From NCBI RefSeq assembly GCF_037969725.1, contig NZ_CP150203.1, positions 1,566,001-1,630,000 of the forward strand: a stretch of DNA of 64,000 nt. The letters run 5' to 3'. Both the position numbers and the translations under genes were made by a program. Positions 1 to 64,000 of this stretch are shown here, one piece after another (position 1 is the stretch's first letter; every line of letters begins with the position of its first letter). Source of the DNA: Paenibacillus sp. FSL W8-0426 (GTDB taxonomy: Bacteria; Bacillota; Bacilli; Paenibacillales; Paenibacillaceae). The notes below the pieces were generated by a model, which was not told where the DNA came from, ran no database searches, and saw nothing but the letters and a program-made list of their open reading frames with translations.

Positions 1-196
1 GTACATTATTTTCAACGATGCCACGCTGCGCGAGATGAGCGTGGTCTGCCCTGCGACGGAACGCGACATGCTGACCGTCAAAGGGGTCGGCGAGGTGAAG
101 TACCGCAAGTACGGACAGCCGTTTCTTGAATTTTTCCAAAAGCAGAAGGGCGAAGATGCGGGATTGGATGACGATCTCTTTTACGAATATGAATGA
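1..196 (+). CDS. recQ: ATP-dependent DNA helicase RecQ, C-terminal end (partial)
   Basis: Only the last 64 codons are present; the gene enters from the left edge in the frame starting at base 2 and stops with TGA at 194-196. The visible part is the HRDC domain that ends RecQ helicases: it reads IIFNDATLREM, then a Pro after a Cys, then VKGVGEVKYRKYG and FLEFF. HRDC is an accessory nucleic-acid-binding domain of this 3'-5' helicase, which works in recombination and fork repair. The helicase core is outside the window, so the family call rests on HRDC alone; another HRDC protein is possible but the match to RecQ order and tail is good. Confidence 0.8.
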   Translation, partial: YIIFNDATLREMSVVCPATERDMLTVKGVGEVKYRKYGQPFLEFFQKQKGEDAGLDDDLFYEYE

Positions 197-324
197 GAGG
201 TTGCATCGACGGATGGACTAGGGGAAATCAGTTGGGACATTTGGATATAAATGAGGGTACGGTCGAACATGACGATTTGATTTATCGGTTGCTGTGGTTA
301 GAGTTGCAACGGATAAGATTACCT

Positions 325-554
325 GTATATAAACCGCAAAAAACATACACACGTTAACGGAGAGGCAGAACCAATCCTGAGAAGCGAAGCGTTCGCTTAA
401 AAGCTTTCTGAAAGAAAGCTGCATCGGAAACATAGGCTTATCACCGGATTGTCCCCTTAGAAAAGGGGATTGGAAAAATATGGGATAACAGCGATCGGAA
501 GATGGTACTGCACTCGCAGTGGCCTTGTGTGATTGATTAATGCGGTTTCTATAG
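325..554 (+). repeat. Structured repeat with terminal inverted repeats, copy 1 (about 230 bp)
   Basis: The element is bounded by TATATAAACCGCA on the left and TGCGGTTTCTATA on the right, an imperfect inverted repeat. Inside are several hairpins: AGCTTTCTGAAAGAAAGCT, CCCCTTAGAAAAGGGG and ACTGCACTCGCAGT. The same internal sequence recurs near 35.3, 42.7 and 55.3 kb. It has no coding capacity of its own. It could be a MITE-like non-autonomous element, a family of structured RNAs, or both. I do not recognise it as a named Rfam family. Its orientation is arbitrary. Confidence 0.7.
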
Positions 555-1085
555 TTATAAGTTTAGATCGGATCGGATGAGTTCGGGTGTTTTCGGATTA
601 GGTTTGATTAGCTCGAATTAGTTCGGAGTTGGATCAGTATGATTTCGATGGGAAAAGGACGTCGGAACGTGGAGCAAACCTGAGTACGGGGTGCCTAGCC
701 GCCGGGTGCTTGGGATGTCTTTTGGGAGTGGACAAAGTGAGTTGGATTGTCTTTTCAAAGGGTGGACATTTACGGTGGAACGGGTTGTTCCCGAGGTGCA
801 CAACATGTAGATGGGTAAAGTGGTTGTTTGTCGAGATATAGCGGTTCGAAGGGCCGGGCGAGTGGATGTCTTTTTGAAAATAGTGTCCACTGTTTGGTGG
901 ACGAAATGGCGAAATGTCCGTGATATGTGGAATGAATGATGATTGATGAATGATTTGAAAAATGATGATTGAAGAATGGTAAAGCAAGGCTTGGAAATGA
1001 GCGAATCTGAGGCAAAATGGCGGATAATCTTTTCCTTTTGGCAATGAAAAATAGGGTCTGGTGATCCAGGCAAAGGTTGTGAAGC
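555..1085. other. Non-coding stretch, no gene recognised
   Basis: About 530 bases between repeat copy 1 and the radical SAM gene. It includes a run of short degenerate repeats around TCGGA/GTTCGGA at 565-630. Several long open frames cross it on both strands, but none has a ribosome site or a recognisable product. It probably holds the promoter of the gene at 1086. Confidence 0.5.
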
Positions 1086-3092
1086 ATGAAGGTTATTCTT
1101 TCGACGTTAAATGCAAAGTATATCCATACCTCGCTGGCGATTCGCTGTCTGAAGGCGTATAGCGAGAAGGATTTTGATATCGAACTGGCCGAGTATACGA
1201 TCAAGGACCCGGTCATGAACATCGTGTCCGATCTGTACCAGCGCGGTGCGGATGTGATCGGGTTTTCGTGTTACATCTGGAATATCGAGGAGACGATCAA
1301 GGTTATCGATATTTTGAAAAAGGTTATGCCTGAAGTGAAAATCGTGCTCGGCGGTCCTGAGGTATCGTATGACACGGAATATTGGATGAACCGCATCCAG
1401 AACGTCGATTTCATCGTCATGGGCGAAGGCGAAGAGACGTTCCATCAGCTGCTGACCGAAATTTCGACGACGCAGAAGTATCATTTCGTTTATGGCGTGG
1501 CGTATCGCAAAGGAGAAGAAGTCATCGTGATGCCGGGTCGCCCGAAGGCAGACCTGAACGATCTGCCGTCGCCGCACCGGTTTGACGAGGATATTCCGCA
1601 TTTGGGGAAACGGGTGGTTTATTTTGAGACGAGCCGGGGCTGTCCGTTCAGCTGCCAGTTCTGTTTGTCGAGCATCGAGGTCGGCGTGCGGTATTACGAT
1701 ATCGAGCGGACGAAGGCGGATATTCTGTATTTGATCGAAAAGGGCGCGAAGCTGATCAAGTTCGTGGACCGCACGTTCAACATCAAGCGCGATTATGCGA
1801 TGGAGATGTTCAAATTCCTGATCGAGAACCATCAGGGCACGGTGTTCCAGTTCGAAATCACGGCGGACATTATGCGTCCCGAGGTGCTGGATTATTTGGC
1901 AGAGCATGCGCCGCCGGGCATTTTCCGGTTCGAAATCGGCGTACAGTCGACGAATGACCCGACGAACGAACTGGTGAAACGCCGCCAGAACTTTGCGAAG
2001 CTGAGCCGCACGGTCAACAAGGTGAAAGCCAGCGGCAAGATCGACCAGCATTTGGATCTCATCGCAGGACTGCCGGAAGAGGATTACAATACGTTCCGCA
2101 AAACGTTTAACGACGTGTTTGCGCTGGGACCGGAGGAGCTTCAGCTCGGCTTTCTGAAAATGCTGCGCGGTACCGGACTGCGTCTCGATGCGGAAAAGTA
2201 CAACTACACGTATATGGATCACGCGCCGTACGAAATTCTGGGCAGCCATGTGCTGCCGTTCAGCGACATCGTACGTTTGAAGCGTCTGGAGGACGTGCTG
2301 GAGAAATACTGGAACGCACACCGGATGGACCATACGTTGAAGTATTTGATGGAGCAGGAATTCGATTCGCCGTTCGATTTCTTCCAGGCGTTCGGGGACT
2401 ACTGGGAAGGTCAGGGCTGGCAGAAGATCGGGCATCAGTTGGAGGATTTGTTCACCCGATTGTACAGCTTCCTGGAGTCGCGGAACACGCCCCATATGGA
2501 TGTCGTGCTTGGCCTAATGAAGCTGGACTATTTCCTTGGCCACAAATACAAACCGCGCAAAATCTGGTGGGACGATGCGCTGGAGAAGGATCAGTGGGCG
2601 GGTTATATGAAAATGCTGGCTGAACGTCCGGAAGACGTTCGTTTGCCGCGCATTGCCGGCGCCGCAGGCACGGCATGGCTGGAAAGCAGCGGCACGAGTG
2701 CGCCTGCCGCTGCGGCCAGTCCGGCTGCTGCCGGGGAAGACACTGCCGCGGATGCGGCGGGTGTGAACGGCAGCGAGCTTGTGTCCGCCGGGGATGGAGC
2801 GGCGGACGGAGGGGACGGCAGCGCTTCGCGTGCGCTGCCGATGACCTCGGCCATGACCGCACAGACGGTCATGGGCGCACGCTCTTTCGCCGATCTGGGA
2901 CTCGGCGAAAAAGAGCTGCAGAAGCACGCCGTACTGGACGTGCTTCCGTTCCGGCTTGAGCGGGTGCTTGCTGGCGCCAGCCCGCTTGCCGCGAAAGGCC
3001 GGACGCTGCTGGTCGTGGTGTACCAGCAGCATGAAGGGCAGCAGGCGCAGTATTACATGCTGCCGCTGGGAGAAGAAGCCGCTGCCATGTAG
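1086..3092 (+). CDS. B12-binding domain / radical SAM protein (DUF4080 type)
   Basis: A 668-residue protein. The N-terminal ~140 residues look like a cobalamin-binding Rossmann domain (MKVILSTLNAKYIHTSLAIR at the start, then VLGGPEVSYD). A radical SAM domain follows with the CxxxCxxC cluster motif, here RGCPFSCQFC near residue 190. The C-terminal third matches the DUF4080 region usually found with this pair. Family members are putative SAM enzymes; the substrate is not known. Oddity: residues ~525-610 are an Ala/Gly/Ser-rich, GC-rich linker before a short final domain, so the tail has probably expanded. The ATG at 1086 is chosen because the B12 domain starts right there, although the ribosome site is weak. 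Confidence 0.85.
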   Translation: MKVILSTLNAKYIHTSLAIRCLKAYSEKDFDIELAEYTIKDPVMNIVSDLYQRGADVIGFSCYIWNIEETIKVIDILKKVMPEVKIVLGGPEVSYDTEYWMNRIQNVDFIVMGEGEETFHQLLTEISTTQKYHFVYGVAYRKGEEVIVMPGRPKADLNDLPSPHRFDEDIPHLGKRVVYFETSRGCPFSCQFCLSSIEVGVRYYDIERTKADILYLIEKGAKLIKFVDRTFNIKRDYAMEMFKFLIENHQGTVFQFEITADIMRPEVLDYLAEHAPPGIFRFEIGVQSTNDPTNELVKRRQNFAKLSRTVNKVKASGKIDQHLDLIAGLPEEDYNTFRKTFNDVFALGPEELQLGFLKMLRGTGLRLDAEKYNYTYMDHAPYEILGSHVLPFSDIVRLKRLEDVLEKYWNAHRMDHTLKYLMEQEFDSPFDFFQAFGDYWEGQGWQKIGHQLEDLFTRLYSFLESRNTPHMDVVLGLMKLDYFLGHKYKPRKIWWDDALEKDQWAGYMKMLAERPEDVRLPRIAGAAGTAWLESSGTSAPAAAASPAAAGEDTAADAAGVNGSELVSAGDGAADGGDGSASRALPMTSAMTAQTVMGARSFADLGLGEKELQKHAVLDVLPFRLERVLAGASPLAAKGRTLLVVVYQQHEGQQAQYYMLPLGEEAAAM

Positions 3093-3148
3093 GGCGCAGC
3101 GGCCTGAGGAGGGCACCGCGAGATCATTGACGCGGTGCATCCCTCGTG

Positions 3149-3210
3149 AGGTGCTGCCCGAATCGGGCGCAGCGCCTCACCCCGACGCGGCTTGCATTGC
3201 ACAAGCCGCG
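3149..3210 (+). terminator. Two GC-rich hairpins after the radical SAM gene
   Basis: GAGGTGCTGC pairs with GCAGCGCCTC (3149-3178), and CGCGGCTTG pairs with CAAGCCGCG (3185-3210). Neither is followed at once by a T-run, so they may slow or end transcription of the upstream gene. The integrase module starts just after, at about 3221. Confidence 0.45.
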
Positions 3211-3254
3211 TTCCGTGCTGTCTTTTACAACATCAAAAATGTTTCATTCAACAT

Positions 3255-3307
3255 CGGAAGGTCATTGGATTCCCTATTGGGGATGAAGAAGGGCCTTCTT
3301 TTTTTGT
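3255..3307 (+). terminator. Conserved terminator-like hairpin heading integrase module A
   Basis: The outer stem is GAAGGTC...GGCCTTC with a small inner stem around TTCCCTATTGGGGAT, followed by seven or more Ts. The same layout starts the module at 45.4 kb, and a reduced form starts the one at 63.65 kb. It belongs to the repeated element, not to the local gene. Confidence 0.6.
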
Positions 3308-3357
3308 TGTTGAGAAGAACATAACCAATCCAAACAAACACGGAGCATCGTACAGAG

Positions 3358-3537
3358 ATATATCGCTGAATATAGACCAAATCGTTGGCTGTTTCACGGG
3401 ACGGACCTGCGCCACATTCAGGAGCTGCTTGGTCATACGAGTTTGCCAACAATCCTGCAATATACATATGTTAGTACGATAAATATTCAGCGTATTCAAA
3501 GCCGTTGGATCGTTTGGACACAGAGATTGATCGCTAA
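3358..3537 (+). pseudogene. Tyrosine recombinase (integron-integrase-like) remnant A
   Basis: The frame reads YIAEYRPNRWLF and then jumps to [16 protein letters not shown] and YTYVSTINIQRIQS. Compared with the fuller copy at 45.49 kb, the segment between the WLF block and the catalytic HxLR block is deleted, so the catalytic His-Arg pair is lost while the active-site Tyr region (YTYVS) survives. The 5' half is missing. It cannot be functional. It lies between the conserved terminator and the attI-like site at 3572, the same order as the other copies. Confidence 0.75.
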
Positions 3538-3571
3538 ACTAAATTTCCCCTTTTCGCCAAATTATTCTCCG

Positions 3572-3665
3572 AAAATGTAACAATATGGGTTATCATATAC
3601 GTAATTCAGATATATAGAAGGAATGTAGGGCATTTACGAAGTACATAAATTAGATGTTATACGAC
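3572..3665 (+). other. attI-like recombination site A
   Basis: It begins AAATGTAACAATATGGGTTA, contains CATATACGTA, and ends TTTACGAAGTACATAAATTA then GATGTTAT. It aligns with copies at 45973, 53453 and 63792. Similarity among the four stops at GTTAT; the bases that follow belong to a different gene each time. I infer that GTT is the crossover core and that the GNAT gene downstream is the first cassette. Confidence 0.6.
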
Positions 3666-3701
3666 ATACCGAAACCATTTTATTTAAAGGCGGATGATCA
3701 A

Positions 3702-4145
3702 ATGGAACTTGAATTAAGAAGAGCCAGTTTATCAGATATAGATTTATTAGCCGAAATGAATAAACAGTTAATTGAAGATGAAGGCAGTATGAATTCAATG
3801 AGTATAGACGAATTAAAAAATAGGATGAGTACTTGGATTGGAACAAGTTACTTAGCCGATCTGATAATCGCCAGACAGGAAACCGTCGGTTATGCCTTGT
3901 ATTCTTTTAAACAAAATCAATACGACACAAATATAAAGGAGGTATATTTAAGACAGTATTTTATTGTGAGAAAATTCAGGAAGCTTGGATTTGGGTTACA
4001 GGGCATTAATCTACTTAAAGAACAGCGATTTAATGATGTAGATTCAATTGAAATTGATGTATTGGAATCAAACACAATTGGGAAGCAATTTTGGATTAAA
4101 GCAGGATTTAAACCCAGTTATACAAGCATGAAAATGAAAGTTTAA
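3702..4145 (+). CDS. GNAT family N-acetyltransferase (cassette gene)
   Basis: A protein of about 147 residues. The acetyl-CoA-binding region is visible as YFIVRKFRKLGFGLQGINLL, a variant of the R/Q-x-x-G-x-G/A motif, and the C-terminal IEIDVLESNTIGKQFWIKAGF strand-helix pair is typical of the fold. The substrate is not predictable. An upstream in-frame ATG at 3654 lies inside the attI-like core, so the ATG at 3702 (MELELRR, with a GGCGG-like ribosome site) is preferred. It directly follows attI-like site A and precedes a decayed attC-like site, so it occupies the first cassette position. The codons are AT-rich compared with the radical SAM gene upstream. Confidence 0.75.
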   Translation: MELELRRASLSDIDLLAEMNKQLIEDEGSMNSMSIDELKNRMSTWIGTSYLADLIIARQETVGYALYSFKQNQYDTNIKEVYLRQYFIVRKFRKLGFGLQGINLLKEQRFNDVDSIEIDVLESNTIGKQFWIKAGFKPSYTSMKMKV

Positions 4146-4174
4146 GAACAAGTGGACATTTCAATAGGTCCATT

Positions 4175-4275
4175 GTATAACAACGTATTTACGCATAAGG
4201 ACATTCGGCCCTCTGTTTCACGGAATGTTATTGGCAGAGGAGCGAGTTCAGGACACACCTGCACGGACTAACCGC
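4175..4275 (+). other. attC-like site, degenerate (left half clear)
   Basis: ATAACAACGTATTTACGC followed by GGACATTCGGCC matches the left arm and first hairpin of the attC-like palindromes farther right. The right arm (GTGAATAC...GTTAT) is not recognisable. Confidence 0.45.
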
Positions 4276-4291
4276 ATCGCAGAGAAACTCA

Positions 4292-4766
4292 ATGGATCCA
4301 ATTAGATATCCCATTGGACATTTTCAGCCCCAAAAGAATCTATCAGGTGAACAATTATGTAATCTCATTCATCAAATTCCAGAACTAATAATAAAACTAA
4401 AAGCATTGCTAAATGGACGTAAAGATTACACACTAAATACTCCATATCGAATGAATGGCTGGACCATAAAACAAATCATTCATCATATAGCTGATAATGA
4501 TATGAACGAATATCTATGATTCAAAAGAGGACTAACGGAAGAAAACCCATTAGCAAATACCTAACGAGAAGATCTATGGGCAGAATTAAATGACTATAAG
4601 GGATTACCAATAGAAAATTCACTAGCACTTATTGAATTACTACACCATCGATTTTTCTATCTACTAATTGGATTAGATCAAAACGATTTTAAACGAACGA
4701 TACAAACCGAAGTATTAGGGACAATTACATTAGAGATTGCAGTTCAAAGATTTATATGGCACAACA
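4292..4766 (+). pseudogene. YfiT/BstA-type DinB-fold metal-dependent hydrolase, broken
   Basis: It starts MDPIRYPIGHFQPQKNLS and carries NGWTIKQIIHHIADNDMN, typical of the YfiT group of the DinB superfamily (the first metal-binding His sits in the HHIAD motif). A TGA follows codon 75 and a TAA soon after. The frame then continues with recognisable family sequence (LWAELNDYKG, LIELLHHRFFYLL) up to about 4760, where it runs into a truncated attC-like site. The gene is therefore dead and its last ~15 residues have been replaced by the site. Confidence 0.75.
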
Positions 4767-4767
4767 A

Positions 4768-4832
4768 ACGCCGGAACAGCCGGACATACCCGACTCCGTC
4801 GGACGTCGTAGATACGGGAATGTTATCGGAAA
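4768..4832 (+). other. attC-like site, right half only
   Basis: It reads CGCCGGAACAGCCGG and CCGACTCCGTCGG (two hairpin remnants), then GATACGGGAATGTTATCGG, equivalent to the usual right arm GAATACAGGAACGTTATCGG. The left arm has been lost in a deletion that also removed the end of the yfiT-like gene. Confidence 0.6.
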
Positions 4833-4871
4833 TTCATACGGTATGATCAATGAATCTTTAGGGGGGACTCC

Positions 4872-5483
4872 ATGAAGTCAGTATATAATAATCTTGTTAT
4901 AAATACCTTGTCGGGAAATCTCAAGGATGATATATATAACTTTTTAGTGGATAATGGCTGCCCCAAAACTGCGGAACATTGTGTCAGGGTAGGCAAAGAA
5001 GCGAGAAAGATAGCTGATCGATATCATGCTGATAAGGATTCAGCCGAAATCGCTGGATATTTACATGATATAAGTGCGGTATATTCTAATGATGTAAGGA
5101 TTCAAGTTTCTTATGATCTGGGTATTGAGGTACTGCCTGAAGAAGAGACTTTTCCAATGATAATCCATCAGAAGATATCGAAAGAAATGGCTAGAGATAT
5201 TTTTAACATTAAGGATCAGGAAGTTCTTGATGCAGTTGGATGTCACACGACACTCAAGAAAAATTCAACTATTTTAGACAAGGTTTTGTTTGTTGCAGAT
5301 AAGATAGAGTGGGATCAAGCTGGTGAACCTCCATATTTACATCAGATTACGCAGAAGCTAGATGATTCGTTGAACCATGCAGCATTCGAATATATTCATT
5401 TTTTATGGAAACAGCGAGAAAACCTAAGAGTTATTCATCCATGGCTTAGAGACGCTTATAATGAATTGAAGGACTTGGTTTAG
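4872..5483 (+). CDS. HD-domain hydrolase, YqeK-like (cassette gene)
   Basis: A 203-residue protein with the HD pattern: an early His (TAEHCVRVGKEA), the HD pair in GYLHDIS, a later VGCHTT and a final Asp in VADKIEWD. This is close to the YqeK type, which in other bacteria hydrolyses symmetrical dinucleoside tetraphosphates, but the exact substrate here is an inference. The start has a strong GGGGGG ribosome site six bases upstream. It follows a half attC-like site and is followed by a left-arm remnant near 5508, so it sits in cassette context. Confidence 0.75.
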   Translation: MKSVYNNLVINTLSGNLKDDIYNFLVDNGCPKTAEHCVRVGKEARKIADRYHADKDSAEIAGYLHDISAVYSNDVRIQVSYDLGIEVLPEEETFPMIIHQKISKEMARDIFNIKDQEVLDAVGCHTTLKKNSTILDKVLFVADKIEWDQAGEPPYLHQITQKLDDSLNHAAFEYIHFLWKQRENLRVIHPWLRDAYNELKDLV

Positions 5484-5507
5484 TCGTTCGAAGAAGGTAA
5501 GAACATC

Positions 5508-5530
5508 CGATAACATAGTATCTACGTTCT
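5508..5530 (+). other. attC-like left-arm remnant
   Basis: CCGATAACATAGTATCTACG resembles the left arm of the site at 48911 (CGATAACACAGCATTCCTAC). The rest of the palindrome is missing. Confidence 0.4.
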
Positions 5531-5555
5531 GTACCTTAAAATAGGAGCATGTACT

Positions 5556-6038
5556 ATGGTTATAGACTCAACGTATGAAAAAAAGTTAATTGAAATCATC
5601 CATTCTTCTCCAATGTTAGTTGAGGTTTTTGAACTGTCTCGAAAAACGGAGTTAACAGAATATTATATTGGTGCTGGCTGTATTGCACAGACCGTTTGGA
5701 ACTACTCGTTAGGGAATCCTTTAGGATACGGCATTGATGACATTGATATTATTTATTTTGATACTGACCTTTCCTATGAAAAAGAAGATCGAATAATAAA
5801 TAAATGTAAAGAGGTATATTGTAAGCTGCCCATTAAAGTTGATGAAAAAAATCAAGCAAGGGTTCATTTATGGTACAAAGATAAATTCGGAATTGATCTT
5901 AAGCCATATTTATCATTAGAGGAAGCAATTAACTCGTGGCCTACAACAGCCACTTTATATAACAAAACACAAGAAGTGGAAAAGAATATGGCCGGAATTG
6001 AATGTTATACCGTGGTAGGCGCAGCGGCTTTAGTTTAG
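5556..6038 (+). CDS. Nucleotidyltransferase-family protein (PF06042/DUF925 type), C-terminally truncated
   Basis: A 160-residue protein with GAGCIAQTVWNYSLG near residue 40 and YGIDDIDIIYFD near residue 65, the GxG...DxD pattern of the NTP_transf_6 family often called nucleotidyltransferase family protein. HLWYKDKFGIDL is also characteristic. Full-length relatives run about 20-30 residues further; this one ends at VVGAAALV, so its tail is missing. The family has no firm biochemical role. Ribosome site: AGGAG before the ATG. It lies in the decayed left array between attC-like remnants. Confidence 0.65.
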   Translation: MVIDSTYEKKLIEIIHSSPMLVEVFELSRKTELTEYYIGAGCIAQTVWNYSLGNPLGYGIDDIDIIYFDTDLSYEKEDRIINKCKEVYCKLPIKVDEKNQARVHLWYKDKFGIDLKPYLSLEEAINSWPTTATLYNKTQEVEKNMAGIECYTVVGAAALV

Positions 6039-6065
6039 CTGCATGGAACAGTCATAGGAATAGGG

Positions 6066-6092
6066 AACGATGAATACTGAGAGAGCACGAAG
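6066..6092 (+). other. Possible attC-like right-arm remnant
   Basis: GATGAATACTGAGAGAGC resembles the right arm GTGTATACTGAGACGTTA seen at 34881. The GTT core itself is not preserved. This is a weak match, supported mostly by its position between two cassette-like genes. Confidence 0.25.
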
Positions 6093-6106
6093 AGGGGGAT
6101 TCGTAC

Positions 6107-6616
6107 ATGATTATATTCAAAGCAACCCAATTAACATTAAAAGATCTAAATGTCAAACCAGAAACCATCGAAGATACGGATTCTTTCTTTAGTTGGCATG
6201 TGAACTTTTTTACGTTATATGGCAGAAAACATTATGTGTTTATGAATGATTGTTCCAGATTAAGCTTAACGGTTACTGGGATTAGAACGAATCAGGCCAG
6301 TAAACTGGCAGGAGTCTTTAAAGAGAATTTGGAGGCTTATTTGGCTGTTGAGGAAGTTCCCGATCACCTCGCGAAATATTATTTAGAACAATGTAACGAG
6401 AAGACGATCACCAAAACGGATAGCCGAAGTGTTATAAGTACGATGAATGAAATTATGCTTGTGATGAAGTCGGTTGAAACTGAAGATAATGATTATAGAG
6501 ATCAAGACATACGGCACAAGTGGAATAATAGAATAATTTACAAACCCATCGACTATAACAGACCCATCGAAGTATTTGTTAAAGAGCTTCAAACCAGGTT
6601 TGAAATGGAGAATTAG
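6107..6616 (+). CDS. DUF6933-type hypothetical protein (cassette gene)
   Basis: A 169-residue protein. The N-terminus MIIFKATQLTLKDL, followed by SFFSWHVNFFTLYGRKHYVFM and NDCSRLSLTVTG, fits the DUF6933 family, which has no known function. There is a strong AGGGGG ribosome site nine bases before the ATG. It is the last member of the left, degraded array; the next gene is Fur-controlled iron uptake. No signal peptide or membrane segment is seen. Confidence 0.6.
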   Translation: MIIFKATQLTLKDLNVKPETIEDTDSFFSWHVNFFTLYGRKHYVFMNDCSRLSLTVTGIRTNQASKLAGVFKENLEAYLAVEEVPDHLAKYYLEQCNEKTITKTDSRSVISTMNEIMLVMKSVETEDNDYRDQDIRHKWNNRIIYKPIDYNRPIEVFVKELQTRFEMEN

Positions 6617-6712
6617 AGAAGTGGGAGTATCATGTCGCATTAGTCCGGCTGAAATGTCGCAAAAGTACATGGCAACGCGATGTGGAGATCGTTTATACTC
6701 GCCTTATAATTC

Positions 6713-6731
6713 GATAATGAAAATCATTATC
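6713..6731. promoter_or_regulatory. Fur box
   Basis: GATAATGAAAATCATTATC differs from the classical 19-bp Fur inverted repeat (GATAATGATAATCATTATC) at one position. It lies about 20 bases upstream of the siderophore-binding protein start, where a bound repressor would cover the promoter. Iron-replete repression of the downstream genes is the expected outcome. Confidence 0.85.
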
Positions 6732-6751
6732 ATATATAAGGGGGAGTCATC

Positions 6752-7792
6752 ATGAATAAAGGGACAAAGGGGCGAGCAACCGGAAGCAAGGTATTTGCCG
6801 CTCAAAAATCACGATTTTTAATGGGCTTGCTGCTGGCACTTGTACTTGTGCTGACGGCTTGTGGTGCCGGAGCAGGTACGAATGGGGGCAATGAGTCTGC
6901 TGCAAAGCCAACGGAGACGCCTTCGGACTCAGAGTCTCAGACGAATGCAGCCTACCCGGTTACGATCTCGCACATGAAAGGTGAATATACGCTAACCGAG
7001 AAGCCGAAGACCATTGCTGTGCTTGACGTGAAATTTGTGGATCAATTGTTGGCCGTTGGCGAGCAGCCCGCAGGTAGCGTTATCGCTGGAGGGAATACCA
7101 CATTTCCGGAATATTTGAGTGATCAGCTAGGGAATGTAGAGGTTCTGGGTACACGGGACGAGCCCAACCTGGAGGCAATTGTAGCATTGAATCCGGATCT
7201 TATTTTAATGACCGACTTTCAGGAGAAAGAGTATGAGAATGTCAGCAAAATTGCGCCGACGATCGTACTCGACTTCTACGAGGATTGGCGGGATACGTTA
7301 GCCACGATCGGTACGATCACAGGCAAGCAGGCAGAGGCTGAGGCTGTGCGTCAGGCTTATGAGGACAAAATCGTCGGCCTGCGGGCGAAGCTGTCGGAGA
7401 AGCTGGGAGATGAAACGGTAGCGCTGATTCGCCCGAGAAAGGAAGGAATTCGTGTACATGGTCTTGAGCATCGGACAGGCGGCATTCTGTATGAGGACTT
7501 GGGCTTAAAGGCCCCTGCGCTCGTCCAGGAGATCAAAGACGACACCTCCGTTGAAATTTCGATGGAGAAGGTCCCTGATATTGGGGCAGATCATTATTTC
7601 CTGCTATCCGATGAGTTGTTTGCTGCAGAGGCTGAGGTTTTGGAGAACAGTTCGGTATGGAAATCCCTGGATGCCGTCAAAAATAACCGCGCATATAACG
7701 TGAATGCAACGCTCTGGATCGCTTACTATGGTCCAATTGCCATTAATATTATTGCAGATCAGGCATCGGAAGCGCTGTTGGGATCGAATTAA
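6752..7792 (+). CDS. Iron-siderophore ABC transporter substrate-binding lipoprotein (FeuA-like)
   Basis: A 346-residue lipoprotein. The signal segment ends in LTAC with the lipid-anchored Cys at residue 37, followed by a Gly/Ser/Thr-rich spacer. The body is a type III periplasmic-binding (FeuA/FhuD) domain: PKTIAVLDVKFVDQLLAVG, LNPDLILMTDFQ, and a C-terminal YFLLSDELF and LWIAYYGPIAINIIADQ. It would present ferric siderophore to a membrane permease, but no permease or ATPase gene is in the window, so partners must be encoded elsewhere. It is closely similar to the C-terminal half of the regulator at 8685. A Fur box sits immediately upstream. The next gene starts two bases after its stop codon. 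Confidence 0.88.
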   Translation: MNKGTKGRATGSKVFAAQKSRFLMGLLLALVLVLTACGAGAGTNGGNESAAKPTETPSDSESQTNAAYPVTISHMKGEYTLTEKPKTIAVLDVKFVDQLLAVGEQPAGSVIAGGNTTFPEYLSDQLGNVEVLGTRDEPNLEAIVALNPDLILMTDFQEKEYENVSKIAPTIVLDFYEDWRDTLATIGTITGKQAEAEAVRQAYEDKIVGLRAKLSEKLGDETVALIRPRKEGIRVHGLEHRTGGILYEDLGLKAPALVQEIKDDTSVEISMEKVPDIGADHYFLLSDELFAAEAEVLENSSVWKSLDAVKNNRAYNVNATLWIAYYGPIAINIIADQASEALLGSN

Positions 7793-7793
7793 A

Positions 7794-8570
7794 ATGGACC
7801 ATTATCTGTCGACGGACGTATGGCAGCAAACGGTGAAAGACTACTCACTCAGGATTGGCGATCCACCTGAAGATAGTCTCCGTACCATTGCTCTAAGCCA
7901 GTTGCATGAAGAAGCTGCATGCCGCGAGTATATAAGCTGGCTTACGGAGTATATCGGTGCACCTGACATGAGGGTTGCCGCTTCTATGCTGGCTAAACGA
8001 ATCGGCTATCTGTGGATTGCCCCGTTGCTGACCGCGATGACCTTTCATCATCAGAAAATGTCCTTCTCGCTGGACAACAGCTACCTCTACCATTCGACTC
8101 TTACAGCTACTGAAGGCGGAACACGTTTTCCTTTTCTCGCCGTGAACGGGCTTCGGGCAGAAACGCTAACGGAAGACAGGGAAGTTTGGCGGAAAGAGAT
8201 GATCGAGGAGTTGTTTGCGGTACGGCTTTCGCCGCTGTTACAGACGCTTGCTACCGTTGGCCCTCTTTCGATGAGTGTCCTCTGGGAAAATATGATGGTG
8301 CGTATTGCTCCGCTGTATACTCCTGATGTAGACGATGTTGGGCCAGAAAGCCAGCATATTCAAGCTGATTTTTCATATCTGACTCAAATAGCGTCTGGAC
8401 AAACCTTTGGCCTAAGAAAGAATCCGTTTACTCGATTCACCGAAAAGAAGGACAACGTTCCGGTTGCGAAGAACAAGCGCATCACCTGTTGTTTTTACTA
8501 CCAGATGTCCGGGGAATATTGCAGAAAATGTCCGAAAATTGACAATGAGAATGAATCTCAATTAAAATGA
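7794..8570 (+). CDS. FhuF-like ferric-siderophore reductase, 2Fe-2S C-terminus
   Basis: A 258-residue protein starting MDHYLSTDVW one base after the upstream stop, so it is translationally coupled to the binding protein. The last 30 residues hold the FhuF-type cluster: Cys232-Cys233, then Cys243 and Cys246 (CC-x9-C-x2-C). FhuF proteins are cytoplasmic iron-sulfur reductases that release iron from imported siderophores. The middle part is diverged, so the call rests on the cysteine motif plus the iron-regulated operon. A longer frame starts at 7704 inside the upstream gene, but its extra residues are an overlap artefact. Confidence 0.78.
   Translation: MDHYLSTDVWQQTVKDYSLRIGDPPEDSLRTIALSQLHEEAACREYISWLTEYIGAPDMRVAASMLAKRIGYLWIAPLLTAMTFHHQKMSFSLDNSYLYHSTLTATEGGTRFPFLAVNGLRAETLTEDREVWRKEMIEELFAVRLSPLLQTLATVGPLSMSVLWENMMVRIAPLYTPDVDDVGPESQHIQADFSYLTQIASGQTFGLRKNPFTRFTEKKDNVPVAKNKRITCCFYYQMSGEYCRKCPKIDNENESQLK
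8541..8561. promoter_or_regulatory. Second, weaker Fur-like inverted repeat
   Basis: GACAATGAGAATGAATCTCA contains TGAGA...TCTCA in a Fur-like spacing, overlapping the end of the fhuF-like gene and about 125 bases upstream of the AraC regulator start. It could give the regulator its own iron control. Match to consensus is moderate. Confidence 0.4.
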
Positions 8571-8684
8571 CAGCAGCAACAACTTTACCTTTGCTAACGG
8601 GCTCGCTTTAATTTTACAGGATGTATGCTGAGTCAGGTGGGTTCACGTTAGCGAAGGATGCTATTGTCAGGAGATGAGAGAAGT

Positions 8685-10406
8685 ATGCCGCTGCAAGAAC
8701 AGACAAGTCTATGGAGTGATACGACGATCAAGGTGCTTGACGTGTATAGCGGTATTTTACAGACAGGCAGTGTGCTTAGCGAAACCGAATTGACATCGAA
8801 TCTGTTGCTGCTGGCAGGAGGCGGAGAAGGGGAGCTCTCAATGAATGGTGAAGTTTGCCGCATTGGGGCTTCTTTTGCTGCTCATGTGGTTAAAGGATCA
8901 TCCTTTACGCTGACTGCCAGCTCAGACAACATGGATTATATCGTGATCATGTACAAGGCATCCTCCATGGAGGGAGCCTCCCTTGTTTTGCCCTCGCATC
9001 GCAAACACCCGCTGCGCACTTCGTTTGTTCAGCACCCTGGAACCCAGGCGGAATGGGTTCAGATGGCGGAGAAAATCGCGGCCAAATGGAGCCGGGGCGA
9101 AGGGCTGGAACGTTTTCACGCCAATGCGCTGATGCAGGGGATGCTCTACGAACTCATTATGGAGTATGAACGTGGTCAGGGCGGAGCGGAATCAGACATG
9201 GTGGATGTTGTCGCTGCGTATATAGCAGGGCATTATCGTCAGAATCTGGAGCTTAAAGAGCTGGCGGCACTTGCCGGATGCAGCGTAAGACAGCTGCAGC
9301 GACGGTTCAAACAAGAGAAGCAGCTCGGACCGATGGAATACGTCATCCAGCTGCGGATGGAGAGTGCATCGCGGATGCTGCGTCATACGGATGCTCCCAT
9401 CGGCGAAATCGCTGAGAGAATGGGGTATCGCGACACGTATTATTTCAGTAGGGCGTTTAAGAAATATTATGGTGTCCCTCCGCAGATCTATCGGCGTAAT
9501 GCCTCTTCCAGAACAGGTGCGCTCTCTGCGTATTCCTTACTGCAAACCCGCATGGCTTCTTGGTATGAGTCGTCCCAAGGCCCGGTGATTTGCCATATGC
9601 GAGGTGAATATGAGGTTACCGCATCTCCACGGCGTATCGCCGTGCTCGATGTTCAATATGCAGATCATTTGCTTGCGCTTGGGTTGTCCCCGGCAGGAAG
9701 CGTAGGATCGGGGAGTGCGGCGTTCCATTTCCCTCAATATATTCGGGCAAAACTTCAGGGAACCGAATTACTCGGAACCTATGAGTACCCCGATCTGCCC
9801 GCAGTGGAACGACTGGCTCCGGATCTCATTATCTGCACCGAAGTGCATGATCCGCATTATGAACGGTTAAGTCGAATCGCTCCAGTCCTCATGTTTAAGC
9901 GCAATGAGAGCTGGCAGACGATTCTGAGCCTGTTCGGTGAACTGACAGGCAAGCGAGCAGAGGCACAGCAAATACTTGCGGACTATCATCGACGAACCGC
10001 ATTGCTGTCAGAAGAACTTGCCCCAGTGCTGGCAGGCAAGAGCGTGGCACTGATTCGTCCGTTTGAGTCTATGGTTCGCGTACATACAGCCTCACATCGT
10101 ACAGGCGCTGTGCTCTATCGAGACCTGGGTCTGCCTGCCCCGTTATTTGTAGCCGATCCCTCCGACACGGCTTATCATATTTCAGTCGACAGACTGCCGG
10201 CTGTACATGCCAGCCACTACTTTTTGCTTAGCAGCGAAATCATGCAGGAGGGGATGTCTGCAACAGAGCAAAGTGTCTGGGGGATGCTGGATACGGATGA
10301 CCGACAGCGAATATACTCGGTAGATGCCGCGACATGGATCGGCTGTTATGGACCGACGGGCATCAATGGTATTATCGATCAGATTGCTCAGGCACTGTTG
10401 GCTTGA
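8685..10406 (+). CDS. AraC-family regulator fused to a siderophore-binding domain (Btr-like)
   Basis: A 573-residue protein in three parts: an N-terminal cupin-like sensor (~1-130), an AraC double helix-turn-helix (~165-265; LKELAALAGCSVRQLQRRFK and IGEIAERMGYRDTYYFSRAF), and a C-terminal periplasmic-binding-type domain (~275-573; RRIAVLDVQYADHLLALG, ALIRPFESMVRVH). The same architecture is known in Bacillus subtilis Btr, which binds bacillibactin in the cytoplasm and activates the feu uptake genes. Here the ligand domain resembles the lipoprotein at 6752, so the two probably recognise the same siderophore. The ATG at 8685 has an AGGAG site; an in-frame ATG at 8658 lacks one. A truncated paralogue lies at 59036. 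Confidence 0.85.
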   Translation: MPLQEQTSLWSDTTIKVLDVYSGILQTGSVLSETELTSNLLLLAGGGEGELSMNGEVCRIGASFAAHVVKGSSFTLTASSDNMDYIVIMYKASSMEGASLVLPSHRKHPLRTSFVQHPGTQAEWVQMAEKIAAKWSRGEGLERFHANALMQGMLYELIMEYERGQGGAESDMVDVVAAYIAGHYRQNLELKELAALAGCSVRQLQRRFKQEKQLGPMEYVIQLRMESASRMLRHTDAPIGEIAERMGYRDTYYFSRAFKKYYGVPPQIYRRNASSRTGALSAYSLLQTRMASWYESSQGPVICHMRGEYEVTASPRRIAVLDVQYADHLLALGLSPAGSVGSGSAAFHFPQYIRAKLQGTELLGTYEYPDLPAVERLAPDLIICTEVHDPHYERLSRIAPVLMFKRNESWQTILSLFGELTGKRAEAQQILADYHRRTALLSEELAPVLAGKSVALIRPFESMVRVHTASHRTGAVLYRDLGLPAPLFVADPSDTAYHISVDRLPAVHASHYFLLSSEIMQEGMSATEQSVWGMLDTDDRQRIYSVDAATWIGCYGPTGINGIIDQIAQALLA

Positions 10407-10570
10407 AAGCCATTCTGAACATTATAAAACGAAAAGAAACCGTTCCTTGGAAAATGGAAGTGGGCGCAACCATATACCTAAGGGGCGGTTTCTATCTATA
10501 TCACCTTACAAGGTGAATCGTCCCAGTGATATATCGCTGAGCATGGAATGCCACGAACACCGGAATATGG

Positions 10571-10590
10571 AGGTTGGGTCAACCTTTTTT
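10571..10590 (+). terminator. Rho-independent terminator
   Basis: AGGTTG and CAACCT form a short stem with a three-to-four-base loop, followed by six Ts. It lies 165 bases after the Btr-like gene and before the convergent AraC gene. A longer, looser pairing (GAAACCG at ~10437 with CGGTTTC at ~10490) lies closer to the stop codon. Confidence 0.6.
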
Positions 10591-10706
10591 CGAATCGAAT
10601 CATCAGACCCTAGGAATTAAATTTCATGAGATCACAGGATATGTTGAAATTAGGGAAAGTATCTACGCGGCAGGCTGTTCGGCTCTTGGTTCGCGAATGG
10701 ACCGAA

Positions 10707-13055
10707 TTAGGAGGTTTTGGGACCCTTTCCCTGCGTTAATCGTTGATCTGCCGCTTGTTGGTGCCGAAATTGACCCGGGGTAAGTCCCGTTCTGGCTTTG
10801 AAGATTTTATTGAAATAGCTGACGTTCGCGTATCCAATCTCCCGGCAGACCTCCTCAACGGAGGCATCTGTCTGCTTCAACAGCTCCATGGCACGTTTGA
10901 TGCGCAGCTGGATGAGATAGTCATTAACCGTCATGCCCGTTGACTCCTTGAAGATGCGACCCAAGTAGGACGAGCTGCGTTTTACGTGTTCTGCCACGTT
11001 ATCCACAGATATATTCTTATTATAATGGTTATCCATGAATTCCGTTGCCAGCTGAAGGGTCACATCCGTCATTTTGGAGCGCTTCTCCCGGTGGTAGTCG
11101 ATAATCTTGCTGCATATCGTTAAGACACATTCTTCCATATCCTGAACGGTTTCGGCCCGCGCCAGTGCATCGGTATAAGACGATCCTTCACCGATAACAG
11201 CGGTCACCTCGCCGCCAGTCTGAACGAGTGTTTTGACCAACTCCCCGCTCAATTGGACATACAGCTGATGAATATTGGCTTTACCCAGCCTTTGCTTCAG
11301 CACCTCCCGGGTGATGGCCCGGATCACGGCAGTACATTCCTCTTTATCCGTCTTCAGCAGGGATTGCTGCAGCTTCGTTTCGAGTTCGTACGGATAATAG
11401 TAGGTACCTTCTTCCGATTTCCACTCATCAAGGATCGAATAGGGCAGAATTTCGCCCTTCCCAATATAGATTTTCATATTTAGTGCCTCCTGTGTCTCGT
11501 TGTAAGCTGTACGCACGGCTTGTTCTCCGGAGTGAATACGGCTGACAGCGATGGTCACAGAGATCCCATAACGACTGAGAAAATATGATTTGAGACTTCT
11601 GGCTTGTTCTACAGGAAAGGTATCATCGGCATCCGAATGCAAGGAGAGAAGGATGACCGTGTGCCTGCTGTCTTTGACAAAAATTTCTCCGTCGATATCT
11701 TTTCCCAGTTCTTCCATCAGACCGTACTGGAGCAGATGGGAATGGAATAGATCCTCCGATCCCCTCATTGGCTGATGCTTCTCGAGTTCAAGGGTCAGGA
11801 CGGCAAAACGATTGAAATCAAGCTGTAATCCAAGCAGCTCTGCCGCATGGTCCGGTCTGTTTGGTGCTTCTTCTGGAACGTTGCCCTGGATTAAATCGTT
11901 CAGATACTTTTCCTTAATGGCCGTGCGATTTCCGGTGAGGAGTTCATCCACTTTCAGCTTTTCTTTGATTAAAATATCGCGGTTACGTGTCATCTGCTCA
12001 AATGAATGACGGATAAAGCCGGCTTCATCCGTGCTGCTTGGGCCGCCCGATTTGTCGCGTCGTTCGGACTCTTCAGAGCTCACAATATAGGAAATCACAC
12101 TTTGCAGCGGGCGATATAATCTTCTCGATAAAACATAGGAAATAGCAACAGCAGCCGTTATATATAGGATGGCGACTGTCCAAATGAGGACTTTAATTCG
12201 GTTCATGCCTTGCAGAAGGACGGATCGTTCGGTGATATCGACGAATCGCCAGCCTGTCATATCCGATGCAGTGTAGGATACGATCTGATCAGAATCGCCA
12301 ATATAATAGCCGCTGTCCGATGTTACCTGTTCAGCATCCCACTGCTGAAGAAGGGCTTCTCTGTCATGAGCATCGGAATAGAGGAGTTCACCCTGTGGAC
12401 CAATGACCATGATGGTGCCTTTCTTGCTATTGTAATGACTTAAGTAGTCGGCGAAGAGTCGATCCAGATTCAGATTAATGACGATCGCGCCCTCCACTTG
12501 GCCAATCAGCGGCATCTTCTGAATCAGGGAGGTCGCAGGATGTTCCGGAGAAAACCCGTTCGATCTTCCGGTTAACCAGACAGTACGAGATGCTGAGTCT
12601 TGATTTAAGGTATCCAGCCAGGACTGGTCAGCAAAGTCGGATATAGGAGATGTCTTTACCTCCGGACGTGATGTCAGGACAAGTTCAAGCGGGGCGTAGT
12701 ATAGATAGATGGAATCGATGTAGGGACTGAGCTTTTTTTGCTCTTCTACGAGAGTGGACAGATCAATTAATGAACTTACAGAGAGCTTGCCTCCGATGGT
12801 ATGGTACACATAGGATTGAGCCATCAGCAGACTATTGGCCGCATTTCCGATGGTGGTCAGCTCCTTATGAATCAGCTCCTTCTGCTGAGTCAAGACAGAT
12901 TCATTATAACTGATGGCATTACGGACACTGTTATCAGCCGAAATCATGTAAGTGACCGAAGAAATGAGAACAACAGTGATCAAAGCTATGGCAGTCATCG
13001 ATAGGAGCAGTTTAACGAACATGGAGTTATTTTTCATGGCTAAAAGTCCCCTCAT
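10707..13055 (-). CDS. Membrane-anchored AraC-family regulator with extracytoplasmic sensor (YesN-like output)
   Basis: A 782-residue protein. There is one transmembrane helix near residues 15-37, an extracellular sensor region of about 250 residues, a second helix near 288-310 (VLIWTVAILYITAAVAISYV), a linker resembling HAMP, and an AraC DNA-binding domain at the C-terminus (FMDNHYNKNISVDNVAEHVK; ATG of the second helix pair VEEVCREIGYANVSYFNKIF). In Paenibacillus such one-component proteins usually sense extracellular sugar and control an adjacent ABC importer, here the divergent gene at 13385. The start at 13055 has a perfect AAGGAGGGG site six bases upstream. Confidence 0.85.
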   Translation of the reverse strand: MRGLLAMKNNSMFVKLLLSMTAIALITVVLISSVTYMISADNSVRNAISYNESVLTQQKELIHKELTTIGNAANSLLMAQSYVYHTIGGKLSVSSLIDLSTLVEEQKKLSPYIDSIYLYYAPLELVLTSRPEVKTSPISDFADQSWLDTLNQDSASRTVWLTGRSNGFSPEHPATSLIQKMPLIGQVEGAIVINLNLDRLFADYLSHYNSKKGTIMVIGPQGELLYSDAHDREALLQQWDAEQVTSDSGYYIGDSDQIVSYTASDMTGWRFVDITERSVLLQGMNRIKVLIWTVAILYITAAVAISYVLSRRLYRPLQSVISYIVSSEESERRDKSGGPSSTDEAGFIRHSFEQMTRNRDILIKEKLKVDELLTGNRTAIKEKYLNDLIQGNVPEEAPNRPDHAAELLGLQLDFNRFAVLTLELEKHQPMRGSEDLFHSHLLQYGLMEELGKDIDGEIFVKDSRHTVILLSLHSDADDTFPVEQARSLKSYFLSRYGISVTIAVSRIHSGEQAVRTAYNETQEALNMKIYIGKGEILPYSILDEWKSEEGTYYYPYELETKLQQSLLKTDKEECTAVIRAITREVLKQRLGKANIHQLYVQLSGELVKTLVQTGGEVTAVIGEGSSYTDALARAETVQDMEECVLTICSKIIDYHREKRSKMTDVTLQLATEFMDNHYNKNISVDNVAEHVKRSSSYLGRIFKESTGMTVNDYLIQLRIKRAMELLKQTDASVEEVCREIGYANVSYFNKIFKARTGLTPGQFRHQQAADQRLTQGKGPKTS

Positions 13056-13384
13056 GGCAATCCCCTCCTTACCTCAGCAGTGGTAGCGCTTACAATAAAA
13101 TTTGATGATCTCAACAGTTGTGTGCAGTCCATTATATATCACACCAACGGAATTAGAACAGATCGAAATTGAAAAACATACAAAAAACGGAATAACGTCA
13201 GTGGCTCTACGCGGCTTCTGAAGCCAAAAACATAAAAAAAATGGAATGAGAGGATTGTGCGCCGGAAGGGTTAAAGCTTAAATTTTAAGTATGTAAAAAC
13301 CGTTTCCAATACCCGGCCGGGTCGTTATGCAGGATGCGGGATTCTCGAATCCAAAACCAATCCAACAACAGGGGGTAGGTTCTT
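13056..13384. promoter_or_regulatory. Divergent promoter region between the AraC regulator and the sugar-binding protein
   Basis: About 330 bases with no gene. It must carry promoters for both divergent genes. A small palindrome, GGCTTCTGAAGCC, lies at ~13213. I could not assign -10/-35 boxes with confidence. Confidence 0.45.
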
Positions 13385-14947
13385 TTGCGTAAAAGAATCA
13401 AAATTGTAAGCGTTATCTTGTTGGCTGTAAGTTTGGCGACAAGCTTGCTTAGCGGATGCACTTCCGAGACGAACACCTCAAGCCCGAGTCCAAATGCAGG
13501 AGAAACGCCGGGAGCAAACTCCAATCCGATTGAAATCTCCTGGGGCATTCATTTTGCCGCAGATGGAGTTGTCAATGACTCGGAGGTCCAGAAGTGGCTG
13601 GAGCAGAAGTTTAATGTAAAGATCAAACCCGTGAAGGTAACGGACGCCAGTATCGCTTCCGGGGAAATACCGGACATATTCATGCTTGGTGATCCTTCTA
13701 ATGTAATCGCTTACCAAAATCAGGGCGTGTTAATGAGCATTGATCAGAACATGTTGATGGAGAAAATGCCTGAATATTACGCGGATATTGAGAAAAAGAA
13801 AGAGCTTTTTCAGACCGTTACCGTCAATAACGAGCTGTGGGCTATCCCGATGTTTATCGATTTGAAGCCTTACGATCTGGGGATGTTGTGGCGTAAGGAC
13901 TGGCTGGATCAGGTCGGCATTCAGAAAGTCCCGGAGACGTTGGATGAATTCGAGGAAGCCGTTTATGCCTTTGCACAAAAGGATCCGGACGGTAACGGTG
14001 TGAAGGATACGTACGGGTTGACAGGAACGGCTACGTCCACGTGGTCATCCGGATTCTATTCCATCTTCGGGGCATTCGGTGTGGAGCCGACCATGTGGAT
14101 GGAGAGGGATGGTCAGATTGTAAACGGATCGATCATGCCTGAGACCAAGGAAGCCTTGGCGAAGCTGCGCAAATGGTATGCGGATGGTGTCATCGATCCG
14201 GAATTTATTACAGATACACAGGATTCATATCGTAAGAAACTGTATAACAACCGGATCGGCGTCATTGAAGAGCAGATCAGCAAAGGCGCTCTGCCGGAAT
14301 CGGTAACAGTCAAGGAAATGCTGGCACTAAATCCGGATGCCAAGATGGCATTTTCCAAAAATCCGAAGGGACCTGGCGGTGACGGCTCATGGGATTGGGG
14401 AATCAAGAGCAACTTCCTGGTTATCGGCAGCAAAGTAAAGGATCAGCCTGAGAAGCTCGAGAAGCTGTTCGAAATTCTACGGGCACAGAGCAGTGATGAA
14501 GAGACCATCAATATGACCAGCCTTGGGGTAAAGGGGGAGCAATGGGATTTTGCTGAGAACGGTGCTACCTCGGGGGCGACTACATTCCTGCCTGGATTCG
14601 ATAAGCAGGAGCAGCGGGATCAACTGGGAATCCGTCTGTTCTCTTTTGGTAACATTACCACCCAGGCTTATCGGGACAAATATTCCGATCCGAAGCTGAA
14701 TGAGGCGGTCAAAACGTATTCATCTGCTCCAAGATGGACCGATGCGCTGTTATTCTCTGTGCTGCCTTCGGACGGAAAATACAAACAGGAATTGACGTCA
14801 CTCATGCAAAAATATTTTGCACAAATCATCAGCGGCGAAATTCCTCTGACTGATTTTGATACATTCGTAACGGAATGGAAGGCAAAAGGCGGCGATGAAT
14901 TAACGAAGGAAGCCAATGAAATGTACCAAGCACAATTCAAAAAATAA
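13385..14947 (+). CDS. Extracellular solute-binding lipoprotein of a carbohydrate ABC importer
   Basis: A 520-residue lipoprotein. The TTG start is preceded by GGGGG. The signal peptide ends LSGC with Cys25. The mature part has the family-1 solute-binding look of LipO/YtcQ-type proteins: PEIPDIFMLGDPSNV-like cleft region, LWRKDWLDQVGIQKVPETLD and DPDGNGVKDTYGLTG. These proteins bind oligosaccharides for LplB/YtcP-type permeases, which follow directly. The ATPase is not encoded here; in Bacillota it is typically a shared MsmX-type protein. Expected control: the regulator at 10707. Confidence 0.88.
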   Translation: MRKRIKIVSVILLAVSLATSLLSGCTSETNTSSPSPNAGETPGANSNPIEISWGIHFAADGVVNDSEVQKWLEQKFNVKIKPVKVTDASIASGEIPDIFMLGDPSNVIAYQNQGVLMSIDQNMLMEKMPEYYADIEKKKELFQTVTVNNELWAIPMFIDLKPYDLGMLWRKDWLDQVGIQKVPETLDEFEEAVYAFAQKDPDGNGVKDTYGLTGTATSTWSSGFYSIFGAFGVEPTMWMERDGQIVNGSIMPETKEALAKLRKWYADGVIDPEFITDTQDSYRKKLYNNRIGVIEEQISKGALPESVTVKEMLALNPDAKMAFSKNPKGPGGDGSWDWGIKSNFLVIGSKVKDQPEKLEKLFEILRAQSSDEETINMTSLGVKGEQWDFAENGATSGATTFLPGFDKQEQRDQLGIRLFSFGNITTQAYRDKYSDPKLNEAVKTYSSAPRWTDALLFSVLPSDGKYKQELTSLMQKYFAQIISGEIPLTDFDTFVTEWKAKGGDELTKEANEMYQAQFKK

Positions 14948-14959
14948 CCCTGACTTGGC

Positions 14960-15003
14960 CCAGCCACCCGTGAGGGCTTAATCATCCCTTGCGGGAGGGC
15001 TGG
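14960..15003 (+). promoter_or_regulatory. Stem-loop between binding protein and permease genes
   Basis: CCAGCC (14960) pairs with GGCTGG (14998), with further pairing of CCCTTGCGGGAGGG inside. There is no T-run. In binding-protein operons such structures commonly stabilise the upstream mRNA and lower permease expression; that role is inferred. Confidence 0.5.
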
Positions 15004-15029
15004 CGGTTCGGTTTACAAGGAAGTGCGCC

Positions 15030-15929
15030 ATGAAAACGATAAAAAAACACGGAGAGCTGCTTTTATTATTTCTGTTCGCCTTCGCATTCTTCGTCGTATT
15101 TAAATACGGCCCTTTATATGGAGTGGTCATTGCCTTCAAGGATTTCCGGGTCGTCGACGGGATATGGGGAAGTCCGTGGGTCGGATTCCGCCATTTTCAG
15201 GAATTATTTCAGAATGGGGATTTTTATCGATTACTTAAAAATACCCTGCTCCTGAATTTATATCAGATGATCTTTGCTTTTCCCGCACCAATCATACTGG
15301 CGATTTTGCTTAACGAGGTGAGGTCAAGGTATTTCCAGCGGTTTATCCAGACGACCATGTACTTGCCTCATTTTGTATCGTGGGTCGTCATGTCCGGGCT
15401 GATTATTTATTTTCTCTCTCCAACGTCCGGCGTTGTAGGGGAAATTGTGAAGTGGTTTGGAGGGGAGCCTGTCTTTTATATGGGAAAGAAGGAATATTTC
15501 CGTCCGATTGTAGTCATCTCTTCGATTCTTAAGGATATCGGGTGGGGCTCGATTATCTACTTTGCAGCTTTGGCGGCGATCAACCCGGAGCTGCATGAAT
15601 CGGCCGTCATTGACGGAGCCAATCGGTGGCAGAGAATCATTCGAATTAATATCCCCTCCATTATGCCCACGGTCGCTATTATGTTCATTCTGAGTCTTGG
15701 TGGTTTCCTAAGCGCAAACTTCGAACAAATCATCAATCTGTTAAACCCGGTCAATTACGAAACGGGTGACGTCATCGATACTTATGTCTACAGGGTAGGT
15801 CTGCAGCAGTTTCAGTACAGCTACACGGCGGCCATTGGCTTGTTTAAATCGCTGGTAGGGCTCCTGCTGATTCTGGGGGCTAATCTGACCGTGCGAAAAT
15901 TGAGCCGCGGCGAGAGCGGTCTATGGTAA
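15030..15929 (+). CDS. Carbohydrate ABC transporter permease (LplB-like)
   Basis: A 299-residue membrane protein with about six hydrophobic helices. The EAA loop that contacts the ATPase reads ELHESAVIDGANRWQRIIRINIP near residue 190. The N-terminus (LLLFLFAFAFFVVFKYGPLYGVVIAFKDF) is typical of the LplB/YteP group, the first permease of oligosaccharide importers. It follows the binding protein after the stem-loop and precedes the second permease by 19 bases. Confidence 0.88.
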   Translation: MKTIKKHGELLLLFLFAFAFFVVFKYGPLYGVVIAFKDFRVVDGIWGSPWVGFRHFQELFQNGDFYRLLKNTLLLNLYQMIFAFPAPIILAILLNEVRSRYFQRFIQTTMYLPHFVSWVVMSGLIIYFLSPTSGVVGEIVKWFGGEPVFYMGKKEYFRPIVVISSILKDIGWGSIIYFAALAAINPELHESAVIDGANRWQRIIRINIPSIMPTVAIMFILSLGGFLSANFEQIINLLNPVNYETGDVIDTYVYRVGLQQFQYSYTAAIGLFKSLVGLLLILGANLTVRKLSRGESGLW

Positions 15930-15948
15930 AGGCAGGAGGAAGACAGTC

Positions 15949-16818
15949 ATGAAAATAAAAAGATGGCAAGAGCTCATTGCACCTGCCATGATCTACCTTA
16001 TTTTGTCCATCCTGGCACTCATCGTTGTGTACCCGTTCATTCATGTCCTGTCCGTCTCTTTCAGCGGTAGGGGAGAAGCTCTTCGAAGCGGATTTCATTT
16101 TTATCCTCGGGATTTCGAGTGGGAAGCATACCGCGGGCTGCTGGACTATCCATTAATCTGGTCAGGATATGCGAATACGCTGTTTCGGATGGTCGTAGGC
16201 ACGACCTTAACACTTCTCGTTACCGTCTGCGCCGCTTATCCGCTCTCCCGTCCCGATCTGCCCATGAAGCGGCTGCTGATCATGCTGCTGTTGTTCACGA
16301 TGATCTTCGATGGCGGGATTGTCCCGCAATATCTATTAATCAAAGAACTGCATCTGCTTAACACGCACTGGGTCTATGTGCTGCCATCCGCTGCCAATGC
16401 TTTTCATGTGCTTGTAATGATCTCGTTTTTTCGCTCCGTTCCGGATGCGCTGATCGAAGCAGCTCGTATCGACGGGGCAAGGGACTTGCGAATTCTGTTC
16501 CGGATCCTGCTCCCGCTGTCCATTCCGTCTCTAGTGACGATCGGGCTCTGGAATCTGGTTTACCACATTAATGCGTTTATGGATAACCTGCTTTACGTCA
16601 CCGATTCATCCAAATTCGTGCTGCAGCAGGTTGTCCGCCAGATCCTTATCGAGAGCAAGCTCGACCCGTTTACTACGGCGACGCTTGCAACACCACCTGC
16701 GCCGGAGAGCTTGAAAATGGCGGCTGTCATTGTCAGCTCTTTGCCGGTGATCGTCATGTATCCTTTCCTGCTTCGATATTTCGAAAAAGGAACCATGATT
16801 GGGTCTGTAAAAGGCTAG
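15949..16818 (+). CDS. Carbohydrate ABC transporter permease (LplC/YtcP-like)
   Basis: A 289-residue membrane protein. An N-terminal helix is followed by VYPFIHVLSVSFS, the usual LplC/YtcP opening. The EAA loop is ALIEAARIDGARDLRILFRI, and the tail FLLRYFEKGTMIGSVKG is a near-diagnostic end for this subfamily. A GGAGGA ribosome site lies about ten bases before the ATG. It pairs with the permease just upstream to form the channel of the importer whose binding protein is at 13385. Confidence 0.9.
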   Translation: MKIKRWQELIAPAMIYLILSILALIVVYPFIHVLSVSFSGRGEALRSGFHFYPRDFEWEAYRGLLDYPLIWSGYANTLFRMVVGTTLTLLVTVCAAYPLSRPDLPMKRLLIMLLLFTMIFDGGIVPQYLLIKELHLLNTHWVYVLPSAANAFHVLVMISFFRSVPDALIEAARIDGARDLRILFRILLPLSIPSLVTIGLWNLVYHINAFMDNLLYVTDSSKFVLQQVVRQILIESKLDPFTTATLATPPAPESLKMAAVIVSSLPVIVMYPFLLRYFEKGTMIGSVKG

Positions 16819-16869
16819 TGATCATGTGCGTTTTATCTGATTGATCTTAAAAGGGAGGTATTTCCAAAG

Positions 16870-19800
16870 ATGATGAGGAGACGGATTATTATTGCATTAA
16901 TCCTGGTGTTGTTGGTGGGCTGTCTGCCGGTTACGGGAGCGAATGCGGAAGATATGGTGAACCCTGGTGCTGTCTTTTATATTTCCAATAATGGTGATGA
17001 TTCGAATCCGGGAACGGAAGCCGAGCCATTCCGCACACTTGAAAAGGCCAGGGACGCAATCCGGCAATTGAAGACGGGTTCCGGGCTGCCTGAAGGCGGT
17101 GTGACGGTCTATTTAAGGGGCGGCACCTACAATAGAAGCGAAAGCTTTCTGCTGGAGGAGCAGGACTCCGGTACGGAGAATAAGCGGATAACCTACAAGG
17201 CTTACCCAGGAGAAAGCGTGCGGTTAAACGGCGGTCTGGAACTTCAGAAAAGCTGGTTTTCTCCGGTAACGGACACGAATGTCCTGGACCGAATCATCAG
17301 TGCGGATGCCAGAACGAAGGTTCTTCAGGCAGATCTGAAAGCTCAAGGCATCACCGATTACGGTGTAATGAGCCGGCATGGTTATTACAAAGCCAATGAC
17401 GTCAGTCAGGTTCCGCCGATGGAGCTGTATGTTGAAGGTCAAGGCATGACCCTTGCCCGCTGGCCGAACAATGGAACGGTCCAGATGGGCACCATTACCG
17501 ATCCCGGACCTACCCGCAGTGACCCGGATTTGCAGACACGCGGCGGGACCTTTACCTACAATTACGAAAGACCGGATCTCTGGGAAGAAGCGGATGACAT
17601 CTGGTTGGATGGCATATTCGGTTACAGCTGGGAATGGTCGTACAATAAAGTGGCATCCATCGATACAAGCAACAAGACAATTACCTTGGCATACGGAGAG
17701 ATGAGCGGTCTGTTTACCAACTGGTACCCGGACTTCCATTTTGCCCAGAACCTGCTTGAGGAGATCGATATGCCAGGTGAATATTACATCGACCGGAAGC
17801 AGGGCGTGCTCTACTTCATGCCTACGGCTGCCTTTGAAAGTGATCATCCTGAGATCATGGTTACAATGCTTAAAACACCGATGATCAATGCGAACAATCT
17901 TTCGCATGTGACCTTTGAGGACCTGATCCTGGAGAATGGCCGGGACTCCGCAGCAGTTATTATGGGCGGTGACAGCGTCCGATTGGAGCACTGCGAAATA
18001 CGTAATTTCTCCAATGGGGGCGTACTGATTAATACGCAGAGCCGCTGGTTGTATAACGACTTTGCCAAAGTGGACGGAGTGAATCATGCGGTGATCAGCT
18101 CCCATATTCATCACATCGGCGGGACCGGGGTGATTCTGAATGGGGGAGATAAGAAGACGCTTGAGCCAGGAAACAATGTCGTGGAGAACAGCCATATCCA
18201 TGATTTTGCTTACTACCATAAAGCCTATAATCCCAGTATCTTCCTGACCGGTGCGGGGAACAAGGTTTCCCACAACGAAATTCATGACGCTCCCCATCCG
18301 GGAATGCTGATCTTTGGCAATGACCATCTCGTGGAATACAACAACATTTATGACGTCTGCAAAACCTTCTCGGATCTCGGTGCCATCTATATGAATCTGG
18401 GCGAGTCGCCTCAGGAAAGGGGATCGGTAATCCGCAGGAATTATTTCCACAATATCGGGGAAGGCAAAGCAGGGGTTCAAGGGGTATATCCGGATAACTT
18501 TACGATGGGCATTACCATTGAAGAGAACATATTTAACGGCATGGGTAACGATGCCATTCTCAATAACGGCGGTGCCCATATCAAAACCCGGAACAATCTT
18601 TTTATTGATGCAAAGGTACCGTATGAATATTCGGACATGTATCTTGGCGATCAACCGGACCAGCAAATATCCAAAAACTATATGCCCAAATGGAAGGCGT
18701 TGTTTGAAAAGAACAACCATTTCGAAGGCACGCCGCATATGGAGAAATATCCGGAACTGGCGGATTTCTTCACGGAGAACCGGTATTATCCGGATACGAA
18801 CACGTTTCAGAACAATGTGATCTATAACCCGACGAGGAAATTAAGCGGCACGAATAATCAGGGAGCAAGTGACAAGCGCAATCTGCTCCAGTATGCAAAC
18901 AACTGGATTACGGATCATGATCCCGGCTTCGTTAATCTGGCGAACGGGGATTTGAATTTGAAGGCGGATGCGGAAGTGTTCCAAAAGATCCCTGGCTTCC
19001 CGGCCATCCCTTTCAGTGAGATGGGAATCCAGGGGAAAGCCGGTCCATACCTGGCTCCGGATCACATTGCTGTGGATCGAATCCAGTTGTATAACGAAAG
19101 CGTTACCATCGGGATTGGGAAGTCATTCGCTCTGTATTCCGCAGTCATTCCCTGGAACGCAACGAACCCCGCTATTCAGTACACGTCGAGCGACCCTTCG
19201 ATTGTTAAGGTGGATCAAGGCGGCAAGCTGAAGGGTGTTAGCATAGGGAATGCCACGATTACAGCCGTTTCTGCTGACAACCCGACCTTAAAGGATGAGG
19301 TTCAGGTTACTGTTGAAGTTGGGGATGGCATTATCGATTATACCGATTTCGAAAACGGCAGGAACAGCTGGCCGACAGATCCGAATCGAAGCATTGTCGA
19401 GGTGGAAGGCGGCAACCATATGTATAAGCTTGTTAAAGGAGCAACGACGCTAAACGAGAATGAATTCAACCATTACGAGCTGACATTTAAGATGAAGACG
19501 CCGAAAGTTATTGCAGATGATGCCACATTCTATGTGTTTGACCGGCTGAACTCTGGCGGAAGCGGCGGTAGGATTGGTTACCGGAAGTATGCAAACGGAA
19601 CATCTGCCTGGCTTTTGTACAATGCGGCCTGGGTTGCAGTGAAGCAGAATACGCTGGCTGCACCTGATCTGCAGCCGGATACGGTCTATAACATGAAAGT
19701 TATCGTTAAGGGTCAGGAGATTAGTGTTTACGTGGATAACAAATTGAAGCTAAAGGCAAGTGATTCGACATTCAATGCGTCCGGCCAGGTTGGCTTTTAT

Positions 19801-21384
19801 TCCGGCGGCTTCAGTGAGCTCCTGTTTGATGACATCAAATTCACGGTTCCAAGCAGGGAAGTATCCGGTTTGCTGCTGGGTGAGAGCCATGTCAACATGG
19901 TCAAGGGGGAACAAAAGCAGCTGCAAGTTCAATTTGATCCGCTTGATGCCGAGAATAAGGAGGTTATCTTTCATACCTCTCAACCGGGAATTGCCGCTGT
20001 GGATGAACATGGATTGGTAACCGCCTTGGCGGAAGGCGAGGCTGAAATCACCGTAACATCAGCTGCCAACCCGGAAGCATCAGCATCCGTGCGCATTCAG
20101 GTATCGAATGTGATGCACTTTACGGATTTTGATTCGGGAGCGAACGGATGGCCGGTAGACCCGAACCGCAGTATCGTAACTGTGGATGGCAATAAAAAGT
20201 ATAAAATTCTCAAAGGCGCCTCGGCCCTTCATCCGAAGACATTTACCGACTATGACCTTACCTTCACGCTGAAGACGCCGGCTGTCATGCCGGATACGGG
20301 AACTCTATATGTGTATGATCGTTCCGTCTCCAGCACATCCGGGAAAATTGCATACAAGAGGCTGGCGGACGGCACTTCGCAATGGATTCTTTATAATGGA
20401 GCATGGACAGCTCTGAAAACGACGAATCTGCCTGAAGAGGACCTGCAGCCTAATACCGAGTACACCATCCGCATCTGGGTCGAAGGTGCCGACATCCGCG
20501 TGTACGTAAACGGGGAACTTAGACTTGAAGGGTCGGATACCAAGCACAATCCATCTGGAACGGTAGGTTTCTATGTAGGCGGGTTCAGCGAAATGTGGTT
20601 CGATGACATCCAGTTTTCCCTGATCGATACCGATCGGACTGCTCCAGAGACCACGGCCGTCATGAGTCCGGCAGAACCGGACGGCATGAGTGGATGGTAT
20701 ACACAGCCTGTAACCCTTGCCTTGCACTCTTCTGAAGGCTCTTCTGAATCCGCATCGACAGAATATAGTCTGGATGGAGGGGATACCTGGCTGGACTATC
20801 AGGACTCCCTGACCTTCAGTCAGGATGGTCGTTATTCCATTCTATACCGTTCACTGGATTCATCCGGAAACGCGGAGGAAGCGAAATCGCTGGAGTTTAA
20901 TCTGGATGCCTCGGCACCCATGATTTCGGTGGCAGAGCCGCTAGCTAGAGATTATACAAGCGCAGAGTCCCTGAATTTGTCATGGACAGCTGTCGATGAG
21001 GTGTCCGGGGTTAATGAATTGAAGAGTACAGCAAGGCTCGATGATCATCAGATCGAGCAGGGAGCGGCGGTGCTTCTCTATATGCTACCCCTGGGAGCTC
21101 ACACCTTCAAAGTAATCGCCACAGACGAAGCGGGGAATGAACAGGAAGCGGTTGTGACGTTCTCCACTTATGCAGACATCAGCTCACTGAAAGCGCTGGT
21201 AACCCTCTTTCGGGAGAAGTCCTGGATTGATAATGGCGGGATCGCTAACAGCCTGCTCAAGAAGCTGGATAATGGGAATACGGAAGCGTTCCTCCATGAG
21301 GTTCAAGCCCAGAGCGGCAAACATATTACGGAGGAAGCAGCAGCCTACCTGCTTCGGGACGGGCAGGCTGTAACAACAGAATAG
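16870..21384 (+). CDS. Large secreted beta-helix protein with Ig-like, jelly-roll and FIMAH-like domains
   Basis: A 1504-residue protein with a signal peptide (cleavage near residue 26). Approximate order: right-handed parallel beta-helix (~35-640; starts YISNNGDDSNPGTEAEPFRT, as in pectate-lyase-like proteins; many N-rich rungs such as NHAVISSHIHHIGGTGV); BIG2 domain (~735-815); a LamG-like jelly roll (~820-990); a second BIG2 and jelly roll (~995-1250), about half identical to the first pair; an OmpL47-like/Ig region (~1255-1430); and a C-terminal FIMAH-like segment (LKALVTLFREKSWIDNGGIANSLLKKLD). The beta-helix probably binds or cleaves a polysaccharide outside the cell. It is the last gene of the transporter operon, 51 bases after the second permease, with an AGGGAGG site. 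Confidence 0.8.
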   Translation: MMRRRIIIALILVLLVGCLPVTGANAEDMVNPGAVFYISNNGDDSNPGTEAEPFRTLEKARDAIRQLKTGSGLPEGGVTVYLRGGTYNRSESFLLEEQDSGTENKRITYKAYPGESVRLNGGLELQKSWFSPVTDTNVLDRIISADARTKVLQADLKAQGITDYGVMSRHGYYKANDVSQVPPMELYVEGQGMTLARWPNNGTVQMGTITDPGPTRSDPDLQTRGGTFTYNYERPDLWEEADDIWLDGIFGYSWEWSYNKVASIDTSNKTITLAYGEMSGLFTNWYPDFHFAQNLLEEIDMPGEYYIDRKQGVLYFMPTAAFESDHPEIMVTMLKTPMINANNLSHVTFEDLILENGRDSAAVIMGGDSVRLEHCEIRNFSNGGVLINTQSRWLYNDFAKVDGVNHAVISSHIHHIGGTGVILNGGDKKTLEPGNNVVENSHIHDFAYYHKAYNPSIFLTGAGNKVSHNEIHDAPHPGMLIFGNDHLVEYNNIYDVCKTFSDLGAIYMNLGESPQERGSVIRRNYFHNIGEGKAGVQGVYPDNFTMGITIEENIFNGMGNDAILNNGGAHIKTRNNLFIDAKVPYEYSDMYLGDQPDQQISKNYMPKWKALFEKNNHFEGTPHMEKYPELADFFTENRYYPDTNTFQNNVIYNPTRKLSGTNNQGASDKRNLLQYANNWITDHDPGFVNLANGDLNLKADAEVFQKIPGFPAIPFSEMGIQGKAGPYLAPDHIAVDRIQLYNESVTIGIGKSFALYSAVIPWNATNPAIQYTSSDPSIVKVDQGGKLKGVSIGNATITAVSADNPTLKDEVQVTVEVGDGIIDYTDFENGRNSWPTDPNRSIVEVEGGNHMYKLVKGATTLNENEFNHYELTFKMKTPKVIADDATFYVFDRLNSGGSGGRIGYRKYANGTSAWLLYNAAWVAVKQNTLAAPDLQPDTVYNMKVIVKGQEISVYVDNKLKLKASDSTFNASGQVGFYSGGFSELLFDDIKFTVPSREVSGLLLGESHVNMVKGEQKQLQVQFDPLDAENKEVIFHTSQPGIAAVDEHGLVTALAEGEAEITVTSAANPEASASVRIQVSNVMHFTDFDSGANGWPVDPNRSIVTVDGNKKYKILKGASALHPKTFTDYDLTFTLKTPAVMPDTGTLYVYDRSVSSTSGKIAYKRLADGTSQWILYNGAWTALKTTNLPEEDLQPNTEYTIRIWVEGADIRVYVNGELRLEGSDTKHNPSGTVGFYVGGFSEMWFDDIQFSLIDTDRTAPETTAVMSPAEPDGMSGWYTQPVTLALHSSEGSSESASTEYSLDGGDTWLDYQDSLTFSQDGRYSILYRSLDSSGNAEEAKSLEFNLDASAPMISVAEPLARDYTSAESLNLSWTAVDEVSGVNELKSTARLDDHQIEQGAAVLLYMLPLGAHTFKVIATDEAGNEQEAVVTFSTYADISSLKALVTLFREKSWIDNGGIANSLLKKLDNGNTEAFLHEVQAQSGKHITEEAAAYLLRDGQAVTTE

Positions 21385-21398
21385 ACCACAGAAAAAAA

Positions 21399-21424
21399 GC
21401 CTTTCCGATCATATTCGGAAAGGC
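21399..21424. terminator. Bidirectional rho-independent terminator
   Basis: GCCTTTCCG and CGGAAAGGC pair around a short AT loop, with an A-run on the left and a T-rich run on the right. It serves both the beta-helix gene (+) and the convergent lyase gene (-). Confidence 0.85.
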
Positions 21425-21437
21425 TTCTTTCTTAGAG

Positions 21438-22409
21438 CTAACGTTGAAATTGCAGCTCGGGATAGATCCAGGCATAAGCATGATAAAGGCCGCTGTTGAT
21501 ATTAATATTGCCTGTGATCGGACGGTAAGGAGCGACAAAACGTTCAAAGTCCGGATTCTTGTAGATGTTCGCCATCGCCTCAACCAGATCAAGGGGCCAT
21601 GTGCTGCCAGATAGCTGTGCCGGGAAGATCGGATTATCGTCATATGGCCATTCCTTCAGATGCCCGTTGACATAATGGAAGAATTGTTTGACGGCATACT
21701 GGAGGCTTTTGCCGCCCGGTGAGACCCAGCGGAACAAATCCTCTCCCGTTGTGTCCAGGACGAGCTTGGCGGCAGCCGTTACCGGAGCGAGAGCGAAATA
21801 ATGATACCACAGGGAATGCTTGCCTCTGGACGCTTCTTCTGGAATGAATCCTTCGATGGAGAGGGAGTGGTCGAGATGTTCTTTGAGCGCGGTCACCTCT
21901 TCTGCCAAATGAAGCTTATCCTCCATAAAACGATACATGGCTAGTTGGGCATACAGACTCCAGCTCCACCAGTTGTTGCGGAGAGGGATTCGATCCCACT
22001 CCGGCAGACATACCTGGGTCATCCATTGTGTGAAAATACTCTGCTCTTCTTTGCTCCAGTCCACGTATTCTTTGATTTCATTCGCCGCAAGTATGAGTCC
22101 AACCCCCAGATAAGCAGATACCAATGGTCCGTCCGCACCTGTAATCTCCCGATTAACTACTGCCCACCCCATGATGATTTCCTTCGCTTTGCTTGCATAA
22201 GCAGCTGTTCCTGACAGCCGGTAGGCCATTGCAGTTGTATAGGCCGCTTGGGCATCCTTCTCCATCCGCCGCTTCGCGAGCGTGTGTCCCTCAGTGTCCT
22301 GGTAAAAGCCGGGAATCTCCCAAGTGGCAATCGCATGGCTGTTCGCAGATAGACTCTCGTTTGCTTGATCAAGAAGAACTTCAAGTGCAGTCGGATGTTT
22401 CATATGCAT
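21438..22409 (-). CDS. Alginate-lyase-family (PF05426-like) polysaccharide lyase
   Basis: A protein of about 323 residues with an (alpha/alpha)-toroid look: MAYRLSGTAAYASKAKEII, RNNWWSWSLYAQLAMYRFM and GKHSLWYHYFALAPVTAAA. The NNWWSW and WYHY motifs correspond to the Asn/His/Tyr catalytic region of alginate-lyase-like enzymes (PL5/PL38 relatives), which cut uronate-containing chains by beta-elimination. There is no signal peptide, so it would act on imported oligosaccharides. The ATG at 22409 (MHMKHPTALEV) follows GAGGTG; an earlier in-frame ATG at 22442 has no ribosome site. Substrate is not determinable from sequence. It is transcribed with the GH2 gene upstream. Confidence 0.72.
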   Translation of the reverse strand: MHMKHPTALEVLLDQANESLSANSHAIATWEIPGFYQDTEGHTLAKRRMEKDAQAAYTTAMAYRLSGTAAYASKAKEIIMGWAVVNREITGADGPLVSAYLGVGLILAANEIKEYVDWSKEEQSIFTQWMTQVCLPEWDRIPLRNNWWSWSLYAQLAMYRFMEDKLHLAEEVTALKEHLDHSLSIEGFIPEEASRGKHSLWYHYFALAPVTAAAKLVLDTTGEDLFRWVSPGGKSLQYAVKQFFHYVNGHLKEWPYDDNPIFPAQLSGSTWPLDLVEAMANIYKNPDFERFVAPYRPITGNININSGLYHAYAWIYPELQFQR

Positions 22410-22485
22410 GCAGCCCACCTCTTCTGAAATGGAATGATTCATTAATTAATATCCTTGTCGCAGTAACAGATACGGAAAAGTAAAC

Positions 22486-25400
22486 TTACTTGGGCTCCAC
22501 ATCATCCAAGGTCAGACGATATTGAAGGTGCCTCATATATGAACCGCCCGCGTTCCTAAATACCATACCGAACCGGATGTCCTCCCCGGATCCTTGCACG
22601 ATGGCGATCAGACGATTAATACCGGCACGCAGCTCGATATGTCTCTCTGGATCGGGAACATGACTCCCGTTTAGATAAATCTCATATTCGGAGTTCGTGT
22701 TGACTTGAAGCTTACCTCGAAGGATACCATCGACTGGATTACATGAAGGGTCCAAACCATGAACGAAACAGCTCAGGAACCAGCGCTCATCCCCAGGATC
22801 CTGGATAAGAAAGGCACCGTCTGAAGAGCTTCGCTCTTTCTTGAGCATCCAGCCGTAGAGCCCCTCACCCAGATTGTTCAGCGAGAATTCCGGATCCGTA
22901 TAATAGGCCTTCATTTCCTCGTAATTGACCCACGGCTTGCAAGGCAGCGCCATGACCTTTTCAACGGACCAGTGCGCGTCTGTTTTGGAGCTGTGAAGAA
23001 GACCGTCGTCTATGGCGGCCCCCAGATTGGCCAAAAGTCGGCTATATAAGCGTATGGATTTGGCGGAATCCGGTTCAAGGAGCAGTTGAGATAAAATGAT
23101 ACATCCTTGTTCCTGTTCCACTTGCAGTACAAAACTCCCGGCAGGATGCTGTTGATCCCGGTTCAGCTCCACCAATGCCAGCCTGCTGTATTCCGACGTA
23201 TGCCCATGCACAAAATAATCCTTCCATGCTGTCCCTTCTACGCTTGCGCATAGTACCGCTGCATCGGTCGTATCCAGACTGTAAGAGGCCAAGGGACGAT
23301 TAACAACTTCTCTGGGCGAGAGAAAAACCTTGTCGAAACCGAACAGGTCAACCGGACTTAATCCTTGGACCACAGGCCTATCGTAATTCGCCTCCAAGTG
23401 GTACGTTTCATGCTTCAGGATCGAGACAGGGCGCTTCAACAGAGCAGACAGGGCGGCTTCATGACCTGGAGAAGCGGGAAGGATGACGAGTTGACCGCCA
23501 TGCCGAACATATTCATTCAAAACGGCTATGGAATTCGAATCTAACAGGAGGTTTGGCTCCACGACAACAAGTTGATATGTTGCAAGAAGGCTGCTCGTGA
23601 TTTTCTCGAGCACGTCGAAGGAAAGGCCAAGGGACCGCAGGAAATGCTCTGCTGCTCCTCCCCGTTCAACCCATGCACCTGTTCGGATCGATATCGCTTC
23701 GACGTTTCCTGCATAAGCGAGCATGTTGCGCAGCAAGCAGCAGGCCGCAGGGACGCTGTCGAAATGCTCCATGAGCTGCAGCTGATTAGCGATGAAGAGG
23801 CCGCTGCCGTTCCGGTATTCCAGTAGAGGGGACCACAGATCCCCGCCATCTCCAAAGTCCCCTGCGCTGCACTCCAAGATCATATTGAAATTGCCCTTGA
23901 TCGGTTTCTCGAAAGCGGCGTGGATGATAGGAGGTGGGCCATCCTCACGGATCTTTTCGTCCCAAAACATCAAATCATCATTGTCCAAGCCTTGAAGGAT
24001 GGGATGGGTATAGCTGCCCGCGTGGGCGCGGATGAAATCCTGCCGCGAAATTGTCAAATGACCCAGAGACAGATGGAGCTGCTCCAACAGCAGAAGACGC
24101 CCGCCCCTTCGTACATAATTTTGGAGCGCCATCTCCAGTTGACCGTCCTCATCCTCCAGCCCGCTGCCTGCAACGACGAGGTGGTTGGGTGAAAGCTCGC
24201 CAAGCTGTTCAAGCCGGATTCGTCTGCATTCCGGGACAAGGACGTTTATCCGATCGAAGTCTTCGTCCCGACCTATGAAGGCCACAGGTCGATCTATAGA
24301 GACAGGGGTTGTTTTATAATGTGAGGGATACAGTTTGTACTGCAAATCCAGCTCATGAACGAGCTTGTCATCGTGAAACATTACGGCATGAACGTGTATA
24401 GCAGTTACATCCTTAACAGGCTCAGGTTTCCAGGTTACGGTCACGATCTCATGATCCGCCGGTTCTTGGTTGAACAGGAAGAGCTCCTGGTGAAGGAGTC
24501 TGTCCTCCTGGCGTACTTCGAATTCAATCCGAGTCTTACTTGAATGGAACGTATCGTTATAGACATCGAAGCTTCTGGAAATCGGCTCATCATCGAAAAA
24601 GGAACGATTGTATTCTGCCGGTATCATGGTAGCGGGCTTGAAAGAGGCTTCCATGATCGGGAAGGACGGGTTCTTCATATAAAGCGGATATTCCTTCGGA
24701 AGAAGACCGTTATTCAGCGTTAGCGCGTATTTCGGAATGACTTTTGGTTTCGGCCCCGGCGTATCTGGAGCGGATGGAGGAAGCACAATATCGTGTTCCG
24801 GCATGGCCCGCATGAAATAATGGGCGAAGTTGAAAGTGGAGATTCCCGAAACGCCTTGCCGCCTCGCATACTCCACGAACAGCCGCTCCTTCTCGGCCAG
24901 ACCTTGGATACATTCATCCGTGTTTCGATACGCAGCCAAGCCTACGTACATGCTGCTGTTCTGGGGGCAGACATACCACCAGCCGCCATGCTCGCCGAAC
25001 ACGAGAGGCTTCTTCCGATCCCACGCGTCGATGGTGCCGTCTATGTTATAGTGCCTGCTCTCCACCTCCGTGAGTTCTTTGGGGAGGAGACGGTTATCGC
25101 CTTCTGCGATGATCGGGCGGGTAGGATCTAACTCGCGAATGAGGTCCATCATGGAAGGCATATGCTGCTTGAATATATCGCGGCCGTCCACCCAGCGCAT
25201 CTCGTTCTGCAAGCTCCACAGGATAATGGATGGATGATTGCGGTCCCGCTCTACCAGTCTGCGGACATGGGCTGTGCAGTTCGCGATATAAGCGGGATGA
25301 TCCGCAGGCATGGATTTGCTCGAACCGTAGATGGCCGTTTCATCCACAATCAGCATGCCCATCTCATCGGCGATATCCAGATAATAGGTCGGATGAGGCG

Positions 25401-26478
25401 CGGCATGCAGACGAACACAGTTCACTCCGGCCTCCTTGCACATGCCATACCAGGTGCGTACGTACTCCTGTGTTTGTTGAATGGCACCCTGGAAATGCCA
25501 GGAGTCACCGCGCAAGTTCATGGGCGTACCGTTAAGGATAAACTGCGAACCCTCGGTCCAGATCTCACGGAAGCCGAATGGCTGTTCCACCCGGTCGATA
25601 GCCCGGTCACCGTCCAGAAGTACAAGCTCCAAGCTGTACAAGAAAGGCTGCTCCGGATTCCAGTACTTGGCGTCCTCCCAATCCAGGCGGAACGTGAGCC
25701 GGCTTGAATCCCCTTGGCCGTTCACGGCTAACATATCAGCTTCAGCCTGAAGAATGGGGGAGGACGCCGAATCACCGTTTTCGCGCACATGAAGAATAGC
25801 CTTGTGGGATGTCTTCAAGGAGGAAGCCAAGGGATGGATTACCGCAGCATCTACGTCCAGCCGATTCTCCCGTACCGACGTTCGGATTGTTACATCCGCA
25901 AGCGAAATCTCGGGCCGACTTTCCAGATATACGTCCTGCCATATCCCTCTGGCAATCGAACCGAACCACGAGCCTGCAAGGCCCGTGATTTTTTGTTGAC
26001 CTGAAGGAATCTCGACCTTGTCAAAGCTGCCGCAGACTACATGAAGTTTGTGCTCCGTATCCTTTCTGACCAGTTCGGTAATTTCCACAAGAAGAGGCAG
26101 GTAACCATCCTCCCACATGGCTACGAGATGATGGTCAAGATACACGGCAGCCTTTTGCATGATCCCGTCCATACGGAGGAAGATCCGTGTCCCTGGTTCA
26201 TACATGGCCGAAGGCACCCGGAATGACCGGTGAAGAACTCCCGCTTCGGCGTGCGCCCACTCCTTCGGATATCGAAATACATCATAAGGCGCATATTCGT
26301 ATTCAGGAATGATCCCGAAGTTCTTTCCCGGAGGCCTTTCGTAGGAGCTTCTCCAGCTGGAGGGAACTTGAACCTTCTGCTCTTCGTAAACCAGCTCTCC
26401 AGGAAGGCCGAAGCCAGTACCCTGCTCATACAAAGGCATAAAATTCCATTCACCGTTTAAGCAGTATTCAGTTCGCAT
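22486..26478 (-). CDS. Large glycoside hydrolase family 2 protein
   Basis: A protein of about 1330 residues. The N-terminus has the sugar-binding and Ig-like domains of GH2 (LNGEWNFMPL; PGTRIFLRMDGIMQKAAVYLDH). The TIM-barrel follows with the acid/base Glu in SLQNEMRW and the nucleophile Glu in VFGEHGGWWY. After ~650 the protein continues for nearly 700 residues, with beta-galactosidase-like accessory domains and two stretches (around VNEYVRHGGQLVILPASPG) resembling Rossmann/trimerization folds. GH2 members with this catalytic pair act as beta-glucuronidases, galactosidases or mannosidases; the locus favours a uronide. The ATG at 26478 follows AAAGGAG; the ATG at 26505 does not. No signal peptide is seen, so it is cytoplasmic. 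Confidence 0.82.
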   Translation of the reverse strand: MRTEYCLNGEWNFMPLYEQGTGFGLPGELVYEEQKVQVPSSWRSSYERPPGKNFGIIPEYEYAPYDVFRYPKEWAHAEAGVLHRSFRVPSAMYEPGTRIFLRMDGIMQKAAVYLDHHLVAMWEDGYLPLLVEITELVRKDTEHKLHVVCGSFDKVEIPSGQQKITGLAGSWFGSIARGIWQDVYLESRPEISLADVTIRTSVRENRLDVDAAVIHPLASSLKTSHKAILHVRENGDSASSPILQAEADMLAVNGQGDSSRLTFRLDWEDAKYWNPEQPFLYSLELVLLDGDRAIDRVEQPFGFREIWTEGSQFILNGTPMNLRGDSWHFQGAIQQTQEYVRTWYGMCKEAGVNCVRLHAAPHPTYYLDIADEMGMLIVDETAIYGSSKSMPADHPAYIANCTAHVRRLVERDRNHPSIILWSLQNEMRWVDGRDIFKQHMPSMMDLIRELDPTRPIIAEGDNRLLPKELTEVESRHYNIDGTIDAWDRKKPLVFGEHGGWWYVCPQNSSMYVGLAAYRNTDECIQGLAEKERLFVEYARRQGVSGISTFNFAHYFMRAMPEHDIVLPPSAPDTPGPKPKVIPKYALTLNNGLLPKEYPLYMKNPSFPIMEASFKPATMIPAEYNRSFFDDEPISRSFDVYNDTFHSSKTRIEFEVRQEDRLLHQELFLFNQEPADHEIVTVTWKPEPVKDVTAIHVHAVMFHDDKLVHELDLQYKLYPSHYKTTPVSIDRPVAFIGRDEDFDRINVLVPECRRIRLEQLGELSPNHLVVAGSGLEDEDGQLEMALQNYVRRGGRLLLLEQLHLSLGHLTISRQDFIRAHAGSYTHPILQGLDNDDLMFWDEKIREDGPPPIIHAAFEKPIKGNFNMILECSAGDFGDGGDLWSPLLEYRNGSGLFIANQLQLMEHFDSVPAACCLLRNMLAYAGNVEAISIRTGAWVERGGAAEHFLRSLGLSFDVLEKITSSLLATYQLVVVEPNLLLDSNSIAVLNEYVRHGGQLVILPASPGHEAALSALLKRPVSILKHETYHLEANYDRPVVQGLSPVDLFGFDKVFLSPREVVNRPLASYSLDTTDAAVLCASVEGTAWKDYFVHGHTSEYSRLALVELNRDQQHPAGSFVLQVEQEQGCIILSQLLLEPDSAKSIRLYSRLLANLGAAIDDGLLHSSKTDAHWSVEKVMALPCKPWVNYEEMKAYYTDPEFSLNNLGEGLYGWMLKKERSSSDGAFLIQDPGDERWFLSCFVHGLDPSCNPVDGILRGKLQVNTNSEYEIYLNGSHVPDPERHIELRAGINRLIAIVQGSGEDIRFGMVFRNAGGSYMRHLQYRLTLDDVEPK

Positions 26479-26508
26479 GATAAGAATGCTCCTTTCGTTT
26501 GACATTCG

Positions 26509-27180
26509 TTATGCCCGGATAACGAGCGGAATTTCCAGCCAGATCCGGGAGCTCCCATCGGACGAATCCCAGGGTATAAAGTGGGGCTCCATCGTTCCCG
26601 CCCAGTCGGATGGCGTATGGGATGTGGAGAGCTTGCCTGAATAGGACGGCTTCTCGATGGTTGCCGGATCTTCCGAGTAGAAGAACATCAGATTTTCATG
26701 CAGGGCAATCATCCCGTACTTATCGCCATCCCCCGGCTTCTCCTCCTGGTATTGGTAATGGTAAAAGACATAACTGGCGACTTGATCCGGCTTGAGATGG
26801 GCGATTCTGGCATAAGGCCGGGCTGGAGCGTTTTGTCTTAACCACTGCTTCTCGCTGACCGGCTTGTGATAGTGGAAAATATCGATCATCGGTACCCACC
26901 TTCTAGCACTGCTCGTTCCGGGCCAGGTTTCCAAAGCGTCTTCGCAGTGAGCGAAGAGTTCGTGAGGATCAACCGACTGAGCCGGGCTTTCATAATAAAG
27001 AAACAGCTGTGTTCCGAAATGGAACAGACTAAGTTGACGGGCGCCGAGTTCCTGCGTCTGGGTTTGAAGTACGGGTAAAGCTTCGCGAAACAATTGCATC
27101 AGGTCCATATTCTCGCGGCACTGCGCACGGAAATGATAGCGGTACATGAGCCACCTCAGTTTCATGTCGTTTATCCCCAT
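26509..27180 (-). CDS. Hypothetical protein of the polysaccharide locus, possibly mutarotase-like
   Basis: A 223-residue soluble protein, first gene of the leftward operon and just upstream of the GH2 gene. I do not recognise the family with certainty. The first half (LRWLMYRYHFRAQCRENMDL; GARQLSLFHFGTQLFLYYES; RRWVPMIDIFHYHKP) has the strand-helix rhythm of the small L-rhamnose mutarotase fold, a dimeric alpha-beta barrel. The second half (DQVASYVFYHYQYQEE; YGMIALHENLMFFYSE) could be a second copy of the same fold. The start may instead be the Met at residue 6 (MKLRWLMYR). Confidence 0.5.
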   Translation of the reverse strand: MGINDMKLRWLMYRYHFRAQCRENMDLMQLFREALPVLQTQTQELGARQLSLFHFGTQLFLYYESPAQSVDPHELFAHCEDALETWPGTSSARRWVPMIDIFHYHKPVSEKQWLRQNAPARPYARIAHLKPDQVASYVFYHYQYQEEKPGDGDKYGMIALHENLMFFYSEDPATIEKPSYSGKLSTSHTPSDWAGTMEPHFIPWDSSDGSSRIWLEIPLVIRA

Positions 27181-27241
27181 GTTACTGTAAATGGCTTCAT
27201 AATTCCTTGACGATAATGACCTTCTTTAGCATAATAGCGAC

Positions 27242-28102
27242 ATGAATAGAAAAAGCCATTATCTGGACCTGGGGCTTGAACCGGATTTTATTTTTCGCAT
27301 CGAGAAATGCCCTCTAACTCATGATTTTGATGTCCACCAGCATGACTATTCCGAGCTCGTTGTCATTCTTGGAGGTACCGCAACTCACATTATCGAAGGA
27401 AGGGAGTATCCGATCTCTGCCGGGCAGGTGTTCTTCATCCATGGCAATGTGTCCCACGGCTATAAAGACGTGGATCATATCGAGTACGTCAACGTCATGT
27501 TTCATCCTGACCAGATGACTCAGCTGCAGGAGCTGAAGCTGATGGCTGGCTTCCAGGCATTATTTTATTTCGAGCCGTTCTACCGGAAGGAAATGAACTT
27601 CAAAGGAATGCTTACCCTGAATGATGAACAGCTGCGGCAGGTCACCGGTCTGCTTGATGTCATTCTGAGTGAGCATGATCAGCGGCCAGAAGGTTACCGA
27701 ATGCTGATCCGCTCCTATTTTACGGCACTCATGGGTGTGCTCTCCCGTTATTATGTGGCGAACAACGGGTGGCCTCAGAACAAAGCGCTGCGAATCGCCG
27801 AGTCCATTACGTACTTGGAGGAACACTTTCAGGAGCCTCTCAATCTGGATATGCTCGCGGAAAAGGCTTATTTGTCTAAAAGGCAGTTTCTTCGCGAATT
27901 CGCAAGGAACTTCCAAACGACGCCCATGGACTATGTGATCCGGCGGAGGCTGGACTATTCCTGTACGCTGCTGCGTAATCCTAACCTGTCTATTTTGCAA
28001 GTGGCTCAGGAGAGCGGCTTCCGGGATCAGAATTATTACGCCCGCCAGTTCAAGAAGATTTACCTGTGTACGCCTACGGAATATCGGGAGAAATACGTCT
28101 AA
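27242..28102 (+). CDS. AraC-family regulator with cupin sensor domain
   Basis: A 286-residue protein. The N-terminal cupin (HDFDVHQHDYSELVVILGG; GQVFFIHGNVSHGYKD) is followed by an AraC helix-turn-helix pair (LDMLAEKAYLSKRQFLREFA and ILQVAQESGFRDQNYYARQF). This is the RhaS/RhaR-like layout, usually responding to a small sugar. It is divergent from the leftward operon at 27180 with only 61 bases between, so it very likely controls that operon from the shared promoter region. Confidence 0.85.
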   Translation: MNRKSHYLDLGLEPDFIFRIEKCPLTHDFDVHQHDYSELVVILGGTATHIIEGREYPISAGQVFFIHGNVSHGYKDVDHIEYVNVMFHPDQMTQLQELKLMAGFQALFYFEPFYRKEMNFKGMLTLNDEQLRQVTGLLDVILSEHDQRPEGYRMLIRSYFTALMGVLSRYYVANNGWPQNKALRIAESITYLEEHFQEPLNLDMLAEKAYLSKRQFLREFARNFQTTPMDYVIRRRLDYSCTLLRNPNLSILQVAQESGFRDQNYYARQFKKIYLCTPTEYREKYV

Positions 28103-28160
28103 ACGTTTTGATAAGAAGACAACATGGACTCATAGGAAAACAATAGGAACGGAACTCATA

Positions 28161-28193
28161 ACAAAACAAAACAAAACAAAACAAAACAAAACA
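28161..28193. repeat. (AAAAC)n short tandem repeat
   Basis: Six or more tandem AAAAC units between two near-copies of a segment like ACTCATAGGAAAACAATAGGAAC. It is a simple repeat prone to slippage, with no visible function. Confidence 0.8.
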
Positions 28194-28210
28194 ATATGAA
28201 CTCATAAGAA

Positions 28211-28244
28211 AACAGCAGGAACCATTCACGTTCCTGCTGTTTTT
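28211..28244. terminator. Bidirectional rho-independent terminator
   Basis: CAGCAGGAAC pairs with GTTCCTGCTG, with AAAA on the left and TTTTT on the right. It lies between the two convergent AraC genes. Confidence 0.85.
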
Positions 28245-28245
28245 G

Positions 28246-29115
28246 TCATGTGCGGCCCAAGCGGGTGCTTCGATATTGACCGGGTGTCATTCCCAGCTTT
28301 TTTCGGAATAAGCGAATAAAATAATTGGCATTCTCGATCCCGATCAGCACACCGATCTCGGATACGGGAAGGCTCGTATTTTCCAAGAGAGATTTAGCTT
28401 TATTCATCTGCAGCTCGTGCAGGTATTGAAGCGGACTCAGTCCTGTGTATTTCTTCAGGCAGCGGGAGAGATAGTCCACATGGAAATGGAGCGTTTCTTC
28501 CATATGCTTCGCATCAAAGGGACGGGTAATATGCTCTTCGAGATAGTTTATCGTTTGATCGCACAGTATTCTCGAACGTGGAGCATACTGCAGGCGCATA
28601 GCTGACTGCAGTTCGGTCAACAAGCCAGCGAGCTGACCCTGCAGCGGCAAGGACGTTGCGGGCGACAAGCTTAAGTGAAGCTCCATCATTCGTTGCAGGA
28701 AGGGAAGAATGCTTGGTGTGTGGAGGCTTGTGAATTTGGGAATGTACATGACCTGCCGGTGCGGAGTGACATCCAGGTTGGAGCCTTTCGTGAAGGGAGT
28801 CGACCATGGAATTTGTCCGCTGTCCATCGTTCGGACAGGCTCAGGGTGGGCCAAGTGGAGCCAATATATTTCAGTTTCTTCCTCGCAAGGGCGATGCCCG
28901 ACATGCAGACGGTTCGGCTCAAGCACAAGCAAGGAACCTGCTGTGATTTCGAATGGCATATCATCTTCGGTCATGTACAAGGTACCTTTCATCACAAACA
29001 GCATGTCATACAAGTTAAACGAACGACTCAGGTGCTGCTGCCCCGGGTTCCAGATGGAGTGACCGATCGTTACTAATTGCGGAAGTGGGGGGATGGTTAG
29101 CTCAAGACAATTCAT
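28246..29115 (-). CDS. AraC-family transcriptional regulator
   Basis: A protein of about 289 residues. The N-terminal part is a cupin-like sensor (YDMLFVMKGTLYMTED; AGSLLVLEPNRLHVGH). The C-terminal AraC domain includes MEETLHFHVDYLSRCLKKYTG and VSEIGVLIGIENANYFIRLF. The Met at 29115 (MNCLELTIPP) is preferred over 29148 because AAGGG lies upstream. It is divergent from the glycosidase operon starting at 29274, which it probably regulates. Confidence 0.82.
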   Translation of the reverse strand: MNCLELTIPPLPQLVTIGHSIWNPGQQHLSRSFNLYDMLFVMKGTLYMTEDDMPFEITAGSLLVLEPNRLHVGHRPCEEETEIYWLHLAHPEPVRTMDSGQIPWSTPFTKGSNLDVTPHRQVMYIPKFTSLHTPSILPFLQRMMELHLSLSPATSLPLQGQLAGLLTELQSAMRLQYAPRSRILCDQTINYLEEHITRPFDAKHMEETLHFHVDYLSRCLKKYTGLSPLQYLHELQMNKAKSLLENTSLPVSEIGVLIGIENANYFIRLFRKKLGMTPGQYRSTRLGRT

Positions 29116-29273
29116 AAGGCCAGCCCTTTCCATTACTTCTTGGTGCACCTATTGTATCATGGACTGAACTGCGAATGGTCGAAATTGTGCTATAAAAAGT
29201 CGTCTTTACACCTATTCGTTCAATGCTGGAAGGCCTATATTAGGGATATATGAACGAGAAAGGAAGCGAAATC

Positions 29274-31247
29274 ATGCGATTCCGTCAAGTCCATCTGGAT
29301 TTTCACACCTCGGAAGCCATTGTCCCCATTGGGGACCGCTTTGACAAAAGGCAGTTTCAGGACATGTTGAAGCTTGGGCATGTCGACTCGATTACGGTGT
29401 TCTCCAAGTGCCATCATGGCTGGGCGTATCATCCTTCGGAGGCTAATGAGATTCATCCGGGGTTAAGCTTCGATTTGCTTGCGGCACAGATTGAGGCAGC
29501 CCATGAAATCAACGTAAAAACACCAGTGTACCTTTCGGCCGGTTTGGATGAAAAGCTAGCCCGGCGTCACCCCGAGTGGCTGATCCGCGACATGAATGAT
29601 CGAACGAATTGGGCCGAAGGCTTCATGCAGCCAGGCTATCATCAATTTTGCATGAACTCTCCTTATCTCGATATCCTGATCGAACAGATTAGGGAAGTGT
29701 TGCTCCGATATGATGCAGACGGATTGTTTCTCGATATTGTGGGTATACGCAAATGTTACTGTCATAACTGTGTGGATACCATACGGCGTAAAGGGAATGA
29801 CCCTCGCAACGAGGAAGCGATGAAGAGGCTATGGGAGAGCACATATGCCAATTACACAGCCAGGGTGAAGGAAACGGTGGAATCGATCAAACCAGGTCTG
29901 CCCATTTTTCATAACGGCGGACACATCAAACGAGGTCGTCGCGACTTGGCTGCAATGAATACCCATTTGGAACTGGAGTCGCTGCCTACCGGCGGATGGG
30001 GGTATGACCATTTCCCTCTTTCGGCCAGGTACGTACAGACTCTCGGATTCGAATTTCTTGGCATGACCGGGAAATTTCATACGGCGTGGGGAGAATTCGG
30101 CGGATATAAACATCCAAACGCACTTCGCTATGAAACCGCTCTCAGTCTTGCGAATGGTGCAAAGTGTTCGATTGGGGATCAGCTTCAGCCTGATGGCCGC
30201 ATGGATCCGGCAACCTATGAATTGATCGGTACGGCCTACCGTGAAGTCGAAAGAAAGGAAGCTTGGTGCGTGAATGCCGTGAACGTTGCGGATGTAGCGT
30301 TGTTGTCCTTGGAAGCAACGGGCGTGCACCCTAAAGCCCAAGAAGATGCAAGTCGGAACGATTCGGATGCAGGGGCTGTACGCATGCTGCTGGAGGGCAA
30401 TATCCTATTTGATGTGATTGATACGGAACAAGATTTTGCGAATTATCAGGTGCTGATTTTACCGGATTATGTGGCGGTGAATGACGAGCTGAAGGATAAG
30501 CTGGATTTGTTTTTACAGCAGGGAGGTAAGGTCCTCGCCACAGGCTGGTCAGGTCTGAACCAAGATGGTACGTCCTTCGCCATTGATTTCGGAGTGAGAT
30601 ATGTGGGAGTGAATCCATACCGTCCGGACTTTTTTCATCCGTTGTTCAAGCCTGCGAGCCTGGGGGAAGCTTCCTTTGTCATGTATACGGAAGGCCAGAA
30701 GCTCGAACTTGCCGGCGGAACGGAGCTTGGAAGCAGGAAAGATCCGTATTTCAACCGCGATGTCTTTACCTTCTGTTCGCACCAGCACACGCCAAGCAGC
30801 GATGTTTATGGCGGACCGGGCATGGTAGAGAGCGGCAGCGGCATCTATCTGGCCTGGAACGTGTTCGAGGATTATGCGAACCAAGGAAGTCTGATCCTGA
30901 AGGAGACGATCCTGTATGCGCTGAACCGCCTCATGCCTAATAAAACGCTGAACACCGATCTACCTGCCCAGGGGGTGACCACCCTGCAGAATCAAAAGCA
31001 AGAGAAAAGGCTGGTTCATCATCTGCTGTATGCGTCCCCTGTTCGCCGTGGCAAACAGATCGAAGTGATTGAGGATATCATCCCCCTATATGATGTTGAG
31101 GTGTCCATCCGGACTCCCCATCAAGTGAAGGATGTGTATTTGGCACCGCAAGTGCAGTCCATTCCCTTTAAGTGGGAGAAGGGTTCGGTTAGCTACACCG
31201 TTCCGAAGCTGGAATGCCATCAGATGGTGGTTATCGATTACGAGTGA
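29274..31247 (+). CDS. Putative glycoside hydrolase (GHL6-type barrel plus beta-galactosidase trimerization-like domain)
   Basis: A protein of about 657 residues. The N-terminal half is a TIM-barrel resembling hypothetical glycosyl hydrolase 6 proteins: VDSITVFSKCHHGWAYHP, INVKTPVYLSAGLDE, and YDADGLFLDIVGIRKCYCHNC. The C-terminal half has the Rossmann-like beta-galactosidase trimerization pattern (VLILPDYVAVNDELKDKLDL; GGKVLATGWSG). No catalytic residues are proven for this group. No signal peptide, so it is cytoplasmic. The ATG at 29274 follows AAAGGAAG. It opens a four-gene operon with the serine hydrolase, deacetylase and GH88 genes. Confidence 0.75.
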   Translation: MRFRQVHLDFHTSEAIVPIGDRFDKRQFQDMLKLGHVDSITVFSKCHHGWAYHPSEANEIHPGLSFDLLAAQIEAAHEINVKTPVYLSAGLDEKLARRHPEWLIRDMNDRTNWAEGFMQPGYHQFCMNSPYLDILIEQIREVLLRYDADGLFLDIVGIRKCYCHNCVDTIRRKGNDPRNEEAMKRLWESTYANYTARVKETVESIKPGLPIFHNGGHIKRGRRDLAAMNTHLELESLPTGGWGYDHFPLSARYVQTLGFEFLGMTGKFHTAWGEFGGYKHPNALRYETALSLANGAKCSIGDQLQPDGRMDPATYELIGTAYREVERKEAWCVNAVNVADVALLSLEATGVHPKAQEDASRNDSDAGAVRMLLEGNILFDVIDTEQDFANYQVLILPDYVAVNDELKDKLDLFLQQGGKVLATGWSGLNQDGTSFAIDFGVRYVGVNPYRPDFFHPLFKPASLGEASFVMYTEGQKLELAGGTELGSRKDPYFNRDVFTFCSHQHTPSSDVYGGPGMVESGSGIYLAWNVFEDYANQGSLILKETILYALNRLMPNKTLNTDLPAQGVTTLQNQKQEKRLVHHLLYASPVRRGKQIEVIEDIIPLYDVEVSIRTPHQVKDVYLAPQVQSIPFKWEKGSVSYTVPKLECHQMVVIDYE

Positions 31248-31273
31248 TATTGAGACAGGAAGGAAGCAAAGCG

Positions 31274-32416
31274 ATGGACTTCAAACCGCTATCCATATTT
31301 ATCGACCGCTTGACGGATTGGCGTATTCCATGGGCGGAGGTTTTGGTTTTGCACCGCAATCAAGAGGTCTTCCGCTACCGCAGCGGTTATGCTGACTTGG
31401 AACAACGTATTCCCATCCACGACAGGCACATCATTCGGCTGTATTCACTGACCAAAATTCTGACCTGTACGGCAGCCCTTCAGCTGGTAGAAAAGGGAGC
31501 ACTCCTGTTAAATGACCCGTTGTCGGATTATCTTCCCGAATATACCGAGATGGCGGTGAAGGTGACCTTGCCGAGTGGTGAAATGGTATTGGAGAAAGCC
31601 CAGAGAGCGATCCGGGTACGGGATCTCTTTACCATGTCGGCCGGGCTCTCTTATGATATCCGTTCCCCTTCAATCCTGGAAGTCGTAAGACGCACAAGCG
31701 GAAGAGCACCAACCCGCGAAGTAGCGGCGGCCATCGCCGAAGAACCGCTGTTGTTCGAACCGGGGTCGAGGTGGAGCTACAGTTTAAGCCATGATGTTCT
31801 TGCCGCTGTGGTCGAAGTTGTCGATGGAAGACGGTTCGGCGCCTATGTTCGGGATGAAATTACCGGCCCACTCGGGATGTGTGATACCGGCTTCGATGTA
31901 TCGGAAGAGAAACGGAGCCGTTTGGCTCCACAGTATGAATATAACGAGTCTTTGGGTAAACCTATTCCCATGGAAGGGAACGATTATCGGATCGGTATGG
32001 AATATGAGAGCGGCGGTGCCGGGTTGTTCTCCACGGTGGATGACTACGCCGTCTTTCTGAATGCACTTACCCATCAAGGAACAAGCCCCAAAGGCGTTCG
32101 AATCCTCGCAGCCGACACGGTGAATCTCATGAGAACAGATCATCTGACGGAGGCCACCCGCAGTCATTTCTCGTGGTCACAGCTTGCCGGGTATGGTTAC
32201 GGGCTCGGTGTTCGCACCCATTGTTCCAAGCAGACCAGCGGGTCGCTCAGTCCACTTGGTGAATTCGGCTGGAGCGGCGCAGCCGGTGCTCTGGCGATCA
32301 TGGACCCGTCTTCTCAGCTGACCGTCATGTATGCGCAGCATATGTTGAACAATCAAGAGCCCTATGTGCATCCACGTTTGAGAAATCTCGTATACGCTTG
32401 CTTGAACCATCGTTAG
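31274..32416 (+). CDS. Serine hydrolase, beta-lactamase class C fold (esterase-like)
   Basis: A 380-residue cytoplasmic protein. The nucleophile motif SxxK is SLTK (Ser58-Lys61) in RLYSLTKILTCTAAL. The second motif, normally YxN, reads YSL in WSYSLSHDVLAAVVE, so the Asn is missing and the activity may differ. A C-terminal FGWSGAAGAL corresponds to the KTG-like third motif. In a glycan locus it most likely removes ester groups rather than attacking beta-lactams. Start: ATG at 31274 with GGAAGGAAG. Confidence 0.82.
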   Translation: MDFKPLSIFIDRLTDWRIPWAEVLVLHRNQEVFRYRSGYADLEQRIPIHDRHIIRLYSLTKILTCTAALQLVEKGALLLNDPLSDYLPEYTEMAVKVTLPSGEMVLEKAQRAIRVRDLFTMSAGLSYDIRSPSILEVVRRTSGRAPTREVAAAIAEEPLLFEPGSRWSYSLSHDVLAAVVEVVDGRRFGAYVRDEITGPLGMCDTGFDVSEEKRSRLAPQYEYNESLGKPIPMEGNDYRIGMEYESGGAGLFSTVDDYAVFLNALTHQGTSPKGVRILAADTVNLMRTDHLTEATRSHFSWSQLAGYGYGLGVRTHCSKQTSGSLSPLGEFGWSGAAGALAIMDPSSQLTVMYAQHMLNNQEPYVHPRLRNLVYACLNHR

Positions 32417-32427
32417 GAGGAATTGGC

Positions 32428-33228
32428 ATGAGAATTCGATATGATCGCTTTCCGGGTGGCGTGCATAAGGCCATCACTCTGAGTTTTGATGATGGTCAGA
32501 TTCATGACAGGAGACTGGTCGAGAAGTTTAATGAATATGGTCTCAAAGGCACGTTTCACCTAAACAGCGGTACGCTCGGAAAAGAGGGATTTCTTACACG
32601 GGACGAGATACGTCCCCTGTTCACAGGGCATGAAGTATCTGCACATACCGTCAGCCATCCTTTTCTCGAACAGTCGCCGGTCGAACAAATGGTTCAGGAA
32701 ATCACGGAGGATCGAAAGGGACTGGAGGCTCTGGTTGGTTATCCTGTGCGTGGGATGAGCTATCCTTTTGGTACATATAACGACCAGCTTGTCTCGCTGC
32801 TGCCTTCGCTAGGGATAGAGTATGCCCGGACAGCAGCAAACGAGTTCGGGTTCAATATGCCTTCAGATTTCCTGAGATGGCATCCGACCTGCCATTATCG
32901 GCAAATGGTGGAGTACGCGCAGCAGTTACTTGCTTTAAAGCAGAGGCATACCAAGATGGCTTTGCTGTATGTGTGGGGGCACAGCTATGAATTTGAGAAC
33001 GACAACAACTGGGAGCTGATCGATCGGTTTGGAGAACTCGTTGCCGGAAACGAAAATATTTGGTTTGCTACGAATGCTGAAATCGTTTCGTATATGCATG
33101 CATTGCGGCAGCTCCGATTCTCGGCAGATTACCGGATCGTCCATAATCCATCTGCACAAAGTGTATGGGTAAGCGTGGAAACTGACGTCGTAGAGCTTGC
33201 GGCAGGCGAATTGACCGAGCTCGGTTGA
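32428..33228 (+). CDS. Polysaccharide deacetylase (NodB domain)
   Basis: A 266-residue protein. NodB motif 1 is SFDDG (Asp21-Asp22, catalytic base and metal ligand), and motif 2 is SAHTVSHPFL with the metal-binding His73 and His77. It would remove N- or O-acetyl groups from oligosaccharides; no signal peptide, so in the cytoplasm. It starts 11 bases after the serine hydrolase with a TAGGAGG site, so the two are co-expressed. Confidence 0.85.
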   Translation: MRIRYDRFPGGVHKAITLSFDDGQIHDRRLVEKFNEYGLKGTFHLNSGTLGKEGFLTRDEIRPLFTGHEVSAHTVSHPFLEQSPVEQMVQEITEDRKGLEALVGYPVRGMSYPFGTYNDQLVSLLPSLGIEYARTAANEFGFNMPSDFLRWHPTCHYRQMVEYAQQLLALKQRHTKMALLYVWGHSYEFENDNNWELIDRFGELVAGNENIWFATNAEIVSYMHALRQLRFSADYRIVHNPSAQSVWVSVETDVVELAAGELTELG

Positions 33229-33295
33229 TGATCCCTTGTTTGCTGTCATTCTCTGGATCATTTCTCCTAATAGATGAAGAGAGGACTGAAGTGCG

Positions 33296-34507
33296 ATGTC
33301 TACCGAGGGAATGCAAACAACGGACTCGGAAGAGAAAAAACTTTATATACAAGCCATTGAGGACACTCTATCGAAAACGCTAAACAATATGGATAAGTTT
33401 GGGAACCGTTTTCCCCATGTTAGTCTGAATGGAACTTATATTTTGAATGATAACGATGACTGGACAGATGGCTTCTGGCCGGGGATATTGTGGTTGTGCT
33501 ATGAATATTCACACGATGAACGCTACCGGAAGGCAGCAGAAGGGGCAGTGGCTCGTTTTCGTCAGCGACTTGAGCAGCATGTTTCCCTGGATCACCATGA
33601 TATCGGATTTTTATACAGCTTATCGGCCAAAGCCCAGTGGATTGTAACTGGCGATGAGCGTGCTCGGGAGCTGGCTCTTGCTGCAGCTGATGTATTAATG
33701 AAACGATGGCGGACTACGAGTGACGGCAGCGGTTATATTCAAGCTTGGGGGGCCCCAGATAACGAGCAAGAAGCGGGGAGGATTATTATTGATTGCCTGC
33801 TTAATCTGCCGTTATTGTATTGGGCAAGTGAACAGACGGGTGATTCAACGTACGCTGAAATAGCACAGATCCAGGCAGAGAAAACACGGCGTTATATCGT
33901 TAGAGGGGATGATAGTTCGTATCATACGTTTTTCTTCGATGCGAAGTCGGGTGTTCCCATCGGCGGTGCGACACATCAAGGCTACAGCAACGGTTCGACG
34001 TGGACGCGGGGCCAAGCCTGGGGAGTATATGGGTTCGCGCTATCCTATCGTTATACTGGAAATAAGGCGTTTCTGGAGACTTCCAAGCGTATGGCCCGTT
34101 ACTTCCTTGAACATTTACCCGAGGACAGCGTTGCTTATTGGGACTTCAACGCTCCTGTAGCTGCGGATACTTACCGGGACAGTTCAGCCTCAGCGATCGT
34201 TGCTGCGGGACTGGCGGAGCTCATCTCCCATTTGGCTGTTGGTGATCCAGATCGTCTATATTTCGAGCAGATGCTGGCAACAAGCATGGAATCGCTGATC
34301 AACAACTATGCCACGATCGGTGACGATGAAGCGGAAGGCTTTCTTAAACATGGGTCTTATCATATTCATGGCGGCTTATCCCCTGATGATCATATGATCT
34401 GGGGCGATTATTTCTATCTGGAATCGTTAATGCGTCTTGCGCATGGTATTCCTGGTTATTGGTATGAGCGTAAGGGGAATAACACTGGAATAACGAACAT
34501 GATGTAA
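33296..34507 (+). CDS. Glycoside hydrolase family 88, unsaturated glucuronyl hydrolase
   Basis: A 403-residue (alpha/alpha)6-barrel protein. Signature blocks are NDDWTDGFWPGILWLCYE near residue 53, HDIGFLYS with the expected catalytic Asp102, WTRGQAWGVYGFALSY near 235 and YRDSSASAIVAAGL near 290. GH88 enzymes remove the 4,5-unsaturated uronic acid left by polysaccharide lyases. This fits the lyase at 21438 and identifies the pathway as lyase-based use of a uronide. It ends the operon begun at 29274. Ribosome site: GAGGA. Confidence 0.9.
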   Translation: MSTEGMQTTDSEEKKLYIQAIEDTLSKTLNNMDKFGNRFPHVSLNGTYILNDNDDWTDGFWPGILWLCYEYSHDERYRKAAEGAVARFRQRLEQHVSLDHHDIGFLYSLSAKAQWIVTGDERARELALAAADVLMKRWRTTSDGSGYIQAWGAPDNEQEAGRIIIDCLLNLPLLYWASEQTGDSTYAEIAQIQAEKTRRYIVRGDDSSYHTFFFDAKSGVPIGGATHQGYSNGSTWTRGQAWGVYGFALSYRYTGNKAFLETSKRMARYFLEHLPEDSVAYWDFNAPVAADTYRDSSASAIVAAGLAELISHLAVGDPDRLYFEQMLATSMESLINNYATIGDDEAEGFLKHGSYHIHGGLSPDDHMIWGDYFYLESLMRLAHGIPGYWYERKGNNTGITNMM

Positions 34508-34877
34508 GGCGTTGGGGATATGGATAAGAGACTTGGAAAAAACAACGTACTGATACATTGGGATGATGACCCTCGTTCAAACTTGGTTCTATGATAGGGC
34601 CGTGGGAGAGGGCATTGTCCCGTACTCTTTTATAGAGATCATAATGCCTAAGGAGTGGTAGAATTGGTTACAGCAGATATTGTCAGTCCAATCTTGTCCT
34701 ATTTCTGCACAGATCAAAGAATCATTCGATCAGGCCATGGAATCATATAATAACAACATCCCTTCAGAAATCGAAAACCAATCAGCGATAATTACTGTCA
34801 TACTAAATGAAAGATTTAAGAGATACATATTACTAAAAATGTATTAGTCAACTCAACGATCGTGATGAAATTGGGGC
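34508..34877. other. Non-coding stretch with a short coding-like remnant
   Basis: About 370 bases between the glycan locus and the cassette region. Around 34655-34845 a short open stretch follows AAGGAGTGG and reads LVTADIVSPILSY before losing frame. It looks like the relic of a small gene but is not identifiable. Confidence 0.35.
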
Positions 34878-34907
34878 GTCGTGTATACTGAGACGTTATG
34901 TGACATA
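34878..34907 (+). other. attC-like right-arm remnant
   Basis: GTCGTGTATACTGAGACGTT followed by ATGTGACAT matches the right arm and core of the complete sites (CGTGAATACAGGAACGTTAT). It marks the left edge of the large cassette region. Confidence 0.5.
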
Positions 34908-34938
34908 CTGGAAACCAATTATTTAAGCGGGTGAAACC

Positions 34939-35295
34939 ATGCAGCAAGTGGATTTAACCAAAACTCTTGAAGAGTTAGAAGGTGAAAAGTGGAACGAACC
35001 GAATTTTGCTTCTCGGTTGGTTCTCCAAGGATATGAATTAAGAAAGAAACCTCTCTGTGAATGGAATAATGAAGATTTAAGGCTTTCGATCGGGCAACAA
35101 ATGAGTCTGGATTTTCTTTTACCTTTAGCCTTAGAGAAATTAATGGAGAACCCATTGAGTTCAGGGGATCTGTATATGGGAGATTTATTTTGTTCGGTAC
35201 TTAAGGTAGGACAAAGATATTGGGAAGAACATAGAGAACTGAAGAACGAATTAGATGAAGTGATCCGAACATATGAAGAGGCGAGAAAGACATGA
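34939..35295 (+). CDS. CdiI-type contact-dependent inhibition immunity protein (cassette gene)
   Basis: A 118-residue protein. The pattern DLTKTLEELEGEKWNEPNF, LRKKPLCEWNNEDLRLSIGQ, LDFLLPLALEKLMENPLSSG and DLYMGDLFCSVLKV is that of CdiI immunity proteins that neutralise contact-dependent toxins. No toxin gene is adjacent, so it would be an orphan protecting against toxins of neighbours. It sits 32 bases after an attC-like core, as expected of a cassette. The ribosome site GCGGGTGAAACC is moderate. Confidence 0.72.
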   Translation: MQQVDLTKTLEELEGEKWNEPNFASRLVLQGYELRKKPLCEWNNEDLRLSIGQQMSLDFLLPLALEKLMENPLSSGDLYMGDLFCSVLKVGQRYWEEHRELKNELDEVIRTYEEARKT

Positions 35296-35312
35296 GTGAG
35301 AAAAATTTATAT

Positions 35313-35455
35313 TATATAAAAACATCTACACGTTAACGGAGAGGCAGAGCCAATCTGAAGAAGCGAAGCGGTTCGCCAAAAAGCTTTCTGAAAGAAAGCT
35401 GCATCGGAAGCATAGGTTTATCACCGGATTTTCCGCTTAGAAGAGGGGATACCCT
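35313..35455 (+). repeat. Structured repeat, copy 2 (3' truncated)
   Basis: It begins TATATAAAAACATCTACACG and continues through GTTAACGGAGAGGCAG and the AGCTTTCTGAAAGAAAGCT hairpin to GAGGGGATACCC. The last third and the right inverted repeat are missing. Confidence 0.65.
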
Positions 35456-35589
35456 AAATGCGAAAAACACAGTATCTATTTAAATTGCCATGGATGTATA
35501 CTTTGCAATAATGGAAGCTGAATTAAGGCTGCGGCTCCTGCAGACATTATTGACATTTTTATAAAGAACCCAAGTAGGTGGAATCAAAG

Positions 35590-36189
35590 ATGCCTTATAT
35601 GAAACCTGTAATTCGAGAACCTTATTATGATAAACCTGTATGGATTGAGAATGAAGTGGCTCGGAAGGAGTTTGCTTTCTTATCCTCGAATAGCAGTGAA
35701 AGTGAAGTTGAATTGTTTTTATTGCATTTATTTGGATACAACAGTATAGATGCATCGATGTCTTTTGAAGAATCTTTCAAAGAGCTTTTGGAGAAAGATG
35801 AAGTTGCTATTTTAGGCGGGGTTACATTTATACAGGATGAAGAAACGTTTATTATGCCTAGCTGTTGTTGCGGACTTGAAGAACTACAACCAATAATTAA
35901 TTCAATTCAAGCAAAACAAAGTCCATGGTTAGGGCATGATCCGTCACCTGGAATTATATATTATGAAGATTATGTCTTAGTGTGGTCAGATGATCCAGCA
36001 ACACAGAAGGAAGAATTATTTTGTATCAGGTTTACCTATAAAGAGCTGTTAGATGGTCTTGAGAAATGCAAAAATGACTTGCTGGAATTTATAAACGAAC
36101 CTTTATATCAATGGATCATGGCAAGAGATGAAGAAATAGCGGATCGAATGAAGCAAAAAATGCTTCAATGGTTTTTGAAAGACGAATAG
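35590..36189 (+). CDS. Hypothetical protein (cassette gene)
   Basis: A 199-residue acidic, soluble protein that I do not recognise. A PSCCCGLEEL motif with three adjacent Cys lies near residue 90, followed by SPWLGHDPSPGIIYYEDYVLVWSD. The tone (GxxPSPxIxY, then acidic loops and a Lys-rich tail) is reminiscent of polymorphic-toxin immunity proteins. The ATG at 35590 is chosen over 35578 because GGTGG lies just upstream. An attC-like site follows, so it is probably the gene of one cassette. Confidence 0.55.
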   Translation: MPYMKPVIREPYYDKPVWIENEVARKEFAFLSSNSSESEVELFLLHLFGYNSIDASMSFEESFKELLEKDEVAILGGVTFIQDEETFIMPSCCCGLEELQPIINSIQAKQSPWLGHDPSPGIIYYEDYVLVWSDDPATQKEELFCIRFTYKELLDGLEKCKNDLLEFINEPLYQWIMARDEEIADRMKQKMLQWFLKDE

Positions 36190-36194
36190 TAATG

Positions 36195-36297
36195 AACGGA
36201 CTCAGGCAACCACCTCTGCAAGGCTGTTTAGTCTCTGACCCAGTCACTGCACTCCTTAAGGCTTTCGGGTTCGTGAATACGGGGAACGTTATAGATA
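36195..36297 (+). other. attC-like site
   Basis: The right arm CGTGAATACGGGGAACGTTA is clear at 36272. The middle (CAAGGCTG, GACCCAGTCACTG, TTAAGGCTTTCGGG) matches the long site at 40533. The left arm is diverged. Confidence 0.6.
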
Positions 36298-36319
36298 AAT
36301 CGAAAAGTGAGGTACAAGG

Positions 36320-36793
36320 ATGAGTTATAAATCTATTCTTATAGACCAATTAAACGCCTGTTATAACGATAAAAGTTGGTTCATCCCGCTCCATGACATT
36401 TTAAAAGATTTAAATGCTGCACAAGCTGCATGGGAAAATGAAAGTAAACAATCCATTTGGTCGATCGTAAATCATCTTATTTTTTGGAATGAGAAGTGGC
36501 TTGAGAGGTATAACGTCGGACAATTTGAATTAGATAGTTCAATAAACAATGATGATACTTTTTACGTGAATCCACATACGATAAATGATTTTGAGTGGAA
36601 AAAGACCTTAGAGCGACTTGAAACAGTCTTTAATGGTTGGAATAAAGCCCTTGAGGAAAGTGATGATCTCAAACTTATCAAAGAGATTCCTTCCTATTTC
36701 AATGCTCCTTGGTGGGGCGTGGTATCCAATTTAAGTATTCATAATGCGTATCACATTGGTCAGATCATGATGCTCAAGAAACAGATGCATTGA
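36320..36793 (+). CDS. DinB-superfamily protein (cassette gene)
   Basis: A 157-residue four-helix protein. The DinB metal ligands are visible as a His in WSIVNHLIFWNEKWLERY near residue 52 and the final SIHNAYHIGQIMMLKK, where two His residues close the site. Such proteins are metal-dependent enzymes or thiol transferases of mostly unknown substrate. The start is 22 bases after an attC core, with GAGG as ribosome site. Confidence 0.8.
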   Translation: MSYKSILIDQLNACYNDKSWFIPLHDILKDLNAAQAAWENESKQSIWSIVNHLIFWNEKWLERYNVGQFELDSSINNDDTFYVNPHTINDFEWKKTLERLETVFNGWNKALEESDDLKLIKEIPSYFNAPWWGVVSNLSIHNAYHIGQIMMLKKQMH

Positions 36794-36842
36794 TTATTGA
36801 GAAAATCAAGAATAACTTACTGGAATGGGAGGAATAGATCGT

Positions 36843-37178
36843 ATGTATCAGAACGTTTACGAGTTAACTATGACATTCAAGAACCCTCAGTATAGATCCA
36901 AGCTTAGTGACTCAGTTGTTCAAAAGCAGATTCAGGCCGTAGTTACTCGATTGAATTCTTATTACAAGAATGCAACGAAGCGACAGGTTAGCCTTAAGAA
37001 ACACTTGGAGATTGCATTTGTAAACGGTGAAATAGCGATCACTCTTAAAACCGAAAATCCACTGCCTAATCCTGAACGAAAGGGACAGTGTATGCGGCAG
37101 TTCTCAAGGTTTTTGCTTGAGGATGGATTTGGTCAATTTCTTACTGCTTATGACCCAAAGAAATTATTATCATCATAA
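36843..37178 (+). CDS. Hypothetical small protein (cassette gene)
   Basis: A 111-residue basic protein (VYELTMTFKNPQYRSKLSD; VVTRLNSYYKNATKRQVSLK; RKGQCMRQFSRFLLEDGFG). I do not recognise the family. There is no signal or membrane segment. The ATG at 36843 follows GGGAGG; it lies 50 bases after the DinB gene with no clear attC-like site between, so the two may share one cassette. Confidence 0.5.
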   Translation: MYQNVYELTMTFKNPQYRSKLSDSVVQKQIQAVVTRLNSYYKNATKRQVSLKKHLEIAFVNGEIAITLKTENPLPNPERKGQCMRQFSRFLLEDGFGQFLTAYDPKKLLSS

Positions 37179-37218
37179 ATAATGGCTAGACGATATGCGT
37201 GGGAAGTGATGCAGCGAT

Positions 37219-37395
37219 ATGAAAGTGAATTTTAAAGAAACCAAACTTTCACGCACTGGAAATTGTAGGGGGTACGAGGGTAGAAAGTTCATTCATATAT
37301 GCGAAGTTTGCGGAAAATGAGAGATATGGACGCCTCGTGAAGGAATTGAAAAAGAATGGGGCTATGCTCCTTGTATGTATCATTTAAAGCAGTGA
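37219..37395 (+). pseudogene. Small zinc-ribbon-like protein, interrupted by a stop
   Basis: A 59-codon frame starts MKVNFKETKLSRTGNC and contains HICEVCGK, then an in-frame TGA, and resumes EIWTPREGIEKEWGYAPCMY. CxxC plus later Cys suggests a zinc ribbon. The single TGA makes it look like a recently broken gene. Confidence 0.45.
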
Positions 37396-37484
37396 GCCAG
37401 CGAGCATTTTGGTCAGTGAATAAGTATTGATCTATTACCACAAGTGGTTTTGGACCCTCTGAAAAAAAAGGAGAAAAGAACAGC

Positions 37485-38531
37485 ATGAAGAACCCTGAGT
37501 TCAGTCTATGGAAAAGTACATTATTGAATCATTTTAGAAATGATCTGGAGAAATTTGCAACAACAACTGAAAATAAAGAAGTGTATGCGGTGATATTGGA
37601 CTGCCAAGCTACATATGGAAGTGTTAATATGAAGTGGAATACCGTAGATTCGTTTAAAATATATGCGGAAAAACACTGCAGCTCATATCCTCCAGACAGA
37701 TTACTCGGCTCTAGGGGAGTAGAATATAATGTTGGGGATTTTTCATACGAAGATTCGAAACAACCAGAAGAAATAAATAAATTTGAACAATGGTATGAAA
37801 CAATACTTTCGGAATGTTTTGATCGAGAAGATGAAGAATCATGGAATGAATTAACTCAGAAGTTTATCCATACGTTAGTTGAAATAATCCATGAACTTGC
37901 CCCGACCTTTTCCAAACTAAATACGACTGGTGATTTTATAGCGTTTATTGTAGAACATGACTCTGATTACTACGAATACATAAAAAAGACGGTAACTATT
38001 GAAGACTATTATAAAGCGTTTCCCGAAGTTAAAGAATATGATCAATATCTAAGCCATATTTATTCTTTAACTAAAGAAGAACAAGTTACCCATTGGTGTA
38101 ATTTATTATACGAATTTGTAATTGAAGCCGACACAGATGGAACAAGGGCTTTTAAACAAATGAACCGCAATGAGTATGATGCTGAGGATGAAATAAAAAA
38201 ATTAGGATTGATCGCATCAAGCAAAGTAGTCACACTCTTTGAGGTGTTTTCCGGATATATTCCATCAGTCGATGGCGTAATTATTCAAAGCGAGAGTTAT
38301 ACTCGATGGATGTTTCTAAGTATTCTAATAGATATTAAACATGCTGACGAGGAGACCATCAATCGATTAAAGCAAATTCTTATACGAAAATATGAAATCG
38401 ATAATGAGGTACAAGAATGTATTAATATTGCAAGAACTCTTCATGCTCTTGATTCATTACGTTTTCCAGAAGAAGTGTATGATGAAAATAGACTTAGGTT
38501 ATTAAACTTTGAAGAATACAAGAACAAGTAA
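37485..38531 (+). CDS. DUF4303-like protein (cassette gene)
   Basis: A 348-residue acidic soluble protein. The N-terminal ~170 residues (EVYAVILDCQATYGSVNMKW; DSFKIYAEKH; INKFEQWYETILSECF) resemble DUF4303, found in immunity-type proteins of Bacillota. The C-terminal half (YKAFPEVKEYDQYLSHIYS onward) looks like a separate helical module. Function unknown. Strong AAAGGAG ribosome site. An attC-like site follows at 38550. Confidence 0.55.
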   Translation: MKNPEFSLWKSTLLNHFRNDLEKFATTTENKEVYAVILDCQATYGSVNMKWNTVDSFKIYAEKHCSSYPPDRLLGSRGVEYNVGDFSYEDSKQPEEINKFEQWYETILSECFDREDEESWNELTQKFIHTLVEIIHELAPTFSKLNTTGDFIAFIVEHDSDYYEYIKKTVTIEDYYKAFPEVKEYDQYLSHIYSLTKEEQVTHWCNLLYEFVIEADTDGTRAFKQMNRNEYDAEDEIKKLGLIASSKVVTLFEVFSGYIPSVDGVIIQSESYTRWMFLSILIDIKHADEETINRLKQILIRKYEIDNEVQECINIARTLHALDSLRFPEEVYDENRLRLLNFEEYKNK

Positions 38532-38549
38532 TATATCTAAGGGGTTTGT

Positions 38550-38625
38550 CACTTCCGATAACTTTATATCCATGCATCAACCCAAAATCGGTGAACGTCG
38601 TGAATACAGGAATGTTAAGCGAAAT
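38550..38625 (+). other. attC-like site, short form
   Basis: Left arm CCGATAACTTTATATCCATG; right arm CGTGAATACAGGAATGTTAA followed by GCG. The central hairpins seen in other copies are reduced, giving a site of about 75 bases. Confidence 0.6.
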
Positions 38626-38680
38626 ATCATTAAGATTATTAAGAATATAAGATTTCAATCAGAAAAGAAGGGGAAGATAC

Positions 38681-39313
38681 ATGGCTAAATTGATTTTGTT
38701 AAGTGACCTGAAAGAAAATGATAGATTGTTGAATAAATTAGAAGACATCTTTGGAGGGATAAAACCTTCTATTGCTTATATACCTTCGTGTTCTGATCCG
38801 GACAGAACATATTTCAAAGCGACAACGGAGTTTTATAACAAGATTGGAATTGAAGATATCGAATATAAGGATCTCGATGAAGAGTATGACGAGATAGTTA
38901 TTTCCACTATTTTTGAGCACAATGCGATTCATTTATCTGGAGGGAATACATTTTATTTTTTGCACTTGTTACGTAAACGGGGCTTTATAGATTCGTTGCG
39001 CACATATGTCAGCAATGGTGGAATTTTAATTGGGGTTAGTGCCGGAAGTTTATTAATGACGAAAACAATCGAATTAGCCGGCTATGGCGAAGATGGAGAC
39101 TTAAATGGAGTTGGGTTAAAAGATATGAAAGCATTAGGTTTAGTAGAATTTGAATTTTTACCTCACTGGGATGGCTCAGAAAAAACAGAACAATCAATAA
39201 GTCGTTATGCAAAGGCAAAAGATATAACAGTTTATTTATGTAGGGATGGAGATGCAGTAGTAGTAAATAACACAAAAATTGAATTCATTGGGGATATAAG
39301 AGTAATTAACTAG
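38681..39313 (+). CDS. Peptidase E-like protein (family S51, cassette gene)
   Basis: A 210-residue protein with the class-I glutamine-amidotransferase-like fold of alpha-aspartyl dipeptidases. The nucleophile elbow is GVSAGSLLM with Ser120; the oxyanion/His region FLPHWDGSEKT follows. Also AIHLSGGNTFYFLHLL, typical of S51. It would cleave Asp-X dipeptides in the cytoplasm. The ribosome site GAAGGGGAAG is good. It sits between two attC-like sites and so is a clean single-gene cassette. Confidence 0.85.
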   Translation: MAKLILLSDLKENDRLLNKLEDIFGGIKPSIAYIPSCSDPDRTYFKATTEFYNKIGIEDIEYKDLDEEYDEIVISTIFEHNAIHLSGGNTFYFLHLLRKRGFIDSLRTYVSNGGILIGVSAGSLLMTKTIELAGYGEDGDLNGVGLKDMKALGLVEFEFLPHWDGSEKTEQSISRYAKAKDITVYLCRDGDAVVVNNTKIEFIGDIRVIN

Positions 39314-39353
39314 AAGACTTCGTACAGCATATTCGACGGTGACAGATACTTCG

Positions 39354-39452
39354 CTTAACCTAATATTCACGCTGCGGCCATACGCCCTGGGTCGGGCATT
39401 CGCCGGACACTCCGCATACGCTGAGTCGTGAATACAGGAACGTTAGCCGAAA
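39354..39452 (+). other. attC-like site
   Basis: Left arm CTTAACCTAATATTCACGCT; hairpins GGGTCGGGCATTCGCC and GCATACGC; right arm CGTGAATACAGGAACGTTAG. All parts of the common site are present. Confidence 0.75.
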
Positions 39453-39479
39453 GAAGTTCTTAGTTTAGGAGGAGTCTAT

Positions 39480-40246
39480 ATGATATTAGAAAAAGTTATA
39501 AATAGAATTGTAATACAAAGTGAATATAAGGATTTGGTTGATAAGTATATAGATCAGATCCTTACCGAATTTAAAGGTAAGATTCATAGCATATATATGT
39601 GTGGCTCGATTCCAAAAGGAACTGCTAAACCTTTTAAGTCAGATGCAGACTTTACTATTGTCTGTGTAATCCCAAAGATATTGATTACGAAAGATTGACA
39701 AATATTAAAGACAGGCTTTTGAAAGAATATCCAATAGTCACTAAGATTGATACGATCATTTGCTCGATTGACGATGTATTAAGTAAACCGAATGAGTGGG
39801 GTTTTTGGGTTAAGATTATTTGTGTTTGCATGTATGGTGATGACATTGGTGAAAAAGTACCACCGATCATTATTTCTCCAGAGTTCATTCTAGACTTAAA
39901 TACAGAGACCACGGAAGAAGTAGGTCGTGTACGTCGTTCACTTTCTACTGCTAGTGATCACACGATGAAAACTAGATATATTAAAGGGTATTCGAAAAGA
40001 TTAATTCGTGCATTATACTCTTTGGTTTTAGTAGATACAGGTGTATGGCAAGATGACATTATTGAGATGAAGAATGCCATATTAAACTATTGTGAGATTG
40101 ACTCCGCTTTAGTTGATTATTTGTATGCTTGTTACTTGGATAGTAATGTACTTGTTGAAGAGTTTCTGGGAATTGCAGATGAAATATATAGCTATTTTGA
40201 GAACGCGTTAAATGCCATGGCTGCTTCCGGAACTTCCCTCGACTAA
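39480..40246 (+). pseudogene. Nucleotidyltransferase cassette gene, copy 1, frameshifted
   Basis: Nearly identical to the intact gene at 52331. One A is missing at about 39669 (GTGTAATCCC here, GTGCAAATCCC there), so the first frame ends 72 codons in, shortly after the catalytic CGSIPKGTAK and SDADF motif. The remaining sequence is open in another frame from 39695. The product would have no complete transferase fold. The C-terminal codons and stop lie inside the following attC-like site, exactly as in the intact copy. Confidence 0.85.
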
Positions 40247-40340
40247 CACCATATTGACGCTCCGGGTCACTCTGAGAAGCGAGTGACCACATCCAGCCCC
40301 CTAAGCCCGTCGGGACGTCACTGCATAGGTGTTCGGCAAG
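40242..40340 (+). other. attC-like site, variant arms (copy 1)
   Basis: Left arm CTAACACCATATTGACG pairs imperfectly with CGTCACTGCATAGGTGTTCG. Between them GTCACTC and GAGTGAC form a hairpin. The arms differ in sequence from the common type but keep the AAC/GTT ends. It overlaps the stop codon of the nucleotidyltransferase gene. Confidence 0.6.
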
Positions 40341-40372
40341 CCTCACAACTATAAGTATGCCCATTAATTAGC

Positions 40373-40510
40373 AATCCCGAATTTGTAGTCGAATATGCCA
40401 ATCTAAAGAAAGAGCTGGTTATTAAATATAGAGAAATTCGCCAGTCTTATACGAATGGGAGGACCGAATTTGTAAATTAAGTACTTAATGAATGTGGAAA
40501 GACTTTATAG
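40373..40510 (+). pseudogene. GrpB-family protein, C-terminal fragment
   Basis: The frame reads NPEFVVEYANLKKELVIKYR then EIRQSYTNGRTEFVN, the usual C-terminal end of GrpB (UPF0157) nucleotidyltransferase-like proteins. A stop interrupts VN-VLNECGK. The N-terminal three quarters are missing. The matching N-terminal piece follows the second copy of the same nucleotidyltransferase cassette at 53221. Confidence 0.65.
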
Positions 40511-40532
40511 GTAGTTCAAGGGGATGGATGCA

Positions 40533-40700
40533 TCATATAACAACATATTCACGCTGCGAGGCTGACTCCCCTTGGTCTGCCAAAGGTATTTCGAGGAAGT
40601 CGTAACAGGCAGACACTCCTACGAGGCTAAGTCTTCAACCCAGTTACTGATGGTCCTTTAAAGCCTCTCGGGTTCGTGAATACTACAACGTTATGCGCCA
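40533..40700 (+). other. attC-like site, long form (about 165 bp)
   Basis: Left arm ATAACAACATATTCACGCTG; right arm CGTGAATACTACAACGTTAT. Between them TTGGTCTGCC pairs with GGCAGACAC. The long insert GAGGCTAAGTC...TAAAGCCTC gives an extra stem. Confidence 0.75.
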
Positions 40701-40741
40701 TTACCGGTAAATATAAAAGAAAATATTTAAGGGGATAATTT

Positions 40742-41395
40742 ATGAAAGGAAAGATACTCTTATTATTTTTTATGACGATCGTGTTTTCATCTTGTCAAAA
40801 TAGTAGTCAATCGACTACCTTAAACAGCGAAACTAAATCAATAATGAATTCTAAACTGCCTCCTGATGCAGTGAGTACAGGTAATGGAACAGAATCGAAA
40901 GAAATAACTGAAGGTCAATCGGATCCTTCTAATAATGAAGTGTTATCCATGAGCATTGGGACCTACGATTTGAGTGGGGAATTTTATGATGAAATGCTTC
41001 GAAATCCTATAGATCATGATTATGAAGTGGAATTAAATGAATTTCAAAATTCCAAAGAGATTATTACAACATTGGAATGGGGGGCGTTGGAAAGCAAATA
41101 TACAGAGATCTGGGATAAAGAGTTGAATCAAATATATAAAAAGCTTCTTTCTAAGTTGGATAGAGAACCAAGAGAAGCATTAATTGAATCGCAGAAAGAA
41201 TGGTTAAAGTATCACTTAAGGGAAACAAAATTTGTAGAGAAGACATTTATTGATAATGGTTACCTTGGATCACAAGGATCAGTAAGCTTAGGCACGGTTA
41301 TACGGGAGAGAATTAGGGAAAGAACAATGCAATTATTTGAATATCGATATTTGCTAGATGGTGAAGTTGAGTTTGTATACCGAAGTAAAAAATAG
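40742..41395 (+). CDS. Lipoprotein with LprI/DUF1311-like domain (cassette gene)
   Basis: A 217-residue protein. The signal peptide ends FSSC with Cys18, followed by a Ser/Asn/Thr-rich spacer, so it is a membrane-anchored lipoprotein. Residues ~105-205 (ALESKYTEIWDKELNQIYKK; REALIESQKEWLKYHLRETK) match the LprI (DUF1311) domain, members of which are lysozyme-inhibitor-related. A protective surface role is possible but inferred. Its start lies 50 bases after an attC core, with AAGGGG. Confidence 0.72.
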   Translation: MKGKILLLFFMTIVFSSCQNSSQSTTLNSETKSIMNSKLPPDAVSTGNGTESKEITEGQSDPSNNEVLSMSIGTYDLSGEFYDEMLRNPIDHDYEVELNEFQNSKEIITTLEWGALESKYTEIWDKELNQIYKKLLSKLDREPREALIESQKEWLKYHLRETKFVEKTFIDNGYLGSQGSVSLGTVIRERIRERTMQLFEYRYLLDGEVEFVYRSKK

Positions 41396-41444
41396 ATTTG
41401 GAATCTTGATCAAAGGTTTTTAAGTGATGCTTCGAAGACAAACG

Positions 41445-41525
41445 GCGCATGACACCATATTCACGCTTCGGGCCATTCGGCCCTCGGTCCGGCCGATGAA
41501 TTTCGGGGAAGTAGAGGTAGCCAAA
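41445..41525 (+). other. attC-like site, left half
   Basis: GACACCATATTCACGCTTCG, then GGGCCATTCGGCCC hairpin and TCCGGCCGATGAATTTCGGG. The right arm with GTGAATAC and GTTAT is missing before the next gene. Confidence 0.5.
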
Positions 41526-41575
41526 TACATTAGATTTCGTATGGCTTGGATGAGTTCATATAATTTAATTAGAGC

Positions 41576-42280
41576 ATGGATGTGGAAATCGTGAGAACAT
41601 TATTGAAGACAATTTACTTGTTATTTGCTGTGGGTGTCGGCATCGGATGCTGTTACTCATACATATTTTTTATCTTTAATATTGGTAATGGAGGATTTAG
41701 CGCTGATAACAAGCCTGCCGCTTTTGGAGTTGCTGCTCTGGCGCTAATGGGAACCATAGTTTTTTTACTGCTTGGCAGGCTCATTTACCATTCTGACGCC
41801 TATATTGTCCCAAGTATTGCGATCATTTTTGGTGCTGCGTTTCTGACAATGCCAGCTGTTGAAGTCGGTAATAGTGTGATTGGTATTTATCAAACACACC
41901 GAGCAAAGCCGTATGTGGAAAGTTATATGAATGAACTAAAAACAAGTTTTGTTGAGAAAATAGCTCCATTGGAATTTGATGATCAAGAAAGCAAAACCGA
42001 AACTCTACGTTACTGGAGCAATAATGGGCATGATATTTGGATTAAATTAAGAAAGGATAATGAAACACTGACAACAGAGGATTTAAATAACGTAATCAAT
42101 GCCTTGCCTTCAGCTAAGTATGAAGTAAGAGTATTCATATATTATAAAAGTTTTGAAGAATATCCGAACGATCAGTATTCTATTGATTTTACGATTCGAA
42201 ATAACCCAAATGTTCAACCGTCTTGTAGATCAGATGACTTTGAGAGTAATCTATGTAATTTTATAGAGGCCAATAAATAA
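41576..42280 (+). CDS. Hypothetical membrane protein (cassette gene)
   Basis: A 234-residue protein with about three hydrophobic helices in the first 105 residues (TIYLLFAVGVGIGCCYSYIF; AALALMGTIVFLLLGRLIY; VPSIAIIFGAAFLTMPAVEV) and a charged C-terminal domain of about 125 residues. No family recognised. The ribosome site is poor, and the half attC-like site just upstream has lost its right arm, so a deletion may have removed the normal leader; the true N-terminus is uncertain. Confidence 0.5.
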   Translation: MDVEIVRTLLKTIYLLFAVGVGIGCCYSYIFFIFNIGNGGFSADNKPAAFGVAALALMGTIVFLLLGRLIYHSDAYIVPSIAIIFGAAFLTMPAVEVGNSVIGIYQTHRAKPYVESYMNELKTSFVEKIAPLEFDDQESKTETLRYWSNNGHDIWIKLRKDNETLTTEDLNNVINALPSAKYEVRVFIYYKSFEEYPNDQYSIDFTIRNNPNVQPSCRSDDFESNLCNFIEANK

Positions 42281-42339
42281 TATTGAAGAAATTACGTATT
42301 TACCCGATTCGAATTGATTGATAAAGGGATGGCAGGAAC

Positions 42340-42627
42340 AACATAATAAACTTTGGAACCTACTCTTCAAAAGGGCATGCGAAAACCGTACAAGATGAGG
42401 TTACCCGATTACTGGCAAAGTGTTATACGAAATTTTGGGTAATCGTAATTATCGGAGAAGAATTTGAAGGCTGGAAAACCGAGTATATAGGATATAGGAG
42501 AGCACTAACACCGAAATGGAGTGATGAGATCATTACTCCAAAATTAGTAGGCGAAATCATGGATTGGTGCCTCTTGAAAGATAAAGAGTTGACCATTGTT
42601 AATTGGAAAGGAGAAATCATCGAGTAG
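42340..42627 (+). pseudogene. Open coding-like remnant without a start codon
   Basis: A frame of about 93 codons reads NFGTYSSKGHAKTVQDEV and later GEEFEGWKTEYIGYRRALTP and WCLLKDKELTIVNWKGEIIE, ending TAG at 42625. There is no ATG, GTG or TTG with a ribosome site at its head. AAGTGTTATACGAAAT at about 42419 looks like an attC/attI core, so the first part may be one relic and the rest another. Family unknown. Confidence 0.35.
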
Positions 42628-42667
42628 AACTAGTTTCTATGTATATCTAGAAGCTAGAAATATCAGC

Positions 42668-42859
42668 TATATAAACCGCAAAAAACAAACAAACGTTAAC
42701 GGAGAGGCAGAACCAATCTGGAGAAGCAAAGCGTTCGCATTTATCACCGGATTTTCCCCTTAGAAAAGGGGAATCCCAAAAATCTGGGGATAACAGCGAT
42801 CGGAAGATGGTACTGCACTCGCAGTGCCCTAGTGAAAATGATTAGTGCGGTTTATATAA
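42668..42859 (+). repeat. Structured repeat, copy 3 (about 190 bp, internal deletion)
   Basis: Both ends are intact: TATATAAACCGCA on the left and TGCGGTTTATATA on the right form a perfect 13-base inverted repeat. Compared with copy 1 it lacks the AGCTTTCTGAAAGAAAGCT hairpin segment. CCCCTTAGAAAAGGGG and ACTGCACTCGCAGT are kept. Confidence 0.75.
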
Positions 42860-43071
42860 CAATATTTTTTCGTGACGGAGTGACAAGAGTTAACAGATCT
42901 ATCGGGGAAGTGGAGCACGTACAGAGAAAGCATGTATGAAATACATATAAACTCATATGAAAGCGTATACGAGATCGCAGTCATATCTGGACCGATTGGA
43001 GGATCATTAAGCCTGAAGAACATGAAATGGGTTAAATGTAGCGTTATTTTGAATAAAAAGGAGTGTAGCTC

Positions 43072-44871
43072 ATGCAAATCAGTCGAAGGTATCACACTGT
43101 AAACAAAGTCATCGCTAGTGTACTGTCATTCATATTTATCATTATGGCAATAGCGGTACCTGCCTACGCCGAAGAAGAACAGGTTGAGACTACACCATCC
43201 AGGATTCCTTTATCCGAGTTAGAGGAAACGATTGATGCTTATGTTGCCTCGTATGAGAAGTATACGGCTGCCGTTTCCGTTGTGGCGATCAAAGATGGTG
43301 AAACCATTGTGAATAAGGCGTATGGCTTTGCGGATATTGAGAATCAGCGAAAGGCAGACACGTCCACTGTTTTTGAATGGGCTTCGATCTCTAAACTGTT
43401 GGTCTATACAAGTGTGATGCAGCTTGTCGAACAAGGAAAGCTTGATTTGGAGACGGATATCAGAGAATATCTGCCAGAGGGATTTTTCCAAAAGCTCAAA
43501 TACGATGAACCGGTTACCCTAATGAACCTGATGCATCACAATGCGGGTTGGGAAGATCAAACAGCGACCGAAGTGTATTATTACGCCGAGAATGAAACGT
43601 ATGATTTAGGAGAGACGTTGCGTAAAAATGAGCCGAAACAGATCTACAAACCGAATAGCGTCGTTGGTTATTCAAACTATGGCGTTGGACTAGCCGGTTA
43701 CATCGTGGAATTGGTAAGTGGCCAACCTTTCTATGAATATGTTAATCAACATATTTTTGAACCGCTTCATATGAACGACACTACGATTCATCCAACAGGG
43801 CAAAATCGTCCAGACCTCGTGCAAAGAAGGAATGAGATTGAAGGGTATACGAAAGAGTTGAAACGGATCCCTGAGAACAGAGTATATGTAACCTTTTATC
43901 CTACTGGGGCAGCCATGGGGACAGCAGAAGATTTAGGGAAATTCCTTGCAGCGCTGATGCCTGTTGATGATAGCCATGTATTATTTGCAAAGAGGGATAC
44001 GTTAGATGAAATGTTGTCAACAAGTCTATATTATGACGGGACTTCGATTCCGCGATTTGCGCATGGGTTCGTTGAGATGGAATACGGGGTACCTACACTG
44101 TTGCACGAGGGGAATTTAAAAGGATTTTCAAGCAAAGTTGTCTTTGATCCCAAATCCAAATTTGGAATGGTGGTCATGACAAACATTGCGTTTGAGGAAA
44201 TTTATTATTATGGGCTTATTAGCAAAATTTTCGGTAACAGTACATACGTTAATTCGGTTACTTCTGAGAAAGGAGGATATTTCCAATCTGCACGACGACC
44301 CGCCTCTAGATTTACTGATTTATTTAGGCAGCTGGATATAACCAAATTTTCAAAAGCGGAGTTAAGTAGTCTTTATAATGTGGTCGAGCATAATGGCGTT
44401 GTTGAGAAAATTTCCTACACTCCTTACATGGATTACTTGCCTGTATCGAGTTTAACGGTAAACTTGATTACAATATCATTTATTCCTGTTGCGCTAGCTA
44501 TCATTTTCAGCTTGGGTGTTTTGATCGGCTACATCATCCGGATGCTTCTTTACAAATTTAAAAAACGAGGAAATCCTCCAACCCATTTTGATACATATTA
44601 TTTTGCCATTCATTTCGCAGGTGTGTTGCTGCTTCTGAATCTTTTTATCATCTTTACCAGACTTCCAAGTTATCCCGCTTATTCTTCGTTACGCATTCAT
44701 TTAGGGTTTAACCTACTATATGTAGTTCTGGCCGTGGCGTATCTTGGCTTGCTTATTTATAAACTGCGGAAGAGCAGTTACGGCAAAAAGCAAAAGGTGA
44801 TGTACATCATGTCTGGCATCTCGGCTTTTATATTGGCTGTTTTTATCGTCGGATGGAATTTGTATGTTTAG
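43072..44871 (+). CDS. Membrane-bound serine hydrolase, beta-lactamase class C fold
   Basis: A 599-residue protein. A signal peptide ends AYA near residue 33. The catalytic SxxK is SISK (Ser105-Lys108), and the second motif is GYSNYG, a complete YxN. The catalytic domain ends near residue 380; about four hydrophobic helices follow near 465-495, 515-540, 548-570 and 578-598, so the enzyme is tethered with its active site outside. This layout matches FmtA/Pbp-like esterases and peptidases of Bacillota rather than true beta-lactamases. Strong AAAGGAG ribosome site. Confidence 0.82.
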   Translation: MQISRRYHTVNKVIASVLSFIFIIMAIAVPAYAEEEQVETTPSRIPLSELEETIDAYVASYEKYTAAVSVVAIKDGETIVNKAYGFADIENQRKADTSTVFEWASISKLLVYTSVMQLVEQGKLDLETDIREYLPEGFFQKLKYDEPVTLMNLMHHNAGWEDQTATEVYYYAENETYDLGETLRKNEPKQIYKPNSVVGYSNYGVGLAGYIVELVSGQPFYEYVNQHIFEPLHMNDTTIHPTGQNRPDLVQRRNEIEGYTKELKRIPENRVYVTFYPTGAAMGTAEDLGKFLAALMPVDDSHVLFAKRDTLDEMLSTSLYYDGTSIPRFAHGFVEMEYGVPTLLHEGNLKGFSSKVVFDPKSKFGMVVMTNIAFEEIYYYGLISKIFGNSTYVNSVTSEKGGYFQSARRPASRFTDLFRQLDITKFSKAELSSLYNVVEHNGVVEKISYTPYMDYLPVSSLTVNLITISFIPVALAIIFSLGVLIGYIIRMLLYKFKKRGNPPTHFDTYYFAIHFAGVLLLLNLFIIFTRLPSYPAYSSLRIHLGFNLLYVVLAVAYLGLLIYKLRKSSYGKKQKVMYIMSGISAFILAVFIVGWNLYV

Positions 44872-44889
44872 AAAAGTAGGAATTGATAA

Positions 44890-44991
44890 ATGGATGACTT
44901 AAGCATATGGAGAGATGCCATGGTTAGACTTCGTAATGCCGATCTCAGGATGCAGGATGTCAAAGGTAAGTTATTCATAGATCAAGGATAA
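44890..44991 (+). CDS. Possible small protein, 33 residues
   Basis: ATG preceded by TAGGAATTGATAA; it reads MDDLSIWRDAMVRLRNADL and ends KLFIDQG. Spacing and ribosome site are acceptable, and it ends 12 bases before the next start. It may be a small gene or the head of a deleted one. No family recognised. Confidence 0.3.
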   Translation: MDDLSIWRDAMVRLRNADLRMQDVKGKLFIDQG

Positions 44992-45003
44992 GGTGGTCAA
45001 AGA

Positions 45004-45330
45004 ATGGAAGCTAAAATGTTGTTTGACGTTGGTTTAGTCTTTGAAACACCTGAATTCGGAACCGTCGTTATGGGTGCCAATGCAGAGTTAGATGGACTAC
45101 TTCCTTCAACAATCAAAGAGATAATTGGTGCACAGATAATCATTAAAAAAACGGATGGGGAAGAACAAATATTTGAAGTTGATTCTACTCAAATTAATCA
45201 TTCTATAGCCGACAAGAAGAATATCGGTATATGTTTGGGGAAAGAGATATCCCCTGACGAAATATCTGCTGGTTTAATCGTCTACTGTTATTCATCAGGA
45301 CAAATTGATCAGTGGTGCAGGCTTGAGTAG
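45004..45330 (+). CDS. Hypothetical small protein
   Basis: A 108-residue soluble, acidic protein (FDVGLVFETPEFGTVVMGAN; GAQIIIKKTDGEEQIFEVDS; IGICLGKEISPDEISAG). It looks like a compact beta-rich fold; no family recognised. Ribosome site AAGGTGG. It ends just before integrase module B. Confidence 0.5.
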   Translation: MEAKMLFDVGLVFETPEFGTVVMGANAELDGLLPSTIKEIIGAQIIIKKTDGEEQIFEVDSTQINHSIADKKNIGICLGKEISPDEISAGLIVYCYSSGQIDQWCRLE

Positions 45331-45410
45331 ATGCTATGGAGTAGAGGTTTGTCATTGAACTTGCTATGCTTATCCTCTACTTTTACAACATCATAAATGT
45401 TCCGAAAGCA

Positions 45411-45461
45411 TCGGAAGGTTATCTGATTCCCTATTTGGGATGAAGAGAGCCTTCCTTTTTT
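45411..45461 (+). terminator. Conserved terminator-like hairpin heading integrase module B
   Basis: GGAAGG pairs with CCTTCC over an inner ATTCCCTATTTGGGAT stem and is followed by six Ts. The same fold opens module A, and a reduced form opens module D. It lies ~30 bases before the integrase reading frame. Confidence 0.65.
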
Positions 45462-45491
45462 ATTTTTCAGAATTTCGGAGAAAACATAGCT

Positions 45492-45933
45492 ATGCAAATA
45501 AGGTTGCGTCTGCGTTGCAGTGATCTGGATATTGAAAGGAAAACAATCATCGTGAGACAGGGGAAGGGGCACAAGGATCAGAGGACGCTTCTTTCAAATC
45601 TTGCCTGGGATATCGTGCAGAAATACATAGCTGAATATAGACCTAATCGTTGGCTGTTTCCGGGGCAATCTTCTGATCGACATCTTACCGAGCGGAGCGT
45701 GCAGAAGGTTTTTGAAGAAGCAAGACGACGTGCAGGTATTGAGAAAAAGGAAGTATTCATGCACTGAGGCATTCCTTTGCCACTCATTTGTTGGAAAACG
45801 GGACAGACCTGCGCTACATTCAGGAGCTGCTTGGTCATACGAGCGCACGTACAACTCAGCGATATACGCATGTTAGTTCGAAGAATATCCAGCGTATTCA
45901 AAGCCCGCTGGATCGGATGGATTTTGGGGATTG
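45492..45933 (+). pseudogene. Tyrosine recombinase (integron-integrase-like), C-terminal half, frameshifted
   Basis: This is the fullest integrase copy in the window. It covers the catalytic domain from LRLRCSDLDIERKTIIVRQG through QSSDRHLTERSVQKVFEEAR. A one-base frameshift near 45750 then breaks the frame. In the other frame it continues [40 protein letters not shown] and ends QSPLDRM. HxLR, the LLGH block and the YTHV tyrosine are the patch II and active-site residues of the family; the SPLD tail is shared with integron integrases and related Bacillota recombinases. The N-terminal DNA-binding domain and the first catalytic Arg are missing, so it is inactive. Confidence 0.82.
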
Positions 45934-45972
45934 AGGGCTACTCGAAGTCTCCCTTATTCTCCAAACTTTTCT

Positions 45973-46066
45973 ACGCAAATGTAACATTTTGGGTTATCAT
46001 ATACGTAGTTCGGATAACGTACAGGATGTGTGGTATTTACGAAGTACATAAATTAGATGTTATCTG
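45973..46066 (+). other. attI-like recombination site B
   Basis: It runs AAATGTAACATTTTGGGTTA, CATATACGTAGTTCGGATAA, then TTTACGAAGTACATAAATTA and GATGTTAT. It is almost identical to site C at 53453. Similarity ends at GTTAT, after which the HEPN-type gene begins. Confidence 0.65.
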
Positions 46067-46142
46067 AAAGATGGACACCAACAAAATACAATTATTAGAA
46101 TTTAATAATTTAATAAAAATCAAAACAATAGGAGTGAGTAAA

Positions 46143-47186
46143 ATGAATGACGATTTTTTGAAATTATTAAAAGAATCAATGGTGTTAATTGAAAATTATT
46201 GTGAAGGTCAAGAAAATCAAAAATTATTTCAACTTAGATTCTTTGATTGTATTCATTCAAAAATAATACCAAAGTATTTTAAACCTGAAGAAAACAATCA
46301 CCTAACTATTTTGTTCTATAAACAATTACTAAATGAGATCAAGAAATACGATAATAATTTCTATAACGAAATTCACAAGGGTGTCCCGTATTTTTTCATT
46401 GGATGGTATTCATTTCTATTGAAACAATACGATCAATCAATTTTTTATTTAGATGCATCGTTGGCAGAAGATAAAAAAACACACAAAAAAAACGATGTTT
46501 GGTTACATTCAGGGGCAGCCAATTTTTTTAAACTAAAAGCTAACTATAGTGGGGCATATAATATATTTAACGATCGAAAGTTGCCTGATTTAATTTTTAA
46601 TCTAATAAATAAATATAATGAACTTTGTGAGGAGATAGATACGAAAATTACTATACAAGAATTTACTAATAAATTCGTTGAAAAATTAATAATTGAAGAT
46701 AATACAGCAATTATCACTACTTTGTATTCTTTTATATTGGAGTTCGAAGATATTCAAGAAATGATTAAACTGCGTAGTATCAACGGTGGAACAATTGAAC
46801 CAATGATAATTCATTTATTCAAAGGAGCTGTAATATTTGAAACTCTTATTAAAAGAACAAATAAAAGGCCAGATGGAAAAGATTTCATGGTGTTGAATGG
46901 TCTCTTTACACATGAAACCAGTCCGTTTGTAAGTAAATACCCTGAGTTTACTATCAATGGAGGACACATTGAACAACTTAATGAAATTTTAATTCCCCTC
47001 ATAAATGATGAATATAGTAACTTTGTTTCTGCAGCATTTAATACAGTCTACAAAATTAGAAACTCAACTGCTCATAATCTATCATGGGATGATGTTTTTA
47101 TTGATGATAACTATGAAAAAATGTTTCTTCAAATAATAAATTCTATATTTATAGTGATACAGAGAGAATACATAAAGACACCATAA
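46143..47186 (+). CDS. HEPN-like, possible abortive-infection protein (first cassette after attI-like site B)
   Basis: A protein of about 347 residues, very AT-rich. The N-terminal ~240 residues are helical and unrecognised. The C-terminal part has TRKRP-like charged segments and then YKIRNSTAHNLSWDD, an RNxxxH motif of HEPN ribonuclease-type domains, preceded by helices and followed by a final hydrophobic helix. HEPN proteins often act as RNA-cutting toxins in phage defence; that role is inferred from the motif only. The ATG at 46143 follows AGGAG; an upstream in-frame ATG at 46071 lies right at the attI core. Confidence 0.6.
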   Translation: MNDDFLKLLKESMVLIENYCEGQENQKLFQLRFFDCIHSKIIPKYFKPEENNHLTILFYKQLLNEIKKYDNNFYNEIHKGVPYFFIGWYSFLLKQYDQSIFYLDASLAEDKKTHKKNDVWLHSGAANFFKLKANYSGAYNIFNDRKLPDLIFNLINKYNELCEEIDTKITIQEFTNKFVEKLIIEDNTAIITTLYSFILEFEDIQEMIKLRSINGGTIEPMIIHLFKGAVIFETLIKRTNKRPDGKDFMVLNGLFTHETSPFVSKYPEFTINGGHIEQLNEILIPLINDEYSNFVSAAFNTVYKIRNSTAHNLSWDDVFIDDNYEKMFLQIINSIFIVIQREYIKTP

Positions 47187-47290
47187 TTACAGCATTCATG
47201 GGTTATTACACAGAAGATAGAGAGATTTCGGGAGGCAGCCGGACACACCTGGCATTCGCCAGGCGTTCGTGAATACGGGAACGTTATGAG
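47178..47290 (+). other. attC-like site
   Basis: Left arm ACACCATAATTACAGCATTC; hairpins CTGGCATTCGCCAG and GGCAGCC; right arm CGTGAATACGGGAACGTTAT. The left arm is diverged, the right arm is exact. Confidence 0.7.
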
Positions 47291-47345
47291 ACATCATTGT
47301 GATATAAATAGAGTAAAACGGATCAAGGAGGGAGAGACAGAAACC

Positions 47346-47675
47346 ATGGATGACTTTACGAAGAAGCGGATTATGAAGATCATGGACAAATACACTAAAA
47401 ATGCAGTACCAGAACATATGAAAAGCCAAATAAGAATCAGTTATAAGATCAGAGGAAATCATGTAACATTGATTGAAGAAAGACAAGGATTCAAAAGTGA
47501 TCAATGGGTGCAGATGCCAGTAGCTCAGTTTAGATTAGGTGAGAATGAATGGAAAATATATTGGCAAGACAGTAAAGGGAAATGGCATTTCATAGATGAT
47601 ATCGAACCGAATGAAGATTTTGAAACACAGTTAAAGATAGTGGATGAAGGACACAACGGAATGTTTTGGGGATAG
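47346..47675 (+). CDS. DUF3024 protein (cassette gene)
   Basis: A 109-residue protein starting MDDFTKKRIMKIMDKYTK with VPEHMKSQIRISYKIRGNHV and TLIEERQGF, then a short C-terminal repeat-like segment with WKIYWQDSKGKWHFIDD. This is the DUF3024 family of unknown function, common as small orphan genes. The ATG at 47346 is chosen because the family begins there; the ATG at 47286 lies inside the attC core. Ribosome site AAGGAGGGAG. Confidence 0.75.
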   Translation: MDDFTKKRIMKIMDKYTKNAVPEHMKSQIRISYKIRGNHVTLIEERQGFKSDQWVQMPVAQFRLGENEWKIYWQDSKGKWHFIDDIEPNEDFETQLKIVDEGHNGMFWG

Positions 47676-47690
47676 TTCGCAGAGGTCAAT

Positions 47691-47815
47691 GACATCTCAT
47701 AACATAATATTCAAGCAGCGGCTCCTATGGAGCCTTGGTCTGCGGATGGATTTCGAGGAAGCAGTTCGGCAGACAACCCCTTTGGGATTCGTGAATACAG
47801 GAACGTTATCGGAAA
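47691..47815 (+). other. attC-like site
   Basis: Left arm CATAACATAATATTCAAGCA; hairpin GGCTCCTATGGAGCC; TTGGTCTGC pairs with GCAGACAAC; right arm CGTGAATACAGGAACGTTAT. Complete. Confidence 0.8.
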
Positions 47816-47955
47816 TCAGCCCAAAGAATTAAATGGCTTTAAGAACTATGTTTTTCTAAGCCATAACGGCACAAAGTAGGTTTTATTAATGGTTCTTAAT
47901 TATATAGTTTGGTTTATTATTATTTTTTAGAAGACTTACAATAGGGAGAACCACA

Positions 47956-48708
47956 TTGAAGAAAATACTAAGTAAAACAGGCACATTAACAGTATGTGTC
48001 ATCCTACTTATCGCAATCATTACCACTATAGCGTGTTGGGATGAACTTGGGAGTTTGGTAAGGACAGGGAATTATGATAGTACGGATAATATGGTAGAAA
48101 CCATAATGGCCAAATCAGCGACTCCAGGGGTGGCTATGGTAGTATCAGAGCGGGGCAAGACAGAATATAAGAATTACGGATATGCAGATGTTAATAATCA
48201 AAAGAGGGTAACTGAAGAGTCATTATTTGAGTTGGGATCGACTACAAAGGCATTTACGGCTTTGGCCGTTATTTTATTAGAAAATGAGGGCTACTTATCT
48301 CTTTCAGATTCTATTACAGATTATATTCCATCGTTTGAGCCAACCATTATGGGTGAGAAAGTTAATATTACGATTCATCAGTTGTTAGCTCATACAAGTG
48401 GAATTCCACCGTGGAGTATTCGGTTAATTCCTGAAGGTACCACGGAGGATATGCTTGAAAAAACGATACATAATGTGTCAGACATTGCATTAGATACGTA
48501 TCCTGGGACAGCTTGTAATTATGCTACAGTTAATTATGATATTTTAGCGATGATTATTGAAAAAGTTACAGGCAAACGTTATCAGGATTACATGACTGAA
48601 AACATACTGGTTCCTTTAGGAATGACTGATAGTTATTTTTCAACAGGTCAGGAAAAGGAAACTGATAAACTTACCAAAGGATATCGTGTTTTTTTGGAAA
48701 AAGCTTAG
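47956..48708 (+). CDS. Beta-lactamase-fold serine hydrolase, C-terminally truncated (cassette gene)
   Basis: A 250-residue protein starting with TTG after AGGGAGAA. It has an N-terminal membrane helix, then SxxK as STTK (Ser95-Lys98) in LGSTTKAFTAL. The second motif reads NYATVNYDIL, so the usual YSN is YAT. The protein ends at residue 250, while relatives extend past 330 residues and carry a third motif (HxG/KTG). The truncation removes that motif, so activity is doubtful. It is followed by ~200 bases of unassigned sequence and then an attC-like site; the lost 3' end fits erosion within the cassette. Confidence 0.7.
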   Translation: MKKILSKTGTLTVCVILLIAIITTIACWDELGSLVRTGNYDSTDNMVETIMAKSATPGVAMVVSERGKTEYKNYGYADVNNQKRVTEESLFELGSTTKAFTALAVILLENEGYLSLSDSITDYIPSFEPTIMGEKVNITIHQLLAHTSGIPPWSIRLIPEGTTEDMLEKTIHNVSDIALDTYPGTACNYATVNYDILAMIIEKVTGKRYQDYMTENILVPLGMTDSYFSTGQEKETDKLTKGYRVFLEKA

Positions 48709-48910
48709 AATATGATGCCCCTAGATATTGGGGCTTACTTCTATCAATTGTATTTTATCGATAATAATTAATATTAAAAAATGGGAATTATTAGAAGTGG
48801 TTTATAAAAAAACTAGAGGTGAAATGTGAAAAATCACATACAATTGTTTGTCTGATCTTGACTTCTCAAATCTTTAAAGAAGAGAAAGGTATATTTCGAA
48901 GAAGGCGCTG

Positions 48911-49075
48911 ACATCCGATAACACAGCATTCCTACTGCGGGCATTCGCCCTTGATCGCTAAGAAGGATTTCTAAGGAGTTTATCCAAGCGATACATTCAA
49001 CCAGCTAAGTCTGACGACACATTTCCTACGGTCACTTAAGCTGTTTGAACGTCAGGAATGCCAAACGTTATGAGA
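48911..49075 (+). other. attC-like site, long form
   Basis: Left arm CCGATAACACAGCATTCCTA pairs with GTCAGGAATGCCAAACGTTA. Inside, GCGGGCATTCGCCC, TCGCTAAG with TTTCTAAGGAG, and CAAGCGATA with TTAAGCTG-type segments give an elaborate fold of about 165 bases. The arm sequences differ from the common type, yet the AAC/GTT ends and arm pairing are kept. Confidence 0.65.
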
Positions 49076-49099
49076 AATCATCAAGAAAGGGGGATAAAG

Positions 49100-49788
49100 A
49101 TGAAGTACGTTAGATATCCGACTGAAGAAGAATGGCATGAAATTTTGAATCAAAGTCCATTTATAGGATTCCAATTTTCATCTACTGATTTTGTTGATAA
49201 CGCTTCAGATGCAACGGTCTTTTTTGATGGACCAATAATCAATTCATATGGATCATTGCTAGTGCATAGATTTAAGGCACTGCTTGAAAGCTATATCATG
49301 TTAAGTTTCTATTATCAATTAGGAATACCGGATAACGTAGAAGATAAAAATAATAGTGAAATATTTGAAAAGTTTGAACCCCATCATTTTGGAAATAAAG
49401 AAAAGTTCGATTACTACTCAGATGTTTTTTATCTTAAAGCATTTTCATGTTTAGAAGCTATAGGACACATACTTAAGGAACGATACAACCTAAAAGTAAA
49501 AAAAGTAGAGTTCAAAAATATAGTTAGAAAGATGAAAAATGAAAATCCTGATTTATTTAAAAATTTAGCGAAATAACAGAGAATGATGAGTTTATTAAAG
49601 CGAATACTTATAGAAATCAGATAACCCATAATCATTCTCCTAATTTACCTGGCATACATCGACTTAAAGATATTAACGGAGCAGTAATAGAGGTAGAGAC
49701 AGAATACTACAATTCGAAGAAGGTACACCACAACATCTTATCAATGTCAGAACTTCTTAAGAAGACAATAGAAGTGATTTGTGAGTAA
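49100..49788 (+). pseudogene. Cthe_2314-like HEPN-domain protein, frameshifted (cassette gene)
   Basis: The first frame (158 codons, MKYVRYPTEEEWHEILNQ onward) ends FKNLAK at 49576. Sequence then continues in the next frame as ITENDEFIKANTYRNQITHN and on to LKKTIEVICE, stop at 49788. The second part holds RNQITHNH, an RxxxxH HEPN motif, so both parts together make one protein of about 230 residues. The frames change near TTTAGCGAAATAACAG. It could be a simple mutation or sequence error. Cthe_2314 HEPN proteins are defence/toxin candidates. The ATG at 49100 has a GGGGGA site. Confidence 0.65.
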
Positions 49789-49803
49789 GGCGCTGAAGCT
49801 GAT

Positions 49804-49911
49804 GACATCTCATAACATAATATTCACGCTGCGGACATTCGTCCTTGGTCCGGCATTCGCCGGACACTCAACATGCGTCGAGTCGTGAATACAGGAACGT
49901 TATAGTAAATC
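49804..49911 (+). other. attC-like site, canonical form
   Basis: Left arm CATAACATAATATTCACGCT; hairpins GGACATTCGTCC, CCGGCATTCGCCGG and ACTCAACATGCGTCGAGT; right arm CGTGAATACAGGAACGTTAT. This is a reference copy of the common type. Confidence 0.85.
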
Positions 49912-49967
49912 AACTCAGAGTTTAAATATAGTTTACAGAAAAATTTATTTAGAATGAGGTTATTATT

Positions 49968-50702
49968 ATGACTAATAAACAGTATCCTAATTTTATTGAT
50001 CGTGAAAATATTTTTTCAGATAAAGAAAAGATAGCAAAGGTAGAAACTTTTCTATCTTTTGAAAAAAATAAAAGTGAAAAAATAGCTGAAAATGAACTCT
50101 TTATAAGAAAGGTTTTAAAACTTCCCCTAAAGAAAGCTACTGGCTCAAAAAAAATTTGTTTTTGTTTAATGAATCCCAGCAAGGCTGATAAGCAGAACTC
50201 AGACGATACCGTAAATATTGTGCTAAAGTTCGTTGAAAAATTAATGAATGAAGTAAATAGCCAATTTAAAAATATTGGAGAAGTTGTTGTTGTGAATCTC
50301 TTCCCAACTTACGAGACGAGATCAACTTTTTTAGGAACAGTTATAGAGGGATTACAAAAAACAAATAAGCTTGATCACTTACTTTGTAGTAACCAAACAG
50401 AAATTATGAAGGAGGCCAAAAATAGTGAATGGATTATCTTAGGCTGGGGGAACTGTCCTGAAAACTTATGTGTTAATCTTCATAAATGTGAAACTAACAA
50501 AATATTAGCTACCTTATACAAGGTGCAAAAAGGATCAAGCATTTATGTTTTTGAGGATAAGAAAAACGAGGGATTGACCAGAAAGAAACAGCCAAGACAC
50601 CCAAGACGTTTACATACGGACACTTCAATAATATCAGAGATCAAAATCAAAAAAAATAAACAAGGTAATGATAAAATTGCTACATACGAAATTGAATTTT
50701 AA
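49968..50702 (+). CDS. DUF1643-like protein (cassette gene)
   Basis: A 244-residue protein. KKICFCLMNPSKADKQNSDD and IGEVVVVNLFPTYETRST, then SEWIILGWGNCPEN and KKQPRHPRRLHTDTS are the DUF1643 blocks (LNPSxAD, NLF, GWG, and the final P-x-H-P). Function unknown; the family is common on mobile elements. The start is 60 bases after an attC core, with GAGG. It lies between two near-identical attC-like sites, a textbook cassette layout. Confidence 0.75.
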   Translation: MTNKQYPNFIDRENIFSDKEKIAKVETFLSFEKNKSEKIAENELFIRKVLKLPLKKATGSKKICFCLMNPSKADKQNSDDTVNIVLKFVEKLMNEVNSQFKNIGEVVVVNLFPTYETRSTFLGTVIEGLQKTNKLDHLLCSNQTEIMKEAKNSEWIILGWGNCPENLCVNLHKCETNKILATLYKVQKGSSIYVFEDKKNEGLTRKKQPRHPRRLHTDTSIISEIKIKKNKQGNDKIATYEIEF

Positions 50703-50709
50703 AAAAGTT

Positions 50710-50816
50710 GACATCCTATAACATAATATTCACGCTGCGAGCATTCGCTCTTGGTCCGGCATTCGCCAGACACCCAGCATATGCTGGGTCGTGAATACAG
50801 AAACGTTATGCGAAAT
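50710..50816 (+). other. attC-like site, canonical form
   Basis: Left arm TATAACATAATATTCACGCT; hairpins GAGCATTCGCTC, CCGGCATTCGCCAG and ACCCAGCATATGCTGGGT; right arm CGTGAATACAGAAACGTTAT. The third hairpin is perfect and differs in sequence from those at 49.9 and 54.4 kb, i.e. paired bases vary together. Confidence 0.85.
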
Positions 50817-50848
50817 AGATCAAGATCATTTAAGGAGTTGAAGAACAA

Positions 50849-51508
50849 ATGAGAAATCTAGAGACAGAATTGATTCAAAGCCACCAAGCATTATTCGGTG
50901 ATTATTTTATGGAAGAAGAAGAGGCAAACAATTTTATATTAGAGAAGCTTAATTACTCCCAAAGTTTAGTGCCGCGCAGAATGTTAAATACTGCTCAGAG
51001 ATTGATAACTTTATCTGACGAGATAGATATAATTCGACCTGGAAGAAGAGACTTAAGTATCTTCTTTTTGATTACCTGTATCGAGTCACTATATGGTTTC
51101 ATTCCAGCAGTAAAACTGAAAAAACAAGAAATAGCAATTCACTTTTTTGAGAACTATTTTAATCAAGATGATAAGAAAATTATTCAAGAAAGTATAACTA
51201 TTTCTGGTATTAACGATGAAGTTTATTATAAAGAAGAAATAAGTATGTCAGAGTTCGCTTTACTTATGACATCTATTAGAAATAATGTTGCACATGAAGG
51301 AGTTTACTGGACATTTCATTTTAATGAAGAAGATTATGATGGAAGAACTTTAAATATAGTCAAAGCTAAGTTGAAAAAGGATGAGGGATATAATCAAATT
51401 ACATATGAAGTTGGGTTAACATATCGACAATTTAGGAACGCATGTATAAGAGCTTGTATTTCTTTGATAAATGATCAATTCCAAAAAGCTAAAGATTCTT
51501 CACTGTAG
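50849..51508 (+). CDS. HEPN-motif hypothetical protein (cassette gene)
   Basis: A 219-residue helical protein. DLSIFFLITCIESLYGFIPA near residue 70 and SIRNNVAHEGVYWTFHF near residue 145 give the HEPN pattern: an RNxxxH motif (RNNVAH) after a helix that begins the family's second half. It resembles small apea/MAE-type HEPN proteins found in defence islands. No partner gene is present. Strong AAGGAG ribosome site 33 bases after an attC core. Function is inferred from the motif only. Confidence 0.6.
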   Translation: MRNLETELIQSHQALFGDYFMEEEEANNFILEKLNYSQSLVPRRMLNTAQRLITLSDEIDIIRPGRRDLSIFFLITCIESLYGFIPAVKLKKQEIAIHFFENYFNQDDKKIIQESITISGINDEVYYKEEISMSEFALLMTSIRNNVAHEGVYWTFHFNEEDYDGRTLNIVKAKLKKDEGYNQITYEVGLTYRQFRNACIRACISLINDQFQKAKDSSL

Positions 51509-51515
51509 CTAATCT

Positions 51516-51645
51516 ACTTCGCATAACATAATATTCAAGCTTCGGCTCCTTACGGAGCCTTGGTCTGCTTGTAGAAAATCAATGAGGTATCTCAGCAGAC
51601 ACATCCGGCTACGCCGGACATTGTGAATACAACAACGTTAACTGA
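51516..51645 (+). other. attC-like site
   Basis: Left arm GCATAACATAATATTCAAGC; hairpin GGCTCCTTACGGAGCC; TTGGTCTGCT pairs with AGCAGACAC; TCCGGCTACGCCGGA; right arm TGTGAATACAACAACGTTAA. Complete. Confidence 0.8.
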
Positions 51646-51693
51646 AACTGTCCAAAAGATATAATATAAAACCAAAGATGAGGAAAATCCAAG

Positions 51694-52158
51694 ATGATTA
51701 TCCAAGATGATATGATAGTACATTTTAATGAGAATGTGGAGCTGGAAGCCGAAGTTCTATATTCATTTTTATCGGACGAGGATGATTTACTGTTTGGAGA
51801 ATGGATTAGTGGCCTTCCCTTGGAGTTTATAGAAGAAAGAACAGTATTATTAAGTACACAGTGGATATTTGACTGGTTACCTGAACAACAAACTAAGATT
51901 TATTGGTATAAACCTAGATCTAAGGAAGAACTTAAACAGTATTTTTTAAAGAATTTATATCCCCCATATTATTGTGTTGTTCTTCCTCGCGGAAAGGAAA
52001 TTACAGAATATAAATATATCTTGTATGCTTATGAACATGCTGAATTTAATAATGAAGAATGTACGGCTTTATTTGTTATGAAGGAGAGTATCCTAGGGAG
52101 CTTTAAAAGAGATGTAAAACCTATTCTAGAAAAATTGATAAAGAAACAGTCAAATTGA
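51694..52158 (+). CDS. Hypothetical protein (cassette gene)
   Basis: A 154-residue acidic protein (EAEVLYSFLSDEDDLLFGEW; LLSTQWIFDWLPEQQTKIYW; YYCVVLPRGKEITEYKYILY). I do not recognise the family. It has no signal or membrane segment. It is flanked by attC-like sites on both sides. Ribosome site GATGAGGAA. Confidence 0.55.
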   Translation: MIIQDDMIVHFNENVELEAEVLYSFLSDEDDLLFGEWISGLPLEFIEERTVLLSTQWIFDWLPEQQTKIYWYKPRSKEELKQYFLKNLYPPYYCVVLPRGKEITEYKYILYAYEHAEFNNEECTALFVMKESILGSFKRDVKPILEKLIKKQSN

Positions 52159-52191
52159 AGGTTTTCTATGAAATCCAAGAAGTGGAAGGCA

Positions 52192-52302
52192 TGAGCTAAC
52201 ACCGTATTCACGCTGCTGAACTTACGCTCCTTGGTCTGCCCGAGGCAATTCGGGGGAATAGAATCGGGCAGAACGTCATGATTACAACAACGTTAGCCCG
52301 AA
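52192..52302 (+). other. attC-like site
   Basis: Left arm GAGCTAACACCGTATTCACG; TTGGTCTGCCCGA pairs with TCGGGCAGAAC; right arm CATGATTACAACAACGTTAG. To its right, from the ACGTTAG core onward, the sequence matches that following the site at 39354; to the left of the core the two differ. Confidence 0.75.
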
Positions 52303-52330
52303 AGAAGTTCTTAGATTAGGAGAAGTCTAT

Positions 52331-53101
52331 ATGATATTAGAAAAAGTTATAAATAGAATTGAAATACAAAGTGAATATAAGGATTTGGTTGATAAGTATA
52401 TAGAAAATATACTTACCGAATTTAAAGGTAAGATTCATAGCATTTATATGTGTGGCTCGATTCCCAAAGGAACGGCTAAACCTTATAAGTCAGATGCGGA
52501 CTTTACTATTGTCTGTGCAAATCCCAAAGATATTGATTACGAAAGATTGTCAAATATTAAAGACAGGCTTTTGAAAGAATATCCAATAGTCACTAAGATT
52601 GATACGATCATTTGCTCAATTGACGATGTATTAAGTAAACCGAATGAGTGGGGTTTTTGGGTTAAGATCATTTGTGTTTGCCTATATGGTGATGACATTG
52701 GTGAAAAAGTACCACCGATCATTATTTCTCCAGCGTTCATTCTAGACTTAAATACAGAGACCAAGGAAGAAGTAGATCGTGTACGTCGTTCACTTTCTAC
52801 TGCTAGTGATCACACGCTGAAAACTAGATATATTAAAGGGTATTCGAAGAGATTAATTCGTGCATTATACTCTTTGGTTATAGTAGATACAGGTGTATGG
52901 CAAGATGACATTATTGAGATGAAGAATGCCATAATAAAGTATTGCGAGATTGACTCCGGTTTAGTTGATTATCTGTATGCTTGTTACTTGGATAGTAATA
53001 ATGTACTTGTTGAAGAGTTTCTGGGAATTGCAGATGAAGTATATAGCTATTTTGAGAACGCGTTAAATGCCATGGCTGCTTCCAGAACTTCCCTTGACTA
53101 A
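52331..53101 (+). CDS. Nucleotidyltransferase, intact copy 2 (cassette gene)
   Basis: A 256-residue protein. The polymerase-beta-type motif is CGSIPKGTAKPYKSDADF, with Gly-Ser at 42-43 and metal-binding Asp55 and Asp57, as in antibiotic adenylyltransferases and minimal nucleotidyltransferases. The C-terminal half is helical (KGYSKRLIRALYSLVIVDTG). It could modify an antibiotic, a tRNA or a protein; nothing here decides which. The last codons and stop lie within the left arm of the following attC-like site. A frameshifted twin is at 39480. Ribosome site TAGGAG. Confidence 0.8.
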   Translation: MILEKVINRIEIQSEYKDLVDKYIENILTEFKGKIHSIYMCGSIPKGTAKPYKSDADFTIVCANPKDIDYERLSNIKDRLLKEYPIVTKIDTIICSIDDVLSKPNEWGFWVKIICVCLYGDDIGEKVPPIIISPAFILDLNTETKEEVDRVRRSLSTASDHTLKTRYIKGYSKRLIRALYSLVIVDTGVWQDDIIEMKNAIIKYCEIDSGLVDYLYACYLDSNNVLVEEFLGIADEVYSYFENALNAMAASRTSLD

Positions 53102-53195
53102 CACCATATTGACGCTCCGGGTCACTCTGAGAAGCGAGTGACCACATCCAGCCCCCTAAGCCCGTCGGGACGTCACTGCATAGGTGGTTCGGCAA
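53098..53195 (+). other. attC-like site, variant arms (copy 2)
   Basis: Nearly identical to 40242-40340: left arm CTAACACCATATTGACG, inner GTCACTC/GAGTGAC hairpin, right arm CGTCACTGCATAGGTGGTTC. One extra G lies before the GTT core. Confidence 0.6.
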
Positions 53196-53220
53196 GCCTC
53201 ACTTATAAGTAGCGATTCTT

Positions 53221-53312
53221 AGGGACCAGGACATCGTCTGTTTTCTGATCTGAAATCCATCATAGAACATAGACTCGGGGATCTAGTACTTAGAATTGAG
53301 CACGTTGGTCCT
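53221..53312 (+). pseudogene. GrpB-family protein, N-terminal fragment
   Basis: GGACCAGGAC is followed, after small frame errors, by DLKSIIEHRLGDLVLRIEHV and G, a conserved N-terminal GrpB segment. It is cut off at GTTGGTCC and joined directly to integrase remnant C. The complementary C-terminal fragment is at 40373. Confidence 0.55.
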
Positions 53313-53414
53313 TGGTTATACGAGCGCACGTACAACTCACGATATACGCATGTTAGTTTGAAGAATATCCAGCGTGTTCAAAGCCCGCTGGATCGGATGG
53401 ATTTGGGGGATTGA
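53313..53414 (+). pseudogene. Tyrosine recombinase remnant C
   Basis: It starts in the block equivalent to [15 protein letters not shown] (one base lost in the middle) and runs through [16 protein letters not shown] to a stop. Only the last ~35 codons of the integrase remain. Confidence 0.75.
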
Positions 53415-53452
53415 GGGCTACTCGAAGTCTCCCTTATTCTTCAAACTTTTCT

Positions 53453-53546
53453 ACGCAAATGTAACATTTTGGGTTATCATATACGTAGTTCGGATAACGT
53501 ACAGGATGTGTAGTATTTACGAAGTACATAAATTAGATGTTATGTG
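53453..53546 (+). other. attI-like recombination site C
   Basis: It has the same sequence as site B with very few changes, again ending AAATTAGATGTTAT, followed here by GTGAAATCAATT and the membrane-protein gene. Confidence 0.65.
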
Positions 53547-53578
53547 AAATCAATTAAAAGATTAAGAAGGGACATATA

Positions 53579-54310
53579 ATGATCGAATTACTTCTGAAAT
53601 TTTATAAAAAGAAAGTTATTTCATATCATTTAGTATTTCGATTTATGAAAGTGAAATATCGGCTAATGAGATACTCTTTTTTAATTTTTGTAATATCCAT
53701 ATTGCCGATGATTTACGGATTAACTTTAGGTCTAGCATGGGAAGAATCTCGTACATTGTCAATTGGATTTATATTTTTCTTTATTTTTATGCTGATTGTA
53801 ATGAAAACTATGGACGTACTAGTGAACAATCAAGCTAAAACAATTTTAAAACAGAAATATAATATTGAGCCAAATGGTTTATCTTGGCGAAATGAAAAAT
53901 TTGAAGAGATGCAATTGAACCTTATAAAAGAATATTTAATCAGCGGCTCATTATATAAAGAGGACAAAATTAAACTGTTGATAGAAATGATTGAGAAAGA
54001 TATCGATGCAAGAAAACTTTCACCACTTATCAACCCCGGAATTTTCATTTCTTTGTTTGTACCAATTTGGATACAATACTTAGTCTTTAAATACAGACCA
54101 ATAGAGACTGAAGTGGAAGCTACCGTAATGCTATTAAGTGGCACTTTTTTAATGCTAACAATAATTATTTTAATGAATGTTATTAAGAGATTTTCTAATG
54201 AAATAAAAGAGATAATTTTGACTGATGATAACGTATATAAAAAAACGTTGTTGGAAAAACTTAAAGATATATTGATAGTTTATAAAGAAGATGAAACCAA
54301 CAAACATTGA
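53579..54310 (+). CDS. Hypothetical membrane protein (first cassette after attI-like site C)
   Basis: A 243-residue protein. Two helices lie near 30-55 and 60-80 (FLIFVISILPMIYGLTLGLA; GFIFFFIFMLIVMKTMDVLV), then a soluble charged segment, then two more near 150-170 and 180-200. No family recognised. The start is 33 bases after GTTAT with a GAAGGGA site. A canonical attC-like site begins right after the stop, so the unit attI-gene-attC is intact. Confidence 0.6.
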   Translation: MIELLLKFYKKKVISYHLVFRFMKVKYRLMRYSFLIFVISILPMIYGLTLGLAWEESRTLSIGFIFFFIFMLIVMKTMDVLVNNQAKTILKQKYNIEPNGLSWRNEKFEEMQLNLIKEYLISGSLYKEDKIKLLIEMIEKDIDARKLSPLINPGIFISLFVPIWIQYLVFKYRPIETEVEATVMLLSGTFLMLTIIILMNVIKRFSNEIKEIILTDDNVYKKTLLEKLKDILIVYKEDETNKH

Positions 54311-54311
54311 C

Positions 54312-54415
54312 TTCACATAACATAATATTCACGCTGCGGACATTCGTCCTTGGCCCGGCATTCGCCGGACACCCGACATACGTCGGGTCGTGAATACAGG
54401 AACGTTATAGGAAAT
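54312..54415 (+). other. attC-like site, canonical form
   Basis: Left arm CATAACATAATATTCACGCT; hairpins GGACATTCGTCC, CCGGCATTCGCCGG and ACCCGACATACGTCGGGT; right arm CGTGAATACAGGAACGTTAT. The third hairpin is perfect and differs from the others by compensating changes. Confidence 0.85.
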
Positions 54416-54470
54416 CAGCGCAAAACAAAAATATAAACATAGCTAAACCAAAGATGAAAGGAGAATACTG

Positions 54471-54602
54471 ATGTATGAGAACTCTGAAAAAAAAGATATG
54501 ATTCTTTAGAAAGATCCAACTGTTTCATTGGTGGTAATGATGTGTGGCGTAGCGGGCTCTGGTAAAACTACTTTTACTCAGCAGTTAGAGAAAGATGGTT
54601 AA
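54471..54602 (+). pseudogene. P-loop kinase/ATPase fragment
   Basis: It starts ATG after AGGAG, stops at codon 13 (TAG), then continues VSLVVMMCGVAGSGKTTFTQ, a Walker A GxxGSGKT, and ends TAA at 54602. It is the N-terminal piece of an AAA-type kinase (zeta-toxin/ATP-binding family look), with the rest deleted. Confidence 0.65.
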
Positions 54603-54631
54603 AAAATAACCAAATTCAATTTGAAAAAAGA

Positions 54632-54659
54632 CTCAGGGCGTAGAATAAGCAACCCTGAG
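54632..54659 (-). terminator. Terminator of the crystallin-like gene
   Basis: CTCAGGG and CCCTGAG pair across 14 bases. Read on the - strand the stem is followed by TCTTTTTTC, so it terminates leftward transcription from the gene at 55145. Confidence 0.7.
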
Positions 54660-54770
54660 CCTTTGTTGCGTTCAATAAAATCGTAAGCCTTGGACGATAA
54701 ATAAGCCCTAGATTGCCGCTGGTATAGTAGACTGTCGTTTTCCTATCCCAAAAGGCCATATTATTTAGTG

Positions 54771-55145
54771 TTATTGTCTTATAATAAGAATGTCTCGAGG
54801 TGCTCTTCCAGTGCTTTGAATTTGAGATATTTCCGTGTTAGTAAGATTGCGGCCTACCAAGATTAACGAAGATGTGACGTTGTTGAAATTGAAATTACCC
54901 AAGTTAGCCACATTTTGACTGCCACGGAACACCCGGAATGACCCCTGAAAGTTAATTCCCGAAAACAGTACAAGTGTTACTTGAGTGCTTTGCACAACAT
55001 TTCTGAGTCGAAAGCTTGAAAGCGCATTGTCAAACCGAAATGCTCCAAGATCACGAACCGCAACCCCTCCACGTCTGAAGAGGATCCGACGACCAGAAAA
55101 ATTGTTACGAGACCAAAGTGAAAGACGTACATCACTATTTGCCAA
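54771..55145 (-). CDS. Beta/gamma-crystallin-fold protein
   Basis: A 124-residue protein with a TTG start and AAAGGAG site. It has two crystallin-type motifs, each with a calcium-binding (N/D)(N/D)xx(S/T)S signature: FDNALSSFRL and FNNVTSSLIL. Strand patterns LSLWSRNNFSGRRILFRRGG and LVLFSGINFQGSFRVF precede each. Microbial members bind calcium and are often stress- or spore-linked. No signal peptide. It is the only gene on the - strand in the cassette region, and its terminator and promoter are its own. Confidence 0.78.
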   Translation of the reverse strand: MANSDVRLSLWSRNNFSGRRILFRRGGVAVRDLGAFRFDNALSSFRLRNVVQSTQVTLVLFSGINFQGSFRVFRGSQNVANLGNFNFNNVTSSLILVGRNLTNTEISQIQSTGRAPRDILIIRQ

Positions 55146-55309
55146 CTAAATCACTCCTTTTCTAAGGTTGATATAGTGTATTGCGGTTTTTAGGAATGGT
55201 GTAGACAAATAGAGCAGGGTAATAGTCTGATTTTACTAAAATAGGATAGGTGTCGGTCGTATGACAAAGAGCGCTGATTTAGTCGAAGAATTCAAAGAAT
55301 TTTTTATGG

Positions 55310-55473
55310 CAACGGAAAGGCAGAACCAATCTGGAGAAGCAAATCGTTCGCATAAAAGCTTTCTGAAAGAAAGCTGCATCGGAAGCATAGACTGATCACC
55401 GGATTTTCCCCTTGAAATAAGGGATCAAACTGGGGATGACAGCGATCGGAAGATGGTACTGCACTCGAAGTGG
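55310..55473 (+). repeat. Structured repeat, copy 4 (both ends lost)
   Basis: AACGGAAAGGCAGAACC through AGCTTTCTGAAAGAAAGCT, the CCGGATTTTCCCCTTG segment and GATCGGAAGATGGTACTGCA. Neither terminal inverted repeat is present. Its right edge is fused to the GNAT fragment. Confidence 0.65.
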
Positions 55474-55762
55474 TGAACGGAGAGATCGATGGTTTATTTT
55501 GACTAAGGAAATTGATGATGTTAGGAAGTACAATTATTTAGCTCACTTTTTTGTTCTTCGTAAATATAGGAGATTGGGTGTTGGGAGAAAGGCTGCAGAA
55601 CACATTTTGAAGAAATCTAGTGGAGAATGGGAGCTTTATCAGCTATTAAAGAATGTACCAGCACAGAAGTTCTGGGATAAGGTAATAGAAGAAGTTTCAG
55701 AAGGTGAAGTAAAAATTAGAATGGATAATGAGAAGAGGTATCAAACCTTTACTTGTAAGTAG
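55474..55762 (+). pseudogene. GNAT acetyltransferase, C-terminal fragment
   Basis: It reads LTKEIDDVRKYNYLAHFFVL, then RKYRRLGVGRKAAEHIL (acetyl-CoA-binding RxxGxG/A motif) and ELYQLLKNVPAQKFWDKVIE. The N-terminal ~60 residues of the domain are missing; the reading frame extends left only into the structured repeat, so a start at 55436 would give a chimera. Likely inactive. Confidence 0.65.
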
Positions 55763-55948
55763 CTTCATGGCTGGCTCACATTACTCTATATGTTCATGCT
55801 GTATACCAGCTGTGTGTGTTGTAGATATGTCCTCAGCCTAAACCTGTTTATAATTTGGTATGCTGCGTTGATTGGCACAGACACTTGGTTGAGTGAGTAA
55901 GGATAGTTTGCAATTCGATTTCACACTTTGCTATGCAAGGAGGAACCT

Positions 55949-56515
55949 ATGAAGACCATCGTTTACATGGTTAGGCATGCGGAGTCACCATACACGGAAG
56001 GCACGGAGAGAACGAGGGGACTTACCTTGGAGGGTAAGGTGAAGGCGGCCCAAATCACAGAAATATTAAAGGATGAAGGAATACAGTCTATGATCTCAAG
56101 TCCTTATGCCAGGGCTATTCTAACCTTGGAGGGGTTGGCAGCAGAGTTGGAATTAGATATTCAGGTTATGGAGGATCTTCGGGAAAGGCATTTTTCAGAT
56201 GATATGATTACGGATGAAGAATTTGAGCCTGCTGCGAAAAGGATGTTTGAAGATCCTGATTATGCATTACCGGGAGGCGAGTCGAACAAGGTTTGCCAGA
56301 GTAGAGCTGTAGGTGTATTGAAGCAGATTTTAGAAGATAATAAGGGGAAAAAAATAGCGATCGGCACACACGGACATGTGATGACGTTGATGATGAATTA
56401 CTTTGATTCAAGTTACGGATTGGATTTCATGAATCAGACCAGCAAACCGGATATCTACCAATTAGAATTTGAAGAGATGGAGCTAGAGAAAGTGACAAGG
56501 CTGTGGGAAGAATAG
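55949..56515 (+). CDS. Histidine phosphatase family protein
   Basis: A 188-residue protein. The catalytic motif RHAE lies at residues 9-12 (MVRHAESPYTEG), ISSPYARAILTLEGLA follows near 50, and the second catalytic His is in IGTHGHVMTLMM near 145. These cytoplasmic enzymes dephosphorylate small molecules or proteins; the substrate cannot be assigned. The ATG at 55949 has a perfect AAGGAGGAA site; an ATG at 55928 does not. Not obviously a cassette gene. Confidence 0.85.
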   Translation: MKTIVYMVRHAESPYTEGTERTRGLTLEGKVKAAQITEILKDEGIQSMISSPYARAILTLEGLAAELELDIQVMEDLRERHFSDDMITDEEFEPAAKRMFEDPDYALPGGESNKVCQSRAVGVLKQILEDNKGKKIAIGTHGHVMTLMMNYFDSSYGLDFMNQTSKPDIYQLEFEEMELEKVTRLWEE

Positions 56516-56660
56516 GGCAATTAATCATGCATGAGAACGCTTGTTTGTAAATGTGGATGCAGGTAAAATATAGATATCATTGAATATGGAGGGGGGGAAG
56601 ATATTACGGAAAAATGGAGAGAGTGGTCGTGTGATCGGACCGAGAAGAAGGGGGATATTC

Positions 56661-57386
56661 ATGGATCAACAGGAATATGGCCGCTATTTGTTAGCGATGG
56701 GCGGTGAAGAGTTTGAGCCGGAAGATGATGAGCAGATTGAAGCAGACCATCTTTACGGATTTTTCCAGTGGTTTATGCCATCAGGAGCAGATGTTGAACG
56801 TGTGTTTGAGCCGATTCCAGACGGCCAGCGTTTCTTGGACAGAATACGTCCGATTTATGCGATGTTGAATCCCGAAGACTTCACCGGCGAATATGTGCCA
56901 GGTTATTTCAATGGTGGACATGAGGATGCTTCGGAGGCAACGCTGCGTGGTCTGGGGGAGGAGTTAATTCGAGGATTGAAAGGCCTGTTCTCCATGGTAC
57001 CGGAGGATGACGAAGCAGCGGACATGGCTAAGGAAGCATTACAGGATTTGGCCTGTCTGACGGAAGTCGTCGTGCTGCCGCAAGGGGAAATTGGCAAGTT
57101 AGAGCAAAGGGCAATTCAAGGCACGAATGAGGAAGATCGCGATGCCGTTTACGAAGCACTTGGAGACCTGCTCAGCTCACGCAGCGATTACGATGAAGCA
57201 ATCGAAATCTTGAGCGAGGCATACTATTCTATCGCTTGCGATTATTGGGTAGCCTATTATTTGCAATGGCCCCGTTATCAAGGTTTGCAGGAGGCGGAAG
57301 ACTGCCTGTATCCTTACTTTGAGCTATACCGCTATGGCTATAACCTTCACTGGACTCAAACGAAGCTATTCATTGGCAGGCGTTAA
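56661..57386 (+). CDS. Hypothetical protein
   Basis: A 241-residue acidic protein (MDQQEYGRYLLAMGGEEFEP; HLYGFFQWFMPSGADVERVF; NPEDFTGEYVPGYFNGGHED). The C-terminal third looks like a TPR-type helical pair (ALGDLLSSRSDYDEAIEILS EAYY). No family recognised. The ATG at 56661 follows AAGGGGG; a longer frame from 56580 is possible but basic at its start and without equal support. Confidence 0.55.
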   Translation: MDQQEYGRYLLAMGGEEFEPEDDEQIEADHLYGFFQWFMPSGADVERVFEPIPDGQRFLDRIRPIYAMLNPEDFTGEYVPGYFNGGHEDASEATLRGLGEELIRGLKGLFSMVPEDDEAADMAKEALQDLACLTEVVVLPQGEIGKLEQRAIQGTNEEDRDAVYEALGDLLSSRSDYDEAIEILSEAYYSIACDYWVAYYLQWPRYQGLQEAEDCLYPYFELYRYGYNLHWTQTKLFIGRR

Positions 57387-57584
57387 AGAGCGTTGGGGCT
57401 GGGAATTAGCGGCAGAACGTCCCATAGCCAAAACAGAGGACAAGAAAAAGAAGAATGAAAGTGGAGTAGAATCGTACGTTTACTCTTGAAGTAGAACATC
57501 TGGAGAGACATTGATATGTTAAACGGAGATATTCCAAGCGCTCCAGGTCATGTTGAATATTTTTCCTAACAAGGAGTTATTGGT

Positions 57585-58133
57585 ATGAAGATCGAACCTA
57601 CGAAAGAGTTTGCTTGTAAGCTAAGCATTATGCTCGAGAGTAAACTGATCTGGTACAAACACTTTCAGCCTTTTTGTGATGACATTATCCTTGCATACAC
57701 GAAACCGCCGTACTGGATCATCGAATTAGCTGCAGTGCGTTATCAAGGCAGTGCTATTGAAATCGTTAACAAATACATTCTCTCAGAACCTTTTGTTGAT
57801 GATTACCGTAACTCATTATTCGATCAATACATTGCTTGTTTGTACATAAAATACGATAGAAGAGAAATATCCTGGGCCAGCTTTTTGCTGGGGTCAGGAC
57901 AATATTCAGACCATAATCAAGCGGTGAAAGAGCCTTGTGAATACTTCTTTGAATTATTAAATGAATATGAAGCTGAAGAATTCAATGTTGAGCTTGAGTA
58001 TAGACAAAGAGAAGAGATACAGCATAAGTTTCGGAACGAAATTATTGAAATGCAGGCCATGTATGATGTATTTAGGGAATATTTTAAACAATATATTAAG
58101 AAGGAAAGAGGGGCATCAGATGGAGCGAGGTAA
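57585..58133 (+). CDS. Hypothetical protein
   Basis: A 182-residue soluble protein (KLIWYKHFQPFCDDIILAYT; PPYWIIELAAVRYQGSAIEI; FDQYIACLYIKYDRREISWA). No family recognised. Helical, with a charged C-terminus. Ribosome site AAGGAG. The preceding ~200 bases hold no gene. Confidence 0.5.
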   Translation: MKIEPTKEFACKLSIMLESKLIWYKHFQPFCDDIILAYTKPPYWIIELAAVRYQGSAIEIVNKYILSEPFVDDYRNSLFDQYIACLYIKYDRREISWASFLLGSGQYSDHNQAVKEPCEYFFELLNEYEAEEFNVELEYRQREEIQHKFRNEIIEMQAMYDVFREYFKQYIKKERGASDGAR

Positions 58134-58176
58134 CGGTCAGGAAAGAAGGGAATAAACCATCCAAGCCAATGGTATA

Positions 58177-58207
58177 GGCCAAGTGTTGATGCACTTGGTC
58201 TTTCTTT
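58177..58207 (+). terminator. Rho-independent terminator
   Basis: GCCAAGTG and CACTTGGT pair around a six-base loop, followed by CTTTCTTT. It ends the gene at 58133. Confidence 0.65.
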
Positions 58208-58375
58208 AAATTGATGATAACACATGAGAAAGGATGATCAAGGCTAAATTGAAAATAAGGGGAGACCAAGGAGGCTTCCTTTTTCACAGTTGAATGAACC
58301 CTTCGCTTATGTACTTGAACCAGCTCTGATTTAGTGATAATACAAGAACATGTTCTAAAAGATAAGCCAATTTAA

Positions 58376-58990
58376 ATGATAAGGGTGATGGATGTGGAAC
58401 GAGGACTCATTATATTTTTAAACGGAACATCAAGTTCGGGTAAGACGAGCATCGCGATGGAAATGAAAAAGCAGGGAGAGATTCCATTGCATCATCTATC
58501 TGTAGATCAATTTTTCCAAAATTATGACCAGTTCATCGATACTACATATCCAGATATGAAACCAACAAGAGAATTGGAAGCTCATGTGATGTCAGATATC
58601 CTTTTCGGCCCGATTGGCTCATTGTACTATGCAACCATTAAACTGTTTTCGGAAATGGGTCTGAATGTGATTGTGGATACGGTCATCAGCAATGACAAGT
58701 GGTTTAACGGTTTTTATGATTTGCTTTCAGATTATCCGATATTGTTTGTAGGCGTACACTGCTCGAAAGAAGAACTCGCCAGAAGAGAGCAGAGCAGGGG
58801 AGATCGCGAGATTGGACTTGCCCATTCCCAGTTCGACTACATCTACGCTTATGATGAATATGATCTGAAAGTGAATACGGAAGAACTCAGTTCGGCTGCA
58901 TGTGCAGAAAAGATATTAAGCTATATGAAGTCTGAGGAGGAATGTTCGGCATTTAAGAAGTTAAGTAGAAGAGAGGTTAATGTTTTATAG
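58376..58990 (+). CDS. Chloramphenicol phosphotransferase-like kinase
   Basis: A 204-residue P-loop kinase. Walker A is GTSSSGKT (residues 17-24), and SVDQFFQNYDQFIDTTYPDM follows, with the catalytic Asp near residue 44. The family (PF07931) phosphorylates the antibiotic chloramphenicol in Streptomyces; in Bacillota the substrate is usually unknown, so resistance is not implied. The ATG at 58376 or the ATG at 58388 (MDVERG) may be used; the latter is only seven bases after AAGGG. Confidence 0.75.
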   Translation: MIRVMDVERGLIIFLNGTSSSGKTSIAMEMKKQGEIPLHHLSVDQFFQNYDQFIDTTYPDMKPTRELEAHVMSDILFGPIGSLYYATIKLFSEMGLNVIVDTVISNDKWFNGFYDLLSDYPILFVGVHCSKEELARREQSRGDREIGLAHSQFDYIYAYDEYDLKVNTEELSSAACAEKILSYMKSEEECSAFKKLSRREVNVL

Positions 58991-59035
58991 AAGGTGAATG
59001 CCTCAGATCCCACCACAGGGACTATTGCCTATGTG

Positions 59036-59442
59036 TCCTGAGCCAGGAAGAACTGGCTACGGTATTGGCAGGAAAAAGCGTAGCTCTGATCCGTCCACTG
59101 GATTCTCTCGTGCGCGTCCATTCGGCGGCTCATCGGACAGGCGCGGTGCTGTACTGTGATCCAGGTCTGCGCGTTCCGTTATTTGTAGCAGACACCTCCG
59201 ACACGGCCTATCATATCTTGGTTGAGAAATTACCTGCTGTACAAGCGAGTCATTACTTCTTTCTGAGTAATCAGCTTATGCAGGATGGGGTATCGACCAC
59301 AGAGCAACGGGTCTTGGGAATGGTTGGTGGGGCTGAGGGACAGCAGGTGCATTCAGTTGATGCCGCGATGTGGATTGGTTGTTATGGGCTGATGGGTATC
59401 CATGGGATTGTGGATCAGATTGAGCAGGCGTTGTTGGGGTGA
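59036..59442 (+). pseudogene. Fragment of a Btr-like regulator (siderophore-binding domain)
   Basis: About 135 codons from LSQEELATVLAGKSVALIRP to WIGCYGLMGIHGIVDQIEQA closely match residues ~440-573 of the regulator at 8685 (LAGKSVALIRPFESMVRVH there). The cupin, AraC and first part of the binding domain are missing, and no ribosome site precedes the ATG at 59065. It is a dead paralogue. Confidence 0.75.
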
Positions 59443-59497
59443 GGGTAAATCCTGTGCCACCTATAGAGAGGCTAGTGAATTATCTAACCAGACGTAT

Positions 59498-59546
59498 AGA
59501 CAGGTCATCTTTTGTCTCAGGAGGGGGAAAAGTGGCCTGTTTTTTA
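59498..59546 (+). terminator. Rho-independent terminator
   Basis: ACAGGTCATCTTTT pairs with AAAAGTGGCCTGT, followed by TTTTTTAG. It lies after the regulator fragment. Confidence 0.75.
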
Positions 59547-59611
59547 GTTTTTAGCGAGGTACAAATAAAAGAAGAGTAAGTTTCGTTATCGGAACGGTAT
59601 GTTTCATACGA

Positions 59612-59650
59612 TGTAATATAGTCAACATTCACAATGCAGACGTTATGAAG
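59612..59650 (+). other. Possible collapsed attC-like site
   Basis: TAATATAGTCAACATTCACA is joined directly to ATGCAGACGTTATGAAGG, as if the left arm and core of an attC-like site were brought together by deletion. The rest of the 59547-59887 interval holds no gene; it should contain the promoter of the SLH protein. Confidence 0.25.
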
Positions 59651-59887
59651 GCTAGATCCATATTACACTAAAGAAAAATCAAAAAAATATGCTTAAAGTC
59701 CTAAAAATAGTTCATAAAGCACAGGAATTCTCTTCGAGAATGTCGCAAAATGGGTTTTATCTAAGTAGAAAAGGAGATATAGTATCCATCGAATATGAGA
59801 ACACATTGACTAGATATAGTCTGATGCTTACCTTACAGCAATGGTTGCACATTCAGGATTAAATTTAAATGACAGGGGAAATAGTCA

Positions 59888-62800
59888 ATGAAGAACGTAA
59901 TACGTAAATTGATGGTCCTGCTTACCATTGCATTAACCTTCCAGACGGGACTCGGTAATTATATGACGCCGACCACCTTTGCAGCTACGGGTCCTGTGTT
60001 AACTGTAACTGGAGGTTCGGCTTCATTCGTGGCTGGAGATAATGCGCCCTCCACTCCGATTGCTATCGACTCTGGCGTAACCATAACTGCAGATAGCAGC
60101 ACTACCCTTGCAAGCGCAACAGTGGCGATTACAGGCAATTTTTATGCTAGAGAAGATGTACTGATTTTCATCAATGATGGGCTGATCAAGGGGAACATTA
60201 CGGCCAGTTATGATGCATCTACTGGCGTGCTGACGTTGACATCATCGGGCGGAACTGCAACGTTGGAGCAGTGGCAAGCCGCTTTGAGATCAATAACTTA
60301 TACAAATACGGCGATCACGCCAAATACGGCGACGCGTACGGTTAGCTTCACGGTGACGGACGGCGTCAATACAAGTAGTACGGCGACACGAACTGTAACG
60401 GTGACGGAAACCGACCAGACACCGATCGTGACCACGAACGGTGGTTCGACCAATTACATCTCTGGAACTTCGACTTCGGTCGCTATTGACGGCGGTCTGA
60501 CGGTATCAGACCTTGACAATGCAACCTTGAGCAGCGCAACGGTTAGCATCACAAGCCACTTCGACGCGGGAAAAGATGTACTGGATTACACCAACGATGG
60601 GACGATCATGGGAAATATTACGGCGAGTTATAATCTATCTACTGGTGTGATGACGCTGATATCATCAGGCGCAACCGCAACGTTGGCGCAGTGGCAGAGT
60701 GCGTTGAGGGGAATTTCGTTCTCAAGCACGAGCGCCACGCCAGGGCAGCGCATTATTAGCTACGCTGTAAGCGACGGAACAAAGACCAGCGCTGCTGCTA
60801 CACATACTATGGAAGTAACAGTGATCACGCCTCTGAGTCTGACTACAAGCAGCGGTTCGGCTTCATTCGTGGCTGGGGATAATGCGCCCTCCACTCCGGT
60901 CATTATCGACTCTGGCATAACGGTAAGCGCAGATAGCAGTATTACGCTTGCAAGCGCAACAGTGGCGATTACAGGCAATTTTCATGCTGGAGAGGATGTA
61001 CTGAGTTTCATCAATGACGGGCGGACCAAGGGGAACATTACGGCCAGTTATAATGCATCTACTGGTGTGCTGACGTTGACATCCGCGGGCGGAACTGCAA
61101 CATTGGCGCAGTGGCAAGCCGCTTTGAGATCAATTACTTATACAGATACGGCGATCACGCCAAATACGGCGACACGTACGGTTAGCTTCACGGTAACGGA
61201 CGGCGTCAATATGAGCAATACAGCGACACGAACGGTGATGGTGACGGATACCGACCAGACACCAATGGTGACCACGAGTGGTGGTTCGACCAATTACATC
61301 TCTGGAACTTCGACTTCGGTCGCTATTGACGGCGGTCTGACGGTATCAGACCTGGACAATGCAACCTTGGCCAGCGCAACGGTTAGCATCACGAGCCACT
61401 TCGACGCGGGAAAAGATGTACTGGATTACATCAATGATGGGACGACCATGGGAAATATTACGGCGAGTTATAATGCATCTACTGGCGTGATGACGCTGAT
61501 ATCATCAGGCGCAACCGCAACGTTGGCGCAGTGGCAGAGTGCGTTGAGGGGAATTTCGTTCTCGAGCACGAGCGCCACGCCAGGGCAGCGCAACATTAGC
61601 TATATCGTAAGCGACGGAACAAAGACCAGTGCTGCTGCTATACATGCAGTAGAAGTAACGGTGATTATGGTTCCTAATCTGACTACAAGCAGCGGTTCGG
61701 CTTCATTCGTGGCTGGGGATAATGCACCCTCCACTCCGGTCGTTATTGACTCCGGCATAATGGTAACCGCAGATAGCAGCACCACTCTTCCAAGCGCAAC
61801 AGTGGCGATCACAGGCAATTTTCATGCTGGAGAAGATGTACTGAGTTTCATCAATGACGAGCGGACCATGGGGAATATAACAGCCAATTATGATGCATCT
61901 ACTGGTGTGCTGACGCTGACATCAGCGGGCGAATCCGCAACGTTGGAGGAGTGGCAAGCCGCTTTGAGAGCAATTGCTTATACAGATAAAGCGATCACGC
62001 CAAATACGACGAGGCGTACGGTTAGCTTCACGGTGACGGACGGTGTCAATGTGAGCAATACAGCGACACGAATTGTAACGGTCGCGGCCACCAACCAGAC
62101 ACCAATTGTGACCACGAGTGGTGGTTCGACCAATTACATTTCAGGGAATAGTACAGCTTCGACTCCGGTCGCTATTGACGGCGGTCTGACGGTTTCTGAT
62201 CTTGACAATGAGACCTTGGCCAGCGCAACGGTTAGCATCACGAGCCACTTCGACGCGGGAAAAGATGTGTTGGCTTACATCAATGACGGGAAGACCATGG
62301 GAAATATTACGGCAACTTATGATGCTCTCATGGGCATGCTGACGCTGACGTCCGCAGGTGGAACCGCAACGTTGGCGCAGTGGCAGAGTGCGTTGCAAGC
62401 CGTTACTTACAATAATACATCCGTCTCTCCAAATACGGCGACGCGCACGATCAGCTTCACCGTAAGCGATGGTACCAAAGTTAGCAGCATCGCAATGAAG
62501 AGCGTTACCTTGCAGGCATTAAGCAGTTTAAGGGCTACTCCGAATACGTTAAGCGTACTGACCGGGCAGACGGCATCGGTGGCGGTTACTGCTATTTTTT
62601 CAGATCAGGCGCATATAGATGTGACCTCATCGGTAACCTGGACTGTTCGCAATCCGTCAATTGCTAATGTTATCAGTGGGAGAGTTACTGGTAAGGCGAC
62701 AGGTAGTACTGTCGTCAGTGCTGTCTATGGAGCCCAATCGGTAGATATAAACGTAACAGTAACCGGCGCGCCAGTTTCGGGGCCAGAATCCTCTACGAGC

Positions 62801-63523
62801 AGTTCGACCAATACAAGCAGTTCAACCAATACAAGCACTTCAATCGATACGAGCACTCCGGCTAAATCGGACCCTTCAACGCCTCCAGCTCAGGAGACCA
62901 AGCATTTTCACGCTCTTGTTGAAACCGATCGCCTCATAGCTTTTATACAAGATGCATTGGCCGGTAACTCTGTAACGTTCCAGGATGTGGCGTCCCATTG
63001 GGCTTCCAAAGATATTTTATCCGCTGCCAAGATAGGAATAATCAATGGCTACCCAGACGGCAGATTCAGACCGGATGCTTCTATTACGAGAGCAGAGTTC
63101 AGCACACTTCTTGTTAAAGCATTTGCCCTACGTTCAGGAAGCGGAACGATTGAGTTACGGGATATTCAGACCTCCTGGGCGCGAGAATCTATAGAAATTC
63201 TTGCTTCCAATGGAGTTATCAACGGGTACTCTGACGGAACGTTCCGTGCTGATCAGAGGATTACACGAGCCGAGATGGTTGCTATGATTTCGAAAATTCT
63301 GATTTTTCAGGATAGTCCATCTGGCGATGCCCCAACATTCGTTGATGTAGCACCCAAGCATTGGGCGAAGGAGATCATAGAAGCGGCTGCAAGGGCTGGA
63401 TTACTCGAGGGCAAGAGCCAAAATAGGTTTGAACCGGACGCCAACCTCACGAGGGCGGAAGCGTTAACGGTGATCATGCGCATGCTGAGAGAGAATCCAA
63501 CGATAGATCAATTGCTGGGTTAA
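59888..63523 (+). CDS. S-layer-anchored repeat protein (three SLH domains)
   Basis: A 1211-residue secreted protein. A signal peptide ends near FAA (residue 33). Six ~140-residue beta-rich repeats follow as three A-B pairs: A units start GSASFVAGDNAPSTP and B units start GGSTNYISG, and both end in a Val-rich FTVTDGVN or ISYAVSDGTK strand. Next come a BIG2-like domain (~875-960), a Ser/Thr-rich linker, and three SLH domains (~1030-1211; INGYPDGRFRPDASITRAEF, INGYSDGTFRADQRITRAEM, LEGKSQNRFEPDANLTRAEA) that bind the pyruvylated cell-wall polymer. It is a surface protein, probably adhesive. Neighbouring A-B pairs are nearly identical in DNA, so repeat number can vary by recombination. Confidence 0.85.
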   Translation: MKNVIRKLMVLLTIALTFQTGLGNYMTPTTFAATGPVLTVTGGSASFVAGDNAPSTPIAIDSGVTITADSSTTLASATVAITGNFYAREDVLIFINDGLIKGNITASYDASTGVLTLTSSGGTATLEQWQAALRSITYTNTAITPNTATRTVSFTVTDGVNTSSTATRTVTVTETDQTPIVTTNGGSTNYISGTSTSVAIDGGLTVSDLDNATLSSATVSITSHFDAGKDVLDYTNDGTIMGNITASYNLSTGVMTLISSGATATLAQWQSALRGISFSSTSATPGQRIISYAVSDGTKTSAAATHTMEVTVITPLSLTTSSGSASFVAGDNAPSTPVIIDSGITVSADSSITLASATVAITGNFHAGEDVLSFINDGRTKGNITASYNASTGVLTLTSAGGTATLAQWQAALRSITYTDTAITPNTATRTVSFTVTDGVNMSNTATRTVMVTDTDQTPMVTTSGGSTNYISGTSTSVAIDGGLTVSDLDNATLASATVSITSHFDAGKDVLDYINDGTTMGNITASYNASTGVMTLISSGATATLAQWQSALRGISFSSTSATPGQRNISYIVSDGTKTSAAAIHAVEVTVIMVPNLTTSSGSASFVAGDNAPSTPVVIDSGIMVTADSSTTLPSATVAITGNFHAGEDVLSFINDERTMGNITANYDASTGVLTLTSAGESATLEEWQAALRAIAYTDKAITPNTTRRTVSFTVTDGVNVSNTATRIVTVAATNQTPIVTTSGGSTNYISGNSTASTPVAIDGGLTVSDLDNETLASATVSITSHFDAGKDVLAYINDGKTMGNITATYDALMGMLTLTSAGGTATLAQWQSALQAVTYNNTSVSPNTATRTISFTVSDGTKVSSIAMKSVTLQALSSLRATPNTLSVLTGQTASVAVTAIFSDQAHIDVTSSVTWTVRNPSIANVISGRVTGKATGSTVVSAVYGAQSVDINVTVTGAPVSGPESSTSSSTNTSSSTNTSTSIDTSTPAKSDPSTPPAQETKHFHALVETDRLIAFIQDALAGNSVTFQDVASHWASKDILSAAKIGIINGYPDGRFRPDASITRAEFSTLLVKAFALRSGSGTIELRDIQTSWARESIEILASNGVINGYSDGTFRADQRITRAEMVAMISKILIFQDSPSGDAPTFVDVAPKHWAKEIIEAAARAGLLEGKSQNRFEPDANLTRAEALTVIMRMLRENPTIDQLLG

Positions 63524-63575
63524 CCATGAAATAGCTCATAGCTTCTAAGCTGAGTAGAGGTAAGGAATAGATTTG

Positions 63576-63628
63576 TCCCCCCTTGTTGTAACAGGTGTAT
63601 AGCTAAAACCTGCTATAGTGAGGGGGGA
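63576..63628 (+). terminator. Long hairpin after the SLH gene
   Basis: CCCCCCTTG and TGAGGGGGG close a long stem with ACAGGTGTATAGC and GCTATAG-type inner pairing. There is no long T-run, but the next conserved hairpin with Ts follows 25 bases later. Confidence 0.55.
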
Positions 63629-63649
63629 TACCTATTTAAAATTGGTTTG

Positions 63650-63690
63650 TTCGACTCCCTATGGGATGAAAAAGAGCTTTCCTTTTTTGT
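63650..63690 (+). terminator. Conserved terminator-like hairpin heading integrase module D (reduced)
   Basis: ACTCCCTATGGGATGAA followed by AGCTTTCCTTTTTTG matches the inner stem and T-run of the hairpins at 3255 and 45411. The left outer arm is diverged. Confidence 0.5.
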
Positions 63691-63694
63691 TTTG

Positions 63695-63745
63695 GAATCA
63701 CATATATTCGACGTGTTCAAAGTCCATTGGGATCATATAGGCATT
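63695..63745 (+). pseudogene. Tyrosine recombinase remnant D
   Basis: ATATTCGACGTGTTCAAAGT followed by CCATTGGGATCATATAGG corresponds to the last ~15 codons of the integrase (IQRVQSPLDR region). The catalytic part is completely deleted. Confidence 0.6.
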
Positions 63746-63791
63746 GGAAAATGAGCATCTGATATATTTCCCTTTTTCACCAAATTTTTCT

Positions 63792-63886
63792 TCGCAAATA
63801 TCGCCCCATAGGTTATCATATACGTAGTTCAGATTATAAGGCAGAATGTGTTGTATTTACGAAGTACATAGATTAGATGTTATGTG
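63792..63886 (+). other. attI-like recombination site D
   Basis: CGCAAATATCGCCCCATAGG, TTATCATATACGTAGTTCAG, then TTTACGAAGTACATAGATTA and GATGTTATGTGAAATC. It ends at the same GTTAT as the other three. Confidence 0.6.
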
Positions 63887-63929
63887 AAATCATCTCATAG
63901 AAAAGCATTTTACCAAAGGGAGATCAAAA

Positions 63930-64000
63930 ATGAATTCTGAAAATTTTTCATGGACAGAAGTCTACTCGTCTTGGAAATATTTTGTTGAAAATTATAGCTG
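63930..64000 (+). CDS. Start of an unidentified gene (partial, runs off the right edge)
   Basis: The ATG follows AAAGGGAGATCAAAA. The 23 visible codons read MNSENFSWTEVYSSWKYFVE and on. It lies directly after attI-like site D, the first-cassette position. Such W-rich starts occur in McrB-type restriction proteins, but the piece is too short to call. Confidence 0.55.
   Translation, partial: MNSENFSWTEVYSSWKYFVENYS

What the first reader, a model, noticed from the sequence alone, without database searches (positions are those of the whole stretch)
34878..54415. Integron-like gene cassette array in a Bacillota (Paenibacillus-like) genome
Seen directly: over about 20 kb nearly all genes are short, unrelated, AT-rich, on the same strand and mostly single. 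Most are separated by 75-170 bp imperfect palindromes whose outer arms keep AAC on the left and GTT on the right (e.g. TAACATAATATTCACG and CGTGAATACAGGAACGTTA). Coding sequence usually begins 20-60 bases after the GTT core with its own ribosome site. Known: this is the cassette plus attC layout of chromosomal integrons, which are described mainly outside the Bacillota. Inference: the array is a cassette collection built by a site-specific tyrosine recombinase. The palindromes are longer and more branched than short class 1 attC sites, closer to Vibrio-type repeats.
Basis: partly seen in the sequence, partly recalled or inferred. Interest (0 to 1): 0.95.

Follow-up and report, generated by a model that had tools for sequence, protein, structure and literature searches.

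The report
Integrons lacking the classic integron integrase
A Paenibacillus-type chromosome carries a string of small single genes, most of them closed by a repeat predicted to fold into a branched hairpin, and near relatives differ exactly at the GTT core of these repeats; the genes are likely swapped by a recombinase that lacks the insert typical of known integron integrases, which would make this a second lineage of integrons, widespread in Bacillota.

Summary
Window 34.9-54.4 kb holds short, low-GC, same-strand genes separated by attC-like sites (TAAC-4 nt-L''...L'-7 nt-GTTA); a covariance model finds 12 on the + strand, and 14 of 30 pairs show compensatory change in 48 aligned sites. Relatives carry an open tyrosine-recombinase gene, a conserved attI (..TTAGAT|GTTA), then cassettes. 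In four related genomes identity switches exactly at the attI GTT and at the last attC core: integron behaviour.

The surprise is the integrase: XerA/IntI-like, but without the stretch holding the IntI-specific I2 helix. Box I to box II is 59 residues in 103 of 108 relatives, 100 in 116 of 116 IntI homologues. Correspondingly the L stem shows no extrahelical base (145 of 158 sites pair ungapped). Related integrases elsewhere in Bacillota accompany sequence-different, similarly built arrays (34 sites in 8 of 16 loci; 0 in 324 kb of control) and form a sister clade to IntI in a thinly sampled tree. In this strain the integrases are truncated, so the array is probably frozen. Eight literature searches found no description. 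Recombination itself is untested.

The parts
34881..34898 (+). degenerate right arm of an attC-like site, GTTA at 34895-34898; left end of the array
   Evidence: pattern scan; read
34939..35295 (+). cassette gene, CdiI_3-type immunity-like protein
   Evidence: Pfam PF18616 E 1.9e-23
36273..36293 (+). right arm of an attC-like site, left arm degenerate
36320..36793 (+). cassette gene, DinB superfamily
   Evidence: Pfam PF12867; a 92% identical copy in another genome starts just after the GTT (L094)
38559..38617 (+). short attC-like site
   Evidence: CM R1 25.6 bits
38681..39313 (+). cassette gene, peptidase S51
   Evidence: Pfam PF03575
39356..39445 (+). attC-like site, 90-nt class
   Evidence: CM R1 100 bits; alignment A1
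39480..40246 (+). cassette gene, nucleotidyltransferase, broken copy (two ORFs)
   Evidence: open second copy at 52331-53101
40538..40693 (+). attC-like site, 156 nt
   Evidence: CM R1 39.1 bits
40742..41395 (+). cassette gene, LprI-like
   Evidence: Pfam PF07007
41450..41563 (+). degenerate attC-like site
   Evidence: CM R1 16.9 bits, E 0.016
45492..45936 (+). C-terminal remnant of the integrase (5' part missing, two frames)
   Evidence: TIGR02249 partial matches; about 80-96% DNA identity to integrase ends of relatives in the longest matches
45950..46062 (+). attI, GTTA at 46059-46062
   Evidence: conserved in 30 sequences up to GTTA
46071..47186 (+). first cassette gene after attI, unknown function
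   Evidence: absent at this place in same-species genome G010
47184..47286 (+). attC-like site, left arm degenerate
   Evidence: CM R1 16.5 bits, E 0.022
47286..47675 (+). cassette gene, DUF3024; shared with G010 at 87.5% DNA identity
47700..47808 (+). attC-like site, 110-nt class
   Evidence: CM R1 51.6 bits
47956..48708 (+). cassette gene, serine hydrolase of the beta-lactamase family, matching positions 2-189 of the 329 of the profile
   Evidence: Pfam PF00144
48919..49070 (+). attC-like site with a different L box (GCATTCCT/AGGAATGC)
   Evidence: structure scan; CM R1 17.9 bits for its 5' part
49058..49576 (+). cassette gene, HEPN (Cthe_2314-like); the mechanical ORF start lies inside the preceding site
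   Evidence: Pfam PF18730
49813..49902 (+). attC-like site, 90-nt class
   Evidence: CM R1 113.4 bits; DNA fold z -3.0 (top), -4.6 (bottom)
49968..50702 (+). cassette gene, DUF1643
   Evidence: Pfam PF07799
50719..50808 (+). attC-like site, 90-nt class
   Evidence: CM R1 110.1 bits
50849..51508 (+). cassette gene, HEPN-like (below Pfam cut-off)
51524..51640 (+). attC-like site, 117 nt
   Evidence: CM R1 41.5 bits
51694..52158 (+). cassette gene, unknown
52197..52295 (+). attC-like site, 99 nt
   Evidence: CM R1 22 bits
52331..53101 (+). cassette gene, nucleotidyltransferase
   Evidence: Pfam PF01909
53311..53417 (+). second integrase C-terminal remnant
   Evidence: with the attI behind it 95% DNA identity to the same part of G010
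53430..53542 (+). second attI, GTTA at 53539-53542
53579..54310 (+). cassette gene after the second attI, unknown function
54318..54407 (+). last attC-like site of this block; collinearity with G010 resumes inside its right arm
   Evidence: CM R1 115.3 bits
63769..63882 (+). third attI-like copy, GTTA at 63879-63882

Best explanation
This is a chromosomal integron-type cassette array, likely built by a XerA/IntI-like tyrosine recombinase that lacks the IntI-specific insert, and in this strain it is probably frozen because only C-terminal remnants of that recombinase were found. Shown: one-strand cassettes separated by structure-conserved sites; in relatives an open recombinase gene followed by a conserved attI and then cassettes on the same strand; different cassettes in near-identical surroundings, with identity switching at the GTT of attI and at the core of the last site. 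Inferred: the recombinase binds the L and R boxes of attI and attC and exchanges strands next to the GTT core, inserting circular cassettes at attI and excising them between attC sites. Predicted but untested: attC reacts as a folded single strand. If so, the polarity signal would be the spacer asymmetry (right spacer typically 3 nt longer than left) rather than extrahelical bases, since site and enzyme lack both halves of the canonical EHB-I2 contact.
For: Sites: 14 of 30 pairs with change on both sides, 96.1% of cells paired vs 92.0% shuffled and 28-37% when slid; 13 of 158 sites inside genes vs 74% of random placements. Strand: in 20 stretches 157 of 159 two-armed sites lie on the integrase strand (my sum). 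Linkage: 23 of the 30 best integrase loci have a right-arm match in the fetched flank, 22 downstream and on the integrase strand, one (L028) upstream, seven none. attI: 30 sequences 93% identical at -30..-1, 100% at GTTA, 42% at +5..+34; a second type (14 sequences) 69/96/40%. Turnover: L161, L171, L174, L176 are 97-99% identical over the 300 nt before the attI GTT and 26-46% beyond +20; past the last attC core they are 92-99% identical, and before it 28-42% over 60 nt in five of six pairs (L161/L174 share the last cassettes; in L161 that core reads GATA); the stretch between is 4.8-9.0 kb. Same species G010: 8.3 kb of cassettes against 1.9 kb between the same two points. Integrase: R224, K249, H314, R317, H340, Y349 invariant in 48 sequences. 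Generality: 82 of 148 family genomes with the site model, 64 of them with two or more matches; 34 sites in 8 of 16 other Bacillota loci, all on the integrase strand, none in 324 kb of control.
Against: No recombination assay exists. G010 and this strain share the truncated integrase but differ in cassettes, so that change predates truncation, was catalysed in trans, or moved by homologous recombination; their left arrays (28.2-43.5 kb) are fully collinear. 66 of 148 family genomes have no R1 match, 4 of 75 genus genomes no motif and 25 of 75 no IntI-like match at E<=1e-25. Eight of 16 other-Bacillota loci had fewer than two sites by the strict scan, some of them on short stretches; 7 further integrase-bearing genomes were not fetched. 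One covariation measure is only weakly above shuffles (further pair types, 20 of 500 shuffles reach it). The tree has long Xer branches and only five Xer rows.
Confidence: 0.86

Rival explanations
1. A classical IntI integron whose integrase lies elsewhere; the XerA-like genes beside the arrays are bystanders.
For: The attC-like sites share the TAAC/GTTA core and the R-spacer-L layout of canonical attC (PMC2727003, passages). CALINs without nearby IntI are common (PMC9024848, passages).
Against: No genome of 75 in the genus has an IntI over the NCBIfam cut-off, and 2 of 398 in a phylum sample. The I2-less gene sits upstream of a site on the same strand in 22 of 30 loci, with attI behind it, and the same class accompanies arrays in other Bacillota.
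Confidence: 0.06
2. Dispersed REP-like or transposon-borne palindromes that happen to lie between genes of a genomic island.
For: The genome does hold a scattered 120-nt repeat (40 scored copies, both strands), with copies in the array at 35.3 kb and beside it at 55.3 kb.
Against: The attC-like motif is 10 forward, 0 reverse, all in one region; junctions between strains fall at GTT; 145 of 158 sites lie outside called genes.
Confidence: 0.02
3. As to the untested step only: the linked integrase works on double-stranded sites with two strand exchanges, like Xer/Cre; the hairpins serve another end, such as transcription termination.
For: The integrase lacks the I2 helix that in IntI docks extrahelical bases and blocks second-strand exchange (PMC7790495, passages); its nearest NCBIfam model is XerA.
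Against: Inner hairpins are conserved by covariation and the outer R and L boxes in sequence and pairing, more than termination needs. attC arms share the L-spacer-R pattern with one attI type.
Confidence: 0.3
4. Array differences between strains arise by homologous recombination between flanks, not by the integrase.
For: Flanks are highly similar, and two strains without an intact integrase differ in cassettes.
Against: It does not explain one-strand order, attI next to the integrase, or single cassettes that recur in other loci without their window neighbours (for example the nucleotidyltransferase cassette).
Confidence: 0.08

Closest known systems
Canonical integrons (IntI + attI + attC), e.g. 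class 1 and Vibrio chromosomal integrons
   Same: Single-gene cassettes, imperfect palindromic sites with AAC..GTT cores and unpaired central spacers, attI next to the integrase, turnover at GTT.
   Different: Integrase lacks the I2 insert (59 vs 100 residues) and carries an extra ~90-residue N-terminal domain; no extrahelical base in the outer L stem; integrase and cassettes on the same strand; no LexA-type box in 27 upstream regions (consensus recalled; three of the genes are truncated).
Limnochorda pilosa integron (the only complete Firmicutes integron reported in PMC9024848, beside a few CALIN)
   Same: Bacillota, chromosomal.
   Different: True IntI: 477 bits to TIGR02249 over a 265 cut-off and spacing 100; its region gives no match to model R1 at E<=0.001.
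Archaeal integrons (PMC9668308)
   Same: attI immediately downstream of the integrase gene (passages).
   Different: The passage seen speaks of the patch III motif region in those integrases; the corresponding stretch is missing here.
XerA recombinases (NCBIfam NF040815)
   Same: Best family model for the catalytic part (223 bits over 220 for P0002, 210 below it for P0063); top structural matches 5hxy and 4a8e, then 2a3v (2a3v first by Foldseek).
   Different: Linked to cassette arrays and attI; extra N-terminal domain; groups with IntI rather than with the Xer rows sampled (96/88).

Membership tests
IntI integrons | Integrase with the IntI-specific insert (I2 helix) | tested here: not met
   Spacing 59 in 103 of 108 relatives vs 100 in 116 of 116 IntI; TIGR02249 over cut-off 0 of 75 genomes; 2a3v residues 173-239 have no counterpart
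IntI integrons | attC-type sites: R''-spacer-L''..L'-spacer-R' with GTT core | tested here: met
IntI integrons | Extrahelical bases on the R''-L'' arm of the L stem | tested here: not met
   145 of 158 sites pair best ungapped in the outer 8 pairs; 3 favour a left bulge, 8 a right one, 2 either. Deeper stem parts were not tested
IntI integrons | attI adjacent to the integrase gene | tested here: met
   44 anchored attI sequences of 53 extracted behind integrase C-termini
IntI integrons | Cassette gain and loss at the GTT core | tested here: met
IntI integrons | Single-stranded bottom-strand attC recombination | not testable with these tools
   Needs a strand-transfer assay
IntI integrons | Cassette promoter Pc | not tested
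   -
XerA (NF040815) | Score over the curated cut-off | tested here: inconclusive
   P0002 223 and P0101 238 over 220, P0063 210 below
XerA / Xer-dif | Chromosome dimer resolution at dif | not testable with these tools
   The own genome holds separate tyrosine recombinases of Xer length (L001, L003)
REP-like dispersed repeats | Scattered over the genome on both strands | tested here: not met
   10 forward, 0 reverse in one region

The most novel reading that the evidence does not exclude
Integrons have a second, Bacillota-wide lineage that is sister to the IntI lineage and never acquired the I2 helix: its recombinase folds and cuts branched hairpin sites without extrahelical bases, reading polarity from an asymmetric spacer. 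Hairpin cassette capture would then predate I2, and these would be the natural intermediates that models of integrase innovation say are missing.
Probability: 0.5. Interest if true: 0.95.

Novelty: new variant of a known kind. Interest (0 to 1): 0.92.

Why it matters
Integrons are described as extremely rare in Bacillota: one complete case and a few CALIN in a survey of complete RefSeq genomes (PMC9024848, passages). Here attC-like sites appear in 82 of 148 Paenibacillaceae genomes, two or more in 64, and similarly built arrays in other Bacillota, presumably overlooked because IntI-specific profiles do not match the enzyme. The eLife 2020 paper on I2 acquisition (PMC7790495, abstract and passages) calls I2 the basis of the innovation toward attC processing and notes the lack of intermediates. 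A natural, I2-less integron makes that question testable at the bench. It also opens a pool of soil-bacterial cassettes, many of unknown function.

Tried and rejected
Rfam at gathering scores: 0 matches; tRNA/tmRNA: 0. No exact match of the 19-base right-arm pattern in viral contigs, and no match of one 90-nt site in plasmids or phages. PADLOC on 9 cassette proteins: only weak matches, all to the nucleotidyltransferase. LexA-type box (consensus recalled) with up to 2 mismatches upstream of 27 integrases, three of them truncated: none. Model R1 in a phylum sample of 249: 6 genomes, two of them of this genus; the other four have one weak match each, perhaps chance; three family members in that sample (G096, G178, G292) have none. 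Hence in the family sample I also give the count with two or more matches (64 of 148), counted by me, where at most 29 candidates per genome were scored. R1 also gives weak opposite-strand echoes of its own palindromes. First tree: IntI one clade, but a row of unnamed host that I had labelled Paenibacillaceae (P0099) fell among other Bacillota, and one typed reference row had an extra letter; the row was left out and the letter put right. Rows dropped: 167 distinct sites cut to 158 by requiring AAC and GTT/ATT; 53 attI stretches cut to 44 by the anchor pattern; 12 of 120 and 4 of 120 proteins without the spacing motif. Of 23 genomes outside the genus with the integrase class I examined 16; for six of the other seven the integrase lies on the minus strand within 3 kb of the contig start, and G434 was not fetched. 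The four genomes of the turnover test were chosen because their integrases and one cassette are alike; a further pair, L160/L172, is also collinear up to attI and then only in one 0.7-kb piece. The idea that the scattered 120-nt repeat is part of the system was rejected. The first site scan used a left-arm pattern with the wrong spacer and found 4 sites; corrected.

Literature searches that found no description of this system: (listings and abstract starts only); one search was on attC structure. Passages were read. The library holds open-licence PMC papers only, so prior work elsewhere cannot be excluded.


Full report
What is there. The window is bases 1,566,001-1,630,000 of a 6.9-Mb single-contig genome. 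GC falls from about 0.50 to 0.32-0.41 between 34 and 56 kb. Genes there are short, almost all on the + strand and mostly single; Pfam names some of them: CdiI-like immunity protein, DinB, peptidase S51, LprI, DUF3024, DUF1643, HEPN, nucleotidyltransferase, beta-lactamase-family serine hydrolases.

The sites. Between the genes lie palindromes; in the window and 20 stretches of relatives 167 distinct ones of 59-188 nt were extracted, and the commonest length is exactly 90 nt. In that class (48 sites, 91% mean column identity) the outer TAAC/GTTA pair, a 4-nt left and a 7-nt right spacer, an 8-bp L stem and three inner hairpins are conserved. On the structure I named, 96.1% of cells pair, 14 of 30 pairs have changes on both sides, and no shuffle of 500 reaches the observed covariation score, though 20 of 500 reach the number of further pair types; sliding the partner by 1-3 columns drops pairing to 28-37%. 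The compensatory changes are nearly all in the three inner hairpins; the R and L boxes hardly vary. The structure was drawn from these sequences, which favours it on percentage paired, less so on compensatory change. The L box itself differs in some sites (GCATTCCT/AGGAATGC at 48919-49070) while staying complementary. Across 158 sites the L stem pairs best ungapped in 145, and the right spacer is typically 3 nt longer than the left. Single-strand DNA folding of four window sites gives z-scores of -1.5 to -4.6. For the two 90-nt sites the bottom strand folds into the drawn structure except for the 4-bp R box; for the two longer ones the L stem appears in the predicted minimum on one strand at most.

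Linkage to a recombinase. In this genome the class members found are remnants: 45492-45936 (77 bits to the last 59 positions of TIGR02249) and 53311-53417, each followed about 120 bp later by the same attI; a third attI lies at 63.77-63.88 kb. In the genus, 50 of 75 genomes have a match at E<=1e-25, many in open frames of about 370-440 residues, and none reaches the IntI cut-off. Of the 30 best loci, 22 have an attC right arm downstream on the same strand in the fetched flank, one upstream, seven none. In 20 larger stretches 157 of 159 sites with both arms lie on the integrase strand (summed; the exceptions are 1 of 4 in L171 and 1 of 8 in L174). The motif GTGAATACNNNAACGTTA occurs in 71 of 75 genus genomes, while the same pattern read backwards gives two hits in all 75.

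attI. Downstream of the integrase the sequence is conserved up to ..ATAAATTAGAT|GTTA and then diverges at once: identity 0.93 at -30..-1, 1.00 at GTTA, 0.42 at +5..+34 in 30 sequences; a second type, mostly ..AAATAAGAC|GTTA, shows 0.69/0.96/0.40 in 14. The second type reads CGTAAATA-AGAC-GTTA, the same L-spacer-R pattern as the attC arms (CGTGAATA-CAGGAAC-GTTA).

Cassette turnover. Four related genomes, three with open full-length integrase frames (L161, L171, L174) and one truncated (L176), are 97-99% identical over the 300 nt before the attI GTT and 26-46% beyond +20; at the last attC core they are 92-99% identical after it and, in five of six pairs, 28-42% over the 60 nt before it. In L161 that last core reads GATA. 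L161 and L174 share their last cassettes. Between these points lie 4.8-9.0 kb; apart from that shared end no stretch of 180 bases or more at E<=1e-30 is common to the pairs compared. The same-species genome G010 is collinear with the window at 43,476-46,069 and again from 54,383; between, the window has 8.3 kb and G010 1.9 kb, sharing one cassette. Both strains carry the truncated integrase, and their left arrays are fully collinear, so that exchange needed an earlier or external enzyme or homologous recombination. This fits an array that is now mostly frozen.

The enzyme. The best solved relatives by sequence are IntI4 (2a3v, 141 bits) and archaeal XerA (137), but residues 173-239 of 2a3v have no counterpart. 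The stretch from box I to box II is 59 residues in 103 of 108 measured homologues (range 58-62) and 100 in 116 of 116 IntI homologues. The missing residues should contain the I2 helix, which the literature says docks extrahelical attC bases and prevents second-strand exchange (PMC7790495, passages). The AlphaFold model (mean pLDDT 82, pTM 0.52) shows a Xer-like core plus an N-terminal domain of about 90 residues, weakly HARP-like in Pfam (E 0.02). Catalytic R, K, H, R, H, Y are invariant in 48 sequences (residue roles recalled). NCBI names many of these proteins 'site-specific tyrosine recombinase/integron integrase', the name of NF040815, a XerA model; TIGR02249 stays below its cut-off.

Generality. 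Model R1 hits 82 of 148 Paenibacillaceae genomes (15 of 19 genera), 64 with two or more matches; one genome with the contig length of Saccharibacillus sacchari DSM 19268 (G591) has 29 scored matches and 30 plus-strand matches within 23.5 kb. In a phylum sample it finds only 4 weak singletons outside the genus. Yet the integrase class is wider: 25 of 398 phylum genomes at E<=1e-70, 23 of them outside the genus, of which I examined 16. A scan that asks only for TAAC..[AG]ACGTTA sites with complementary L boxes found 35 sites in these 16 loci, 34 of them in 8 loci, all on the integrase strand, against 0.25 in shuffles and 0 in 324 kb from 18 control regions of 11 of these genomes. Their L boxes differ from genome to genome (AGGTTTACG, TTGTTTGCG, GCGGATATG, TGGGATTGG...), but the right spacer is again 2-4 nt longer. 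In L205 three further sites are visible by eye that the strict scan missed.

Phylogeny. In a tree of 56 rows the I2-less integrases form one side of a branch (98/97), IntI another (100/98), and both together are split from five Xer rows (96/88). The insert columns should have been dropped, as only the 11 IntI rows (20%) fill them and 30% was required. Long Xer branches and thin sampling limit this. It agrees with two sister integron lineages, one of which gained I2, but convergence is not excluded.

Judgement. It works like an integron at the level of anatomy and genome dynamics; it is not a member of the IntI family, because the defining insert was tested and not met. Whether its attC sites react as single strands is the open and most interesting question.

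Noticed in passing
window 35329-35450, 42698-42826, 55316-55430: A scattered 120-nt repeat, 40 scored copies on both strands over the whole chromosome (85-100% identity; the 42.7-kb copy is weaker and comes), unrelated to the attC sites; no Rfam match at gathering scores in the window.
   Followed up: partly
window 39480-40246 and 52331-53101: Two copies of one nucleotidyltransferase cassette, one broken; each is followed by only the left arm of a site (TAACACCATATTGACG..).
   Followed up: partly
window 63769-63882 and L189: A third attI-like copy near the window end; the array goes on to chromosome position 1,640,542.
   Followed up: partly
window 59888-63523: A 1211-aa gene with internal repeats that align to each other and to several places in the G010 gene, lying between two array blocks.
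   Followed up: no
L163 (G020:C1:1873501-1893500): Two tandem integron platforms, each with its own integrase and attI; the window's genes at 33.2-34.5 kb and 43.0-45.5 kb match the genes before these two integrases.
   Followed up: partly
L199 and L200 (G591:C1:3470001-3510000): 30 plus-strand attC-like matches within 23.5 kb, with no integrase found in these 40 kb by my motif search.
   Followed up: partly
integrase residues 1-90 (P0002): Extra N-terminal domain with a GRxWxPxxKVWxIPY motif, weakly HARP-like; shared by integrases of this class in other Bacillota, role unknown.
   Followed up: no
   Followed up: no
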